A program made the translations under genes and the position numbers. A model generated the notes under the pieces. It was not told the origin of the DNA, did no database searches, and saw nothing but the letters and a program-made list of their open reading frames with translations. This document shows, piece by piece, positions 1-64,000 of a stretch of 64,000 bases of DNA (the stretch's first letter is position 1; each line of letters begins with the position of its first letter). Source of the stretch: Nitrosospira sp. Nl5 (GTDB taxonomy: Bacteria; Pseudomonadota; Gammaproteobacteria; Burkholderiales; Nitrosomonadaceae); assembly GCF_900102495.1 (NCBI RefSeq), contig NZ_FMVQ01000005.1:62001-126000 (forward strand). Reading direction: 5' to 3'.

Positions 1-730
1 AACGCAGCCTAACGGCCTCAATATTAACTACGAGTGCGGTGCGACCCATAGCGCGGCGGTGCAGGAAGCCGTCAAGCGGCATCAGGCCGATATTGGTATT
101 GCGCTTGATGGCGATGGTGATCGTGTTGTTATGGTCGATCAAAAAAGCGCGCTCTACGACGGTGACCGGCTGATTTACATTATCGCCAGGCACCGTCAGC
201 AGAACGGGCTGCTTAAGGGCGGGGTGGCGGGTACATTAATGACAAATCTCGCCATTGAAAATGGCTTCAGGAAATTAAATATTCCTTTTGCCCGCGCAAA
301 TGTCGGCGACCGTTACGTATTGGAGCTGCTGCAGGAAAAAGGTTGGCAACTGGGGGGCGAAGGCTCCGGCCATATTATCTGTACCGACAAGCATACGACG
401 GGCGACGGCATTATTTCCGCGCTGCAGGTATTATATGCCCTGCGTGATTCCGGCAAGAGCCTGGCTGAACTTGCGCGCGGCGTAACGCTTTACCCGCAAC
501 AGCTGATCAATGTCAAGGTTCCCAAAGGGTTCGATTCACATGTTAGCGTGGCGATTAAAGCAGCTCAGGCGGAAGCAGAGCGCGACCTTGATGGCAGTGG
601 CCGCGTGCTGCTGCGCGCATCAGGGACTGAGCCGCTGATACGAGTGATGGTGGAGGGTGAATCCAAGCGGAAAGTTAAACACTGGGCAGAGAAAATAGCT
701 GAGGTTGTGCGGAATACTGCGGTAGAGTGA
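1..730 (+). CDS. glmM: Phosphoglucosamine mutase, 5'-truncated by window edge
   Basis: Interconverts glucosamine-6-phosphate and glucosamine-1-phosphate in the cytoplasm, on the route to UDP-GlcNAc for peptidoglycan and LPS. The reading frame is open from base 2, so the N-terminus and the phosphorylated catalytic serine lie outside the window. Visible parts are the Mg-binding loop LDGDGDRVVMVD, the sugar-binding GGEGSGH and the C-terminal phosphate-binding RASGTEPLIRVMVEG. These distinguish it as a phosphohexomutase; the pattern fits GlmM better than phosphomannomutase. The stop is TGA at 728-730. No neighbouring glm or folP gene is visible, since the upstream side is cut. Confidence 0.95.
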   Translation, partial: TQPNGLNINYECGATHSAAVQEAVKRHQADIGIALDGDGDRVVMVDQKSALYDGDRLIYIIARHRQQNGLLKGGVAGTLMTNLAIENGFRKLNIPFARANVGDRYVLELLQEKGWQLGGEGSGHIICTDKHTTGDGIISALQVLYALRDSGKSLAELARGVTLYPQQLINVKVPKGFDSHVSVAIKAAQAEAERDLDGSGRVLLRASGTEPLIRVMVEGESKRKVKHWAEKIAEVVRNTAVE

Positions 731-1178
731 ACAGCATGGAGGTGTAAGAACCTTTTATCAGGGATGCCTGCTGATCCGCTGTTTCGCACAATACAGAATG
801 TTTGCAAGCTAATAGCAGCTTGTCTGTCTAAGGAATCGAAGCAAAAAGGTGGCTGGGCAAGGGTGGCTACTGAAGATTTTTGAAGGACCAATAGCCGTCC
901 TGTCGGCCGAAAAAGCGACGAAATATAGATTGGCCGGCCATTTTTGCGGCTGGTTTCCTGTAGGTCCAGATTACCAAATTCGAAAAATCGACAAAAAGAC
1001 ATATGCGGCTGACAGCTAGAAAACGCGCCACATATACCGGGTGTAACCCCTTGGTTTTAGATTGCGTCATGATATCTCCCATGGTCTTTAATTCCTCTTA
1101 TTGTATCAATCGGGCATGACGCTCTTATGACTGAATGCCGTACATAATGGATCGCTAATTTGCCGACTGATAACGCTG
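731..1178. other. Intergenic region, no gene recognised
   Basis: About 450 bases between glmM and the pstS control region. The open frames here on the minus strand have no recognisable protein character. I see no tRNA, no T-tract terminator and no copy of the inverted-repeat element found elsewhere in the window. Confidence 0.4.
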
Positions 1179-1212
1179 CTGTCGCAAAACGGTAATAATC
1201 ATGACTTAACAT
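1179..1212 (+). promoter_or_regulatory. Candidate Pho box and -10 of pstS
   Basis: CTGTCGCAAAACGGTAAT at 1179-1196 matches the enterobacterial PhoB box pattern (two CTGTCAT-like 7-mers separated by an A-rich 4-mer) at about 14 of 18 positions. A -10-like TAACAT follows at 1207-1212, ten bases downstream, which is the usual geometry where the Pho box replaces the -35. The pstS start is 46 bases further. PhoB control is an inference. Confidence 0.5.
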
Positions 1213-1258
1213 AGTAATACTGTTAAAAACGTATCTGATTCAATAAATGGAGAGCGAA

Positions 1259-2263
1259 ATGTTGAAATTGCCGAATAGTAAGGCACTTGGATTGTCGGCC
1301 CTGCTGAGCGTGTTAGTTGGCGGTGCCAGTGTCGCAGGTGCTGCTGGCATTGTGAAAATTGACGGCTCCAGCACTGTTTATCCTATCACCGAGGCAGTGG
1401 CGGAAGACTTTCAAATAGCCAAGAAGGGTGCAGTAAAGGTGACGGTCGGCATTTCAGGTACCGGCGGCGGCTTCAAGAAATTTTGCCGCGGTGAAATCGA
1501 TATCGTCAATGCTTCACGGCCCATTCTAAAAAAAGAGATGGACGACTGCAAAGCACTAGATATTCAATATATCGAAATGCCCGTGGCTTATGATGCGTTG
1601 ACGGTAGTAGTAAATCCGAAAAACGATTGGAGCAAAGTTATCACGGTCGCGGAGCTAAAAAAAATCTGGGAGCCGGCTGCGCAGGGCACCATCACCAAAT
1701 GGAGTCAGGTGAACCCCACGTGGCCCGACGTCACGATTAAACTCTACGGAGCTGGCGCGGATTCAGGTACTTTTGACTACTTCACAGAAGCCATCGTTGG
1801 CAAGGCCAAATCGAGTCGCGGCGATTACACCGCATCCGAGGACGACAACGTATTGGTGCAGGGTGTAGCGAGCGACAAGAATGGCTTGGGCTTTTTTGGC
1901 TTCGCCTACTACGTGGAAAATCAGAAAAAGGTAAAAGCGGTCGCTGTTGATAGCGGCAAAGGCGGCGTCATACCGTCTGCGGAAACGGTGAAGGATGGAA
2001 GTTACGAGCCCTTATCCCGTCCTATTTTCATTTACGTGAACGTCAAGGCGGCAGAGAAGCCTGAAGTGAAAGAATACGTTGAATTTTATATGAAAAACGC
2101 GGAGAACCTGGTGAAAGAAGTTAAATTCTTTCCCCTGCCGGCCCAAGCCTATACCATCAATCTGGAACATCTCAACAAAAAGAAGGTTGGAACCGTCTTT
2201 GGTGGCAAACCAGAAGTGGGTCTCAGGATCGAAGAACTGCTCAAGCGAGAGACTAGTCTATAA
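1259..2263 (+). CDS. pstS: Phosphate ABC transporter substrate-binding protein
   Basis: Periplasmic high-affinity phosphate-binding protein, expected to deliver phosphate to PstCAB in the inner membrane. A signal peptide ([20 protein letters not shown], cleavage near AGA-A) is followed by the PstS signatures [35 protein letters not shown] and [13 protein letters not shown], which contribute phosphate-binding residues. I chose ATG at 1259 because GGAGAG at 1249-1254 precedes it; an in-frame ATG at 1247 has no ribosome site and overlaps that motif. No pstC, pstA, pstB, phoU or phoBR follows, so this is an orphan copy here. Mature length fits the family. Confidence 0.93.
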
Positions 2264-2893
2264 TCTGAATTTCGGTAGTTGCCCGCTCGTACTTCAGTGG
2301 GGGCGGGTCCTCATGACTCCCGATGATCTTTCACTTTTATGGGGTCAATCGCCGGATGCGGAATGGATCTCACGAGAAGTAGCGGACATAGCCGGACTAC
2401 GAACTTGGTGATCTGAGGATGGGAAATAAACAGATCAGTCCGGCCGCTGCGAAAAAATTTGGCGAATGCAAGGGGTGCTAGCCCGCCGACATTATATATC
2501 TTCTTCAATTCCTTCTACTCATCATCCTACGGTATCCTTCCCGGCTTCAGAATCCAGCCGGCTAGTGGTTTTCGAGGTGTCCTTCACGTTCCTGGGCAGC
2601 GTCCTTAGTCAGGATCGCTGATCAAAGCCCGCTGCCCATCTCCCCGGTTCGTAATTATCACGGCGTTAAACAGAAGCAAGGCAGAGGCTGACGGTTACCG
2701 CTTTGTTGGCTCCGGCAGGCTGCATCCACGGTAGTTGTTCGCGTTTCCCCGGATAGGCCTGACGGGTTGAGTTGTTCCGCAATGGGAGCTATGGGAGAAT
2801 GCGTTGTACGACGCGGGCAGTGGTAAACTTCCGACTCCTGTGAAATTTGAAATGGTTCTGTAGGCTAATCTTCTATTTTATGAAAGGAAAGCG
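2264..2893. other. Intergenic region upstream of thrS, nothing recognised
   Basis: Some 630 bases between pstS and thrS. I looked for the tRNA-Val that often precedes thrS in betaproteobacteria and found no T-arm or acceptor pairing. A GC-rich inverted pair (CCCGC/GCGGG) lies near 2281-2310 but has no T-tract. The short open frames show no known motif. Confidence 0.4.
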
Positions 2894-4792
2894 GTGACCG
2901 TCATTCGTCTACCGGATGGTTCAGAGCGCAGGTATGAGCAACCGGTGACGGTGGGCGAAGTTGCGGCGTCGATCGGTCCCGGATTAGCCCGTGCCGCGCT
3001 GGCGGGCCGGGTGAACGGCAAGTTGGTCGATACATCCAGCCGCATCGAAAACGACAGCGACTTGGCCATTGTCACCGAGAAAGACGCGGAAGGGCTGGAA
3101 ATCATTCGTCATTCCAGCGCACATTTGCTGGCACATGCGGTGAAAGAGTTATTCCCGGAAGCGCAGGTCACCATCGGTCCGGTAATCGAGGATGGCTTCT
3201 ATTACGATTTTTCCTACAAGCGTCCATTTACACCGGAAGACCTGGTGGCGATAGAGAAGAGAATGGCTGAAATCAGCGCGCGCAATCTGAAAGTGGAGCG
3301 AAAAGTTTGGGAACGCTCCGAAGCCATCAATTTTTTTAAGAATCAGGGCGAACACTACAAGGCCCAGATTATCGAGGCCATACCCGGCAACGAGGACGTT
3401 TCACTCTATTCCCAGGGAAATTTTACCGATTTGTGCCGCGGGCCCCATGTACCCACCACTTCCAGGCTCAAAGTATTCAAACTGATGAAGTTGGCCGGTG
3501 CTTATTGGCGCGGGGATTCGCGCAATGAAATGTTACAGCGAATTTATGGCACTGCGTGGACCAGAAAGGAAGACCAGGACACGTATTTGCATCGTCTCGA
3601 AGAAGCCGAAAAACGTGATCACCGCAAACTGGGCAAGCAATTGGATTTGTTCCATATTCAGGAGGAAGCGCCGGGAATGGTGTTCTGGCATCCCAAGGGC
3701 TGGATTATCTGGCAGCAGGTGGAGCAGTATATGCGGAAAGTATTCCGCGATAATGACTATCTCGAAATCCGCACGCCGTTGGTGCTGGACAAAGGGCTGT
3801 GGGAGCGTTCAGGGCATTGGGAAAACTTCCGTGAGAATATGTTTACTACGTATTCCGAAGAGCGAGAATTTGCGGTCAAGCCAATGAACTGCCCTGGTCA
3901 CGTCCAGATATTCAAGCAGGGATTAAAAAGTTACCGTGATCTTCCGTTGCGGCTCGCAGAATTTGGTTCATGTCATCGGAACGAGCCCTCCGGCGCGCTG
4001 CACGGCATTATGCGAGTTCGGGGATTTACCCAGGACGATGCGCACATTTTTTGCACCGAATCTCAGGTCCAGGACGAGGCGGTGAAGTTTATTGACTTAT
4101 TGCGGAAAGTTTATACCGATTTTGGTTTTAACGAGATTCTGGTGAAACTTTCGACTCGCCCGAAAAAGCGCGTCGGGTCGGAAGAACAATGGGACAAGGC
4201 AGAAGCTTCGTTGCAATCGGCGCTGGATTACAAGCAGCTCGATTGGGATTTACAGCCGGGGGAAGGTGCTTTCTACGGACCGAAAATCGAATTCTCACTC
4301 AAGGACAGCATCGGGCGTGTGTGGCAATGCGGTACTCTACAGCTGGATTTTTCCATGCCGGAGCGGTTGGAAGCTGAATTTGTGGCCGAAGATAATTCCC
4401 GCCGGGTGCCGGTAATGCTGCACCGGGCGATTCTTGGTTCGTTGGAACGCTTCATCGGTATCATCATCGAAAACTATGCTGGAGCGCTTCCCCTGTGGCT
4501 TTCCCCGGATCAGGCAGTAGTGCTGAACATATCCGAAGGACAGGCGGACTATGCCAGGAAAGTAACCAGCGAACTCAAGCACAACGGCATCCGGGCATAT
4601 GCGGACTTGAGAAATGAGAAAATAACCTATAAAATACGGGAGCATAGTTTACAAAAATTGCCTTATCAGATCATCGTGGGCGACAAGGAAGTGGCGGCGC
4701 AAATGGTCTCCGTGCGGACCCGCGCGGGCTCCAATCTGGGTCAAATGTCTTTAGAGGCGCTGGTTGAACGCCTTAGGGGAGAGATTCCATGA
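2894..4792 (+). CDS. thrS: Threonyl-tRNA synthetase
   Basis: Charges tRNA-Thr in the cytoplasm. At 632 residues it has full family length. An N-terminal TGS domain (residues 1-60) is followed by the editing domain with the [11 protein letters not shown] zinc-site motif (near 75), then the class II catalytic core with [21 protein letters not shown] (motif 2) and [10 protein letters not shown] (motif 3), and a C-terminal anticodon-binding domain. Start is GTG at 2894, with GAAAGGAAA at 2882-2890 as ribosome site. It heads the conserved thrS-infC-rpmI-rplT-pheST-ihfA block; its TGA at 4790-4792 directly precedes infC sequence. Confidence 0.98.
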
Positions 4793-4834
4793 GTGCCGGT
4801 GCGGCTTATTTATCAATCGACTTGGGGAATTGCT

Positions 4835-5467
4835 ATAGTTCAGGAAAAAGCAGCGCGCATCAATCAGGAGATTAATGCGCCGGAAGTGCGCTTGATTGGT
4901 GTAGAGGGAGAGCAGATAGGCATCGTTACCCTGACGGCCGCCAACACTTTGGCGGAGGAGGCAGAGGTGGATCTGGTTGAGATCGCGCCTACCGCTCGAC
5001 CTCCAGTTTGCCGCCTGATGGATTACGGCAAATTTCGTTATCAGGAGAGCAAGAAAAAGCACGAAGCCAAGCTCAAGCAAAAACAAATTCAAATCAAGGA
5101 AGTCAAATTCCGGCCCAATACCGACGAGGGCGATTACAACATTAAGCTACGAAACCTGATCAGTTTCCTGGAGGAGGGCGACAAGGCTAAAATTACATTG
5201 CGCTTTCGCGGGCGTGAAATGGCGCATCAGGAATTCGGCGTGCGCCTGTTGGAGCGAGTGAGAGGCGATCTGGAGCCGCATGCAGTGGTGGAACAGTTCC
5301 CCAGAATGGAGGGACGACAAATGGTGATGGTGTTGTCTCCCCGGAAGAAAGAAGTAAAAGCGGTGAAGCCGAAGGAAGCCAAGCCGAAGGTCGTTACAGA
5401 AATCGATGGTAATAGTGATAGTGCAACACCGGCCATCGGCACAGGTCCGGCGCCAACGCAGACATAG
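4835..5467 (+). CDS. infC: Translation initiation factor IF-3, non-canonical start
   Basis: Binds the 30S subunit, blocks 50S joining and proofreads the start codon. Diagnostic stretches are [46 protein letters not shown] and [13 protein letters not shown]. No ATG lies near the conserved N-terminus. I place the start at ATA 4835 (reading [10 protein letters not shown]), because GGGGA at 4824-4828 sits six bases before it and family members begin just before the RIN motif. ATT at 4829 is the alternative by homology. GTG at 4793 with GGGGAGAG at 4776-4783 would add 14 non-conserved residues. A rare start allows IF-3 autoregulation. The C-terminal tail is about 40 residues long and Lys/Pro/Thr-rich. 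Confidence 0.93.
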
Positions 5468-5563
5468 CGCTACGAAGCCGGTTCGGATCAGCATTACGTC
5501 AATTCATCAACGATAGCAGCAAAGCCGTGCGGTGAGAGTGCCCAACGGAAAAACAAGTGATTT

Positions 5564-5600
5564 CCGGGTTTTAAAAGTGTTCCCTTCAGGAAACACCCGG
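5564..5600 (+). promoter_or_regulatory. Hairpin in the infC-rpmI spacer, possible leader element
   Basis: CCGG at 5564-5567 pairs with CCGG at 5597-5600, and GTGTTCC at 5577-5583 pairs with GGAAACAC at 5589-5596 (one bulge) around a CTTCA loop. There is no T-run after it, so it is not a simple terminator. In other bacteria L20 represses rpmI-rplT by binding an RNA structure in this neighbourhood; assigning that role here is inference. Confidence 0.3.
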
Positions 5601-5626
5601 CGTCATGTTAAAGCAGAGGTGGTGTC

Positions 5627-5824
5627 ATGCCAAAGATGAAAACCAAGAGTGGCGCAGCAAAACGTTTCAAAGTGCGAGCGGGTGGCAGCGTCAAGCGTTC
5701 GCAGGCATTCAAGCGTCATATCCTTACCAAGAAGACCACAAAGAGCAAGCGTCAATTGCGGGGAACGGTCGGTGTCCATTGCAGCGATGTAGCGTCTGTG
5801 CGCTCCATGATGCCCTACGCTTGA
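5627..5824 (+). CDS. rpmI: 50S ribosomal protein L35
   Basis: A 65-residue, strongly basic large-subunit protein. The start [20 protein letters not shown] and the internal [18 protein letters not shown] are family signatures. The start ATG follows AGAGGTGGTG (ribosome site). It lies 13 bases before rplT, with which it is certainly co-transcribed. Both are expected to be under translational control by L20. Confidence 0.97.
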
Positions 5825-5837
5825 GGAGAAGATTGCC

Positions 5838-6197
5838 ATGCCAAGAGTAAAACGTGGTGTAACGGCTCACGCCCGTCACAAGAAAGTACTGGATTTAGCG
5901 AAGGGCTACCGCGGACGCCGCAAAAATGTCTATCGGATTGCCAAGGAAGCGGTGATGAAGGCGGGACAATATGCGTACCGTGACCGCCGTCAGAAGAAAC
6001 GCGAGTTTCGCGCTTTGTGGATCGCCCGTATCAATGCCGCTGCGCGTGAATGTGGTTTACCCTACAGTGTGTTCATGAACGGTTTAAAAAAAGCGGCGAT
6101 TGAAGTGGATCGCAAGGTGCTGGCTGATATTGCCGTATTTGATAAACCAGCTTTTGTGAAAATAGTTGAACAAGCCAAAGCTAGTCTGGCTATATAA
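5838..6197 (+). CDS. rplT: 50S ribosomal protein L20
   Basis: A 119-residue rRNA-binding protein needed early in 50S assembly, and in other bacteria a repressor of its own operon. [30 protein letters not shown] is the conserved basic N-terminal extension; the globular half contains [33 protein letters not shown] precedes the start. The next gene is separated by a terminator-like hairpin. Confidence 0.98.
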
Positions 6198-6220
6198 TCG
6201 GTAGCAGCGAAAAAGACGCG

Positions 6221-7319
<1,099 letters not shown>

Positions 7320-7442
7320 GGGATTTTTTAAGATTCATGCGAAATCACGGAGTTGAACAAGATGACGTGTACGGTTTTTGAGCTATGGGACAAGGTGTGC
7401 TAAAAGAACAGAATCGCCTCCTCTGCGGCAAAACAAGCCCTC

Positions 7443-9821
7443 ATGAAATTTTCTGAAAACTGGCTTCGTACTTTCGTTGATCCGCCGCTATCCGCCAGCG
7501 ATCTTGCGCATGTACTGACGATGGCGGGTCTGGAAGTGGAAGCTGTCGAACCAGTTGCTCCGGCTTTTAGTAGGGTAGTAGTGGCCGAAGTGTTGTCGGT
7601 AGAGAAACATCCCGATGCAGATCACCTCAATGTTTGCCAGGTGGACGCCGGCTCAGCTACTGGCGGTGAACCGCTTCAAATCGTCTGCGGCGCAGCGAAT
7701 GTTCGTGCCGGAATAAAAGTACCTTGTGCGCTAGCTGGCGCACAGCTGCCTGGCATCGCCATCAACCCGGCGAGTATACGCGGAGTCGAATCCTGCGGTA
7801 TGTTATGTTCAGCCAGGGAATTGGGGTTGGAAGATGTTATGTCAGGTTTATTGCTGCTCCCGGACGATGCTCCAATAGGTGAGGACTTCCGTGATTATTA
7901 TGAGCTTGACGACAACCTTTTCACGCTCAAGTTAACACCTAACCGCGCCGATTGCCTGGGGTTATCCGGAGTAGCACGAGAGGTGGCGGCGATTACTTCG
8001 GCAAATCTCAATGTGCTTGAAATGAACCCGGTCCCGGGTCAGACCAGTGAAGCGTTGACGGTTCAGGTGGACGCGCCAGATGCCTGTTCGCTTTATTGTG
8101 GCCGAGTAATACGTGGTATCTCCCTTGATGTTTCCACGCCGCAATGGATGATCCGCCGGCTGGAACGCAGCGGCATCCGAGCGATCAATGCAGTAGTGGA
8201 TGTGACCAACTATGTGATGCTGGAGACCGGCCAACCACTTCACGCCTTCGATCTCGAGAAGATTACGGGTGCACTGACGGGAACAATCCATGTGCGCCAT
8301 GCCAAGTCCGGTGAAACGCTCCAGTTGCTGAATGGAGAAACCCTCACGCTGCAACCCGACATGCTGCTGATCGCCGATGAGGCCAAGGCACTCGCGTTGG
8401 CGGGCATCATGGGCGGGAACGAAAGCATGGTAGAGCAGGGCGCAAGTGACCTATTTCTGGAAAGCGCTTTCTTTAGTCCAGGCGTAATTGCCGGGAAATC
8501 GTTTCGCCTCGGTTTTAACACTGATTCAGCGCACCGCTTCGAACGCGGCGTGGATTTTGCCGCGACACGCGATGCGCTGGAGCGTGCCACGGCTTTGGTG
8601 CTCGCTATCTGCGGGGGCAGGGCGGGGCCGATTACCGAAGTCAAAGGTGCGTTGCCGCAACGCGATCCCATTAATTTGCGATCCAAGCGCGCGGCGCGAG
8701 TGCTGGGTATAGAACTCGGTGAAGTCCGGATCGCAGAGCTATTGCAGCGTTTGCGATTCCCTTTTTCTTGCGCTGGCGACGTGTTCCGTGTAACGCCGCC
8801 GACTTACCGCTTCGATCTCTCTGTCGAGGAAGACCTGATCGAGGAATTGGCGCGTATTTACGGATACGATCATATCCCTGCCAACTCGCCGCATGCGGCC
8901 CTGCGGATACTGCCCGAGTACGAAGCGGTACGCACCCCGTCACAGCCGCGGCAAATCCTCGTGGGACGGGACTATCAGGAGGTCATCAATTATGCTTTCG
9001 TGGATGCTTTATGGGAGTTGGAGCTGGCGGGCAACACAACACCGGCGGTATTGAAAAACCCGCTGTCCACTCAAATGAGTGTGATGCGTAGCAGCCTGCT
9101 CGGCGGTCTCGTATCCAACTTGCAATTCAATCTTAACCGCAGTCAGGCCAGGGTACGGTTATTCGAGGCTGGACGTTGCTTTATGAGAAAGGGAGAAACC
9201 TACGACCAATCGGAAAAACTGGCCGGGCTTTGCTATGGGAACGCCATGGCTGAGCAGTGGGGAGTATCTGCTCGCGAGGTGGATTTTTACGACGCTAAGG
9301 CAGATATTGAGGCACTGTTTTGGCCGCTAGCGGTGCGTTTTGAGGCAGCATCTCATCCTGCCTTTCATCCCGGCAAATCTGCTCGGATTCAGGTAGGTGA
9401 ACAAATCGCCGGTTATGCGGGAGAACTTCACCCTCATTGGCGACAAAAGATTGGTTTGCCAAAATCCGCGGTATTATTTGAACTGGATCTCAAAATCCTG
9501 ATGACGCGGCCTCCGCGGGTAGCTGCGGAGATTCCAAAATATCCTCCAGTACGGCGCGACATCGCGATGGTCGTCTCCGAGGATGTTACCGTCCAAGCAC
9601 TGCTGGATTGCATGCAGACTGAGAAATTACCCGTTATTTCAGAAATTTCCCCATTTGATATATATCGGGGCAAGGGAGTGGAAAATGGCAAAAAAAGTCT
9701 TGCATTCCGAGTGTTATTGCAAGATACTGAAAAAACGTTAACCGACGCTGAAGCGGACTTGGCCATCGCAAAGTTAATAAATATCCTGGAAAGGCAATTG
9801 GGCGCAAGACTACGCGACTGA
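7443..9821 (+). CDS. pheT: Phenylalanyl-tRNA synthetase beta subunit
   Basis: Partner of PheS, carrying tRNA binding and editing. 792 residues. Domains in order: an EMAP/OB-type tRNA-binding domain (about 40-150, VVAEVLSVEKHPDADHLNVCQVD), B3/B4 editing domain (LTPNRADCLGLSGVAREVA; NAVVDVTNYVMLETGQPLHAFD), B5 domain (about 400-475), the catalytic-like core, and a C-terminal ferredoxin-like anticodon-binding domain (YPPVRRDIAMVV; DIYRGKGVENGKKSLAFRV). It starts at ATG 7443 and is followed after 55 bases by ihfA, as in most proteobacteria. Confidence 0.98.
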   Translation: MKFSENWLRTFVDPPLSASDLAHVLTMAGLEVEAVEPVAPAFSRVVVAEVLSVEKHPDADHLNVCQVDAGSATGGEPLQIVCGAANVRAGIKVPCALAGAQLPGIAINPASIRGVESCGMLCSARELGLEDVMSGLLLLPDDAPIGEDFRDYYELDDNLFTLKLTPNRADCLGLSGVAREVAAITSANLNVLEMNPVPGQTSEALTVQVDAPDACSLYCGRVIRGISLDVSTPQWMIRRLERSGIRAINAVVDVTNYVMLETGQPLHAFDLEKITGALTGTIHVRHAKSGETLQLLNGETLTLQPDMLLIADEAKALALAGIMGGNESMVEQGASDLFLESAFFSPGVIAGKSFRLGFNTDSAHRFERGVDFAATRDALERATALVLAICGGRAGPITEVKGALPQRDPINLRSKRAARVLGIELGEVRIAELLQRLRFPFSCAGDVFRVTPPTYRFDLSVEEDLIEELARIYGYDHIPANSPHAALRILPEYEAVRTPSQPRQILVGRDYQEVINYAFVDALWELELAGNTTPAVLKNPLSTQMSVMRSSLLGGLVSNLQFNLNRSQARVRLFEAGRCFMRKGETYDQSEKLAGLCYGNAMAEQWGVSAREVDFYDAKADIEALFWPLAVRFEAASHPAFHPGKSARIQVGEQIAGYAGELHPHWRQKIGLPKSAVLFELDLKILMTRPPRVAAEIPKYPPVRRDIAMVVSEDVTVQALLDCMQTEKLPVISEISPFDIYRGKGVENGKKSLAFRVLLQDTEKTLTDAEADLAIAKLINILERQLGARLRD

Positions 9822-9876
9822 TAAGGAATGGCTGTTTTAGCCGTATCCGAGAATTATATAAACAGTGAGGGAGAGC

Positions 9877-10182
9877 ATGACCTTAACAAAAGCCGAGCTG
9901 GCCGATTTGCTATTCGAAAAAGTCGGGTTCAATAAGCGCGAAGCAAAAGACATGGTGGAATCCTTTTACGAGGAAGTTCGTGTCGCGCTCCAAAATGGTG
10001 ATGGCGTGAAGCTCTCTGGTTTCGGCAATTTTCAGCTGCGCGATAAGCCGCAGCGTCCGGGTCGCAATCCCAAAACCGGAGAAGAAATTCCGATTACCGC
10101 GCGTCGCGTGGTAACTTTCCACGCAAGCCAAAAACTGAAGGCGATGGTTGAAAAAAACCAGCATGGAAAACATAATACCTAG
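9877..10182 (+). CDS. ihfA: Integration host factor alpha subunit
   Basis: DNA-bending protein that pairs with IhfB and acts in recombination, replication and sigma-54 promoters. 101 residues, with [28 protein letters not shown] and the DNA-contacting arm [24 protein letters not shown] containing the RPGRNPKTG signature. ATG at 9877 was chosen over GTG 9865, because GAGGGAGAG between them is the ribosome site. The place after pheT identifies it as the alpha rather than beta subunit. Its 3' end overlaps the next gene by 20 bases. Confidence 0.95.
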
Positions 10183-10543
10183 CAGCGCTTTAGGGCCCAT
10201 TCCGGCGAAGCGCTACTTCACGATCGGCGAAGTGAGCGAGTTATGTGGTGTCAAGCCTCATGTATTGCGCTATTGGGAGCAGGAATTCGTACAATTGAAG
10301 CCGGTCAAGCGTCGGGGCAATCGCCGCTACTACCAGCATCATGAAGTGCTGCTGATTCGTCGTATTCGGGAACTGCTCTATGAACAGGGTTTCACCATCC
10401 ATGGCGCGCGCAGCCGGCTGGGGCAGGGCCCGGTTGAATCGGTGCCTGCACTTGCCACTTCAATTGCCGCGCCTTCACCATCGATTGATCTGGGAATGCT
10501 ACGGCGCGAGATCAAAAGCGTTGTGTCATTGCTCCGGTCTTAA
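10163..10543 (+). CDS. MerR-family transcriptional regulator
   Basis: A 126-residue protein with a single N-terminal MerR winged helix: [51 protein letters not shown], residues about 17-70. The C-terminal part is short, with no cysteine or drug-binding domain, so it is a small MerR-like protein of the kind routinely found after ihfA in betaproteobacteria and gammaproteobacteria (YcgE/MlrA-like helix but no effector domain). The ATG at 10163 lies inside the end of ihfA, implying coupling; a TTG at 10148 is the longer alternative. Targets are unknown. Confidence 0.88.
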
Positions 10544-10710
10544 ACCCAAAATCCGTCGCTCATTGTCGGTCGAATGTAACGATTCGCAAGGATTTTGGGC
10601 GCCACATGATATTCATCTTTATGGGGGCGTATTCAGGTCGCCCTGTTCTGTTCTTTGCCCTCTTCGCGTCACTCACCCAATAGCAATTCCTAACGCCGTG
10701 GCTTGTTTGG

Positions 10711-10716
10711 TATAAT
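10711..10716 (+). promoter_or_regulatory. -10 element of the tRNA-Pro promoter
   Basis: A perfect TATAAT nine bases before the mature tRNA. The -35 position (around 10688-10693) is weak. The short leader is typical of a stand-alone tRNA promoter. Confidence 0.55.
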
Positions 10717-10724
10717 CCATTCTT

Positions 10725-10802
<78 letters not shown>

Positions 10803-10910
10803 CCAGATCCACAGGTCGGCTGGTTCTTATGCGCGTCGTTCAGGCTTGATATAGCAATAGCTGATATCTTTTCACCGGATAAGCAAAAAAATCACCTCGG
10901 TACTGTTCGA

Positions 10911-11651
10911 ATGCGCATATTGCTCAGCAACGACGACGGGTATTTTGCGCCAGGCCTTGGCTGTCTTGCCGAAGCGCTTTCCGCTATTGCGGATATTATC
11001 GTTGTCGCACCGGAGCGCGACCGAAGCGGTGCCAGCAATTCGCTCACCCTCGACCGTCCGCTCAGCCTGCACAAATCCCATAATGGTTTCTATTACGTCA
11101 ATGGCACGCCCACGGACTGTGTGCATCTGGCGGTTACAGGCATGCTGGACGCATTGCCTGACATGGTGGTATCCGGCATCAATGATGGTGCTAACATGGG
11201 TGACGACACTCTTTATTCCGGCACGGTAGCGGCCGCCACAGAAGGTTTTCTGCTGGGTATTCCTTCTTTTGCCATTTCTCTTGCCGGTTTTTCCGCCGGA
11301 AACTTTCCTACCGCCGCCCGTATCGCCGCAGAGATGGTGCAACGTTTTGAGGGCGATAAACTCCACGGACCGGTACTGCTGAACGTGAATGTGCCCGATG
11401 TTACTTATGACGAGCTGCAAGGCATAGAGGTAACCCGGCTTGGCCGCCGTCACAAGGCCGAACCAGTAGTCAAATCCCAAAGCCCACGTGGCGAAACGGT
11501 GTACTGGGTAGGCGCGGCCGGGTTGGCGCAGGATGCTGGTGAAGGTACGGACTTCCTCGCGGTTGAGCGGAATCGGGTATCGGTAACCCCATTGCAAATC
11601 GACTTGACCCGATATGGGCAGATGGAGGCGGTAAAGCAGTGGCTAAAATAG
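10911..11651 (+). CDS. surE: 5'/3'-nucleotidase SurE
   Basis: Metal-dependent phosphatase acting on nucleoside monophosphates and short polyphosphate, linked to stationary-phase survival. 246 residues. The N-terminal [15 protein letters not shown] supplies the metal-binding Asp pair, followed by [32 protein letters not shown] and [23 protein letters not shown]. First gene of the surE-pcm-nlpD-rpoS block; it is separated from pcm by an inserted inverted-repeat element. Confidence 0.97.
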
Positions 11652-11708
11652 CAACGGAAGTATTTCCTGTTGTCTCGGATGGTTAAGCATCTGTTCAGGG
11701 ATATTTAG

Positions 11709-11952
11709 TTGAACCTAAATCCGGCAGTTGATCGCTCATTTTAATTTAGCGCAATGATGCATAAAGACTTTCTGTATCATTTGATTTTCACCTGTAAGGT
11801 GAGTTCGCTACAGGGCGGATTGCACGGTTTTTGCGGTACATGGCGGCGTTGCAACTTCTTGGAATGGAATGACCATTCCGCGTCGTTGCGGCTAGCCCTG
11901 CACCCCAAAAACCGCACACTCCACCCTGTCCAACTGCCGGATTTAGGTTGAA
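11709..11952. mobile_element. MITE-like element copy 1 with 5-bp target duplication
   Basis: A 234-base element (11714-11947) bounded by a perfect 17-base terminal inverted repeat: CCTAAATCCGGCAGTTG at 11714-11730 and its complement at 11931-11947. The direct repeat TTGAA flanks it (11709-11713 and 11948-11952). Inside, ACAGGG near 11813 pairs with CCCTGT near 11924, leading to a long imperfect hairpin whose apex is GGAATGG-AATGA-CCATTCC at 11861-11879. No coding frame of substance. It occupies almost the entire surE-pcm gap, ending 27 bases before the pcm start. Related to five other sites in the window. Confidence 0.8.
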
Positions 11953-11974
11953 CGCTCATCATTCCGGAATCGGT

Positions 11975-12610
11975 ATGACTTCCCAGCGTACCCGTGTACG
12001 CATGATTGAGCGCCTGCGCACGCAAGGTATCGTTGACGAAGTGGTTCTGGCGGCGATGAACGCCATTCCTCGTCATATCTTCGTGGAGGAAATCCTGGCG
12101 AGTCGCGCCTACGACGATGTCGCCCTACCCATCAATTTTGGCCAGACCATTTCAAGCCCGTTTATCGTGGCGCGCATGAGCGAATTACTGCGCGCAGGGT
12201 CAACTCTCGGCAGAGTGCTTGAAATTGGTTCCGGCTGTGGTTACCAGACAGCGGTATTGGCTCAGCTTGCGCGCGAAGTCTACTCGGTCGAACGCATCGG
12301 ACCATTACTTACCCGTGCTCGCATCCGTTTGCGGCAGCTGCGTCTCAACAATGTTCGCCTGAAACACGGCGACGGCTTTCTGGGGCTTTCTGAACCTGCG
12401 CCGTTTGACGGCATCGTCCTCAGCGCCGCGACTGCGCATACTCCTCATCAACTGCTGGAGCAACTGGCGGTTGGCGGCAGGATGGTTTTTCCCAAAGGAA
12501 GCGGAGAGCAGTTTTTGTGCGTTATCGAACATAATTCGCAGGGTTACACTGAGACAATGCTGGAAGAGGTGAGGTTCGTACCGATGGTGCCGGGTATCTT
12601 GAAAGGTTAA
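11975..12610 (+). CDS. pcm: Protein-L-isoaspartate O-methyltransferase
   Basis: Repairs L-isoaspartyl residues in aged proteins using S-adenosylmethionine. 211 residues from ATG 11975 ([19 protein letters not shown], matching the family N-terminus). Motifs: [16 protein letters not shown], the SAM-binding [16 protein letters not shown], and [11 protein letters not shown] near the end. An in-frame TTG at 11948 lies inside the target duplication of the upstream mobile element and is not a likely start. Ends four bases before nlpD. Confidence 0.96.
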
Positions 12611-12613
12611 GTA

Positions 12614-13708
12614 ATGCAGAACCGAAGGATAAGAATGAGGAACAAGAGAACCGGGCCGGTCCATCTGAACAATGGCGCTTTACTTCAGGCAGTTATGATG
12701 CGCTCTCGGCCCGCATTCCTTTCAGGAAGATTTTTTTCTTCGACTTTTTATTGTTCATCGCTCATTCTCTGTCTGGTGGTTGCGGGTTGCGAATCTACCC
12801 CGCAGCGCGCGCCTGTGACTGATGTAAACGTGGTGGAGTCCCAGAAGATTACGGAAAAACCGGATACAGTTCCGGAAACGGACGGTCAGCGGCCCAATTT
12901 TTATACCATACAGAAGGGCGACACGCTTTACAGCATTGCGCTGAACCATGGCATTGATCAAAAAGATCTAGCCCAGTGGAATAATATCCAGGACCCGGGC
13001 GCCATCCATATCGGTCAGCAGCTTAATTTATCCTCGCCTTCTCAACTGGCGCAACCCTCCCTATTCCCCCTTTCTGAGCCCACGCCCCCTTCCGCGCCAG
13101 GAATGGCTGTGCCGAACACCATTCCGCCGTTTGAAGATAAGCATGCGGTGAATACCGATAAGCTTAAGGTCGAACCCAAGGCGTTCAAGCTACCCTATTC
13201 GGAACAGGCGGTAGCGCTACTGAAGGGGGGAGCGGTGCCCGCGGCGGTTGTGCCAAAGATTGATGTGCCGGCCGGAAAAAATGTTGAAACCGGCATTAGC
13301 CCCGTGCCCTCGACCCTCGACGCGATGCGTGGCGAGGATAGCCTAGAATGGATCTGGCCCGCCAAGGGCAAGGTATTGGAAGGTTTTTCGGAAAGCACGA
13401 AAGGTATCGATATCGCGGGCAAACCGGGGCAGGCGGTCTCGGCATCCGCCGCAGGCAAAGTGGTGTACAGCGGCGCGGGATTACGCGGCTACGGCAAGCT
13501 CATTATCATTAAGCATAACAATACCTACCTCAGCGCGTATGCCCACAACAACAAACTTCTGGTGAAGGAAGGGCAAACGGTGGCTAAAGGACAAAAAATT
13601 GCTGAGATGGGAAATACTGACGCTACGCTGGTAAAGCTTCACTTCGAAATTCGCAAGAATGGGAAACCAGTGGATCCGCTAAAACACCTGCCCGGAACAT
13701 CCGGATGA
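12614..13708 (+). CDS. nlpD: NlpD-type LysM/M23 lipoprotein, amidase activator
   Basis: Outer-membrane lipoprotein expected to activate a cell-wall amidase (AmiC type) at the septum. A hydrophobic stretch ends in the lipobox LVVAGC (Cys near residue 59 from the first ATG; an internal start at MMRSRPAFLSG is equally possible). A LysM domain follows (YTIQKGDTLYSIALNHG..IHIGQQLNL), then a Pro/Ala-rich linker and a C-terminal M23 domain. The zinc ligands are lost: the HxxxD site reads KGIDIAG and the HxH site reads KLHFE, so it should not be a peptidase itself. Its TGA overlaps the rpoS ATG. Confidence 0.93.
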   Translation: MQNRRIRMRNKRTGPVHLNNGALLQAVMMRSRPAFLSGRFFSSTFYCSSLILCLVVAGCESTPQRAPVTDVNVVESQKITEKPDTVPETDGQRPNFYTIQKGDTLYSIALNHGIDQKDLAQWNNIQDPGAIHIGQQLNLSSPSQLAQPSLFPLSEPTPPSAPGMAVPNTIPPFEDKHAVNTDKLKVEPKAFKLPYSEQAVALLKGGAVPAAVVPKIDVPAGKNVETGISPVPSTLDAMRGEDSLEWIWPAKGKVLEGFSESTKGIDIAGKPGQAVSASAAGKVVYSGAGLRGYGKLIIIKHNNTYLSAYAHNNKLLVKEGQTVAKGQKIAEMGNTDATLVKLHFEIRKNGKPVDPLKHLPGTSG

Positions 13709-14664
13709 GCTACCGCCTCCATCGTGACGATGACGAACCGCCCGAGACGGACCCGCCCGAGCGGGATAACGCATCATCTGAGGGCTCCGAAGAAACGCCA
13801 TCCAAAGGAGGGAACGAAACGCTCGGCGACTTCCTTTTGACCGACGTCACCCAAATTTATTTCAACGAAATCGGCCATAATGCGCTCTTGACCGCGCAGG
13901 AAGAAGCGATTCTGACACGCCTGGTGAAGCAGGACGATTTCGCGGCTCGCCAGAAAATGATCGAATGCAACTTGCGGTTGGTGGTGAATATCGCTAAACA
14001 CTATACCAATCATGGAGTAGCGCTACTGGACCTGATCGAAGAAGGCAATATGGGCATGATGCACGCGCTGGACAAGTTTGATCCGGAACGCGGGTTCCGT
14101 TTTTCAACTTACGCTACGTGGTGGATACGTCAGAACATTGAACGTTGCATTATGAACCAGTCGCGTACTATTCGCCTGCCGGTGCATGTCATTAAAGATT
14201 TGAACATCATTCTACAAGCGTCTCGTCATCTGGAAGCACATACAGGCAAGGAACCCAAAGCGGAAGATGTCGCGCACTTGCTGGGACGCCCGGTAAAAGA
14301 GGTGCAGCGGATGCTGTCCCTGAATATGAGCATGATGTCGTTGGATGCGCCGCTCGATATTGACCCATTACTGTCCGTCGGCGACGTCATGGCGGACGAT
14401 CAAACTCCCGGTCCTGATCTCATGCTTGAAAAGTCTGAAATCAGATATCGCGTGCGAGAGTGGCTTAACCGGCTAAATGACAAACAACGATACATCATCG
14501 AGCAGCGCTACGGCCTCAACGGTGACGAAACGCAAACGCTGGAACAACTGGCGGAGAGACTCGATCTCACGCGTGAGCGCGTGCGCCAGATTCAGCTGGA
14601 AGCATTGCAAACATTGCGCGTAATATTAAGATGCGACGGTGTGTCGAAGGATGGGGTGTTTTAG
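13705..14664 (+). CDS. rpoS: RNA polymerase sigma factor RpoS
   Basis: Stationary-phase and general-stress sigma factor. 319 residues. Region 1.2 (LLTDVTQIYFNEIGHNALLTAQEE), region 2 (NLRLVVNIAKHYTNHGVALLDLIEEGN; KFDPERGFRFSTYATWWIRQNIER), region 3 (RTIRLPVHVIKDL) and the region 4 helix-turn-helix (LDLTRERVRQIQLEALQTLR) are all intact. The acidic N-terminus (first 40 residues) is non-conserved. It overlaps nlpD by four bases (ATGA); in enteric bacteria a major rpoS promoter lies inside nlpD. Confidence 0.97.
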   Translation: MSYRLHRDDDEPPETDPPERDNASSEGSEETPSKGGNETLGDFLLTDVTQIYFNEIGHNALLTAQEEAILTRLVKQDDFAARQKMIECNLRLVVNIAKHYTNHGVALLDLIEEGNMGMMHALDKFDPERGFRFSTYATWWIRQNIERCIMNQSRTIRLPVHVIKDLNIILQASRHLEAHTGKEPKAEDVAHLLGRPVKEVQRMLSLNMSMMSLDAPLDIDPLLSVGDVMADDQTPGPDLMLEKSEIRYRVREWLNRLNDKQRYIIEQRYGLNGDETQTLEQLAERLDLTRERVRQIQLEALQTLRVILRCDGVSKDGVF

Positions 14665-15036
14665 CAGATAGCGCCGAGGGAGTGCCGCAGCGGTATATTT
14701 GCCTGCCTTTTTAGCCAATGGAACAGGAGCAGTCTTCAATCCTCAAACTGTCCTTGCCCGCTTTTTGCTCAAACCCTTCACTCCGGCAAGACTGCCGTAA
14801 CCACCAAGTCGGCGGCATGGACAAGTGGTTTGTCCCTTCGAATTCCCTTTAGAACAATTCCCTTTAAACCGCTTTGAATCTTAAATCAGCGGACTTGTCA
14901 CATTAAGATATGTTTAAAGTGCAAATATTGGTATCATTGGCGGCCACGCGCGTAACCGCGCAAGCTTTGTAGATGAAGACTTTTTTAACCAACAACCGCA
15001 ACATATAGCGGCGGTTATTATTTCCGGGGACCACTT
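14665..15036. other. Intergenic region before the globin gene
   Basis: 372 bases with no gene. The only structure I note is AACCGC (14994-14999) pairing with GCGGTT (15011-15016), 21 bases before the globin start, which could shape the leader or bind a dimeric regulator. No T-tract follows, and I recognise no clear NsrR or FNR site. Confidence 0.35.
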
Positions 15037-15468
15037 ATGAATATGTCACACCCAGAGTTTACGGCACCTAATCCCGATCTGTGTACCGAAGAGGAGATTT
15101 CACGGCTGGTTCATGCCTTTTATGCAAGAGCCAGAAAAGATCCCTCGCTGGGACCGATCTTTGAAGCACATGTTACCGACTGGGACGCGCATTTTGTGCA
15201 AATGATCAATTTCTGGTCAATGAAGTTACGTGGAACCAGCCGTTTCCGCGGGGCGCCCATGCCCAAGCACGTCGCCCTGCCGGGACTTACCCCCGAATTG
15301 TTCGAGCGGTGGCTGCAACTCTTCCACCAAACGACAAGCGAGATGGGAAATCCGGTTTTGCAATTCAACGCGGATACGCTAGCTTTTCACATCGGCGGCA
15401 GACTGTGGCTGAGATATCAAATGGAGCGCTACCCCGACAGGCAGCTGGTCGAACTCAGTGGAGCGTAA
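15037..15468 (+). CDS. Group III truncated haemoglobin
   Basis: Small haem protein of 143 residues, class 3 of the 2-over-2 globins. Matching it from memory to Campylobacter Ctb: Tyr29 at B10 (FYARARKDPSLGPIF), His52 at E7 (DAHFVQMINFW), and proximal His78 at F8 (PMPKHVALPGL). In an ammonia oxidiser that makes nitric oxide, NO or peroxynitrite handling is a reasonable guess but is not shown by sequence. Single gene, no reductase beside it. Convergent with the DUF2130 gene. Confidence 0.88.
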   Translation: MNMSHPEFTAPNPDLCTEEEISRLVHAFYARARKDPSLGPIFEAHVTDWDAHFVQMINFWSMKLRGTSRFRGAPMPKHVALPGLTPELFERWLQLFHQTTSEMGNPVLQFNADTLAFHIGGRLWLRYQMERYPDRQLVELSGA

Positions 15469-15504
15469 TTTCCGGCCGATGTGAACGACCTGAGTTTGTG
15501 AGTA

Positions 15505-15571
15505 TTCTGTTCGGTTTCTTCCGGTCCTGGCTTAAGCCACACAACCTGGCCGGATGATTTACCGAACAGAA
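15505..15571. terminator. Long inverted repeat between convergent genes
   Basis: TTCTGTTCGGT (15505-15515) is the exact complement of ACCGAACAGAA (15561-15571); CCGGTCCTGG and CCTGGCCGG inside extend the pairing imperfectly. It lies between the converging globin and DUF2130 genes. It could act as a bidirectional terminator, although neither side has a strong T-run. Confidence 0.4.
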
Positions 15572-15646
15572 CGTGATTCCCTTTACTGTTCAGCTTCTTT
15601 CCCCCTTGGTCTTAGCTTGGCAATACGCTGCTACGATCACCATTAT

Positions 15647-16921
15647 TTACTCGCTCAAACCCAGGCTTTTCAATTCAAGTCCCTCGATTTCCTGCAACGA
15701 TTTGCCCGCGATTCCTTGCAGGTCTCCGTACATCCCCACCGTCGCGCCCATCACACGCATAATTTGTTCTTCCCGCTTGGCCCATTGCTTCATTATCGCT
15801 TTGCGTTCTTTATCCAGGTCGTCCTGCATGGTGGAAAACGCTTCGACGATAGCTTCCACGCGCTGACGGAAACGCGGGCCGGTAAGGTACTGGTAGATCA
15901 TCTCGGTTTTGGTTTGCAGGCCTTCGGAAGATTGTCGGGCAAGAGCAAGTTCCAGCAGTGATTGCCGCAGGATAAGCGCCACCGGCAACGCAGCGCGGGG
16001 ATGCGTCACCCAGATGCCATCAACCATTTCAAAAGTTTCCACGCCTTTCGGCAATATATGGCTCACAATGACAGCAATTTCCGCTTTTGCGGTACGCTGA
16101 TCTTCGCGCAATTTGGCCAGCCATAAATCGCTCCAGTTTCTGGTACGCTTGGTTTCCCATAGAATGGTGCCGCCCAATTGCCCGCCGGTACCAATGACGC
16201 GGTGCAACACATCTCCGCCATAGTCTCCCTTGGGTACCGGCTCGATCGCGTCGAAAGGGAATTTGGCGCGCAACAGATTCTCAAGCGCAAGCTCCTGCAC
16301 TTCTCCTTGCAATTGCTGTGAACCCTGCTCGGCTCTACGCTTCAGTTCTTCGATCTTTTGTTGCATGGAGGCGATGGTGTGGTCTTTTTCCATTACCTTG
16401 AGCTTGAGTCCTTCCTCCGCTTCCCGCCTGGCGTGAGCGCGTACTTCGGTTAGCCCATCCTGAACGCGTTTTTCCACAGTGAGTTCAAGCTCCCGCCTGG
16501 CATCGTCGAGTTCACGCTGCTTTTTTATAAGCTCGGCTTGCACCTTTTGGGCTGCAGCCAGCTTCTCATCGCGGCCTTTGAGCACTTCCTGGAGCTCGGC
16601 AAGTTCACGTGCCTTGTTCTCCAGTTCGGCGGCATTGGCAAGCTTTGCTTTTCTCGATTCATCGGCAATGACGCGGATGCGTTCGGCATTCACCTGTGTG
16701 GCGACCCGATCGGCTATCTGATTATCCAGCGTGCGCCTGGACTCCGCGATTTCCTTCTCTTTTTGGCGAATATCCAGTTCGCGCCCGGCGATTTCCTTGT
16801 CTTTCTGCAAGAGTTGCTGCTCGAACTGCTTGCGTGTGGCGTCGATCAGCGGTGCGGCGAGCGACTCTGTGAGCCGGATTTCAGCTTTACAGTTGGAGCA
16901 GGTAATGGTGGGTTCCGTCAT
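15647..16921 (-). CDS. DUF2130 coiled-coil protein with nuclease-like C-terminal domain
   Basis: 424 residues from ATG at 16921, preceded on the minus strand by AGGAAC; upstream in-frame residues are unlikely to be translated. A Cys pair near the N-terminus (ITCSNCKAEIRL) suggests a small metal knot. A long charged coiled coil (about 30-230) follows. The C-terminal part has GGDVLHRVIGTGGQLGGTILWETKRTRNWSDLW (split here by family knowledge into a beta-strand, Asp, then ExK), the pattern of the PD-(D/E)XK nuclease fold. The family is DUF2130; function is not established. Divergent from sodB. Confidence 0.8.
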   Translation of the reverse strand: MTEPTITCSNCKAEIRLTESLAAPLIDATRKQFEQQLLQKDKEIAGRELDIRQKEKEIAESRRTLDNQIADRVATQVNAERIRVIADESRKAKLANAAELENKARELAELQEVLKGRDEKLAAAQKVQAELIKKQRELDDARRELELTVEKRVQDGLTEVRAHARREAEEGLKLKVMEKDHTIASMQQKIEELKRRAEQGSQQLQGEVQELALENLLRAKFPFDAIEPVPKGDYGGDVLHRVIGTGGQLGGTILWETKRTRNWSDLWLAKLREDQRTAKAEIAVIVSHILPKGVETFEMVDGIWVTHPRAALPVALILRQSLLELALARQSSEGLQTKTEMIYQYLTGPRFRQRVEAIVEAFSTMQDDLDKERKAIMKQWAKREEQIMRVMGATVGMYGDLQGIAGKSLQEIEGLELKSLGLSE

Positions 16922-17220
16922 GTTTTGTTCCTGAAGTAGCAAAGGTGCCGGATTCTTTTGTTCGTTTGAGATGGAGATAATTCCTGGATTATAGGGCAAG
17001 CGGTGGGCCGCTCGTGTGTAAGCGGACATATTTCGAATATACTTGCGTTGACACTCGCCAGACAGGGGATAACGATTCAGCGTTCAGGATGGGAGGGGGA
17101 CCGGGGACATCCTTGATCTATCTTTCCTCCAAAATTAGTTATACTCAAGGTGTTGGATTCCAATACGAGAAAAAATGATAACGGATCGGATTTTTTTGTT
17201 ACCACATAGGAGCGAAAACG

Positions 17221-17838
17221 ATGAGCAACCAAAAGACTGGAAGTGCGCCGCACACCCTGCCACCTCTGCCTTACGCGGATAATGCGCTGGATCCTGTCAT
17301 TTCCGCCAATACGCTAAGCTTTCATTACGGTAAGCATCACAAGACTTATGTTGACAACCTGAACAAGCTGATTGCCGGTACGGAGCTTGCGGATTTGTCC
17401 CTGGAGGAGATCATTGCTTCAACAGCCGGCAAGGCGGATAAGACCGGGGTTTTCAATAATGCGGCACAAATCTGGAATCACACGTTCTACTGGAAGAGCC
17501 TGTCCCCGAAAGGCGGCGGTGAACCCCCCGCGGCTTTGAAGCAAAAAATCGAGACTTCCTTCGAGACCGTGGAAGCATGCAAAAAAGAACTGGCAGCTGC
17601 GGCAACGACTCAGTTCGGGAGTGGCTGGGCGTGGCTGGTGCAGGATGGCGGCAAACTCAAAGTGGTCAAGACGAGCAATGCTGATTTGCCTCTGACCAGT
17701 GGATTAAAGCCACTACTGACTATCGATGTATGGGAACATGCCTATTACCTGGATTACCAGAACCGGCGCGTGGATTATGTCAACGCCGTGCTCGACAAGC
17801 TGATCAATTGGGGTTTTGCGGCGGACAATCATGGGTAG
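17221..17838 (+). CDS. sodB: Superoxide dismutase, iron type
   Basis: Cytoplasmic superoxide dismutase of 205 residues. Metal ligands are His35 (FHYGKHH), His87 (NHTFYW), Asp169 and His173 ([11 protein letters not shown]). Gln83 in AAQIWNH and the FGSGWAWLV stretch favour iron over manganese. The N-terminus carries about ten extra residues compared with the E. coli enzyme but no signal peptide. AGGAG lies eight bases before the ATG. tyrS follows after 18 bases. Confidence 0.96.
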
Positions 17839-17856
17839 CGTGCCCCGCGGGCTACT

Positions 17857-19062
17857 GTGACCACGCAAAACTCAGAACAGCTGGAAGTTATCAAGCGCGG
17901 TTGTAGCGAGCTCCTGGTAGAAGAGGAGCTCGAGCAGAAACTTGCGTTAAATCGGCCACTCAGAATCAAGGCCGGATTTGATCCAACAGCGCCGGATTTG
18001 CACCTGGGTCATACCGTTTTGCTCAACAAAATGCGTCAACTGCAGGATTTAGGCCATCATGCCTTATTCTTGATTGGCGATTTCACCGGCATGATCGGTG
18101 ATCCCAGCGGCAAAAATACGACCCGTCCCCCTCTCACGCGCGAACAAGTGGTCGAGAATGCGCAATCCTACGCAAACCAGGTTTTCCGGATACTCAGGCC
18201 GGAGCAGACCGAAGTGGTATTCAATTCCACCTGGATGGATACGCTCAATGCCGCCGATCTGATCAAGCTGGCAGCCACTCATACCGTTGCGCGCATGCTG
18301 GAACGCGACGATTTTGGCAAGCGTTATCGAAGTAACAAAGCGATCGCCATTCACGAATTTCTGTATCCGCTAATCCAGGGCTATGATTCGGTTGCCCTCA
18401 AGGCGGATATTGAACTGGGCGGCACTGATCAGAAATTCAACCTGCTGATGGGACGGGAATTGCAAAAGCATTTCGGGCAATTGCCGCAGTGCATTCTTAC
18501 CATGCCGCTTCTGGAAGGGCTGGATGGGGTTAACAAGATGTCCAAATCGGCTGGCAACTACATCGGAATTACGGAGAGTCCCGGAAACATTTTCGGCAAG
18601 CTGATGTCTATTTCCGATGAATTGATGTGGCGGTACATTGAACTGTTGTCGTTTGAGCCGCTGAATATTATTCGCCAGTGGCAGCAGGACGTGAGGAATG
18701 GGGGTAATCCGCGCGATATAAAGGTAACGTTCGCCCGGGAGATCGTTACCCGTTTTCACAGCAGAAAAGATGCGGAAATTGCCTTGGCCGACTTCGAGGC
18801 GCGCTTCAAACGCGGTGCATTGCCGGAAGACATGCCGGAGAAAATGCTGTATGTTGAGAAAGAAGGGTTGGCCATTGCCCAGTTACTCAAACAAGCCGGG
18901 TTAACAGCAAGTACCACAGAGGCACTACGCATGATTGAGCAAGGCGGTGTAAAATTAAATGGCGAAAGGATCAGCGATAAAACTTTTAGCCTGCCCCGTG
19001 GTCAAACTGTTATAGTACAAGTTGGCAAGCGGAAGTTTGCCAGAGTAACAATCTCCGAATAA
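17857..19062 (+). CDS. tyrS: Tyrosyl-tRNA synthetase
   Basis: Charges tRNA-Tyr. 401 residues. Rossmann catalytic domain with the HIGH-type motif [11 protein letters not shown] and the KMSKS loop ([13 protein letters not shown]), then a C-terminal S4 RNA-binding domain ([19 protein letters not shown]). The start is GTG 17857. The placement of HLGH and KMSKS corresponds to the longer bacterial TyrRS type (TyrZ-like) typical of betaproteobacteria. The rRNA operon promoter begins 25 bases after its stop. Confidence 0.96.
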
Positions 19063-19086
19063 AAATAAAAAAGTTTATCAAAACCC

Positions 19087-19114
19087 TTGACCGGGTATCT
19101 GGTGTCTGTATAAT
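19087..19114 (+). promoter_or_regulatory. rRNA operon promoter
   Basis: TTGACC at 19087-19092 and TATAAT at 19109-19114 with a 16-base spacer, followed by a GC-rich discriminator (CCCGCC), the hallmark of stringently controlled rRNA promoters. The mature 16S begins about 235 bases downstream. Confidence 0.85.
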
Positions 19115-19154
19115 CCCGCCTTTCGTTGTCTGGCTAGAAGTTTTCAGGCAGCAT

Positions 19155-19166
19155 TGCTCTTTAAAA
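19155..19166 (+). promoter_or_regulatory. boxA antitermination site, 16S leader
   Basis: TGCTCTTTAAAA matches the boxA consensus TGCTCTTTAACA except for one base. It recruits the NusB-S10 antitermination complex in other bacteria. Confidence 0.75.
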
Positions 19167-19170
19167 ATTT

Positions 19171-19195
19171 ACAGCCGATAGGTGTGGGCACTTGA
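19171..19195 (+). other. 16S processing stem, 5' strand
   Basis: ACAGCCGATAGG-TGTGG followed by GCACTTGA pairs with 20908-20933 downstream of 16S (TCAAGTGTCCACAACC, TATCGGTTGT), with one bulge and two mismatches. This is the expected RNase III substrate that frees pre-16S rRNA. Confidence 0.75.
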
Positions 19196-19354
19196 CCGGG
19201 ACACCCGGCTATTTTGTCTTTCGGGGCGGAATATCCGGGTAGCTAAGAGTTGAAGTGCTCGCACGATGTAACAAAATTCCGGCGGCTATCTTGATGATAT
19301 CGGGGTAGAAGCTGGAATTGCAGTAACACGTCAAGCGAGAGTTTTACCAGTATT

Positions 19355-20893
<1,539 letters not shown>

Positions 20894-20907
20894 GAGAAGA
20901 TCCCTGT

Positions 20908-20933
20908 TCAAGTGTCCACAACCTATCGGTTGT
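20908..20933 (+). other. 16S processing stem, 3' strand
   Basis: The complement of the 19171-19195 leader segment, 18 bases after the mature 16S end. Confidence 0.75.
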
Positions 20934-21013
20934 TCTAAAAAGCAGGGCTAGGGGCTAAGGACCAGAGGGCTAAAAAATCAAGAACGCCCCGCCCTATTCT
21001 TGAGCTTTGTTCA

Positions 21014-21090
<77 letters not shown>

Positions 21091-21096
21091 CTAATC

Positions 21097-21172
21097 GGGG
21101 GTGTAGCTCAGATGGGAGAGCACCTGCTTTGCAAGCAGGGGGTCATCGGTTCGATCCCGTTCACCTCCACCA
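21097..21172 (+). tRNA. tRNA-Ala (anticodon TGC)
   Basis: 76 bases with encoded CCA. Acceptor GGGGGTG/CACCTCC, anticodon arm CCTGC-TTTGCAA-GCAGG, T loop TTCGATC. Six bases after tRNA-Ile and processed from the same precursor. Confidence 0.98.
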
Positions 21173-21545
21173 GTTCAGAAGTCGAGAGCAACATATTTTA
21201 GAAAGCAGAAGTAAGCGAAAGCGTTTACTTCTGGTTTTTAACCAGCGGCTGTATTGCAGGGATAGCGGCAGGAAGCATCGAGTGTTTTACATCACTCTTT
21301 ATTTCTTACCTTGTCCCGATGTTCTTTAACAATTTGGAAGAAGTAAAATATTTCGCATCAGCGAATGCGTGCCTTTTTGATCGGGCTGCGCGCTCCCGGA
21401 TGCGGAATAATGGGTATGATTGTATCGACGTATCGCATTTTTAGTCGGATGCGATACGAGCAAACACCTGTAACCAACTGGTTTGGAAGAGGGGATTGAG
21501 TGCGGCGGTTCTTGGCCGGTTTTCAATTTTCTATTTCCCAAGCCC
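21173..21545 (+). other. 16S-23S spacer after the tRNAs, with boxA
   Basis: About 370 bases without a gene. TGTTCTTTAACA at 21320-21331 is a second boxA antitermination site. The end of the spacer merges into the 23S processing stem. Nothing else recognised. Confidence 0.7.
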
Positions 21546-21556
21546 TCAAGGTTATA

Positions 21557-21565
<9 letters not shown>
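21546..21565 (+). other. 23S processing stem, 5' strand
   Basis: TCAAGGTTATAGGATCAAGC is the exact complement of 24438-24457, giving 20 consecutive pairs (21 with the next C-G). The inner nine bases belong to the mature 23S terminal helix; the rest is the RNase III substrate. Confidence 0.85.
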
Positions 21566-24447
<2,882 letters not shown>

Positions 24448-24627
24448 ATAACCTTGAGCAAGGCATGAAAGTGGAGAATAAAAGGGCGCGGATTTGCCCT
24501 TCTCCACAGATGCCGGGCAAGGTGTTTGCCCGGATACAATCATCCCAATTTTACTTCTTCCAGACTGTGGTTTGCGATCGGATAACCGGTATTGATGGTT
24601 TTGGTCGTTAGCCATATTAAAAAGTTA

Positions 24628-24743
24628 CGCTTGGCGGTCATAGCGCTTTGGATCCACCCCTTCCCATCCCGAACAGGGCCGTGAAACGAAGTCGCGCCGA
24701 TGATAGTGTGCATTCGCATGCGAAAGTAGGTCACTGCCAGGCA
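24628..24743 (+). rRNA. rrf: 5S ribosomal RNA
   Basis: About 116 bases. GCTTGGCGGTCATAGCG pairs with ACTGCCAGGC to close helix I; the internal TCCCATCCCGAACAGG and GCGCCGATGATAGTGTG are standard 5S motifs. Ends set by alignment and approximate. Confidence 0.96.
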
Positions 24744-24752
24744 CCTTATAAT

Positions 24753-24788
24753 AAAAAAGCCCCGACTCTTACGAGCCGGGGCTTTTTT
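24753..24788 (+). terminator. Rho-independent terminator of the rRNA operon
   Basis: AAAAAAGCCCCG-ACTC pairs with GAG-CGGGGCTTTTTT around a TTAC loop. Symmetrical A- and T-runs mean it could also stop minus-strand transcripts from the sulfate cluster, whose last gene ends at 24855. Confidence 0.92.
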
Positions 24789-24854
24789 ATTATACAAGCG
24801 ATACCGCGAATAAAACGGATGTACCGAATAAGTGATGAAAAGTGATGGACTAGA

Positions 24855-25928
24855 TCAGTGTATTTGAGTGGGGAACAGATCAAAGCGGGAAGGTTTGATG
24901 AAGACCTGATCTCCTCGTACCAACCGTAATTCTCGGAAGCGCTCCTTACTGATTTCAACTTGTATTGGCTCCTTGTCGTTGCTGTCGTCCCGAATCAATT
25001 CAAGACGTACCACGGGGCCAATCGAGAGAATGTGGAATACATGGGCCGAAAGCGCGCCGCTGCCATGTATCACCCGGTCAATGTGGATATCGTGAGGGCG
25101 GACATATGCGACGGCTCCGACGTCCTCGGCTTCAGTGTGCTCAGGTGCATCAACTTCAATACCGTCTATCCAGGCCCGCCCCTGGTGCAATCGGCCATGG
25201 AACAAATTTACCTTGCCGAGAAATTCATAAACGAACGGGCTGGCCGGCTGTTCGTATACTTCGTCCGGCGTGCCAATTTGCTCAATGCGGCCTTCATTCA
25301 TGACGACTACCCGGTCTGCTACTTCCAGGGCTTCTTCCTGATCATGAGTAACGAAAACGCTTGTAATCTGCATGTCGTCATGAAGTCGCCGCAACCAGGA
25401 ACGCAGTTCTTTGCGTACTTTTGCGTCAAGCGCGCCGAAAGGCTCGTCCAGTAGCAAGACCTTTGGCTCCACCGCCAACGCCCGTGCCAAAGCTACACGC
25501 TGACGCTGGCCTCCGGAGAGCTGATGCGGATGACGATCGGCCAGCCAGTCCATCTGTACCAGCTTCAGCAAATTGTGTACGCGATCGCGAATTTCCGTAT
25601 CGGCAGGGCGCATGCTTTTTGGACGCACCCGCAATCCGAATGCGACGTTCTCGAAAATCGTCATATTGCGAAACAGCGCATAGTGCTGGAATACAAAACC
25701 GACCTGTCGATCGCGCACATGGTGCTTTGTTGCATCTTCGCCTTGAAACAGCACCTGGCCAGCGTCTGCTGCTTCGAGTCCGGCGATTACGCGCAGTAAA
25801 GTTGTTTTGCCGGAACCCGAAGGGCCGAGCAGCGCAAGCAACTCGCCTGAATGCACTTCCAGGCTGACATCGCGCAGCGCAGCGAAACTCCCGAATTGCT
25901 TGGAAAGATTCCGTACTTCAATGCTCAT
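24855..25928 (-). CDS. cysA: Sulfate/thiosulfate ABC transporter ATPase
   Basis: Cytoplasmic ATPase that drives sulfate import with CysT and CysW. 357 residues from ATG 25928, preceded by AGGAG seven bases upstream; the longer frame lacks such a site. Walker [13 protein letters not shown]-loop FVFQHYALF, signature LSGGQRQRV, Walker [15 protein letters not shown] and H-loop [10 protein letters not shown] are all intact, followed by a C-terminal TOBE-like domain. It overlaps the end of cysW by 11 bases. Last gene of the minus-strand cluster. Confidence 0.96.
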
Positions 25929-26796
25929 CGGCATTCTCCTGGTACTGCTTATTTCTGGATTCAACGAACGTCTTCAGCGCGAGGGTCACTAAAGCAAGTA
26001 GTGCCAGCAGTGATGCTACCGCGAATGCAGCGGCGAAGTTATATTCGTTGTAGAGGATCTCGACATGAAGCGGCAGGGTGTTGGTACTGCCGCGGATGTG
26101 CCCTGATACCACTGAAACCGCACCGAATTCGCCCATTGCACGCGCATTGCAAAGGATGGTGCCGTAAAGCAGGCCCCACTTGACATTCGGGAGTGTAACG
26201 CGGAAAAAGGTCTGCCAGCCGTTAGCACCCAGTACCACGGCTGCTTCCTCTTCCTCGGTGCCCTGCGCCTGCATCAGTGGAATCAGCTCTCGGGCGATAA
26301 ACGGCACGGTCACGAAAATAGTGGCGAGCACAATACCGGGTACCGCGAATATGATCTTGATATCGTTTTCCGCCAGCCACGGGCCGAGCCACCCCTGTAA
26401 GCCGAAGATAAGCACATAGATTAACCCTGAAACAACCGGGGACACCGAGAACGGAAGGTCGATCAGTGTAATGAGCAGGTTCTTGCCGCGGAACTCAAAC
26501 TTGGCGATAGCCCATGCGGCCGCTATGCCGAATATCAGGTTAAGCGGCACTGCGATCGCCGCAACAGTCAGGGTAAGCTGGATTGCCGCTACTGCGTCCG
26601 GCTCGGTAATGGCGGCCAGGTAGACATCCACGCCCTTCTTTAGCGCCTCATAGAAGACCGAGATCAGGGGCACAAAGAGGAACAATGTCAGAAAGGCGAG
26701 CGCCAGCCCGATCAAAGTCCGGCGTACCCAGGCAGGCTCATCCGTGCCCACTGTCCGGCGTATACGGGAGGGGACCGGAATAGCAATAGCTGTCAT
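25918..26796 (-). CDS. cysW: Sulfate ABC transporter permease CysW
   Basis: Inner-membrane permease of 292 residues with about six hydrophobic segments, beginning near residue 28 ([25 protein letters not shown]). The EAA-loop region that docks CysA is [23 protein letters not shown], about residue 180-205. GAGGAC eight bases before the ATG is the ribosome site. Ten bases downstream of cysT; CysT-CysW form the heterodimeric sulfate channel. Confidence 0.95.
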
Positions 26797-26806
26797 GAAA
26801 ACGTCC

Positions 26807-27646
26807 TCATATCGCCGCGCTTCGACGGCTCCACCATTGCAGCAAATTGATGATCAGCAGCATCACAAATGAAATCACCAGCATCACGACCGCCAGTGCA
26901 GTGGCGCCGGTATAGTCGTATTGCTCAAGTTTGGTAATAATCAGAAGCGGTGTTATCTCGGAAATCATGGGCATGTTCCCGGCGATAAAAATAACCGACC
27001 CATACTCGCCAATCGCGCGTGCGAACGCCAGTGCGAAACCAGTCATCAACGCTGGAAAAAGGGTGGGGAAAATCACCCGAGAGAACGTTTGCAATCGGGT
27101 CGCGCCTAGGGTAGCCGCCGCTTCCTCCAGTTCCGACTCGATGTCTTCTAGCACTGGCTGTACCGTACGCACGACAAACGGTAAACCGATAAAAGTCAAT
27201 GCAACAAAAACGCCGACCGGCGTGAAGGCGATTTTGATGCCGAGCGGCTCAAAAAATTGGCCGATCCAGCCATTGCCGGCATAGAGCGCGGTTAGCGCAA
27301 TGCCGGCGACCGCCGTCGGCAGCGCAAATGGAAGATCCACCAGCGCATCCACCAGTCGCTTGCCCGGAAAATGATAGCGTACCAGCACCCAGGCCACCAG
27401 AAGTCCGAATATGGCATTGAGCAGGGCAGCCGCAAACGAGGCACCAAATGTCAGCCGATACGATGCCACTACACGCGGCGTCGTTACCACAGCCCAGAAC
27501 TCGGGCCACGTAAGCGCGGAGGTGCGGATAAACGCGGCCGATAGTGGGATTAGCACAATCAGGCTCAGATAAACCAGGGTGAATCCAAGTGCCAGATTGA
27601 ATCCCGGCAACACGCTATGTTGTTTGAATGAATGCAATTTTCTCAT
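26807..27646 (-). CDS. cysT: Sulfate ABC transporter permease CysT
   Basis: Inner-membrane partner of CysW, 279 residues from ATG 27646 (GTG 27670 would add eight). Six hydrophobic segments; the EAA loop is [48 protein letters not shown] and [14 protein letters not shown] are typical of the CysT/CysU branch. Follows the EAL-like gene after 78 bases. Confidence 0.95.
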
Positions 27647-27724
27647 CCTATTACCCAAATTTTGTCGCACTGACTATTCATGCGCGTGGCGGTGCTGTTC
27701 CAGGGGTCATAAGTCTCATCTGTT

Positions 27725-28498
27725 TCAAGCAAGCATGGGGGCCGGCCCACCCAAGAAACGCCCCTGCAGTAAATCAGCGCCGGCGCGAACTGACGCATCC
27801 AGCTGCTGGCTGGTTTCGATATCTCGCACTAATAGGGCGGCGCCGAAGCGATGTACGGTATCCAGTAGTGGCAGTGCATGGTTATATTGCAACAATGCAG
27901 ACGCATCCAGCCGGACAATGTCCGGATACAGAGCGCCAAGCTCAGCCATCCAGGTGCCACTTGCCCCGTTGGGGTGCGCGGAGATCCGATATCCGCGCGA
28001 GCGATAGTTGCTGATTACACGCTTGAGCAGCCTCGCGTCACGATTCACCTCGAGGGGCATTTCGATGACTACGCGAGAAGTAGCTACTTCAATGAGATTG
28101 AGGACCTTTTCGAACGCGCGGCCATGATCGTCCTTGACGCTTTCCAACAGGCGTGGCTGTACGCTGACAAAGAGATTGCCCTGCCCCGAGACAGCGCCGA
28201 AGTAATTGATCGCATGCACCGTGCGGCATAGACGATCGAGGCTGACCAGTAGCGTATCGTTCGATGCCAAAGTGAAAATACTCCAAGGGGACAATATGTT
28301 CTTATCACCTGATTCAGAACGAACGTAAGCAGCATGTCCAATGACATTGCGCCGGCTTCCATCAAAGACCGGTTGGAAGACACTCGATAGTCGGCTGTTA
28401 AGGAAATGCCCGACTATCCAGCCATCTTCAGATCGCTGTAACTGATCATCGGTTGCCTGAACACGCGTCAGTGCATCGTGCGCCTTTCTTGCGTTCAT
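27725..28498 (-). CDS. Degenerate EAL-domain protein
   Basis: 257 residues, recognisable as an EAL (c-di-GMP phosphodiesterase) fold: FQPVFDGSRRNVIGHAAYVR at about 40-60, LFVSVQPRLL, VVIEMPLE, DIVRLDAS, RDIET and the closing GADLLQGRFLGGP. Key catalytic positions are gone: EAL reads HAA, and the DDFGTG metal loop reads AHPNGASG. It should therefore not hydrolyse c-di-GMP. No GGDEF, PAS, signal peptide or membrane segment. Between the DUF2325 gene and cysT on the same strand, so a regulatory or scaffolding role in sulfate uptake is inferred. Confidence 0.78.
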   Translation of the reverse strand: MNARKAHDALTRVQATDDQLQRSEDGWIVGHFLNSRLSSVFQPVFDGSRRNVIGHAAYVRSESGDKNILSPWSIFTLASNDTLLVSLDRLCRTVHAINYFGAVSGQGNLFVSVQPRLLESVKDDHGRAFEKVLNLIEVATSRVVIEMPLEVNRDARLLKRVISNYRSRGYRISAHPNGASGTWMAELGALYPDIVRLDASALLQYNHALPLLDTVHRFGAALLVRDIETSQQLDASVRAGADLLQGRFLGGPAPMLA

Positions 28499-28580
28499 CC
28501 CTGTCCTTTCTTTCGTTTATTACGATAGTGGGAGCCATCGGCAAACTGTGTCAGGTCCATATACCCCGAACCGGACCGCA

Positions 28581-28889
28581 TCATCGCAGCCGGTGACAGG
28601 GAAGCCTGCTCAATTCCATGCTTTCCAGTTTTCGGCGTAGCTCATGCGTCGAACCGCGGCAGAATACCAGCGGCACACCATTCTTATTCGCCTGTTGCTT
28701 CAACGCATTCGCTACGCTGTGGCTAACAAAATCGTAAAGTATGACCACCAGTCTGGCGCTGTTTGGAATCGGGCGCTTGGCAAATCGTGGCTGCCGACCG
28801 TCCCAGTGTTCGACGCGCCGCAAGCCGTACGCGAGGAGCTCTCGCTTCAATGTCTGGGTGTAATCTCCTCCTACGATTAATGCAGTCAC
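28581..28889 (-). CDS. DUF2325 domain protein
   Basis: 102 residues from a GTG start at 28889, preceded by AGGAG with a five-base gap; upstream in-frame sequence is antisense to the sulfate-binding gene and is not translated. The protein is one Rossmann-like unit: TALIVGGDYTQTLKRELL, then RRVEHWDGRQPRF, ARLVVILYDFVSHSVANAL and NGVPLVFCRGSTHELRRKL, the DUF2325 pattern. Function is unknown for the family. Its position between sbp and the EAL-like gene ties it to the sulfate cluster. Confidence 0.78.
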   Translation of the reverse strand: MTALIVGGDYTQTLKRELLAYGLRRVEHWDGRQPRFAKRPIPNSARLVVILYDFVSHSVANALKQQANKNGVPLVFCRGSTHELRRKLESMELSRLPCHRLR

Positions 28890-28935
28890 GCTAGCTCCTG
28901 AAATGATGTGGTCGTGCCCACGCGTCGAAAAAAAG

Positions 28936-29931
28936 TTACTTCTGATAAATCTGATCAAACGTTCCGCCATCCGAAAAGTGAACCTTGTGTGCCTTTTTCC
29001 AGCCACCGAATGCTTCATCGATTGTGAAAAGCGTAATGGCAGGAAATTGACCGGCATATTTCGCAGCAATCTTGCTATTGGTAGGCCGATAGAAATTCTT
29101 TGCAGCGATTTCCTGACCTTCCTCCGAATATAGATACTGTAGATAGGCGACGGCGAGATCGCGCGTACCCTTCTTGTCCACCACTTTGTCCACCACCGCG
29201 ACCGGCGGTTCCGCGAGAATGCTAAGCGATGGCACGACGATCTCGAACTTCCCAGGCCCAAGCTCCTTGATTGCCAGGAAAGCCTCGTTCTCCCAAGAGA
29301 TGAATACGTCACCAACACCACGCTCTACAAAGGTCGTGGTCGAGCCGCGTGCACCGGAATCGAGTACTGGAACATTCTTGTAGATGTCGGCGACAAATTC
29401 TTTTGCCCTGGCTTCACCGAAGTTACGCTTGCCAAATTCCCATGCCGCCAGGTAATTCCATTGCGCACCACCGGAAGTTTTTGGATTGGGGGTGATCACA
29501 GCCACGCCGGGTCTGGCAAGATCGTTCCAGTCCTTAATCCCCTTGGGATTGCCCTTCCGCACCAGGAAAATAATAGTCGAGGTATAAGGCGTGCTGTTAC
29601 GCACCAATCGCTTCTGCCAGTCTTCCGGAAGCAGTTTGGCCTGCTCCGCGATGGCATTAATATCATGGGCCAGCGCAAGCGTCACCACATCCGCCTCAAG
29701 ACCGTCGATGACGGATCGGGCCTGTTTGCCAGAACCGCCGTGGGATTGCTTGACGGCTACTTTCTCATCGGCCTTTGCCTGCCACTGTTTTATGAATGAC
29801 TCATTGAACTCCTGGTAAAGCTCCCGCGTTGGATCATAGGAGACATTGAGTAAAGTCCTGCCCGCGAAAGTGTTACCACTGATTAATAAACTTGCGAGCA
29901 GGACTGTTGGCAGCCATGTTTTGATTTTCAC
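28936..29931 (-). CDS. sbp: Periplasmic sulfate-binding protein
   Basis: 331 residues from GTG 29931 (AAAGGA seven bases before; an in-frame TTG lies 39 bases further upstream). A signal peptide ([19 protein letters not shown]) is followed by the family start [17 protein letters not shown], the sulfate-contact stretch [27 protein letters not shown], and [11 protein letters not shown] and [26 protein letters not shown] (the latter split in two strands). Feeds CysTWA. Could equally be named cysP; sequence alone does not settle sulfate versus thiosulfate preference. Confidence 0.94.
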
Positions 29932-29975
29932 GATTTTTCCTTTAAAGAGATATTGAGTAACTCTGTTCAAGATTG

Positions 29976-31673
29976 TTAAAAGGCGCTTATTAACACTTCG
30001 ACGTAAAAAAAGTCGGTGTTGCCTGAGCGCTGCGCGATATGGTCAGGGTGTGCCGCTATTACATTTTTTACAAAGTCGCCTGCGGTGAAATGGGTGTACC
30101 CCACCGTGGTATTAATCCGTGACGTGACCTGATAGCGTAAGCGCATTTCCAACGCGCTCCCCACCTCGTCACCGCTTCTCCCGGTTCTATCCCGGTTGAA
30201 ACCCGGATCCCTGACGACGCTGATATTGCCGTCGAAGGAGTCAAAGAGACGATCTGTGCTGCTGGCCAGCCAGAACCAGCTGTAGCCTGCTTCCAGTCCC
30301 AGTTTTTGAGTCGGCTGAATGTCAAACCTGATTTTGGGGGCCTTGATATTCTCATAAATAACGTAATGATCCGCCGACCAGGGCCGTGCAAAACCGAAAA
30401 AACGGTCAAAACGATTATTCACATTGTCGTTGGGATTACGGTCACCGGTAGCGTATCCATAAAATGCGCTCACACGGGGTTTCCAGGCGTAGTTAAAGTT
30501 TCGCCCTATTTCGATGGTGTAACCATAAGCATCAAACCGTTCGGCACCCTGGGTGCCGAACTGATAGCTGAAATTGACGTCGTAATCCAGCAGATTTCCA
30601 ATCTTGCCATAGCCACGCAGCGACGGCATGTGAATTTCCCGGTCGAGGCGGTTTGTTGCCGTATGGCCATTGGGATCAGCGGTTTGCTTTTGACCCATGT
30701 AGTAAGGTTGCAACGTAATGATGTCCGACCACTTGCGCCAATGGCCAATCGCACCATAAAACCACAAGTGTTCGTTGCCCTGGTCAAACCTGGTTTGCAG
30801 ACGTTTGACTGGCTGCATACCAAACAAATCGACTTCCCAGTCATTGGCTTCCCGGCCCAGGTTCAGGCGGAAGCCTTCGAAGCTATTGGTGGTATTGCGC
30901 CATTCGTTGCGCGCGATGAAACGCCGGTCTAGCGTTTCATAGGCCATACGCCCTACCCGGAATCTAAGTGGCCGGTTCTGCTTGCGATCGTCTTCACCCA
31001 GCGCGTTTTCAAAATATAATTCGCCGTACCCCTGGATCAGGTCATGCGGGTTGTTTTCCTGATCAGTTGTGGGAAAACGGTTGTTGTAAACCCGGGAGTC
31101 CTGAAACTCTACGGCAAAACGGAACGGGTCGAGGATTTCCCTTATTCCCAGGTATGCGCGGGAGCGTAGGAAAAAGGGGTTGTCGAATCCGCCTTCAACA
31201 CGCCGAATGTCATCACGGCGCATTTCATAGCGGGTACGAAATTCCAAACCAATATCCAGCCAGGTGATATCCTTGAATGCCTCAATACCGATTTGGCTCA
31301 GATTGCGCACGTATCTTGGGGGATCGGAATCTGGATTCGTCGCATAGCTGTTGGCACGGCGGTGATAGCTCGTGGTTGTTTTTGCTGCTCCTTTGGCAGC
31401 AGGTCGTTCCCACCAGTCGTACTCGCGATCCGAGTACAGATCTTGTCTAGGAACAGGTGGAGCGGCAGGTTTGATCGCCCATTTGAAATTCTCGTTTGCC
31501 GATTTGACGGGCTTTTTATTTGCAGCCGATGCTTCGGCTTGGCTTATCTGCTGCGCTGTTGGTTGGATTAGCAAAGATTTCTCCGATGGCGTGCGGTTCA
31601 CCTCCGCGTGAACGAAATTCAGCGGCAATAAGCCGATTACAGAAGCAAGTGTCATTCCCCAGTAAAAGTTCAT
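29976..31673 (-). CDS. Outer-membrane porin, alginate-export (AlgE-like) family
   Basis: 565 residues with a signal peptide ([23 protein letters not shown]). After a disordered stretch of about 100 residues comes a region of alternating, aromatic-rich strands ([65 protein letters not shown] at the end) typical of an alginate-export type beta-barrel. Alginate itself is improbable as substrate: its neighbours are sulfate genes, and sbp begins 44 bases downstream, so an anion channel is inferred. Confidence 0.82.
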
Positions 31674-31794
31674 GCTCTTTCCCGAATCGCCCCTCCGTTG
31701 TTTCGGTCAGGTGTCGATGATTTGTTTGTCGCACCTCCAGTTTATGGTCGGTGTTCTTTATGCAGAGTGCCGGGTTCATCGCGGCAGTTCTCAT

Positions 31795-32022
31795 TCACGG
31801 CATTACATCTCTTCGGAGAGGCTCGTTGCGATCGACCCTGATTTTCCTTCGGCACTCGATCTGTACAACTTTACCGTCGTGAATCACCACCTCGACCGAG
31901 CCATACTCAATATCGGCAATCGCACACAGGATCTGTCGGCTGATTGCTGCCGGTATCCGCTTGCCATCATGTTCCGGTGTCATTTTTTCTTTCAAGTCCA
32001 CGATACCGGGGAGAATGGCCAT
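31795..32022 (-). CDS. Small DUF2292 (YezD-like) protein
   Basis: 75 residues, soluble. The core ISRQILCAIADIEYGSVEVVIHDGKVVQIECRRKIRV is the DUF2292/YezD pattern (helix followed by a beta hairpin). A start at ATG 31983 (MTPEHDGKRIPAAIS) is also possible; neither start has a strong ribosome site. It is the first gene of the minus-strand sulfate cluster, 121 bases before the porin. Biochemical function is not known. Confidence 0.72.
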   Translation of the reverse strand: MAILPGIVDLKEKMTPEHDGKRIPAAISRQILCAIADIEYGSVEVVIHDGKVVQIECRRKIRVDRNEPLRRDVMP

Positions 32023-32154
32023 TTCTATTTTCCGAGATTGAACAGCCCACGAGAAGGAAGGTTAACGGCAATTCCTTATAATTAAAACTAATAACATTTC
32101 ATTTGCTTATCTATTTTTTTTATATGCTGCCCTGGTTTCTAAGCTTCGCCTTGA

Positions 32155-32171
32155 GAATTGATAATCAATTC
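32155..32171. promoter_or_regulatory. 17-base palindrome, Fur-box-like
   Basis: GAATTGATAATCAATTC, perfect apart from the central base. Its core TGATAATCA matches the centre of the Fur consensus. It lies in the divergent region between the DUF2292-sulfate cluster (133 bases away) and ttcA (130 bases away). No other palindrome of this quality was seen in that spacer; a CysB site could not be identified. Confidence 0.4.
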
Positions 32172-32300
32172 CACAGTTTCTCGAAGTAGGCTGTCCAAAT
32201 TGCATCCGATCTGGGAAAATGTAAACTCCGTCGAGTCGCACCTTAGTGATTCGAGTCCTTGGCTGCGCGATGCTTTATTTTTTAAGTCAAGAGGTGGGTA

Positions 32301-33194
32301 ATGGAAGTCGTAACGAGAAAAGAACAACGTGATATGAATAAACTGCACAAGCGGTTGAGGCGTCTTGTCGGCGCGGCCATTGCCGATTTCAATATGATCG
32401 AGGCGGGGGACCGGGTGATGGTGTGCCTCTCGGGTGGCAAGGATAGCTATGCGCTGCTCGATATCCTGCGCAATCTACAGGCTCATGCGCCACTACCGTT
32501 CGAACTGATTGCCGTGAATCTGGACCAGAAGCAGCCCGGTTTTCCCGAGCATGTCTTGCCGGGTTACCTCACGAGCAGGGATATACCTTTCCGCATTGTC
32601 GAACAGGATACCTACAGCGTGGTGAAGCGCGTCATTGCAGAAGGCAAGACGACTTGCAGCCTCTGCTCGCGCTTGCGCCGCGGCGTACTCTACCGCGTAG
32701 CGGGAGAGCTGGGTGCGACCAAGATCGCGCTGGGACACCACCGTGACGATATTCTTGAAACGCTGTTTCTCAACCTGTTTTACGGCGGCAAGTTAAAGAC
32801 CATGCCGCCAAAGCTGGTAAGCGATGATGGCAGGCACATCGTGATTCGTCCGCTCGCGTATTGCAAGGAGAAGGACTTGGCAACCTACGCCGAGATTGAG
32901 GATTTTCCGATTATTCCCTGTAATCTGTGTGGTTCTCAAAAAAATCTTCAACGCCAGGCGGTGAAGGAAATGATGCAACAGTGGGACAAGAAATTTCCCG
33001 GCAGGCTGGAGACGATGTTTACGGCGCTGCAGAACGTACAGCCTTCGCACCTGGCGGATCCTGCGCTCTACGATTTCCGGGGACTCAAATCTGGAAACGG
33101 GCCTGTCCCCGACGGCGACAAGGCATTTGACCAGGAAACATTCGAGCCTGGCGTGGCAGAAGTCTTGAGTTTGAGCAAAGGCCTGAATTCGTAG
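32301..33194 (+). CDS. ttcA: tRNA 2-thiocytidine(32) synthetase
   Basis: ATP-dependent enzyme that thiolates cytidine 32 of some tRNAs using an iron-sulfur cluster. 297 residues. The PP-loop is [13 protein letters not shown] (near 45); cluster cysteines are in [12 protein letters not shown]; a second Cys pair follows in [23 protein letters not shown] precedes ATG 32301. The C-terminal 30 residues after [10 protein letters not shown] are non-conserved. Its own promoter region is shared with the divergent sulfate cluster, perhaps linked through sulfur supply. Confidence 0.96.
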
Positions 33195-33306
33195 CCACTT
33201 CAGCTTTGCCTCCATGAGCTAAAGCAACTCATCCGAAATCGCAGTAAATAAGGCATTCAATTTTCAGTTCCCCACTCCGCGAGAATGCTCGCTCCCTGCG
33301 GTATAA

Positions 33307-35940
<2,634 letters not shown>

Positions 35941-35972
35941 GAATATCAGATCCAAAACTTGAGGATTCAGTC

Positions 35973-36476
35973 ATGAACAAAATCGTGTTAGTTGCATTCT
36001 GCTCCATGCTTGCTGCTTGTGGTTTCCAGTTACGGGGCCAGGCTTCGCTCCCGTTTGAAACCATTTACGTTTCTTTTCCGCAAGGGCACCCTATTGGGAC
36101 AGACCTTAAACGCCTCATCAAAGCCGGTACCACCACCCGTGTTATTGATAATGCAAAAAAAGCACAAGCCACGCTGGAAATTATCAGCGTCATGAATGAC
36201 AAACAGATCATGTCGGTGTCTGGAGGCGGTCGGGTGCGGGAATTCGAATTATTCTACCGCGTTTCTTTTCGCCTCATTGATGCCAAGGGAGTGGAACTCA
36301 TCCCCACCAACGAGATCGCCTTGCGTCGCATTCTTCCTTTTACGGACGCGCAAGTCGTCGCGAAAGAGGGAGAGGAAGCGATGCTCGTCAGAGAAATGCA
36401 AAGCGACTCCGCAGATCAGATTTTGCGGCGGTTGGAAGCGGTGAAAATAGCGGAAACCAAGCCCAAGCCATCCTGA
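35973..36476 (+). CDS. lptE: LPS-assembly lipoprotein LptE
   Basis: Outer-membrane lipoprotein that plugs the LptD barrel and helps insert LPS. 167 residues, with signal and lipobox MNKIVLVAFCSMLAACGFQLRG (split at LAAC; Cys near residue 16) followed by the family-typical GFQLRG. The rest is one alpha-beta sandwich (YVSFPQGHPIGTDLKRLI..ELFYRVSFRLID). Lies 32 bases after leuS. Its barrel partner LptD is encoded 8 kb away at 44.4-47.3 kb. Confidence 0.94.
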   Translation: MNKIVLVAFCSMLAACGFQLRGQASLPFETIYVSFPQGHPIGTDLKRLIKAGTTTRVIDNAKKAQATLEIISVMNDKQIMSVSGGGRVREFELFYRVSFRLIDAKGVELIPTNEIALRRILPFTDAQVVAKEGEEAMLVREMQSDSADQILRRLEAVKIAETKPKPS

Positions 36477-36554
36477 CTCCGGCCGTCTCGTCCAGCTGCG
36501 GATTCAGATGATGGCCTCAAATGCCGTCATCGTTTGCTATAAATTCGTTTAACC

Positions 36555-37604
36555 ATGCATATTAGCCCCGATCACCTATCCCGGCATCTTCAGCAACAGC
36601 TTGCCCCGCTCTACACCGTATTTGGCGACGAGTTGTTGCTCACGTTCGAGGCTGCCGATTTAATTCGGGCCAGGGCACGCGAGGCTGCGTACATCGAGCG
36701 CGAGATTTTCACGATCGATCATCACTTCAACTGGGCGGACTTGCAACAGCGCAGCAGCAACCTGTCCCTGTTCGGCGAACGGCGTGTAATGGATATCCGC
36801 ATCCCATCCGGCAAACCGGGAAATCAAGGCAGTGCAGCGATAGAAGAATATTGCCGTTCACTGCCACCCGATACTGTTACGCTCGTTACTTTGCCTAAAA
36901 TCGACAAACAAGGCTCAGCGACAAAATGGTTCAAGGCGCTTGAACAAGCGGGAGCAATGATTCCGGTTTCTCCTGTGGAACGCACGCGTCTGCCTGCGTG
37001 GATCGGTCTCCGTCTCGGCATGCAGAGACAAGAAGCCTCCCCCGATACCTTGCAATTCCTTGCAGACAAGGTGGAGGGCAATTTGCTGGCGGCCCATCAG
37101 GAACTCAAGAAACTTGCCCTGCTTTACCCGGCGGGCGCGTTATCTTTTGACCAAGTAAAAGATGCGGTACTGGATGTTGCCCGTTACGACGTTTTCAAGT
37201 TATCAAATGCGATGATGGCCGGGGATACAGTTCGTTACACCCGTATATTGGAAGGCCTGCAAGGCGAGGGCACCGCGTTGCCGTTTATTGTCGTCACACT
37301 CGCCGGGCATATTCGCGCGCTGATCACCATTCGTAAAGGACTGGATTCAGGCAAGCCGCTCATGCAACTGTTCAAGCAATCCAGAGTGTGGAGTGACCAG
37401 CAGAAAGCAATGGAAGGCGCGGCCCGGCGCCTCGGTCCCCAGCAGTTGATACAGGCTTTGCTGCATGTTGCGAGAATAGACAGGATCAGCAAAGGTGTCG
37501 CGGAGGGTGATGCCTGGGATGAATTGCTGCAACTGGGGCTACGATTTGCGATATGTAAGCAAGGGCCTTCGTTGGGCAATAGGCGGGCGACGGCAGCACA
37601 ATGA
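36555..37604 (+). CDS. holA: DNA polymerase III delta subunit
   Basis: Clamp-loader subunit that opens the beta clamp. 349 residues. N-terminal AAA-like part ([37 protein letters not shown]), helical lid ([22 protein letters not shown]) and C-terminal collar domain ([29 protein letters not shown]). The gene order leuS-lptE-holA supports the call. 78 bases after lptE. Confidence 0.95.
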
Positions 37605-37698
37605 AGCCTGTCATGTGCCTGTCTTAAATTGTATTCACAGCCCCATATCAGCGATAAAATCTTCTCATCCATCATTTTTGCGTAAATGGAGTTGTGAT

Positions 37699-38964
37699 AT
37701 GGACATTATAGATATCAAGACTTACATGCAGTCGGTGGGACGCGAGGCCCGTACTGCATCGCGCCTGATCGCCAAGGCCGAAACCGCCGTCAAAAATCAG
37801 GCACTCACTACCATGGCGATGGCTATCAAGCGCGACGAGCAGAAATTGCTGGCCGCCAATGCCGCGGACGTGAAAAGCGCGAAGGCCAGAGGGCTGGATT
37901 CTGCCTTGATTGACCGTTTAACAGTGACTTCCAAAGGCGTTGCCGGCATGGCGGAAGGCCTGCTTCAAATCGCCGCCCTGGCTGATCCGGTCGGTGAAGT
38001 CAGCGACCTGAATTACCGCCCTGCCGGCATACAGGTGGGGAAAATGCGCGTACCGCTCGGCGTGGTCGGCATTATTTACGAAGCGCGCCCCAACGTTACT
38101 GCGGACGCCGCCGGGTTATGCCTGAAATCGGGTAATGCGGCGATCCTGCGCGGGGGATCGGAAGCGATTCACAGTAACCAGGCTATCGCGGCTTGCGTGA
38201 AAGAGGGGCTGAACGCTGCCGGTCTGCCGGAAACTGCGATACAAGTGATCGAAACCACCGACCGCGCCGCTGTGGGTGAGCTCATTACCATGAAAGAGTT
38301 CGTCGACGTCATCGTGCCCCGCGGCGGCAAGGGACTGATCGAGCGTATCTCCAGCGAGGCGCGTATCCCCGTCATCAAGCATCTGCACGGCGTATGCCAT
38401 GTTTATATAGACGAGGGAGCCGATCTGGGAAAGGCCATTTGCATCGCCGACAACGCCAAGACGCAGCGCTATGGCACCTGCAATACCATGGAAACCCTGT
38501 TGGTGCATGAGGGGATTGCCAGGGAAGTGCTGCCTCCGCTATGTAAAATCTATTTTGACAAAGGCGTGGAACTGCGCGGTGACATGGCTTCCCGTGCCAT
38601 CGTCGCACAAATGAATGAAGCCACGGAAGAAGACTGGCATACCGAATATCTCGCGCCGATCTTGAGCGTTCGAGTGGTAAGCGGACTTGACCAAGCCATT
38701 GAACACATCGCGATTTATGGTTCACAACACACCGATTCGATTGTTACCGAGGACTACAGCCGCGCCCGCCGCTTTCTGCGTGAGGTCGATTCAAGTTCGG
38801 TCATGGTGAACGCGTCCACTCGCTTTGCCGACGGGTTCGAGTATGGTCTCGGTGCGGAGATCGGGATCTCCACTGACAAAATTCATGCCCGTGGCCCGGT
38901 GGGACTGGAAGGATTGACCAGCCAGAAATTCATTGTGCTCGGCGATGGACACATCAGGCAATAG
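37699..38964 (+). CDS. proA: Gamma-glutamyl phosphate reductase
   Basis: NADPH-dependent second step of proline synthesis. 421 residues from ATG 37699; the frame is open further upstream but overlaps holA and has no family similarity. Family stretches: [36 protein letters not shown] (N-domain), [12 protein letters not shown], and the active-site Cys in [18 protein letters not shown]. Ends with [19 protein letters not shown]. No proB is visible nearby. Confidence 0.97.
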
Positions 38965-39008
38965 GCGTTTCAAGCAGCGGAAGCTCAGTTTCCCAAAATA
39001 AGGTTGTC

Positions 39009-40829
39009 ATGACACAGCTTATCGAAATCAAGATTCCCGATATCGGCGACTTCAAGCACGTTCCCGTTATCGAATTGCTGGTGAAGCCGGGCGATACGGT
39101 GGAAAAGGAAACACCGCTTCTTACGCTGGAGACCGATAAGGCAACGATGGATGTTCCCGCGCCTCAAGCTGGCGTTGTGAAGGAGATCAAGGTCAAGATC
39201 GGCGACATGGTCTCGGAAGGGACGACTATCCTTCTACTGGAAGCAGCGGCTGAATCGGCGGAGCCAACTTCACCGGCTGAAATGCCTGCTCCGTCATCCG
39301 GTTCCGCTGCGGAGAAGATCGAGTTGCCGCAGAATTCAACTGCGGGAGTGAGTCCAGAATCTGCTCCGGCCAGCTCTTCCCCGGATGTTCCACGTGGCGA
39401 TATTCATGCCGATATAGTGGTGCTTGGAGCGGGCCCGGGAGGCTACACAGCTGCATTCCGCGCCGCGGATCTCGGCAGGAAAGTCGTGTTAATCGAGCGT
39501 TACTCCGCGCTAGGCGGCGTCTGCCTCAATGTCGGCTGCATTCCATCCAAGGCGCTGCTGCATATAGCGAAAGTCGTTACCGAAGCGGAAGAAATGGAGC
39601 GCCAGGGGATTGTTTTCGGCAAGCCTGCCATAGAACTCGACAAGCTGCGGGCCTGGAAGGAATCCATCATCGGCAAACTCACCAAGGGGCTGACAGGGCT
39701 GGCGAAGCAGCGCAAGGTGCAGGTAGTGCAAGGACATGGCAGGTTTACCTCTCCCAACATGATCCAGGTGGAAACACGCGAGGGCGTGAAAACTTTGTCA
39801 TTCGAGCATTGCATCATCGCTGCGGGTTCAAGCGCGGCGCGCATTCCGGGTTTTCCTTATGACGATCCGCGACTCATGGATTCAACTGGCGCACTGAAGC
39901 TGGAGGATATTCCCAAGCGCATGCTGATCATTGGCGGGGGCATCATCGGCCTGGAAATGGCGACGGTTTACGACGCGCTGGGTTGCAAAATCAGCGTGGT
40001 GGAGTTGATGGATCAATTGATCCCCGGCGCGGACGCGGACCTTATCAAGCCACTGCATCGGCGCATCCAGAAACGCTATGAGGCAATCTATCTGAAAACC
40101 AGAGTCATCCGGATCGAGGCGCAAGAGAGTGGTTTGAGCGTGACATTCGAAAGCGCGTCCAATACCGCGCCGGCACCCGAACCGCAAATCTACGACCGCA
40201 TTCTGATGGCGGTGGGACGCCGCCCCAACGGGCGGGATATCGGCGCGGAAAAAGCCGGCGTTAAGGTGGACGAACACGGCTTCATTCCCGTGAATAAACA
40301 GCTCCGTACCAACGTGCCGCATATTTTTGCCATCGGCGATATTTGCGGCGAACCCATGCTTGCGCACAAGGCCTCGCACGAAGGCAAGCTTGCGGCGGAA
40401 ATTATCGCGGGTGGAGAACACGCAAAAGGCGCCGCGTTCGACGCCCGCGCCATTCCTTCGGTGGCCTACACCGATCCGGAAATTGCCTGGATGGGTTTAA
40501 CCGAGACCGAAGCCGGTAAGGAAGGCATCGATTACGAGAAAGCGGTATTTCCCTGGGCTGCGAGTGGCCGCGCGCTCGCAATGGCCCGCGACGAAGGCTT
40601 GACCAAATTGCTGCTGGACAAAAAGACTCGGCGTATCCTCGGTGCGGGGATTGTAGGTGTCAATGCCGGTGAACTGATCGGTGAAACGGTGCTGAGCCTG
40701 GAAATGGGCGCGGATATGGAAGACATTGGATTGACTATTCACCCGCACCCGACTTTGTCTGAAACGATCTTTTTTGCTGCCGAAATGGCGGAAGGATCGA
40801 TTACCGATCTTTACATGCCGAAGAAATGA
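39009..40829 (+). CDS. lpdA: Dihydrolipoyl dehydrogenase with N-terminal lipoyl domain
   Basis: E3 component, 606 residues. Residues 1-80 are a lipoyl domain with the modified lysine in [13 protein letters not shown]; a Ser/Pro/Ala-rich linker (about 85-130) follows; then the flavoprotein: FAD site [22 protein letters not shown], redox-active cysteines [19 protein letters not shown] site [16 protein letters not shown], and the dimer-interface HPHPTLSE. Lipoyl-E3 fusions are normal for pyruvate dehydrogenase clusters of betaproteobacteria, but aceE and aceF are not adjacent. 44 bases after proA. Confidence 0.97.
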
Positions 40830-41014
40830 GGGTTAATAGTCCCCAGTGATATGACAGCCCGTGTCAGAGACATAGTGACTTCTCGTTATTCCGCGAAACC
40901 TGGCTTGTCCCTGATTGTTCCTGCAATTGCTCGTCAGCACGATAGCGATGGGAGCATCTAACCCCGACATTCCATGACTCCTAAACGCGTTCTGGCGCCA
41001 TAGCCTAGAGCGAG

Positions 41015-41785
41015 CTATCGCTTGCTCAAGTGATCCGCAATCATCACAAACTGTTCCACCGACAAATTCTCCGCCCGCAGGCCTGGATCAATTCCCAGCG
41101 CGAGGTAGTCTTCCTGCTTTAGATGAGCCTGCAGCGTGTTGCGCAGCGTTTTACGCCGCTGTGAAAACGCGGCTGAGACGACTTCGGCCAATAATTTTTC
41201 CCTGCTTGCTTCAATCAGCGGTTGCCTGCGCGGAACCATGCAAATAACAGCGGACTCTACTTTTGGCGCGGGGCGAAAACACTCCGGCGAGACGATGAAA
41301 AGCTGTTCCATTTCGAAGCGATACTGCAGCATAACCGAGAGCCGTCCGTAATCCGGGGTGGATGGCACGGCCACCATGCGGGCTACCACTTCCTTCTGCA
41401 ACATGAAGTGCATATCGCTGATACTGGCCGCGAATCGGCTCAAGCGAAACAGGATAGGTGTCGAAATATTGTAGGGAAGGTTGCCGACTACTCGAAGGTT
41501 CCCTCCAAGTACGGAAAAGTCGAATTCCAAAGCGTCGGCCGAGTGTACCGTAAGATTTTTTTCGGAAAATTCGCGGCGGAGGCGTTCGACGATGTCACGA
41601 TCGATTTCCACCACGTGCAGATGGTCCAGCGTTTGCAGCAAGGGCCGTGTCAGCGCCCCCAGGCCTGGTCCGATTTCCACCAGGAGGTCGTCTTTCGCCG
41701 GACGAACGGCGCGAATAATGTCTGTTACGATCCGGGGATCAATTAGAAAGTTCTGACCAAAGCGCTTGCGGGGGATGTGATGCAT
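41015..41785 (-). CDS. rsmA: 16S rRNA dimethyladenosine transferase
   Basis: Dimethylates the two adjacent adenosines near the 16S 3' end (KsgA). 256 residues from ATG 41785 (HHIPRKRFGQNFLIDPRIV); a TTG at 41815 would overlap pdxA by ten bases. SAM motif LVEIGPGLGALTRPLL, catalytic VVGNLPYNISTPILFRL. Closes the lptD-surA-pdxA-rsmA block, an order shared with enteric bacteria. Confidence 0.96.
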   Translation of the reverse strand: MHHIPRKRFGQNFLIDPRIVTDIIRAVRPAKDDLLVEIGPGLGALTRPLLQTLDHLHVVEIDRDIVERLRREFSEKNLTVHSADALEFDFSVLGGNLRVVGNLPYNISTPILFRLSRFAASISDMHFMLQKEVVARMVAVPSTPDYGRLSVMLQYRFEMEQLFIVSPECFRPAPKVESAVICMVPRRQPLIEASREKLLAEVVSAAFSQRRKTLRNTLQAHLKQEDYLALGIDPGLRAENLSVEQFVMIADHLSKR

Positions 41786-41805
41786 GGATTGGAGAACCAC
41801 TGCCG

Positions 41806-42834
41806 TTATGGACAAGCATGTTCCAATTTAGAAAATTTACCCCTGATTCCGGCCAGCGTTATCGCCATTTCGATTGCCGCCAGCAAACTGCCGGGATCAG
41901 CTCTGTCGGTTGATGCAAGATCCAGGGCAGTACCATGATCCACCGACGTACGAATAATGGGCAACCCCAATGTGACGTTGACTCCTGCCCCGAAGCTGGC
42001 ATGTTTCAACACCGGCAATCCCTGGTCGTGATACATGGCGAATATGCAATCGTAATTCTTGAGATGCGAAGGATTGAACAGGGTATCGGCCGGCAGCGGC
42101 CCAATTAAATTTATGCCTTCGCCACGCAACTTTTCCAGCGAAGGAATGATGATATCTATTTCTTCCCGGCCAAGATGGCCCGATTCCCCCGCGTGGGGGT
42201 TTAATCCGGCCACGGCGATGCGCGGCTTGGGAATTGCAAAGCGCGTGATCAAGTCGTGCTGAATAATACGCAGTTTCTGCTCCAGCGTTTCGCATGTGAC
42301 AGCCGCCGCCACGTCCTTCAGTGGTAAATGGGTGGTAGCAAGCGTCACCCGCATGCTACCACCGACGAGCATCATTACTGCATGGCTGTTTGTAAGCCAT
42401 GAAAGATATTCGGTATGGCCGGTAAAGGCAATGCCAGCATCATTGATGGCGCCTTTATGCACCGGCGCGGTGACCATTGCGTCGAATTCGCCATTGCTGC
42501 AACCCTCAACGGCGCGTTCCAGGGTATTGAGGACATAGCGGGCATTGGCCGGGTTCAGCTTTCCCGGAACAGCGGATTCGGCCAGCGGCACGTGCAGTAC
42601 GTGCAAGCTGGCGGTTTTATGTTCAATCTCAACCATCGGGGAGTAGTCTGTTATTTGCAGCGGGAGCTGCAATAGCCGCGCCCGCTCCTGCAACAGTTCA
42701 CGGTCGGCGATGACAATCAGCCTGCATCGTAAATCTTTTTGGGCGATTTGCACGCACAAGTCGGGGCCGATACCAGCAGGTTCGCCAGCGGTGAGGGCCA
42801 GAGTTGGGGTGGCGGTGAGTTTAGGTGAGATCAT
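41806..42834 (-). CDS. pdxA: 4-hydroxythreonine-4-phosphate dehydrogenase
   Basis: NAD-dependent enzyme of pyridoxal phosphate synthesis. 342 residues from ATG 42834 (GTG 42843 is an alternative). LALTAGEPAGIGPDL at the N-terminus, metal-binding histidines in AFTGHTEYL, NPHAGE and AMYHDQGLPVLKH, and the C-terminal FGAGVNVTLGLPIIRTSVDHGTALDLA (split at GLPIIRTS). Between surA and rsmA on the same strand, as usual. Confidence 0.97.
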   Translation of the reverse strand: MISPKLTATPTLALTAGEPAGIGPDLCVQIAQKDLRCRLIVIADRELLQERARLLQLPLQITDYSPMVEIEHKTASLHVLHVPLAESAVPGKLNPANARYVLNTLERAVEGCSNGEFDAMVTAPVHKGAINDAGIAFTGHTEYLSWLTNSHAVMMLVGGSMRVTLATTHLPLKDVAAAVTCETLEQKLRIIQHDLITRFAIPKPRIAVAGLNPHAGESGHLGREEIDIIIPSLEKLRGEGINLIGPLPADTLFNPSHLKNYDCIFAMYHDQGLPVLKHASFGAGVNVTLGLPIIRTSVDHGTALDLASTDRADPGSLLAAIEMAITLAGIRGKFSKLEHACP

Positions 42835-42961
42835 GGCGCCCACGGGGAGGGAAACAGTCTCAATATTGAAACCGAAACTGACCGATAATTATTGTTCTAT
42901 TGCCCTAAAAAGGAAGAAAAAATATAGGCAGCCGGACGTATTCCTTTGAGTCCGATAGTTG

Positions 42962-44281
42962 CTAGCCTTCCTCGAGCCTGTATTCGACATAAGCTCGGTC
43001 ACGCAACCGCTGCAGCCATTCCTGAAAAGCCGCATCGCCTTTTTTCGCCCGGATTGCCTGGCGGGCCGACTGGCGCCGCCGTTCCTTGCTCATATCCTGG
43101 CTACGGCGCTCGAGCGCCTGAATCAAGTGCCAGCCGAATGGAGATTGCACCGGCGCGCTGATTTCGCCATCCCGCAGCGCGTTCATGGCTTGCTCGAATT
43201 CGGGAACGGTATCGCCGGGTGAGACCCAGCCCAAATCACCGCCCGACGAGGCGCTGGCGTCTTCAGAATGAAGTCTCGCCAGTTCCTCAAACTGGCCGCC
43301 GTTGTCCAGGCGCTCTTTCAGGTCGGTGATACGGCGCCGGGCATCGGCCTCGGATGTCAGCTCGTTGACTTTTACAAGAATATGGCGAGCATGAGTCTGA
43401 TCCACCATCGTTATGGCATCTTTTTGATTGCGCCGGTCAAGCAGTTTGAGAATATGGAACCCGTTTGGGCTTTGAATGATGTCGGTCAGTTCGCCGGGCT
43501 TCATCGGTCCCAGGATTTCGGCAAATTTTTTCGTCAATTGAGAAGCGGGGCGCCAGTCAAGCACGCCGCCTTGCATCGCGTCGGCGGAATCGGAGAACTC
43601 GGCAGCAACGCTGGCAAACTCGACGCCACTCTTCAATTGATCCAGGGCAGTTTCCACCCTTTTTCGCCTTGCCTGGATTTTCAGAGCATCCGGTTGTTCC
43701 GGCAGCTGTACCAGAATATGGGCAATGCGGTATTCATCGTTACCATCGGATGAGGTTTCTTGCGCCTGCAGAAAACTGTCCACTTCCCCTTCCGTCACGT
43801 TTATCCGATTGTTGACTTCACGTTCCTTTAGTCGTACTAAAATAATTTCATCACGGATTTCGTCACGGAACTTATTGAAACTGATTCCGTCCTGCTCGAG
43901 TGCGTTGTAAAATTCCTGCAGCGACATCTTGTTTTCCTGAGCGATGCGACGAAGAGTCTGGTCGAGCTCGGTATCGCTTACTGTCAGGCCGGTTTCTTTT
44001 GCAAGTTGCAGCTGCACGCGATTGAGGATAACGCGCTCCAGCAACTGCTTCTCCAGCACCGCCGGTTCAGGCGGTTGTATTCCCTGTTTCTGCAACTGTT
44101 TGAGTGCGTTTTTGAGCATTTCATCAAGTTCGTGGCGGGTAATGACGTTCTCATTAACGACCGCGACGATGTGATCTATGGCGATAATACTACCGGAATG
44201 GGCGGGCTGTTGGGCAATGGCAGTTCCGGCTACCAACATCGCCACCAGGAAAGGGGGACGTAACAAAAATTTCGTGCCCAT
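42962..44281 (-). CDS. surA: Periplasmic chaperone and prolyl isomerase SurA
   Basis: Chaperone for outer-membrane proteins, including LptD. 439 residues from ATG 44281 with a signal peptide (FLLRPPFLVAMLVAGTAIAQQ). N-terminal SurA core (IVAVVNENVITRHELDEML), two parvulin domains (about 195-295, YRIAHILVQLPEQ..GGVLDWRPASQL; and about 305-405, THARHILVKVNEL..GGDLGWVSPGDTVPEFEQAM) and a short C-terminal helix. The reading frame runs upstream into a mobile-element copy and is not coding there. A promoter-like site lies inside that element. Confidence 0.95.
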   Translation of the reverse strand: MGTKFLLRPPFLVAMLVAGTAIAQQPAHSGSIIAIDHIVAVVNENVITRHELDEMLKNALKQLQKQGIQPPEPAVLEKQLLERVILNRVQLQLAKETGLTVSDTELDQTLRRIAQENKMSLQEFYNALEQDGISFNKFRDEIRDEIILVRLKEREVNNRINVTEGEVDSFLQAQETSSDGNDEYRIAHILVQLPEQPDALKIQARRKRVETALDQLKSGVEFASVAAEFSDSADAMQGGVLDWRPASQLTKKFAEILGPMKPGELTDIIQSPNGFHILKLLDRRNQKDAITMVDQTHARHILVKVNELTSEADARRRITDLKERLDNGGQFEELARLHSEDASASSGGDLGWVSPGDTVPEFEQAMNALRDGEISAPVQSPFGWHLIQALERRSQDMSKERRRQSARQAIRAKKGDAAFQEWLQRLRDRAYVEYRLEEG

Positions 44282-44294
44282 GTGAAATAAGCGC

Positions 44295-44362
44295 GTCAAC
44301 CTAAATCGGCAATCATAATACAAACTGAAAAGTGTGCGGTCAACTGATGGATTGAGATTCAA
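44295..44362. mobile_element. MITE-like element copy 3, between lptD and surA
   Basis: A diverged, short copy (44300-44357). Left end CCTAAATCGGCAATC; right end CAACTGATGGATTGAGA. Flanking bases GTCAA (44295-44299) and TTCAA (44358-44362) agree at four of five positions and look like an old 5-bp duplication. The interior 44312-44344 aligns with the right end of copy 2. Confidence 0.65.
44315..44343 (-). promoter_or_regulatory. Sigma-70-like promoter inside the element, facing surA
   Basis: On the minus strand: TTGACC (44343-44338), 17-base spacer, TATTAT (44320-44315). The start of transcription would fall near 44308, about 27 bases before the surA ATG. Both hexamers are inside mobile-element copy 3. 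Confidence 0.55.
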
Positions 44363-44430
44363 AGGTTGCAGAGTAAGAAAGTCATGGCGATCTGCGTGGG
44401 GGCGACAGTTTTATAAGTGCGGCCTATCGT

Positions 44431-47298
44431 CTAAGGCCCTTCCACTGTGCCACTGCCCTGGCTCCCGGTCCTGGTGTAGCCAGGAATGCTGCGCTGCAAT
44501 ACCTGTAGCGGATTTGATCCGATTTGCATCAGGCCATTCAACTCAAGTTGCAAAAAAGCCGCCGTGGTTGTTCTCTGAGTGGCGAGGGTTAGATGCTGTA
44601 CGACGAATCGCAACGACCAGCAGCACGCATTATACTCAATCCCTGCCAGTCCTTCCAGAACTCTCTGATCCTGTAACGAGTAATTCAGCCGTGCCACGGT
44701 TTGCCATCTTTCCGACCATCGCCATTGTGATGAGGCGTCAACCTGGTGCAATACCTCGCGGGTAAAACGGTAGCCAAAATTCACCACCTTGCCAGCCTCG
44801 GGGCGGTAGCTCAGGCCTGAACGCACCACGTCCGCCAGGAGCCGGGACTGATCAAACTGCACACTGGAATCGGTGGTGATCTTCGGGGTGATAAACCCGG
44901 TAACTGCGGCGACCAGATCGGGTCTCCTGTCGATTGTCTCAGGTGCATCCAGGGTAATGCGGCGATTTATGAAACTCATTTGCTGACCAATGGCGAGGCG
45001 CAAACGTTCTTTGCCGGTATCTGCTTCGATCAGACGGGATGTGAGCGCAAAGGTAACCTGATTGGCGTCATTGATACGATCGCTGCCGCTGAAGCGATTC
45101 TCGCTCAGCATCTGGGCGAAGCTGAAATCCGTCTTGGCGGAATCGAAATTGGGGAGAAAACTTTGGTCGCGGAACGGCACATAAAGATATAGAAGCCGCG
45201 GTTCAAGGGTTTGAGTAAATTTCTCCCCGCGAAATTCTGTCTTCCGATCAAACACGATGCCGCTGTCCACGCTGAATATTGGCAATGTACGCGTCGGATC
45301 CGTATCCTGCGATGGGGTGCCAAAGGATTCCAGGTTATATCTGGTATGGTGAATGCCGATCTTGGGCGTGATATAACCATACGCGGTGCGCATGGGGTAG
45401 CTGACGCTGGGAAAGAATGTGACGCGATGGCCGCTTGTCAGCGTAGGATGGGAAAAATTGGCATAGCTACTGATCAGATTGAAATCCGCCCCCAGAACGT
45501 CAGATTTATTCGCTGCCAAAGTCACCTGTGGCAGACGCTTGTACGGCTCGGCGACTGCCGCGCGCGGATCCTGTATGGTCTGAAATTGCTGGACAAGTGT
45601 CGTTACATTCAAGGCACCGTTGTCTCCCAGATTACGGTTATACGCCACCAGACCCTGCTGCAACAGGTTGACTCGGGACGTCAAATTCATCGTGTTACCG
45701 AGATCACGGAAATAGGCGTCGTCGGAGACCCTGTTGTAGTCAAGGCGGGTGGAGAAACCCGCCCCGAGCGCGTGACTATGCCCAAACGCGACGCGATATC
45801 GGGTCTCTTTGGTTTGAAGGTCGTTCGGCAATATTTCCGCCAGCAAATTGCCATTCGAATTGGTTCCCAGGTAGCGGAATTCGGTATTCAACGCAACCCC
45901 GCGCCGGGACATCGCCCGCGTGGAGAATGTTGCATCGTAGTTGGGCGCGATGTTCCAGTAAAACGGCACGGTTAACTCGATACCAGTCCTGACATTGTAA
46001 CCATAGAGGGGCGCAAGCAACCCTGACTTGCGTTGGCCGCTAAATGAGAAATCCATCCACGGCGTGTACAATATCGGTACGTCCTTGAACGTGAGCTTGA
46101 CTTTCCGCGCAGTCCCTGTTTTTTTGGCGTTGTCGATTTCCAGGTTGTCCACCTGCAGGAACCAGTCGTCATCTCCTGCCGGACACGTCGTATAAGTTGC
46201 CTGCCGAAGCCGATATTGGTTCTCTCCTTCAAATAGCAGCATAGTGGCGTTGCCGCGGCTGCTGGCATCACGCAAACGATAGTTGGGATCATTCAACTGC
46301 CCGGTTTTGTTTGCCAGATTGAACCTGAGCCGGGAACCTTCCAATATGTCTCCACGTTGTTCCACACGCACGCCGCCTTCGGCCTCCACTGTGTCCGTAC
46401 TTTGATGGTATTTCATCCGATCAGCCGAGACAAACCGGTCGCCGCTGAACAACTCAGCCTTGCCGATCGCCTCAACCTCCTGCTCAACGTGGCCTTCCAG
46501 TCGGTCAGCGGCAATGAATATCGGTCTGCTTTTTTTCTTTTCCGTCCCGGTAGCAGGTATTCCCAGCTTGATTTCATCCTTCCGCGCCAGCGATGGGATA
46601 TCATCAGGTGCAACCTCGCCGCCCAGTCTCAGCCTGACATCGCCTTCCTGCACAAGGTGCCCCCGAAGGTGCTCGGTATCAGTAAACAGGGGGCTGTTCT
46701 TTTTGTCCCCCACCCCGGTAATTGGCATTGCCAATCTGCTTCCATTTTTCAATGCCGGTGACGCGGGAGGGGCAACAGCGGGGGCAGTCCGTCCACCCTG
46801 GGTGCGGAGCTTGGTTTCTCCCTCCTGTTCATGGTGTCCGGGTATCTGCTCCGCTCCTGCCAGCACGGGCTGGTTTTCTTTATTTTCCGTTTCGGCAGCA
46901 GGCGCCGCCAGCGTGCGCTCATCTTTTACAGGTGGCGATAGTGTATAGTTCTGCGTCGGCCTGGGCTGCATGTCTGGCGATGCGCTGCCGGCTTGTTCGA
47001 TGTTTCCCGTCCCAGGCTCATCGGTTTTTTTACGATCTTTCATTCGATCGGCTGAGCGAACAGGACCGCTGCGCAACTCGGTCTCGCCTCTGGCATCGAT
47101 CTCATATTCATGGTGGCCCTGTATGCGTTCCGTGCCAATCAGCACGGGTTTATTATTGTTTATTTCCGGTTGTGCGGAGGGGGCTGTCTGTTCGTGCTTG
47201 TTTTTCGGTGACGACGATGGCGTGTCGGCAAGTGCAGTGGATGCAAGGCAGAATAAAAAAGCGGAGCAGCGGATGGAGCGGGAAAAACGCGATTTCAT
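44431..47298 (-). CDS. lptD: LPS-assembly protein LptD with enlarged periplasmic N-terminus
   Basis: Outer-membrane barrel that inserts LPS with LptE. 955 residues, about 170 more than E. coli LptD. Signal peptide to ALA-D (residue 25). Residues 51-94, 144-170, 203-230 and 259-304 are four versions of one motif (P-hydrophobic-x2-A/T-E/D-x2-x-GH-x2-E..); the last runs into the conserved OstA-type domain (VSADRMKYHQSTDTVEAEGGV). The barrel follows from about 400. The cysteine pair CC in YNACCWSLRF and a single Cys in TYTTCPAGDDDW are present; the extra N-terminal Cys known from E. coli is not. Confidence 0.93.
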   Translation of the reverse strand: MKSRFSRSIRCSAFLFCLASTALADTPSSSPKNKHEQTAPSAQPEINNNKPVLIGTERIQGHHEYEIDARGETELRSGPVRSADRMKDRKKTDEPGTGNIEQAGSASPDMQPRPTQNYTLSPPVKDERTLAAPAAETENKENQPVLAGAEQIPGHHEQEGETKLRTQGGRTAPAVAPPASPALKNGSRLAMPITGVGDKKNSPLFTDTEHLRGHLVQEGDVRLRLGGEVAPDDIPSLARKDEIKLGIPATGTEKKKSRPIFIAADRLEGHVEQEVEAIGKAELFSGDRFVSADRMKYHQSTDTVEAEGGVRVEQRGDILEGSRLRFNLANKTGQLNDPNYRLRDASSRGNATMLLFEGENQYRLRQATYTTCPAGDDDWFLQVDNLEIDNAKKTGTARKVKLTFKDVPILYTPWMDFSFSGQRKSGLLAPLYGYNVRTGIELTVPFYWNIAPNYDATFSTRAMSRRGVALNTEFRYLGTNSNGNLLAEILPNDLQTKETRYRVAFGHSHALGAGFSTRLDYNRVSDDAYFRDLGNTMNLTSRVNLLQQGLVAYNRNLGDNGALNVTTLVQQFQTIQDPRAAVAEPYKRLPQVTLAANKSDVLGADFNLISSYANFSHPTLTSGHRVTFFPSVSYPMRTAYGYITPKIGIHHTRYNLESFGTPSQDTDPTRTLPIFSVDSGIVFDRKTEFRGEKFTQTLEPRLLYLYVPFRDQSFLPNFDSAKTDFSFAQMLSENRFSGSDRINDANQVTFALTSRLIEADTGKERLRLAIGQQMSFINRRITLDAPETIDRRPDLVAAVTGFITPKITTDSSVQFDQSRLLADVVRSGLSYRPEAGKVVNFGYRFTREVLHQVDASSQWRWSERWQTVARLNYSLQDQRVLEGLAGIEYNACCWSLRFVVQHLTLATQRTTTAAFLQLELNGLMQIGSNPLQVLQRSIPGYTRTGSQGSGTVEGP

Positions 47299-47419
47299 TT
47301 AACCTAAATCCGGCGGTAGCAAACCCACGATAGAGGTGAAGGTCAAGTGGCGCAAGACGTCTTCGTAGATCATAACCTAAACTGGAAAATGAGCGGTCAA
47401 CTGCCGGATTTAGGTTTAA
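47298..47419. mobile_element. MITE-like element copy 2, touching the lptD start
   Basis: A 112-base element (47303-47414). Left end CCTAAATCCGGCGGTAG (47303-47319), right end CAACTGCCGGATTTAGG (47398-47414). TTTAA is repeated at 47298-47302 and 47415-47419. The first T of the left repeat is the last base of the lptD start codon's complement, so lptD begins five bases from the element. A TTGACC box in the right end points toward lptD, but the matching -10 is weak. Confidence 0.78.
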
Positions 47420-47665
47420 GGATGTTCATCCCGAAAAAGCATCTCGACACGGATGAATTGCCGCTTTCAGATTTATCAGTCGCGCACCCAGGCATCGAGG
47501 CACGCCGGCATGTAGCCTATTGGGGCCGGATTATGAAGATTGGGAGCGCTCTGCATTAGGCTCCTTGCCCGATTAGGCTCGATGACGAATCAAGGAGAGC
47601 AAAAAATTGTGTAAGTGTAACAAAAAACAGAGGACAGCTATATGAATGGATTCAGGAGTTAGGTC
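47420..47665. other. Intergenic remainder before mpl
   Basis: About 245 bases between the element and mpl. Nothing recognised apart from the mpl ribosome site AGGAG (47654-47658). A short plus-strand frame here has no known motif. Confidence 0.4.
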
Positions 47666-49018
47666 TTGCACATACATATTCTTGGAATTTGCGGCACTTT
47701 CATGGGTGGTATTGCGGCGATAGCGCGCGAAGCCGGACACGAGGTCAGCGGTTGCGATGCGGGCGTTTATCCGCCGATGAGCACCCAACTGGAATCTCGG
47801 GGAATAGGATTGATCGAAGGATTTTCCCCGGAACAAATCAACCTGAATCCCGACCTGTTCGTGATTGGCAATGTCGTGACGCGCGGCAACCCGCTCGTTG
47901 AGGAGATCCTCAATCGGAATCTTCCCTATGTATCCGGTCCGCAGTGGTTGTTGGAGAATGTGTTGCGCGACAAATGGGTTCTGGCTGTGGCCGGTACCCA
48001 CGGCAAGACCACGACGAGTTCAATGCTGGCCTGGATACTCGACTATGCGGGAATGGAGCCTGGGTTTCTGATCGGCGGCATACCGCGGAATTTCGGTTTT
48101 TCTGCCAGACTTGGCAGTTCTTCTTTCTTCGTTATCGAAGCGGACGAATATGATACCGCTTTTTTTGACAAGCGCTCAAAGTTCGTCCATTTCCATCCCA
48201 GGACCGCGATTCTCAACAACCTGGAATTCGATCACGCCGATATCTTTGCAAATCTTGCGGCAATTGAGCAGCAATTTCATCATTTTGTACGCATTATTCC
48301 CGGCAACGGTCTTGTCGTCACCAACGGGCGAGAGGAGAGTCTGGAACGTGTTCTGACCCAAGGGTGCTGGACGCCGGTCGAGCGGGTAGGGGTAGCTAAC
48401 GGTTGGCAGGTTAACGCTTCAGGCGACGGTGAAATCGCGATTTATTTCATGGGCAAATCTCAGGGAACATTGCGATGGGAATTATTGGGAGAACACAACC
48501 AGATGAATGCACTGTCCGCCCTGGCTGCCGCCCGTCATGCCGGTGTGCCTGTCAAGACAGCTATCGCCGCCCTGATGCAGTTCAAAAATGTAAAGCGCCG
48601 CATGGAAGTGCGTGGGGTAATCAAAGGGATTACGGTATACGATGATTTTGCCCATCATCCGACCGCAATCCGAACAACTCTTGACGGCTTGCGCAACAGG
48701 GTGAATGGGGCACGTATTATCGCTGTGCTGGAACCTCGTTCCAACACGATGAAAATGGGCATATGGAAAGACAGCTTGGGAGATAGTCTCGCGTTGGCCG
48801 ACCTGGTTTTCTGCTATAACGCCAACCTGGGCTGGAACGCGGCACAAGCATTAAGCTCCGTAGGTGCCAAGGCAGTAAGCCATGACAACCTGGAGCAGTT
48901 AATTGCGGCTATCGCAGCCGCCAGTCATCCCGGCGACCATATACTCATCATGAGCAATGGTGATTTCGGCGGTATTCATGAAAAGCTGCTGAATGCGATA
49001 GCAGCCTGTCGAAATTAA
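47666..49018 (+). CDS. mpl: UDP-MurNAc:L-Ala-gamma-D-Glu-meso-DAP ligase
   Basis: Peptidoglycan-recycling ligase that attaches recovered tripeptide to UDP-MurNAc. 450 residues. Start is TTG 47666, with AGGAG seven bases upstream, giving the family N-terminus HIHILGICGTFMGGIA. P-loop VAGTHGKTTTSSMLAW, then FVIEADEYDTAFFDKRSKFVH (split after DEYD), NLEFDHADIF and VYDDFAHHPTAIRTTL. The short glycine-rich N-domain and the DEYDTAFFDKRSKF stretch distinguish Mpl from MurC. Confidence 0.96.
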   Translation: MHIHILGICGTFMGGIAAIAREAGHEVSGCDAGVYPPMSTQLESRGIGLIEGFSPEQINLNPDLFVIGNVVTRGNPLVEEILNRNLPYVSGPQWLLENVLRDKWVLAVAGTHGKTTTSSMLAWILDYAGMEPGFLIGGIPRNFGFSARLGSSSFFVIEADEYDTAFFDKRSKFVHFHPRTAILNNLEFDHADIFANLAAIEQQFHHFVRIIPGNGLVVTNGREESLERVLTQGCWTPVERVGVANGWQVNASGDGEIAIYFMGKSQGTLRWELLGEHNQMNALSALAAARHAGVPVKTAIAALMQFKNVKRRMEVRGVIKGITVYDDFAHHPTAIRTTLDGLRNRVNGARIIAVLEPRSNTMKMGIWKDSLGDSLALADLVFCYNANLGWNAAQALSSVGAKAVSHDNLEQLIAAIAAASHPGDHILIMSNGDFGGIHEKLLNAIAACRN

Positions 49019-49120
49019 AGGAGAGCGGCTCCCAAAAGTGTCCAGCCCCGGTCCAATGTTTCGCTCTTTCCGTCCATGGAGGCCAATAGAACAACCGTTG
49101 ATTGGCCTGGTCGAGGGGAA

Positions 49121-49645
49121 TCAGCGTGGCGGCTCTGCTGTTTCGCAGCTTGCGCTTATCCATCGGCCGCTCGTATCGGCATGCTCGTTGATCGGGCTGT
49201 CTTGCAAAGTGCCACTAAATGTGGTCCATCCGGAGAAGCTCTCGGGGCTAGTAAACGTTCCTTCCGCTCTTCCATTGCCCTTGAATTGAGAATCTGCTGT
49301 ACAAACGAGATCCATTTTGTAACTATTTTCTGTCCGGATCGCATTTTTAACACTACAGCCAGTTTGACTGTGATGAAAATAGGATGGAATTTTTTGATCC
49401 GCCATTTGCTGCGTGATGCAAACCTTGGATGTCGCCGTCCCATTTTGGATCTTTGGCATGTCCAATCCGTATTGCTTGGCCAGGTTTGTCAACTTTTGCA
49501 TTTGATCCGGTGGAATCTGGGGCACCAGGGCCAATAACATCGAGGTCGTCGTGACTTCCCATAATCCAGGGCGCATGTGGTTTTCAGCCGCGCTTGCTGC
49601 TGACATTATTGATAACAATGATAGCGACAAAAGAATTTTTCGCAT
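49121..49645 (-). CDS. Secreted DUF3617 protein
   Basis: 174 residues from ATG 49645 (RKILLSLSLLSIMSAASAAE is a clear signal peptide). The start of the mature part, MRPGLWEVTTTSMLLALVPQIPPDQMQKL, and the cysteines in SKVCITQQM, HSQTGCSVKNA, MDLVCTADSQF and ISASCETAE fit DUF3617. Function unknown. Convergent with mpl and divergent from the ankyrin gene. Confidence 0.8.
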   Translation of the reverse strand: MRKILLSLSLLSIMSAASAAENHMRPGLWEVTTTSMLLALVPQIPPDQMQKLTNLAKQYGLDMPKIQNGTATSKVCITQQMADQKIPSYFHHSQTGCSVKNAIRTENSYKMDLVCTADSQFKGNGRAEGTFTSPESFSGWTTFSGTLQDSPINEHADTSGRWISASCETAEPPR

Positions 49646-49961
49646 CGAATCTCCTGAAGGCGACAATACATAACCTTTTAAAGTATATTTGACTTGGCAA
49701 GTCTAGCAGGCTGCCGGATTAAAGGAAAACTGGCTGCAAAAACATCTGCTGGTCCTATTTCGACGCATTCCTGCTCAATAGAACAACCGTTGGCAGCAAC
49801 AAGGGTACAGATTCAGGATACCAGATTCACGAGCGACGCCGTGAGGGATGCAACGCGGAATCGTCCGCGTTTGAGGATCGACATAAGCCGGCTCAGCGAT
49901 TGTTTTTATCGTGGGTGCGGAGCCGGGAATACGAGAGATATGTCATAAAGAGGGGAACTGA
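49646..49961. other. Divergent region between DUF3617 and ankyrin genes
   Basis: 316 bases without a gene. A stretch near 49707-49725 resembles the right end of the MITE-like family, but no partner end was found. Confidence 0.3.
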
Positions 49962-50621
49962 ATGATGGCGTTGCAGAAACATATGCATGGCTTGGCCATG
50001 CTGATAACGCTATTCTGCGCTTCCGCAAGCACGTGGGCTAACATGGGAGATAGTGATCTTATCGCCGCAGCGGGGAATGGCAATGTGCCGCGGGTCAAGG
50101 CACTGCTCGCGGCCAAAGCTGACGTGAATGCGAAGGCGGATAATGGTGCTACCGCGTTGATGGCCGCGTCGCAGAATGGCTACGAAGAGGTGGTGCAAAC
50201 GTTGCTTGAAGCCAAAGCAGATATCAACGCGAAGACAAACGACGGCACTACCGCGTTGATGCAGGCGTCACAGAAAGGTCATGAACAGGTCGTGCAAGAG
50301 TTGCTTGCGGCCAAAGCCGATGTGAATGCCAGGAGGGACGATGGCAGGACGGTATTGATGCAGGCGTCGCAGGAGGGGCAGCGGCAGGTCGTGCAAATGC
50401 TGCTCTCTGCCGGAGCCGATGTGAATGACCGGCTGAGCAACGGCGCTACCGCGTTAATGCTGGCGTCACAGATTGGCCACGCCGGAGTGGTGCAGACGCT
50501 GCTTGCGGCTAAGGCCGAGGTGAATGCCAAGGCAGGGAACGGCGCTACCGCACTAATGCTGGCATCGAAGTATCGACACCGGGACGTGGTAAAACTCCTT
50601 AAGGATGCCGGAGCCAGGTAA
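49962..50621 (+). CDS. Secreted ankyrin-repeat protein
   Basis: 219 residues. A signal peptide (MHGLAMLITLFCASASTWA) leads into about six ankyrin repeats from residue 30: LIAAAGNGNVPRVKALLAAKADVNAK, then GATALMAASQNGYEEVVQTLLEAKADINAK and so on. The repeats are exactly 33 residues (99 bases) apart and very alike, implying recent tandem duplication or conversion. Likely periplasmic; partner unknown. Ankyrin proteins are often paired with catalases or secreted toxins elsewhere, but nothing here supports that. Convergent with the P450 gene. Confidence 0.88.
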   Translation: MMALQKHMHGLAMLITLFCASASTWANMGDSDLIAAAGNGNVPRVKALLAAKADVNAKADNGATALMAASQNGYEEVVQTLLEAKADINAKTNDGTTALMQASQKGHEQVVQELLAAKADVNARRDDGRTVLMQASQEGQRQVVQMLLSAGADVNDRLSNGATALMLASQIGHAGVVQTLLAAKAEVNAKAGNGATALMLASKYRHRDVVKLLKDAGAR

Positions 50622-50694
50622 CAGGTAACAAGAATTTGCTCGGCAATCTTGCTCAATATATCGGATGCGCCGTATTAAAAGCCCATGCTGCTCG

Positions 50695-51969
50695 TTATTG
50701 TAACGTCCAGGAAAGGTCATATTGTTCCGGGAAGGGGCCGGACTTGTAATCGATAGGCGCATTCGCCTTGATATCCTGTCTGGTTAAGACTTGCCGCACC
50801 ATCTCGGGGATCATGACCATGCCTACGTAGCGCCCCAGGCATTCATGACTCCCAAAGCCGAAATGGAAATAATTATACCAGTTGCGTTGCGGGATAAATT
50901 CATCCGGTGATTCAAATGCCCTCTCATCGAACATTGCCGACAGGGTAACCGGCAAAACATGGGTGCCCGCACGAAGTACGGTTGCATGTCCAGTACCCTT
51001 GGCGGCGGTGTAATCGCTTGCGGTGGTGCGAAACAGGTATGGCGTAATCGGCACAAAGCGCAGGGCCTCCCAAACGATGCCGTCAAATTCGGCGGGAGTA
51101 TCCTGCAGCGCGGCAGTCTTTGCCTTGCCCAGCCATTCCGGACGGTCCATCAGATATTGGATGATCTGGGCAACCGCCTGAGCCGTGGTCTCGATTGCGC
51201 CAATCAAAAGACCGCCTGCATTCAGTCCCAGACGCTTGATGTCGAAATCCAGTTGTTTCGGGTAATCCGTGCGCAGCATTCTCGTTACGATATCGTCATC
51301 CAGTCGCACCAGGGTCGAAAAGGTTATTTCCTCCGCTTTTACCTGCAGTGTACGGCGAGCAATCAGTTCAACGATGAACATACCAAGTTTTTTGGAAGTT
51401 TCGTTGTGGCGATCAATAATGTGTTGGGATTTTTCCGGGGGCAACAGGTCGAAAGGCTGGTTGTGGAAAGTATCCCATTGGTTCCAGTAGGACCACTCGA
51501 TCAAGTCCCGCCGCTTCGCTCCGGTTAGTCCGAAATATTCTCGCACCAGTGTGGCCGGCACCATGCGGCAATAACTGTTTACCAGCTCAATGTTGCCATG
51601 GGCGGTGTCCAATATCTCCTTGGAGACGTTCGCCACCATGTCGCGCACGGCCGGCAAATCGTCACGGTTCAACATGCATTGCATCAGTGATTTTTCGCGC
51701 GTATGCAGTGCATCATCATCATGCATCATCAGGTAATCGGCCATTTTTGGGACGTAGGGCTTGACCGTAAATACTTTCGGCATACTCAGCACTTCCCTGA
51801 CGTCATCGAAGCGTGTGACCAGGGTGAATCTGGGGGTGATCAGAATGGGACGTTTTTCACGCAGTTCCTTAAAGAACGGCAGCGGTTCCGTGTCGATCCA
51901 GCGGCGCGCCAAGAGAGACTTATCCTCATCGGCAGCGGCATCGTATTGCTCCAGGTAACTTGCACTCAT
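50695..51969 (-). CDS. Cytochrome P450
   Basis: 424 residues from ATG 51969, preceded by GGGAGGT. Soluble, no signal peptide. I-helix GGLLIGAIETTAQAVAQ, the ExxR pair in IVWEALRFVPITP and the haem loop FHFGFGSHECLGRYVG with its Cys ligand are intact. I cannot assign a CYP family or substrate. It follows the di-haem lipoprotein gene by 72 bases on the same strand, so co-transcription is probable; no ferredoxin or reductase gene is adjacent. Confidence 0.93.
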   Translation of the reverse strand: MSASYLEQYDAAADEDKSLLARRWIDTEPLPFFKELREKRPILITPRFTLVTRFDDVREVLSMPKVFTVKPYVPKMADYLMMHDDDALHTREKSLMQCMLNRDDLPAVRDMVANVSKEILDTAHGNIELVNSYCRMVPATLVREYFGLTGAKRRDLIEWSYWNQWDTFHNQPFDLLPPEKSQHIIDRHNETSKKLGMFIVELIARRTLQVKAEEITFSTLVRLDDDIVTRMLRTDYPKQLDFDIKRLGLNAGGLLIGAIETTAQAVAQIIQYLMDRPEWLGKAKTAALQDTPAEFDGIVWEALRFVPITPYLFRTTASDYTAAKGTGHATVLRAGTHVLPVTLSAMFDERAFESPDEFIPQRNWYNYFHFGFGSHECLGRYVGMVMIPEMVRQVLTRQDIKANAPIDYKSGPFPEQYDLSWTLQ

Positions 51970-52041
51970 CGGTACCTCCCTTGTTATTTTGGGTGCGTAT
52001 AGAATCAAAGATCGCGGCGGCGACGCACCATCATGAGTTAA

Positions 52042-54192
52042 TCATAGCGTCTTCAAGTATTCGAGCAGATCCAGGCGCTCTTCCCTGGACATGGGGGACA
52101 GGCATTTATCTCTAATGGACTTATCCAGAAGTTCGTCTTTAATCGTCTCGTCCATGCATTGCTCTTTAATCTTCTGATCCACGGGCCCATTGGACTCATC
52201 CGCGGTGCGTTTAACCCCGTAGTCGTGTCCGGCATTACTGTTGCCGCTAATATCGGTCTTGAAAATGAAGCCCCCATATCCGCTGCTCTTCAGGCCTACC
52301 TTAACCGGGTCGAATTCGCGTGAACCCACTTCAAACTCGTCAGGCCGATATTCGCCGTCTTGCGGATCTCCCGGGCGCTTTTTGGGCAGTAACAAATCAT
52401 AGAGCGTTGGTACCGAGCCATTATGCAGATAAGGCGCGGTTGCCCAGATACCGTTTAGCGGCCGCGCCTTATAAGCCTTTAACGATGCAACCGGGTTGGC
52501 CGTGGTGTCGGGATCGTAGTCACCGTGCTTGATCGAAGGCTTGATCTCGTTATGGCGAAATCCTGCCGCCAGGTTATAAATCCAGTCGAACCAGCGGCGA
52601 AAAAACCATTTGTCCTGATCTGGAGTGGCAACGACGCCTATCGTCGCCTTAGTCAGCAAGGCTGAAACTGGCGCCCGCCGGTCCAGCAGAATATCGCCCA
52701 CACTAACGCCAACATACTGATTCCGTAGAATGCCCGAGAAACCCTGGTAATCCACGCTATTCTCTGCCATTTGGGGATCCGTGCCGACAGTGCTGGCCCT
52801 TGACATCTGCGCCACCACGCGTCGATCCGGATCATCGCGCTGGATTCTTGCATGGCAACTCACGCAATGTTTATTGAACAAGGACCTTCCATTCGCAAGG
52901 CGGGCCGCGTCAATGGGGGGAAGGATATCTTCGGGCCACAATGGAGATTGCAGGCTCAGCAGACGCGATTCGATAAGACGCAGGTTATTGACGTTAACCG
53001 AGGAATAGTAACTGATGTGAGGCCCGTAGAGACCCTGGCCATTGATGAAGGAAGATAGCGAGAACCCTTTCTTTTCTGTCCAATCAAGTGTGGCGAATAC
53101 TCCTATTGCTTCTCCAGCGTTGCGTGCGATTGCCTTGAGCCCCGCATTTTCCGTGAGACCGTTCCATTGAACATAGTCATGCTGAGGAGTGTCCCATAAG
53201 AATGGATAACTGACCGGCGCATCAGGAGGATTAAACAGTTTCTTCCGCAGGCGTCCGAGGGCTTCCCAGCCGTTGTTTTCGTTTAACGTCTTCACCAGTT
53301 TCTCGACGACTTTGTCTCGTTCAGCCCCACTGAGGACATTACCTGTTTCACTTGTTATCGACTCTATCTGTTCCTCCGTCATTGCGCGGTCGCCCATTAC
53401 CCTGGGGTCACGCAGCAGTTCTTTAAGCTCTCTCACGTTTATGACATGTTCCAGTACCCGGTTGTAGATGCGTCCGAACGCATCCAGCCGGGCATAGCCG
53501 TAATGGAGGCTGCTGTAGTTGATCGTAATGTAGCTGGCGAGACGCTCGCGAAATTTCCTGAGGTCTGCGAGTACCTCTGTTTCAGCGGTGTAATTGCCGC
53601 GGGCCAGTACATTTTTCACAAACCGGTTCCTGACTTCCTCATTTTCAAGGGTTGCGATCAAGGCGCGAACCAAATCCGCCATGAAAGTTTCCATATCGGC
53701 GCTTGCCGGCCCTCCATCGATCCGTATCCCTTTGCCCTTGTAATTCACTTGTCCCGTATGACAGGCAGAGCAAGTCAAACCGACATACTCTTTACCCTGA
53801 TAGGTATCTTTGACGAATCCGACCGGCAGCCCATCCGGATTACCGGAAGTGGTCTTCTGCGGCAGATACCGGTAACGGTTCATATTCTCGTTGGATCGAA
53901 ACGGCTCCGGTTTGCCGACCTGCTCCAGCGCGAGAAAGAAATCGTAGGGCATCATGTCCGATCCCTGGGTGATGGTGTAAAACCATAAACTGTCGGCAGG
54001 TGACCATCCTTGGTCAAGATACTTTACGGCCGTGAAGTTATCCCCAAAAACATCCTGCCTGACCGTGGTTGCGCCACGATCCGGGTCGGCATCCCCCAGC
54101 GCCGCACAGCCAGGCAAGAGAGCGATCACAAGAATTAACAGGGGAACAAAATATTTGCGTCGCATCTCTAATGCAATAGAAGATCGGTTCAC
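52042..54192 (-). CDS. RoxA-like di-haem cytochrome c lipoprotein
   Basis: 716 residues from GTG 54192 (AAGGA six bases before). A lipoprotein signal ends in LLPGC (Cys29). Two haem c sites: CSACH (141-145) and CVSCH (443-447). The arrangement, a long spacer between haems and a C-terminal stretch LNGIWATAPYLHNGSVPTLYDLL, belongs to the MauG/cytochrome c peroxidase superfamily, nearest in layout to the rubber oxygenase RoxA group. Substrate unknown. Exported, so it acts in a different compartment from the P450 encoded next to it. Confidence 0.85.
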   Translation of the reverse strand: MNRSSIALEMRRKYFVPLLILVIALLPGCAALGDADPDRGATTVRQDVFGDNFTAVKYLDQGWSPADSLWFYTITQGSDMMPYDFFLALEQVGKPEPFRSNENMNRYRYLPQKTTSGNPDGLPVGFVKDTYQGKEYVGLTCSACHTGQVNYKGKGIRIDGGPASADMETFMADLVRALIATLENEEVRNRFVKNVLARGNYTAETEVLADLRKFRERLASYITINYSSLHYGYARLDAFGRIYNRVLEHVINVRELKELLRDPRVMGDRAMTEEQIESITSETGNVLSGAERDKVVEKLVKTLNENNGWEALGRLRKKLFNPPDAPVSYPFLWDTPQHDYVQWNGLTENAGLKAIARNAGEAIGVFATLDWTEKKGFSLSSFINGQGLYGPHISYYSSVNVNNLRLIESRLLSLQSPLWPEDILPPIDAARLANGRSLFNKHCVSCHARIQRDDPDRRVVAQMSRASTVGTDPQMAENSVDYQGFSGILRNQYVGVSVGDILLDRRAPVSALLTKATIGVVATPDQDKWFFRRWFDWIYNLAAGFRHNEIKPSIKHGDYDPDTTANPVASLKAYKARPLNGIWATAPYLHNGSVPTLYDLLLPKKRPGDPQDGEYRPDEFEVGSREFDPVKVGLKSSGYGGFIFKTDISGNSNAGHDYGVKRTADESNGPVDQKIKEQCMDETIKDELLDKSIRDKCLSPMSREERLDLLEYLKTL

Positions 54193-54715
54193 GGCGGTTC
54201 CTTTCTGGCGAAAATGCGGTTCTTGGGTTATTATAGTCGAATCCCGCCAAATATCTTATCAGGCAATTAGCTGAGATCTGAAGCGCTGTGAAGCGGCATG
54301 TTTCCGGGAGCCTGATCAACAGAAGCGATAAGGCCAATGTTGCCACCGTTTTTCTAGAAGACGGAAAAGAATCTGCTGTTCGTATTAGTCAAATTAGAAA
54401 GTATTCATACCTGTCGTCATACCATATTTTAACTGGCTTAATTGCTCCGGGAATGAAAAACCGGGGTGCGGGACTTCGCATCCCGTGCTCAGAGGGTCGA
54501 CCCAAGAAAGATGAGCCAGCACGGTCTCGTCGCGGATACGTTTTCGGCTACATATATTCAGTTTCAGTAATCCCACGGTCGTTAATTGAGGATGCGCTCC
54601 GAATGCGTCCTCCAGGGGACATTCCCACAAGAGGCTCTATTTGAGGAGGTTTCCTGCTGAAATCCTGTTCGACATTCAAACAACCCCTATAGGCTCCGCC
54701 TGAAAAAACCATTTC
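54193..54715. other. Divergent intergenic region before the RNase II gene
   Basis: 523 bases between two divergent genes. The short open frames are without recognisable motif. GAGGAGG at 54643-54649 resembles a ribosome site but no good start codon follows; TGA at 54701 is in frame with the downstream gene and excludes a longer RNase. Confidence 0.35.
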
Positions 54716-56572
54716 ATGAATGTCTTTTATGAAGAAGAAGGTACTTTTAAGGTTGGCGCCATCCTTGCCGACAATACCACTTCGCTTCAGGTGGAGGCGC
54801 CTCATGGCAAGCGCGCTAAAATAAAAGCGGCTTCGGTGTTGTTGCGATTTGACGCACCGTCCCTGTCCGAATTCATGGACCTTGCGCAAAGAACCGCCGA
54901 TGATCTGGACCCGAATTTTCTTTGGGAGTGCTGCGAGAGCGAGGCCGAATTCGCCAGCGATGCGCTGGCCGCAGAGTATTTTGGTCATGCAGCCAGTCCG
55001 GAGGAAGCTGCGGGCGTGCTGATCCGCTTGCATAGCGCACCCATGTATTTTTATAAAAAAGGCAGGGGTCGGTATAAGGCTGCCCCGCCAAAAGCGCTTG
55101 AGGCGGCACTTGCCAGTCAGGAAAAAAAGCGCCGTCAGGCGGAACAGCAAACCCGTTATGCGGAGTTACTGGGCACATTCACTCTACCGGAAGAATTCAG
55201 ACCGTCGCTATGCAATCTTCTCTATCGACCGGACAAAAATACGGTTGAATGGAAAGCGCTGGAGGCCGTTTGCACCGCAAACAGGCTGAGTGTTGCCAGA
55301 CTGCTGGAAAAATGCGGTGCGATACCGTCTACCCACGATTATCACGTCAATCGGTTTTTGCTGGAGCATTTTCCCGAAGGCACGGACTTCGGCACGCTTG
55401 ATGCAGCCGCCGAATTGAACGATCCGGAAGATCTGCCCATCGCCGATGTGGCCGCCTTCAGCATAGATGATGCCGCTACTACCGAAATTGACGACGCCTT
55501 CTCGGTCACGCCGCTGACTCTCGGCAGCTTCCGCATCGGTATTCACATTGCCGTTCCAATCTTGGGTATCCCGTCAGGTTCGTTGCTGGATACCGTGGCG
55601 GCACGGCGGCTTTCTACCGTATACCTGCCGGGCAATAAAATTACCATGCTGCCCGAAGCTGTAATACAGCACTATACATTGGGCGAAGAACGGCTGTGTC
55701 CGGCGCTTTCGATGTATCTCGACGTGGCGGACGATTTCACCGTTGTCAATACAACCAGCCGTATTGAACGCGTGAAGGTTGCCGCGAATCTCAGGCACGA
55801 CACATTGGAAGAGCGATTCAATGAATCTACCGTGGCGGGAGGAAATCTCGATCATCCTTTTGGCAAAGAGTTGCTGGCGCTGTGGAATTTTGCATGCAAG
55901 AGGGAAGCGTTCCGCGGCAAGACCAACGACAGCAATAACGAGAAAATCGATTACGGCTTTAACGTTCAGGATGACCGCATTACCATAAGCGAGCGCCGAC
56001 GGGGTTCACCAATTGACAAAGTAGTGTCGGAACTGATGATTTACGTGAATACCGAATGGGGCAGGCAATTGGCCGATAGCGGTGTTTCCGGCATCTATCG
56101 CAGCCAGGGAGGCGGCAAAGTCAGAATAAGCACGTCTCCCGCACCACATCAGGGTCTGGGTGTTTCACAGTATGCCTGGATCAGTTCGCCGATGCGTCGC
56201 TACGTGGATTTCATTAATCAGCGGCAGCTGGTCGCGCTGCTGCGCGGTGAGACGCCGCCGTATCCCAAGGAAAGCGATAGCCTGAGGACGTCCATGCGGG
56301 ATTTCGAGGCGGCCTATGAGATTTATGGAGACTTTCAGCGCACGATGGAGCGCTACTGGTGCCTGCGCTGGCTCTTGCAGGAAAAGGTCAATATAACGAG
56401 TGCGGAAGTTGTTAAGGAGAATCTGGTAAAACTGAACCATCTTCCCTTGATGGCGCGGGTGGCCTCGTTACCAGATGTGCCGCCAGAAACGAATGTTGAA
56501 TTGGAGATTTCTCAGATTGACTTGCTGGAGCTCACTTTCAACGCAAAATTTCTGCGTAAACTGGAAACATAG
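54716..56572 (+). CDS. RNase II family 3'-5' exoribonuclease
   Basis: 618 residues. The RNB catalytic signature AFSIDDAATTEIDDAFSV (about 248-265) holds the four metal-binding Asp; VYLPGNKITMLPEAV and the closing SQYAWISSPMRRYVDFINQRQL are family-typical. The N-terminal 240 residues are helical and weakly conserved, without a clear pair of cold-shock domains, and no basic S1 tail is apparent. It is therefore a shorter RNase II-like protein, not RNase R. ATG 54716 is the first possible start (TGA 15 bases upstream). Confidence 0.9.
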   Translation: MNVFYEEEGTFKVGAILADNTTSLQVEAPHGKRAKIKAASVLLRFDAPSLSEFMDLAQRTADDLDPNFLWECCESEAEFASDALAAEYFGHAASPEEAAGVLIRLHSAPMYFYKKGRGRYKAAPPKALEAALASQEKKRRQAEQQTRYAELLGTFTLPEEFRPSLCNLLYRPDKNTVEWKALEAVCTANRLSVARLLEKCGAIPSTHDYHVNRFLLEHFPEGTDFGTLDAAAELNDPEDLPIADVAAFSIDDAATTEIDDAFSVTPLTLGSFRIGIHIAVPILGIPSGSLLDTVAARRLSTVYLPGNKITMLPEAVIQHYTLGEERLCPALSMYLDVADDFTVVNTTSRIERVKVAANLRHDTLEERFNESTVAGGNLDHPFGKELLALWNFACKREAFRGKTNDSNNEKIDYGFNVQDDRITISERRRGSPIDKVVSELMIYVNTEWGRQLADSGVSGIYRSQGGGKVRISTSPAPHQGLGVSQYAWISSPMRRYVDFINQRQLVALLRGETPPYPKESDSLRTSMRDFEAAYEIYGDFQRTMERYWCLRWLLQEKVNITSAEVVKENLVKLNHLPLMARVASLPDVPPETNVELEISQIDLLELTFNAKFLRKLET

Positions 56573-56631
56573 AACTGTCGTTATCCATGTGACGAGGAGG
56601 TCATAGTTGCTTTACAATAGACGAGACTTAT

Positions 56632-56767
56632 GCATAATCCGCCAAAGGACCTGTAGCAAGCTCGCCAAAGGTGAAGGCAGATGGCAAGAAAAGTTTTGAG
56701 AGTCATCGTGCTCGGTTGAAAAAATGAGATGAAAAACGAATGGTCAACTGCCGTGCTCAGGATTTAA
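56632..56767. mobile_element. Decayed MITE-like element copy 4
   Basis: Between the RNase and TonB-like genes. The interior GGTGAAGG..TGGCAAGA and AAAATGAG resemble copy 2, and the right end reads CAACTGCCG, six extra bases, GGATTTA. The left end (around TAATCCGCC, 56635) is badly eroded and no target duplication is visible. Confidence 0.5.
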
Positions 56768-56800
56768 CGTTCTACGGTCTAATTTCGAATTTTTGGCACA

Positions 56801-57712
56801 TTGAGCGCCACCTCAAACATACCGGATTTTAATTTAGCTACACTCCCCGGCGGATTGTTACATTCATCGTCACGCTTGAATGTGGCAATATTGGTATCGG
56901 TGATTTTGCACGCGGTTGTGTTATTCGGTGTTGCCGTCAAAATTCCGCTTCCAAGGATCGACCATACCGCTGTCCCGTTGGAAGTGGTGCTGGTCAACAG
57001 TAAATCCCCATCAAAACCGGGCAATGCGGATGCGTTGGCGCAGGCTAACCTCAATGGTGGCGGCAACACTGATCGCGACCGCCGCGTCAAAACACCCTTG
57101 CCCGCGCCGTCGCCTGTTGATACAGCCACTGCGACGCAAAAAGCGGAAGAACTTGAACAGGAGGCTGAAAAGTTGATGAATGCGGTCAATAGCGATCAAG
57201 ACATCCTTCAAGCCGAGGCCCATCCCGAGCAGTTCGAGCAAAATCAGAATCACAATATTATCGATGCCGCCGATCTGGTGCGGCGCAGTTTCGAAATTGC
57301 TCGCGTGGAAGCGCAAACCGCCCATGATTACGATGCTTATCAGAAGCGTCCAAAACGAAGATTTATCGGGGCTCGCACTCAGGAATATCGCTTTGCTCGC
57401 TATGTCGAAGACTGGCGTATCAAGGTGGAGCGGATCGGCAACATGAATTACCCCGAGTCAGCGAGGCGGGAAAAGCTCTACGGTAATTTGCAACTTACCG
57501 TTGGCATCAGGTCTGACGGCAGCCTGGAATCGCTTGAAATAAACCGTTCGTCAGGGAAAGCAATTCTGGATGAAGCAGCGATACGCATCGTTAAACTGGC
57601 GGGGCAAAATGGATTCTCTCCCTTCCCACCCGATATCAGTCGAGACACTGATGTCCTGCACATTACCCGCACCTGGGCGTTCACGCGGTCTGACGAGCTC
57701 ACAAGCCAGTAA
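56801..57712 (+). CDS. TonB-like energy-transducing protein
   Basis: 303 residues from TTG 56801 (no good ribosome site; no better start seen). One membrane anchor, VAILVSVILHAVVLFGVAV (about 28-46), a periplasmic linker with a short coiled coil (ATQKAEELEQEAEKLMNAV), and a C-terminal TonB domain (NYPESARREKLYGNLQLTV; SSGKAILDEAAIRIV). The linker is not the usual Pro-Lys repeat. No exbB or exbD nearby. The stop TAA lies in the target duplication of the next element. Confidence 0.88.
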   Translation: MSATSNIPDFNLATLPGGLLHSSSRLNVAILVSVILHAVVLFGVAVKIPLPRIDHTAVPLEVVLVNSKSPSKPGNADALAQANLNGGGNTDRDRRVKTPLPAPSPVDTATATQKAEELEQEAEKLMNAVNSDQDILQAEAHPEQFEQNQNHNIIDAADLVRRSFEIARVEAQTAHDYDAYQKRPKRRFIGARTQEYRFARYVEDWRIKVERIGNMNYPESARREKLYGNLQLTVGIRSDGSLESLEINRSSGKAILDEAAIRIVKLAGQNGFSPFPPDISRDTDVLHITRTWAFTRSDELTSQ

Positions 57713-57836
57713 TCCCGAATCCGGCAATGGAGCGCTGTTTTTAAGCTTAACGCCATTTCGCGTCGTTGCCCTGACTTCAAAAAACCGCCCCTCCCATCCA
57801 GACCATCCAGGTCAGCCTGACGGCTTCAAGGGTAAT
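57709..57836. mobile_element. MITE-like element copy 6 with GTAAT duplication
   Basis: 118 bases (57714-57831). Left end CCCGAATCCGGCAATGG then AGCGCTGTTTT, parallel to the left end of copy 1; interior CGCGTCGTTGCC and AAAAAACCGCC match one arm of the copy 1 hairpin; right end CAGCCTGACGGCTTCAAGG is eroded. GTAAT at 57709-57713 and 57832-57836 is a perfect 5-bp duplication that contains the TAA stop of the TonB-like gene. Confidence 0.65.
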
Positions 57837-57894
57837 TGGCGCAGATCGAACCTGTGCTGTTGCTCAGTATCTGTATATCAACTAATAGTCCGCC

Positions 57895-58722
57895 ATGCCT
57901 GATTTGTACGCCGTTGTTGGTAATCCCATCGCCCACAGCAAATCACCCCTGATTCATGCCGAATTTTCCCGGCAAACGGGTCAGGAGATGCGTTACGAAG
58001 CCATACTTGCTCCGATGGATGCTTTCGCTGAAACTGTGGCAATTTTTAGGGAGCGAGGCGGCAAGGGAATAAATGTCACTGTCCCGTTCAAGCTTGAAGC
58101 CTGCAATATTTCAAGCCGTCTCAGCGCGCGAGCCCATGCCGCGCAAGCGGTTAACACGCTTGTATTCGATGGCGGCGGGATCCTCGGCGATAATACTGAT
58201 GGCGCCGGATTGATGCGCGACATCATGATCAATCAAGAGTTTTCCATTACTGCGAAGCGGGTATTGCTAATGGGTGCGGGCGGGGCAGCTCGCGGCGCGA
58301 TGCTGCCGCTACTGAAACAGGGACCGTCCATATTGACCATCGCCAATCGCACCGGACAAAAAGCGCACGAATTACAGCAGCAATTTTCGCACTACGGAAA
58401 CGTTGTATCCGGCGACTATGCTGATCTTCGCGGGGAAAAATTCGATCTCGTCATTAACGCTACCTCCGCCAGTCTGAATGGCGAACTGCCGTTACTGCCC
58501 TCTGGCATTTTCACTGGAGAATCTCTGGCCTATGACATGATGTATGGTGGACATACTCCTTTTTTGCAATTCGCAAAAAAGGACGGTGCAACGCGTCTGG
58601 CAGACGGTACCGGTATGCTGGTAGAGCAGGCGGCTGAGTCGTTCTTTTTGTGGCGCGGCGTAAGGCCACAAACGGCTCCGGTAATCGAGATGCTTAAGAA
58701 ATTCAAGCCGCGGAAGGTGTGA
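57895..58722 (+). CDS. aroE: Shikimate dehydrogenase
   Basis: NADP-dependent step of chorismate synthesis. 275 residues. Shikimate-site NPIAHSKSPLIHAEF, catalytic Lys in NVTVPFKLEA, catalytic Asp in GDNTDGAGLMRD, dinucleotide loop LLMGAGGAARGAMLP with NRT following in TIANRTGQK (NADP preference). Ends at TGA 58720-58722, which overlaps the left end of a MITE-like copy. Confidence 0.96.
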   Translation: MPDLYAVVGNPIAHSKSPLIHAEFSRQTGQEMRYEAILAPMDAFAETVAIFRERGGKGINVTVPFKLEACNISSRLSARAHAAQAVNTLVFDGGGILGDNTDGAGLMRDIMINQEFSITAKRVLLMGAGGAARGAMLPLLKQGPSILTIANRTGQKAHELQQQFSHYGNVVSGDYADLRGEKFDLVINATSASLNGELPLLPSGIFTGESLAYDMMYGGHTPFLQFAKKDGATRLADGTGMLVEQAAESFFLWRGVRPQTAPVIEMLKKFKPRKV

Positions 58723-58818
58723 CAAATAGCCGGTAGGGAACAGGGGGTCAAGTGGCGAGAAAAGAATCTTGTGTCATGCGCCAAGCTGAGAAATGAACCG
58801 TCAATTACCGGATTCAGA
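58721..58818. mobile_element. MITE-like element copy 5 at the aroE stop
   Basis: About 98 bases. Left end AAATAGCCGGTAG, interior GGTCAAGTGGCG and GAGAAATGA, right end CAATTACCGGATTCAGA, co-linear with copy 2. No convincing duplication at the flanks (GGTGT, TTCAT), so it is probably old. Confidence 0.55.
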
Positions 58819-58902
58819 TTCATCATTTTGTCATAATATTCGCCCTGCCTCCTGATTTTCCCTACAATCGGCAATTCTGCCGCGCCACCAGGGCGATCAG
58901 CC

Positions 58903-60345
58903 ATGACTAAAGCCAATAACGCCAGGGAAACCGAAAGCCTGCAAGAGAACTTGCAGCGACTGATCCATTTATTGCACCAATACAAACTGGTGGAAGGCCT
59001 TGTGCATACCCAGCAAGTGCCGCGCCAGGAGCCGGTCGATCCCTTGGTGCATAAACAGAATCTGGCGGAGCTGCAAAACCTTCTCGATAAGCTGCATCCC
59101 GCCGACATTGCGCATATTCTGGAGGCCATGCCGCTTGAAGATCGTCTTATGATCTGGGAGCTGGTCAAGGCGGAGCGCGACGGCGAAATCCTGCTGGAAG
59201 TCTCGGATGCGGTGCGCGAAACCCTCATCGCCACCATGAACAGCGATGAGATGCTGGCCGCGGCCGAGCAACTGGACGCCGACGAAATCGCCGACCTCGC
59301 GCCCGATTTGCCGCGTTACGTTATCGAAGATGTCTTCCAGTCCCTGCCGATGGAGGAACGTGAGCAGCTACGCGCTGCGATGTCTTACCCGGAAGATTCA
59401 GTCGGGGCCCTGATGGATTTCGATGTCGTTACCATCCGTGAGGACGTGAAGCTGGAAGTCGTGCTGCGTTACCTGCGCCGTCTGGAGGAACTGCCTGATC
59501 ATACCGACCAATTGTTCGTGGTCGACCGGAACGAGCATCTCAAGGGCGTGCTGCCGGTGAATCGCCTGCTGGTCAGCGATCCTGATGCCAAGGTGAGATC
59601 GGTAATGCGTACAGAAATGGTAAAGCTTCACCCCAGTGATAACGCACACCAGGCGGCGCAGGCGTTCGAGCGCTACGACCTCGTTTCCGCTTCTGTGGTG
59701 AATGCGGAAGACAAGCTGGTGGGACGCGTCACCGTCAACGCGGTGATGGATTTTATCCGTGAGGAGTCAGAAAACGAAGCGTTAAATCTGGGCGGTCTGC
59801 GGGAAGAAGAAGACATGTTCGCGCCGATATGGAAAAGCTTGAAGAATCGATGGACATGGCTGGCCGTTAATCTGATAACCGCATTTATTGCGTCACGCGT
59901 GATTGGGATATTTGAAGATTCAATCGAGAAACTGGTGGCGTTGGCGGCACTGATGCCTATTATCGCGGGGATCGGCGGCAATTCCGGCAATCAGACGATC
60001 ACGATGATTGTGCGCGCGCTCGCTTTAGGACAACTCAACCCAGGCAATGTGCGCAAACTGTTCGCCAAGGAAATTGGCGTGAGCGCCGTAAATGGCTTGG
60101 TGTGGGGTAGTGTGGTCGGGCTATTCGCTTTCTTCATTTATCGCAGTATTCCTCTTGGCCTGGTGATGACGTTGGCGATGATATTGAATCTGCTCCTGGC
60201 TGCGTTATTAGGAGTGTTGATTCCGTTGACTCTGCATAAGCTTGGCCGTGACCCCGCGGCAGGCTCCAGCGTAATGATTACCGCCGTCACCGACAGCGGA
60301 GGGTTTTTTATTTTCCTGGGGCTTGCTACGATATTCCTAGTGTAG
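58903..60345 (+). CDS. mgtE: Magnesium transporter MgtE
   Basis: Inner-membrane Mg2+ channel of 480 residues. N-terminal superhelical domain (LQNLLDKLHPADIAHILEAMPLEDR), a pair of CBS domains (about 160-285; FDVVTIREDVKLEVVL, NRLLVSDPDAKVRSVM) that sense cytosolic Mg, and five C-terminal membrane helices starting near 315 (WLAVNLITAFIASRVIGIF) with the pore motif AGIGGNSGNQTITMIVRALALG (split at NSGNQT). Stand-alone gene. Confidence 0.96.
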   Translation: MTKANNARETESLQENLQRLIHLLHQYKLVEGLVHTQQVPRQEPVDPLVHKQNLAELQNLLDKLHPADIAHILEAMPLEDRLMIWELVKAERDGEILLEVSDAVRETLIATMNSDEMLAAAEQLDADEIADLAPDLPRYVIEDVFQSLPMEEREQLRAAMSYPEDSVGALMDFDVVTIREDVKLEVVLRYLRRLEELPDHTDQLFVVDRNEHLKGVLPVNRLLVSDPDAKVRSVMRTEMVKLHPSDNAHQAAQAFERYDLVSASVVNAEDKLVGRVTVNAVMDFIREESENEALNLGGLREEEDMFAPIWKSLKNRWTWLAVNLITAFIASRVIGIFEDSIEKLVALAALMPIIAGIGGNSGNQTITMIVRALALGQLNPGNVRKLFAKEIGVSAVNGLVWGSVVGLFAFFIYRSIPLGLVMTLAMILNLLLAALLGVLIPLTLHKLGRDPAAGSSVMITAVTDSGGFFIFLGLATIFLV

Positions 60346-60535
60346 TGAGTTAGAGATATCGTTACATAACCGGTTCAAATGAGTAGACCGGGAAGGAATG
60401 TTAAAAATGACTGGATTGTTGTCAGGCAAGGCGCGAGGAGGCCATAATTATTCATATGCAACGATGAACAACGCAGTATGGCGGCAATCCAGCCATTTTT
60501 ACGTAGCTATCTTCTGACTCACTGCATTAGTGTAG

Positions 60536-61789
60536 TCAGGGCAAAAATTTCTCGCCGGCGACCAATTGATCCACAGACTCACGTTCTCGGATAAGATGAA
60601 CCTGGTCGCCATCCACCATTACCTCGGCGGCACGAGGGCGAGTATTGTAATTTGAGCTCATGCTCATGCCGTAGGCGCCGGCAGACATGATAGCTAGCAA
60701 ATCGCCCTGGGACAGCGCCAGTTTCCGGTCGTGTCCCAGAAAGTCGCCTGTTTCGCAAACAGGGCCGACAATCTGATAAGTTTTAACGTTCCCTTTATTA
60801 GCGGTAACCGGGAGGATTTCATGGTAGGCGTCATATAATGCCGGGCGCATCAAGTCATTCATGGCAGCGTCCACGATGGCAAAATCCCGATGCGGCGTGT
60901 GTTTCAGATATTCGACCCGCGTCAGCAATATGCCGGCATTTCCCACCAAGGCGCGACCCGGCTCTATCAAGATGCGTTGGCTGCCACGGCCGATCCCTTT
61001 GCATAAGGCCGCGACATAATCTCGCGCCCGTGGAGGGCTTTCCCCGGAATAACGTATTCCCAGTCCACCACCCAAATCCAGGTGGTCGATTTGCAATCCT
61101 TGTGTTTCGAGACGATCCAGCAGCCCAAGTATTTTTTCGCCGGCTTCGACGAATGGGCCGAGCTCGGTCAATTGTGAACCAATATGGCAGTCCAGCCCGG
61201 TAACGCGTACATTGGCAAACTGTCGAGAAGAGACATACAGCTTCTCCGCCTGGTCGAAGGGTATGCCAAATTTATTTTCCTTGAGGCCGGTTGAAATATA
61301 GGGGTGCGTTTTTGCATCGACATCCGGATTGACCCGCAGGCTCACCGGCGCGATTTTATTCATCTCGCCCGCTACCCGGTCCACTACCGCCAACTCCGCT
61401 TCCGATTCCACGTTGAAGCAGAGTATTCCCGCGTCAAGCGCTGCTCGCATTTCGTCAGGCCGCTTGCCTACCCCGGAAAATACGACCTTTTGCGGATCGC
61501 CTCCCGCTTTCATTACCCGTCTCAGTTCACCGCCGGAAACAATATCGAAGCCGCTGCCGAGACGGGCAAACAAATTGAGGATAGCCAGGTTGGAATTGGC
61601 CTTGACCGCATAGCACACCAGATGGTCGCGCCCGGCAAAAGCGGCGTCGAATTCCCTGTACGCAGCGACTAGCGCCGCACGTGAATATACATAACAAGGT
61701 GTGCCGAATTCTCCGGCAATGCGATCCAGCCGAATCGATTCGCCATAAAGACTGGCATTGCGATAATCAAACGACGGGAAACCGCTCAC
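60536..61789 (-). CDS. lysA: Diaminopimelate decarboxylase
   Basis: PLP enzyme, last step of lysine synthesis. 417 residues. PLP lysine in VCYAVKANSNLAIL (near 62), HIGSQLTELGPF, the phosphate-binding DLGGGLGIRY, ILIEPGRALVGNAG, and the active-site PVCETGDFLGHDR. The GTG start at 61789 overlaps the stop of lptM (GTGA), so the two are translationally coupled; the lptM-lysA pairing is conserved in proteobacteria. Confidence 0.97.
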   Translation of the reverse strand: MSGFPSFDYRNASLYGESIRLDRIAGEFGTPCYVYSRAALVAAYREFDAAFAGRDHLVCYAVKANSNLAILNLFARLGSGFDIVSGGELRRVMKAGGDPQKVVFSGVGKRPDEMRAALDAGILCFNVESEAELAVVDRVAGEMNKIAPVSLRVNPDVDAKTHPYISTGLKENKFGIPFDQAEKLYVSSRQFANVRVTGLDCHIGSQLTELGPFVEAGEKILGLLDRLETQGLQIDHLDLGGGLGIRYSGESPPRARDYVAALCKGIGRGSQRILIEPGRALVGNAGILLTRVEYLKHTPHRDFAIVDAAMNDLMRPALYDAYHEILPVTANKGNVKTYQIVGPVCETGDFLGHDRKLALSQGDLLAIMSAGAYGMSMSSNYNTRPRAAEVMVDGDQVHLIRERESVDQLVAGEKFLP

Positions 61790-61932
61790 TTCTTTTTCTC
61801 TTCACCCTGCAATGGTTGCGATTGGGGTGATTGCTGAGGGGGTTGCTGCTCTTGCGGAAGATAGAGAGGCGCCTTCAAGCCGCAGGCGCCAAGCAGCAGG
61901 GCTAGCAGAAAAGCAGTGCAGAATTTACGCAT
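61786..61932 (-). CDS. lptM: Small lipoprotein LptM (YifL type)
   Basis: 48 residues, MRKFCTAFLLALLLGACGLK then APLYLP and a Gln/Pro-rich tail ending GEEKKK. Lipobox LGAC, and CGLK-x-PLYLP is the hallmark of this family, which in E. coli promotes LptD maturation and is encoded next to lysA. Its TGA (61788-61786) overlaps the lysA start. Lipid anchor places it in the outer membrane. Confidence 0.93.
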   Translation of the reverse strand: MRKFCTAFLLALLLGACGLKAPLYLPQEQQPPQQSPQSQPLQGEEKKK

Positions 61933-62132
61933 GGGACGATACTGGAATGATGAATAGGAATACTAACATAAAGGTTAAGAGCCTCTGAATAAGTCCCCCG
62001 AATTTAGTCGGCAACGTGCTTTAGGAGGACCATTCATGGCCCTTCTAATCAATAGAGTCCAGATAGCCAGATTAAGTTGAAACTACGACAATAAATGTAC
62101 AGGGGCTTTTTTACAGCTATTGGGCCTTGTTA

Positions 62133-62909
62133 TCATCCAAGTCTCTTCAGCTCCTTCCTAGCCGCCATATAACCCGGATAGACACGTTCCACTGTTTGCC
62201 AGAATGCAGGTGAATGGTTCATCTCGATGAGGTGCGACAATTCGTGAGCCACAACATAATCCACCAGGTGGAGCGGCAATTGGATTAGCCGCCAGTTGAG
62301 ATGGACAACTCCGTGTATATTACAACTGCCCCAAAGAGTTGCGGCGCGGGATAGCCGCAACCGCGGCAGCGCTACACCGAGTTTATCCGCATACAGTTCG
62401 ATGCGCGCGCTGAAACACGTCAGTGCCTGACTGCGATACCATTCCATCACAATTGCTTCGATTTGCTGTGCGGTTATCGCGGATGGCAGCGGCAACTTCA
62501 ACTGCCTGGCTCCAATTCCCGGATTTGCTGCTGTCCGTGCTGTTGACCGAACCATTTGCACAATTCCGTCAGCTGTTGTTGCCAGCCGCCAAGGTTCTCC
62601 CAGCAGTGGGAAAATCGCGTCCTCCTCCCATACCAGCCTGCTGCATTGCCTGTTTTCCCATTCATTCAGCCTTGTCACCACCCAATCGGCTTTGTTTTGC
62701 AATACCGATTCCACCCAGCGTAGCGATTCCCTTGACGGCACACGAACGGTCAAGCCGCGGCTGTCTACTCTCATCCCGATGGTTTTCCGTCTGCAGCGCT
62801 TGAGGGTGTACGCCACCTCCTTGCCGTTCAGGCTGATATGACGGACTTCCCCCTTAAGCGTTGCTGGATTACCTTTCAGGAATTTAGATAAATTCTCTGC
62901 TGCCGTCAT
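62133..62909 (-). CDS. Zinc metallopeptidase, YgjP/DUF45 type
   Basis: 258 residues. The C-terminal half has WGSCNIHGVVHLNWRLIQLP and the zinc motif VVAHELSHLIEMNHSPAFW (HExxH with a third His), characteristic of YgjP-like (DUF45, M48-related) proteins. N-terminal KRCRRKTIGMRVDSRGLTVRVP is also family-typical. No signal peptide; cytoplasmic. Substrate unknown. The ATG at 62909 lies inside the end of plsC (26-base overlap), indicating coupling. Confidence 0.9.
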   Translation of the reverse strand: MTAAENLSKFLKGNPATLKGEVRHISLNGKEVAYTLKRCRRKTIGMRVDSRGLTVRVPSRESLRWVESVLQNKADWVVTRLNEWENRQCSRLVWEEDAIFPLLGEPWRLATTADGIVQMVRSTARTAANPGIGARQLKLPLPSAITAQQIEAIVMEWYRSQALTCFSARIELYADKLGVALPRLRLSRAATLWGSCNIHGVVHLNWRLIQLPLHLVDYVVAHELSHLIEMNHSPAFWQTVERVYPGYMAARKELKRLG

Positions 62910-63642
62910 ATTCCCTTTGATCCCGATTTCCGATATTGATCATCTCTGCTTCGATCCATCCTTCGACTCTGGCATTGAGGTCGTCCGGTTCCATTCCTGA
63001 GGGGTCTATCGGAGCACCGATGCTTACCGTAATCGTACCGGGCAGTTTAATGAAGGCGTTCTTGCCCCAGAACTCGCCCGCATTGTGTGCCACCGGTATT
63101 ACCGGCGTTGCGGTATGTGTTGCAAGCCATGCTCCGCCTATACGGTACTTGCCTTTTTTTCCAGGCGCGATCCGTGTGCCTTCCGGGAAAATGACTATCC
63201 AGAATCCCTGCTTAAGCCGGTCTTTTCCCTGCTCGACGATCTGTTTCAGTGCGGCCTTCCCTGAACTGCGGTCGATTGCGATGGGATTGGTCATCGCCAG
63301 TCCCCAGCCGAAAAACGGCACACGCAACAGCTCTTTCTTGAGCACCCACACCTGGGGCGGAAAAATCTGCTGAAACGCGAGCGTCTCCCATGCGGATTGA
63401 TGCTTGGACAGGACAATGCTTGGTGTCCGGGGAATATGCTCCGCTCCCATCACGCGATAATGGATACCGCAAATAACGCGGAGCAAAAACAACATCAGAT
63501 GCGCCCAGCCGGAAGTGATGCGATAGCGCTTGAACGGCGACAGCGGAAACGCGGCGAATACAATCACAGCATAAAGTGGCGTAATAATAATCTGCAACAG
63601 ACTGTATAGCGTCGAGCGCAGCACGGCGAGGACCATGCTCAT
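62884..63642 (-). CDS. plsC: 1-acyl-sn-glycerol-3-phosphate acyltransferase
   Basis: Makes phosphatidic acid in the inner membrane. 252 residues with two N-terminal hydrophobic segments (LYSLLQIIITPLYAVIVFAAF; AHLMLFLLRVICGI). Acyltransferase block I reads SKHQSAWET (HX4E where HX4D is usual), block III IVIFPEGTRIAPG, block IV ATPVIPVAHNAG. The ATG overlaps the gmhB stop by four bases (ATGA). Confidence 0.94.
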   Translation of the reverse strand: MSMVLAVLRSTLYSLLQIIITPLYAVIVFAAFPLSPFKRYRITSGWAHLMLFLLRVICGIHYRVMGAEHIPRTPSIVLSKHQSAWETLAFQQIFPPQVWVLKKELLRVPFFGWGLAMTNPIAIDRSSGKAALKQIVEQGKDRLKQGFWIVIFPEGTRIAPGKKGKYRIGGAWLATHTATPVIPVAHNAGEFWGKNAFIKLPGTITVSIGAPIDPSGMEPDDLNARVEGWIEAEMINIGNRDQREYDGSREFI

Positions 63643-64000
63643 TCCGCCAGAGCATCAACGGCCGCAGCGAGATGAGGGAATACTTTGGTATTTTCCGGCA
63701 GCCCGCCCTTCGTGCTCGTTTTTTTGCCTTTGCCGGTCAATACCAGAACGGGGAGTGCACCCGCCTCGGATGCAGCCTGTAAATCCCGCAAAGAATCGCC
63801 GACGGCCGGTACTCCATTTAACTCAAGACCAAAACGTTGCGCGATTTCCTTGAACATGCCGGTCGCGGGCTTGCGGCAATCGCACTTGTCCGTAGTGGTA
63901 TGAGGACAGAAAAACATTGCATCGACGCGTCCGCCTGCCTGATTCACCGCCTTCCACATCTTGTCATTAATGGCATTGAGCGTCGCCATGTCCAGTAGTC
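63639..64000 (-). CDS. gmhB: D,D-heptose 1,7-bisphosphate phosphatase, 5'-truncated by window edge
   Basis: HAD phosphatase in ADP-heptose synthesis for LPS core. About 120 C-terminal residues are inside the window; the frame is open through base 64000 (LLDMATLNAINDKM at the edge), so the DxD nucleophile is missing only because of the cut. Zinc-binding loop FFCPHTTTDKCDCRKPATGM and the metal loop AVGDSLRDLQAA identify GmhB. Followed directly by plsC, as in other proteobacteria. Confidence 0.92.
   Translation of the reverse strand, partial: LLDMATLNAINDKMWKAVNQAGGRVDAMFFCPHTTTDKCDCRKPATGMFKEIAQRFGLELNGVPAVGDSLRDLQAASEAGALPVLVLTGKGKKTSTKGGLPENTKVFPHLAAAVDALAE

What the first reader, a model, noticed from the sequence alone, without database searches (positions are those of the whole stretch)
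11709..58818. Family of six short MITE-like elements with CCTAAATCCGGC ends
Six intergenic sites (11714-11947, 44300-44357, 47303-47414, 56632-56767, 57714-57831, 58721-58818) share the end CCTAAATCCGGCAGTTGA followed by YCGCTCATTTT, and most have its inverted partner. None codes for a protein. Flanking 5-bp direct repeats differ from copy to copy (TTGAA, TTTAA, GTAAT, and a diverged GTCAA/TTCAA), which is what transposition predicts and simple duplication does not. From memory, the CC-TAAAT terminus resembles IS1380-family ends such as those of ISEcp1, so mobilisation in trans by such a transposase is a guess.
Basis: partly seen in the sequence, partly recalled or inferred. Interest (0 to 1): 0.75.

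Follow-up and report, generated by a model that had tools for sequence, protein, structure and literature searches.

The report
Short jumping-DNA family without own enzyme
The window holds two intact copies and several worn remnants of a small jumping DNA element that makes no protein of its own and was most likely moved by a borrowed enzyme related to the IS1380 family; this is an ordinary kind of element, but the family is newly traced here, and some copies outside the window carry a second, different repeat as a passenger.

Summary
The family is real. The 17-nt end occurs 65 times (up to 2 mismatches) in the window's genome; the reversed control 0 times. Exact 5-bp target duplications flank 24 of 40 end pairs, all WTNAW, against 7% for mispaired flanks. 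The surE-pcm copy is missing from 21 of 22 congeners, 18 with a single TTGAA. One of four sites tested is occupied at the same target in one congener. The IS1380 guess is supported at clade level: autonomous 1.6-kb elements with the same ends and the same 5-bp NTNAN duplications encode IS1380-like transposases, though five of five scored below NCBIfam's IS1380 cut-off. The window's own draft genome shows no such gene: orphan MITEs. MITE and autonomous elements share little beyond their ends. A 385-bp class, not in the window, carries a REP-like hairpin unit that also occurs alone and in tandem arrays. New member of a known kind.

The parts
11714..11947 (+). Intact 234-bp MITE ('mid' class) between surE and pcm; 17-bp terminal inverted repeats CCTAAATCCGGCAGTTG, identical in both arms
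   Evidence: (E 7e-77); fold z = -11.1; absent at the junction in 21 of 22 congeners
11709..11713 (.). left copy of target duplication TTGAA
   Evidence: single TTGAA in 18 of 22 congeners
11948..11952 (.). right copy of target duplication TTGAA
47303..47414 (-). 112-bp MITE (short class) between lptD (-) and a Mur ligase gene (+); one end perfect, the other with 2 mismatches to the 17-nt end
   Evidence: (E 2e-21); absent in 6 of 6 congener loci aligned
47298..47302 (.). left copy of target duplication TTTAA
47415..47419 (.). right copy of target duplication TTTAA
44300..44357 (-). decayed relic, flanks GTCAA/TTCAA
   Evidence: (44309-44356; best E 5e-4)
56632..56767 (-). decayed relic, no clear left end or duplication
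   Evidence: (56635-56759; best E 1e-7)
57714..57831 (+). strongly decayed relic, flanks GTAAT/GTAAT
   Evidence: (two pieces, best E 4e-3)
58721..58818 (-). decayed relic, left end lost
   Evidence: (58746-58817; best E 2e-4)
   Evidence: (best E 2e-6)
7342..7396 (-). additional probable relic (fragment of one half)
   Evidence: E 2e-4

Best explanation
[quoted passage not shown] Shown: shared ends, 5-bp duplications, empty sites, high copy number, and autonomous elements elsewhere with the same ends and the same target pattern. Inferred: trans-mobilisation itself, and that the donor has been lost from (or was missed in the draft of) this genome, leaving an orphaned, decaying family.
For: Ends: 65 in the genome against 0 for the reversed control. 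Duplications: 24 of 40 pairs exact at 5 bp and 32 of 40 within one mismatch, 0 of 40 at each offset from 1 to 5, 111 of 1560 (7.1%) for mispaired flanks; 24 of 24 fit WTNAW (one overlapping alternative pair in L087 dropped before the count). Own genome alone: 11 of 22 exact, 17 of 22 within one mismatch. Empty sites: 21 of 22, 6 of 6 and 21 of 21 loci at three sites, 4 congeners at the fourth. 0 of 27 paired own-genome copies lie inside an ORF of 150 aa or more (unpaired ends not examined). Autonomous elements: 1638 bp in viral contig L136 (1180-2817), ATTAG on both sides, PF13701 at E 1e-24; 1639 bp in G103 of the same order with ATAAA and ATCAC; of 80 named genome loci, 63 have both ends (reversed pattern 3 of 80), and 30 of 60 with flanks have exact 5-bp repeats (3.4% for mispaired flanks), with T at position 2 and A at position 4 in 30 of 30 (several loci come from one genome and are not independent). 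Copy number: 0 to 103 ends per genome in the genus.
Against: No matching transposase in the own genome, a 34-contig draft. Similarity between MITEs and autonomous elements is short and almost all terminal, so no particular parent is identified. 16 of 40 pairs lack an exact duplication. At the L064 site congener G011 has a copy at the same target, so not every copy is a species-specific insertion. The five transposases scanned are all under NCBIfam's IS1380 cut-off. Movement was not observed.
Confidence: 0.92

Rival explanations
1. Conserved regulatory RNA or DNA hairpins (terminator, processing site, riboswitch) kept at fixed loci.
For: The 234-bp copy folds far better than shuffles (z -11.1). 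In the 15-copy alignment 88.9% of cells pair against 35.7-42.3% when slid; percentage paired is reached by 0 of 500 shuffles, cells with double changes by 3 of 500 and the covariation score by 4 of 500. One site is occupied in two species.
Against: The structure was derived from one of the aligned copies and the copies are related, which inflates those measures; pairs with double changes (8) are reached by 238 of 500 shuffles and further pair types by 493 of 500. Sites are mostly empty in congeners. Rfam: gathering scan of the window gave only rRNA and tRNA; permissive scan of ten copy-bearing loci gave one weak hit outside the copy. The consensus scan found no terminator- or promoter-like site at the 11714 copy.
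Confidence: 0.04
2. MITEs mobilised by a transposase of another family that happens to share the end sequence.
For: The candidate transposases also give weak NCBIfam matches to IS701, IS4 and IS1634 models, and none of the five scanned reaches the IS1380 cut-off.
Against: IS1380 is the best model by more than 100 bits in five of five (142.8-153.4 bits); PF13701 86.8 bits against a cut-off of 34.7 (one protein scanned); ends, duplication length and target pattern agree within one clade. IS1634 model: no match in the own genome.
Confidence: 0.03
3. RAYT/REP-type repeats moved by a tyrosine transposase.
For: Y1_Tnp matches in 13 of 23 genomes of the genus, the own one included; the long MITE class contains a REP-like hairpin.
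Against: The MITEs have 17-bp inverted ends and 5-bp target duplications, which REPs are not known to make (recalled). 0 of 24 fetched Y1_Tnp loci carry the REP-like unit; the MITE ends themselves were not searched for in those loci.
Confidence: 0.01

Closest known systems
IS1380 family (ISEcp1, IS1247)
   Same: DDE_Tnp_1_4 transposase, about 1.65 kb, ends beginning CCT, 5-bp duplications. In L102 (same taxonomic family) a PF13701 gene lies between CCTGAATTATTCAC and CCTGAATGTTTCAT. PMC3281130 lists IS1247 (IS1380 family) as 1672 bp with a 5-bp duplication (passages seen).
   Different: The elements of the window encode nothing; the autonomous elements that share their ends score 142.8-153.4 bits, under NCBIfam's 180-bit IS1380 cut-off, in five of five scanned, so they look like a sister group.
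Bacterial MITEs in general (MITEPye1 linked to IS1182, PMC11578231; NEMIS, ERIC, Nezha as named in PMC3733652)
   Same: Size, inverted ends, target duplications, intergenic position, foldback (passages seen).
   Different: Other ends and another mobilising family; no passage that I saw describes an IS1380-linked MITE.
GTAG/CGTC-tagged REP repeats (PMC3733652)
   Same: The unit carried by the long class has a CGTC- or GTNG-like tag beside a bulged hairpin. The paper reports REPs inserted inside palindromes (section 7) and says that CGTC REPs lack a dedicated transposase (abstract).
   Different: The unit is about 140-150 bp, not 20-40 bp; it forms tandem arrays of period 99-152 bp and also rides inside a DDE-type MITE.

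Membership tests
MITE | short element with terminal inverted repeats | tested here: met
   17-nt ends, 91-386 bp, 40 pairs
MITE | target-site duplication | tested here: met
   24 of 40 exact 5 bp, with controls
MITE | insertion polymorphism (empty sites) | tested here: met
   21 of 22 congeners at 11714; 6 of 6 loci aligned at 47303; 21 of 21 at the L069 site; at the L064 site 4 congeners empty, but G011 occupied at the same target and G002 carrying another copy 34 bp away. Four of ten joined sites were searched.
MITE | no transposase gene inside | tested here: met
   no ORF of 100 aa or more lies within either intact window copy
MITE | autonomous element with matching ends | tested here: met
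   in other bacteria; not in the own genome
MITE | mobilisation in trans | not testable with these tools
   needs a transposition assay
IS1380 family (the autonomous partners) | PF13701 DDE_Tnp_1_4 domain above cut-off | tested here: met
   L136 protein 86.8 bits against 34.7; the only one of these proteins scanned against Pfam
IS1380 family (the autonomous partners) | NCBIfam NF033539 curated cut-off of 180 bits | tested here: not met
   142.8-153.4 bits in 5 of 5 proteins; hence 'IS1380-like', not filed as members
IS1380 family (the autonomous partners) | 4-5 bp duplication and CCT-type ends (recalled; 5 bp for IS1247 in PMC3281130) | tested here: met
   30 of 60 exact 5-bp repeats; CCT predominates at the first three positions
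REP (the unit inside the long class) | GTAG or CGTC tag beside a short hairpin | tested here: inconclusive
   tag-like bases and hairpin in many copies, but the whole unit is far longer than a REP
REP (the unit inside the long class) | copies flank a RAYT (Y1_Tnp) gene | tested here: not met
   0 of 24 fetched Y1_Tnp loci, about 1.5 kb each side at most; PMC3733652 expects this of GTAG REPs, not of CGTC REPs

The most novel reading that the evidence does not exclude
The long class is a composite parasite: an IS1380-like MITE that took up a REP-like hairpin unit in the loop of its central palindrome and then spread it. In genome G005, 18 of 21 unit matches lie beside or between MITE ends (positions compared by hand; 44 first-look candidates, 21 scored), whereas G016 has 27 unit matches and a single MITE end at up to one mismatch. 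It would be a DDE-transposon route of dispersal for a REP-type repeat that has no transposase of its own, beside an unknown route for the free copies.
Probability: 0.5. Interest if true: 0.55.

Novelty: new member of a known kind. Interest (0 to 1): 0.4.

Why it matters
It names the likely mover of an abundant repeat family in an ammonia-oxidiser-like genome (AMO family gene present) whose congeners carry from 0 to 103 end copies, so the family is a source of differences between species. It also marks a widespread IS1380-like clade by its ends. The passenger unit bears on a question that PMC3733652 leaves open: how REP-type repeats without a dedicated transposase spread.

Tried and rejected
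IS1380 transposase in the own genome: none. IS1634: none. PF13701 loci of relatives: of 30 fetched (L102-L131), none has the MITE end at up to 4 mismatches on both sides of the transposase match; L114 (G002) holds a MITE and a PF13701 fragment about 1 kb apart. Plasmids: no record covers 80% of the element; a 30-base end query gave one plasmid at 24 of 30 bases and one exact 17-base match, both regions fetched but not searched for a second end. Covariation as proof of an RNA: mixed and weak (the unit, 2 of 22 pairs). RAYT as mover of the unit: not supported. My first count for the L064 site was wrong: one locus that I had taken as empty belongs to G002, whose contig begins inside another MITE copy, and G011 is occupied; mended, and the odds of the best explanation were lowered from 0.93 to 0.92 and those of the RNA rival raised from 0.03 to 0.04 and those of the other-family rival lowered from 0.04 to 0.03.

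Papers. Searches that showed me no IS1380-linked MITE and no MITE of this genus: 20 of 427 listed; 12 of 116 listed; 8 of 946 listed. Seen as passages: PMC4133298, PMC11578231, PMC3281130, PMC3542288. PMC10969869: term search with no occurrence, no text seen. PMC3733652: abstract, section 7 and passages. The rest: listings only.
Full report
Observation. The 18-nt end has five matches at up to three mismatches in the window, mean 0.00 in 100 shuffles. In the genome that contains the window (34 contigs, 3.03 Mb) the 17-nt end has 65 matches at up to two mismatches, and the reversed pattern none. The end-like match at 18036 lies in a tyrosyl-tRNA synthetase gene.

Anatomy. Own-genome copies fall into classes of about 90-160, 235 and 385 bp. 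One end reads on as GACCGCTCATTTTT, the other as GGACAGGGTGGAGTG. The 234-bp copy folds back along its length (z -11.1), a 386-bp copy likewise (z -7.8). Across 15 copies 88.9% of cells keep the pairing. Three of five measures exceed nearly every shuffle (0, 3 and 4 of 500), two do not (238 and 493 of 500); the structure came from one of the copies and the copies are related, so I do not read this as proof of a selected RNA. 0 of 27 paired own-genome copies sit inside an ORF of 150 aa or more; in five of the 27 (L049, L055, L065, L069, L070) a neighbouring ORF's stop codon lies in the duplicated 5 bp.

Transposition. With pairs chosen by their ends only, 24 of 40 have an exact 5-bp flanking repeat and 32 of 40 at most one mismatch; shifted by 1 to 5 bp the count is 0 of 40 each time; flanks of different copies match in 111 of 1560 pairings. 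All 24 fit WTNAW. One overlapping alternative pair was dropped before the count.

Empty sites. I searched four of ten joined sites against 23 genomes of the genus and aligned fetched loci. At surE-pcm (11714) 21 of 22 congeners align through the junction without the element; 18 read TTGAA once, three a one-base variant. G002 has extra bases upstream of the junction that match no MITE profile. G010 could not be aligned across: its interval holds copies of the hairpin unit described below. At lptD (47303) 6 of 6 loci aligned are empty, but none reads TTTAA, so the single target copy is not shown there. At the L069 site 21 of 21 loci are empty, with varied bases at the target. At the L064 site four congeners (G013, G014, G018, G021) align empty. 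G011, however, carries a 385-bp copy at the same ATAAT target in the same orientation as the 237-bp copy of the own genome; outside the unit the two are 80.1% identical, each nearer to other copies (rank 13 and 16 of 27). G002 carries a further copy at another ATAAT about 34 bp away, split over two contigs. Either the target was hit more than once, or G000 and G011 share an old insertion and the unit was gained or lost later. Their flanks are themselves only about 80-85% identical, so the 80% does not decide.

The mover. The own genome has no PF13701 match and no match to the L136 transposase. Viral contig L136 holds an autonomous 1638-bp element with one end identical to the MITE end and ATTAG on both sides and a 514-aa frame matching PF13701 at E 1e-24. 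Among 399 genomes of the order 29 match this protein, three of them over nearly its whole length at 47-49% identity; the element of G103 has ends CCTAAATCCGGCAGTT and CCTATTTCCGGCAGTTG with ATAAA or ATCAC. The genome-contig scan found 421 relatives and kept 80, several from one genome; 63 of 80 have both ends (reversed pattern 3 of 80), 30 of 60 with flanks have exact 5-bp repeats (122 of 3540 mispairings), with T at position 2 and A at position 4 in 30 of 30. The common NTNAN target is the closest link to the MITEs. Five proteins of this clade score 142.8-153.4 bits on NCBIfam's IS1380 model, far above any other model but under its cut-off of 180, so I say IS1380-like. The MITEs share with these elements little beyond the terminal 17-27 bp; descent by internal deletion from one of them is not shown.

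Distribution and age. At up to one mismatch 17 of 23 genomes of the genus carry the end, 1 to 103 times, and 6 carry none; two of 18 genomes outside the genus match, one of which (G039) has short elements with CCTAGATCCGGCAGTTGACCGCTT ends and TTGAA flanks. Nearest copies are 82-92% identical in the own genome and 84-96% in G005, which fits an older family here and a more recent burst there. Decayed or partial relatives of the L136 transposase occur in G003 and G002.

The passenger. The 385-bp class differs by about 150 bp placed in the loop of GGAATGG/CCATTCC. That unit matches in 21 of 23 genomes of the genus and in one of 18 others (G038), including five genomes of the genus without a MITE end at up to one mismatch (G003, G006, G007, G008, G012). 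Arrays have periods of 149, 150, 152 and 99 bp. It holds a REP-like hairpin beside a CGTC/GTNG-like tag. Of 24 Y1_Tnp loci fetched, 0 hold the unit. In G005, 18 of 21 matches lie beside or between MITE ends; of four matches in the own genome three are listed, and these three lie inside MITEs. PMC3733652 describes REPs inside palindromes and CGTC REPs without a transposase; 'nitroso' does not occur in its main text.

Verdict. An ordinary kind of element, well supported, with a newly linked type of mover, one shared site that needs more strains, and an unusual passenger in a class not present in the window.

Noticed in passing
L088:1046-1184; arrays L335:728-1210, L336:734-1150, L337:664-1160, L338:814-1267: A hairpin unit of about 140-150 bp with a REP-like core, dispersed and in tandem arrays across the genus, also carried inside the 385-bp MITE class.
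   Followed up: partly
L204:1075-1326 (genome G010): Copies of the same hairpin unit lie in G010's surE-pcm interval, where the window's genome has the MITE: two unrelated repeats in one interval.
   Followed up: partly
L380 (genome G011, reverse strand 421-805), L064:1012-1248, L241 and L234 (genome G002): Copies of different class at the same ATAAT target in two species, and a third copy at an ATAAT about 34 bp away in a third species: a repeated target or an old shared insertion.
   Followed up: partly
window 18036-18053: Close match to the MITE end inside the tyrosyl-tRNA synthetase gene, apparently a coding coincidence.
   Followed up: yes
L156 (genome G103), about 1-3121: An IS1380-like element seems to be inserted into another copy of itself, with ATAAA on both sides.
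   Followed up: no
L139:499-649, L141:1906-2038, L142:5215-5347 (viral contigs): Elements of about 130-150 bp with the same ends in viral contigs, flanked by TTCAG or ATAAA on both sides, with interiors that look unlike those of the window (not compared further).
   Followed up: no
L049, L055, L065, L069, L070 (own genome): In five of 27 paired copies the duplicated 5 bp contains the stop codon of a neighbouring ORF, so the duplication keeps that gene's end.
   Followed up: partly
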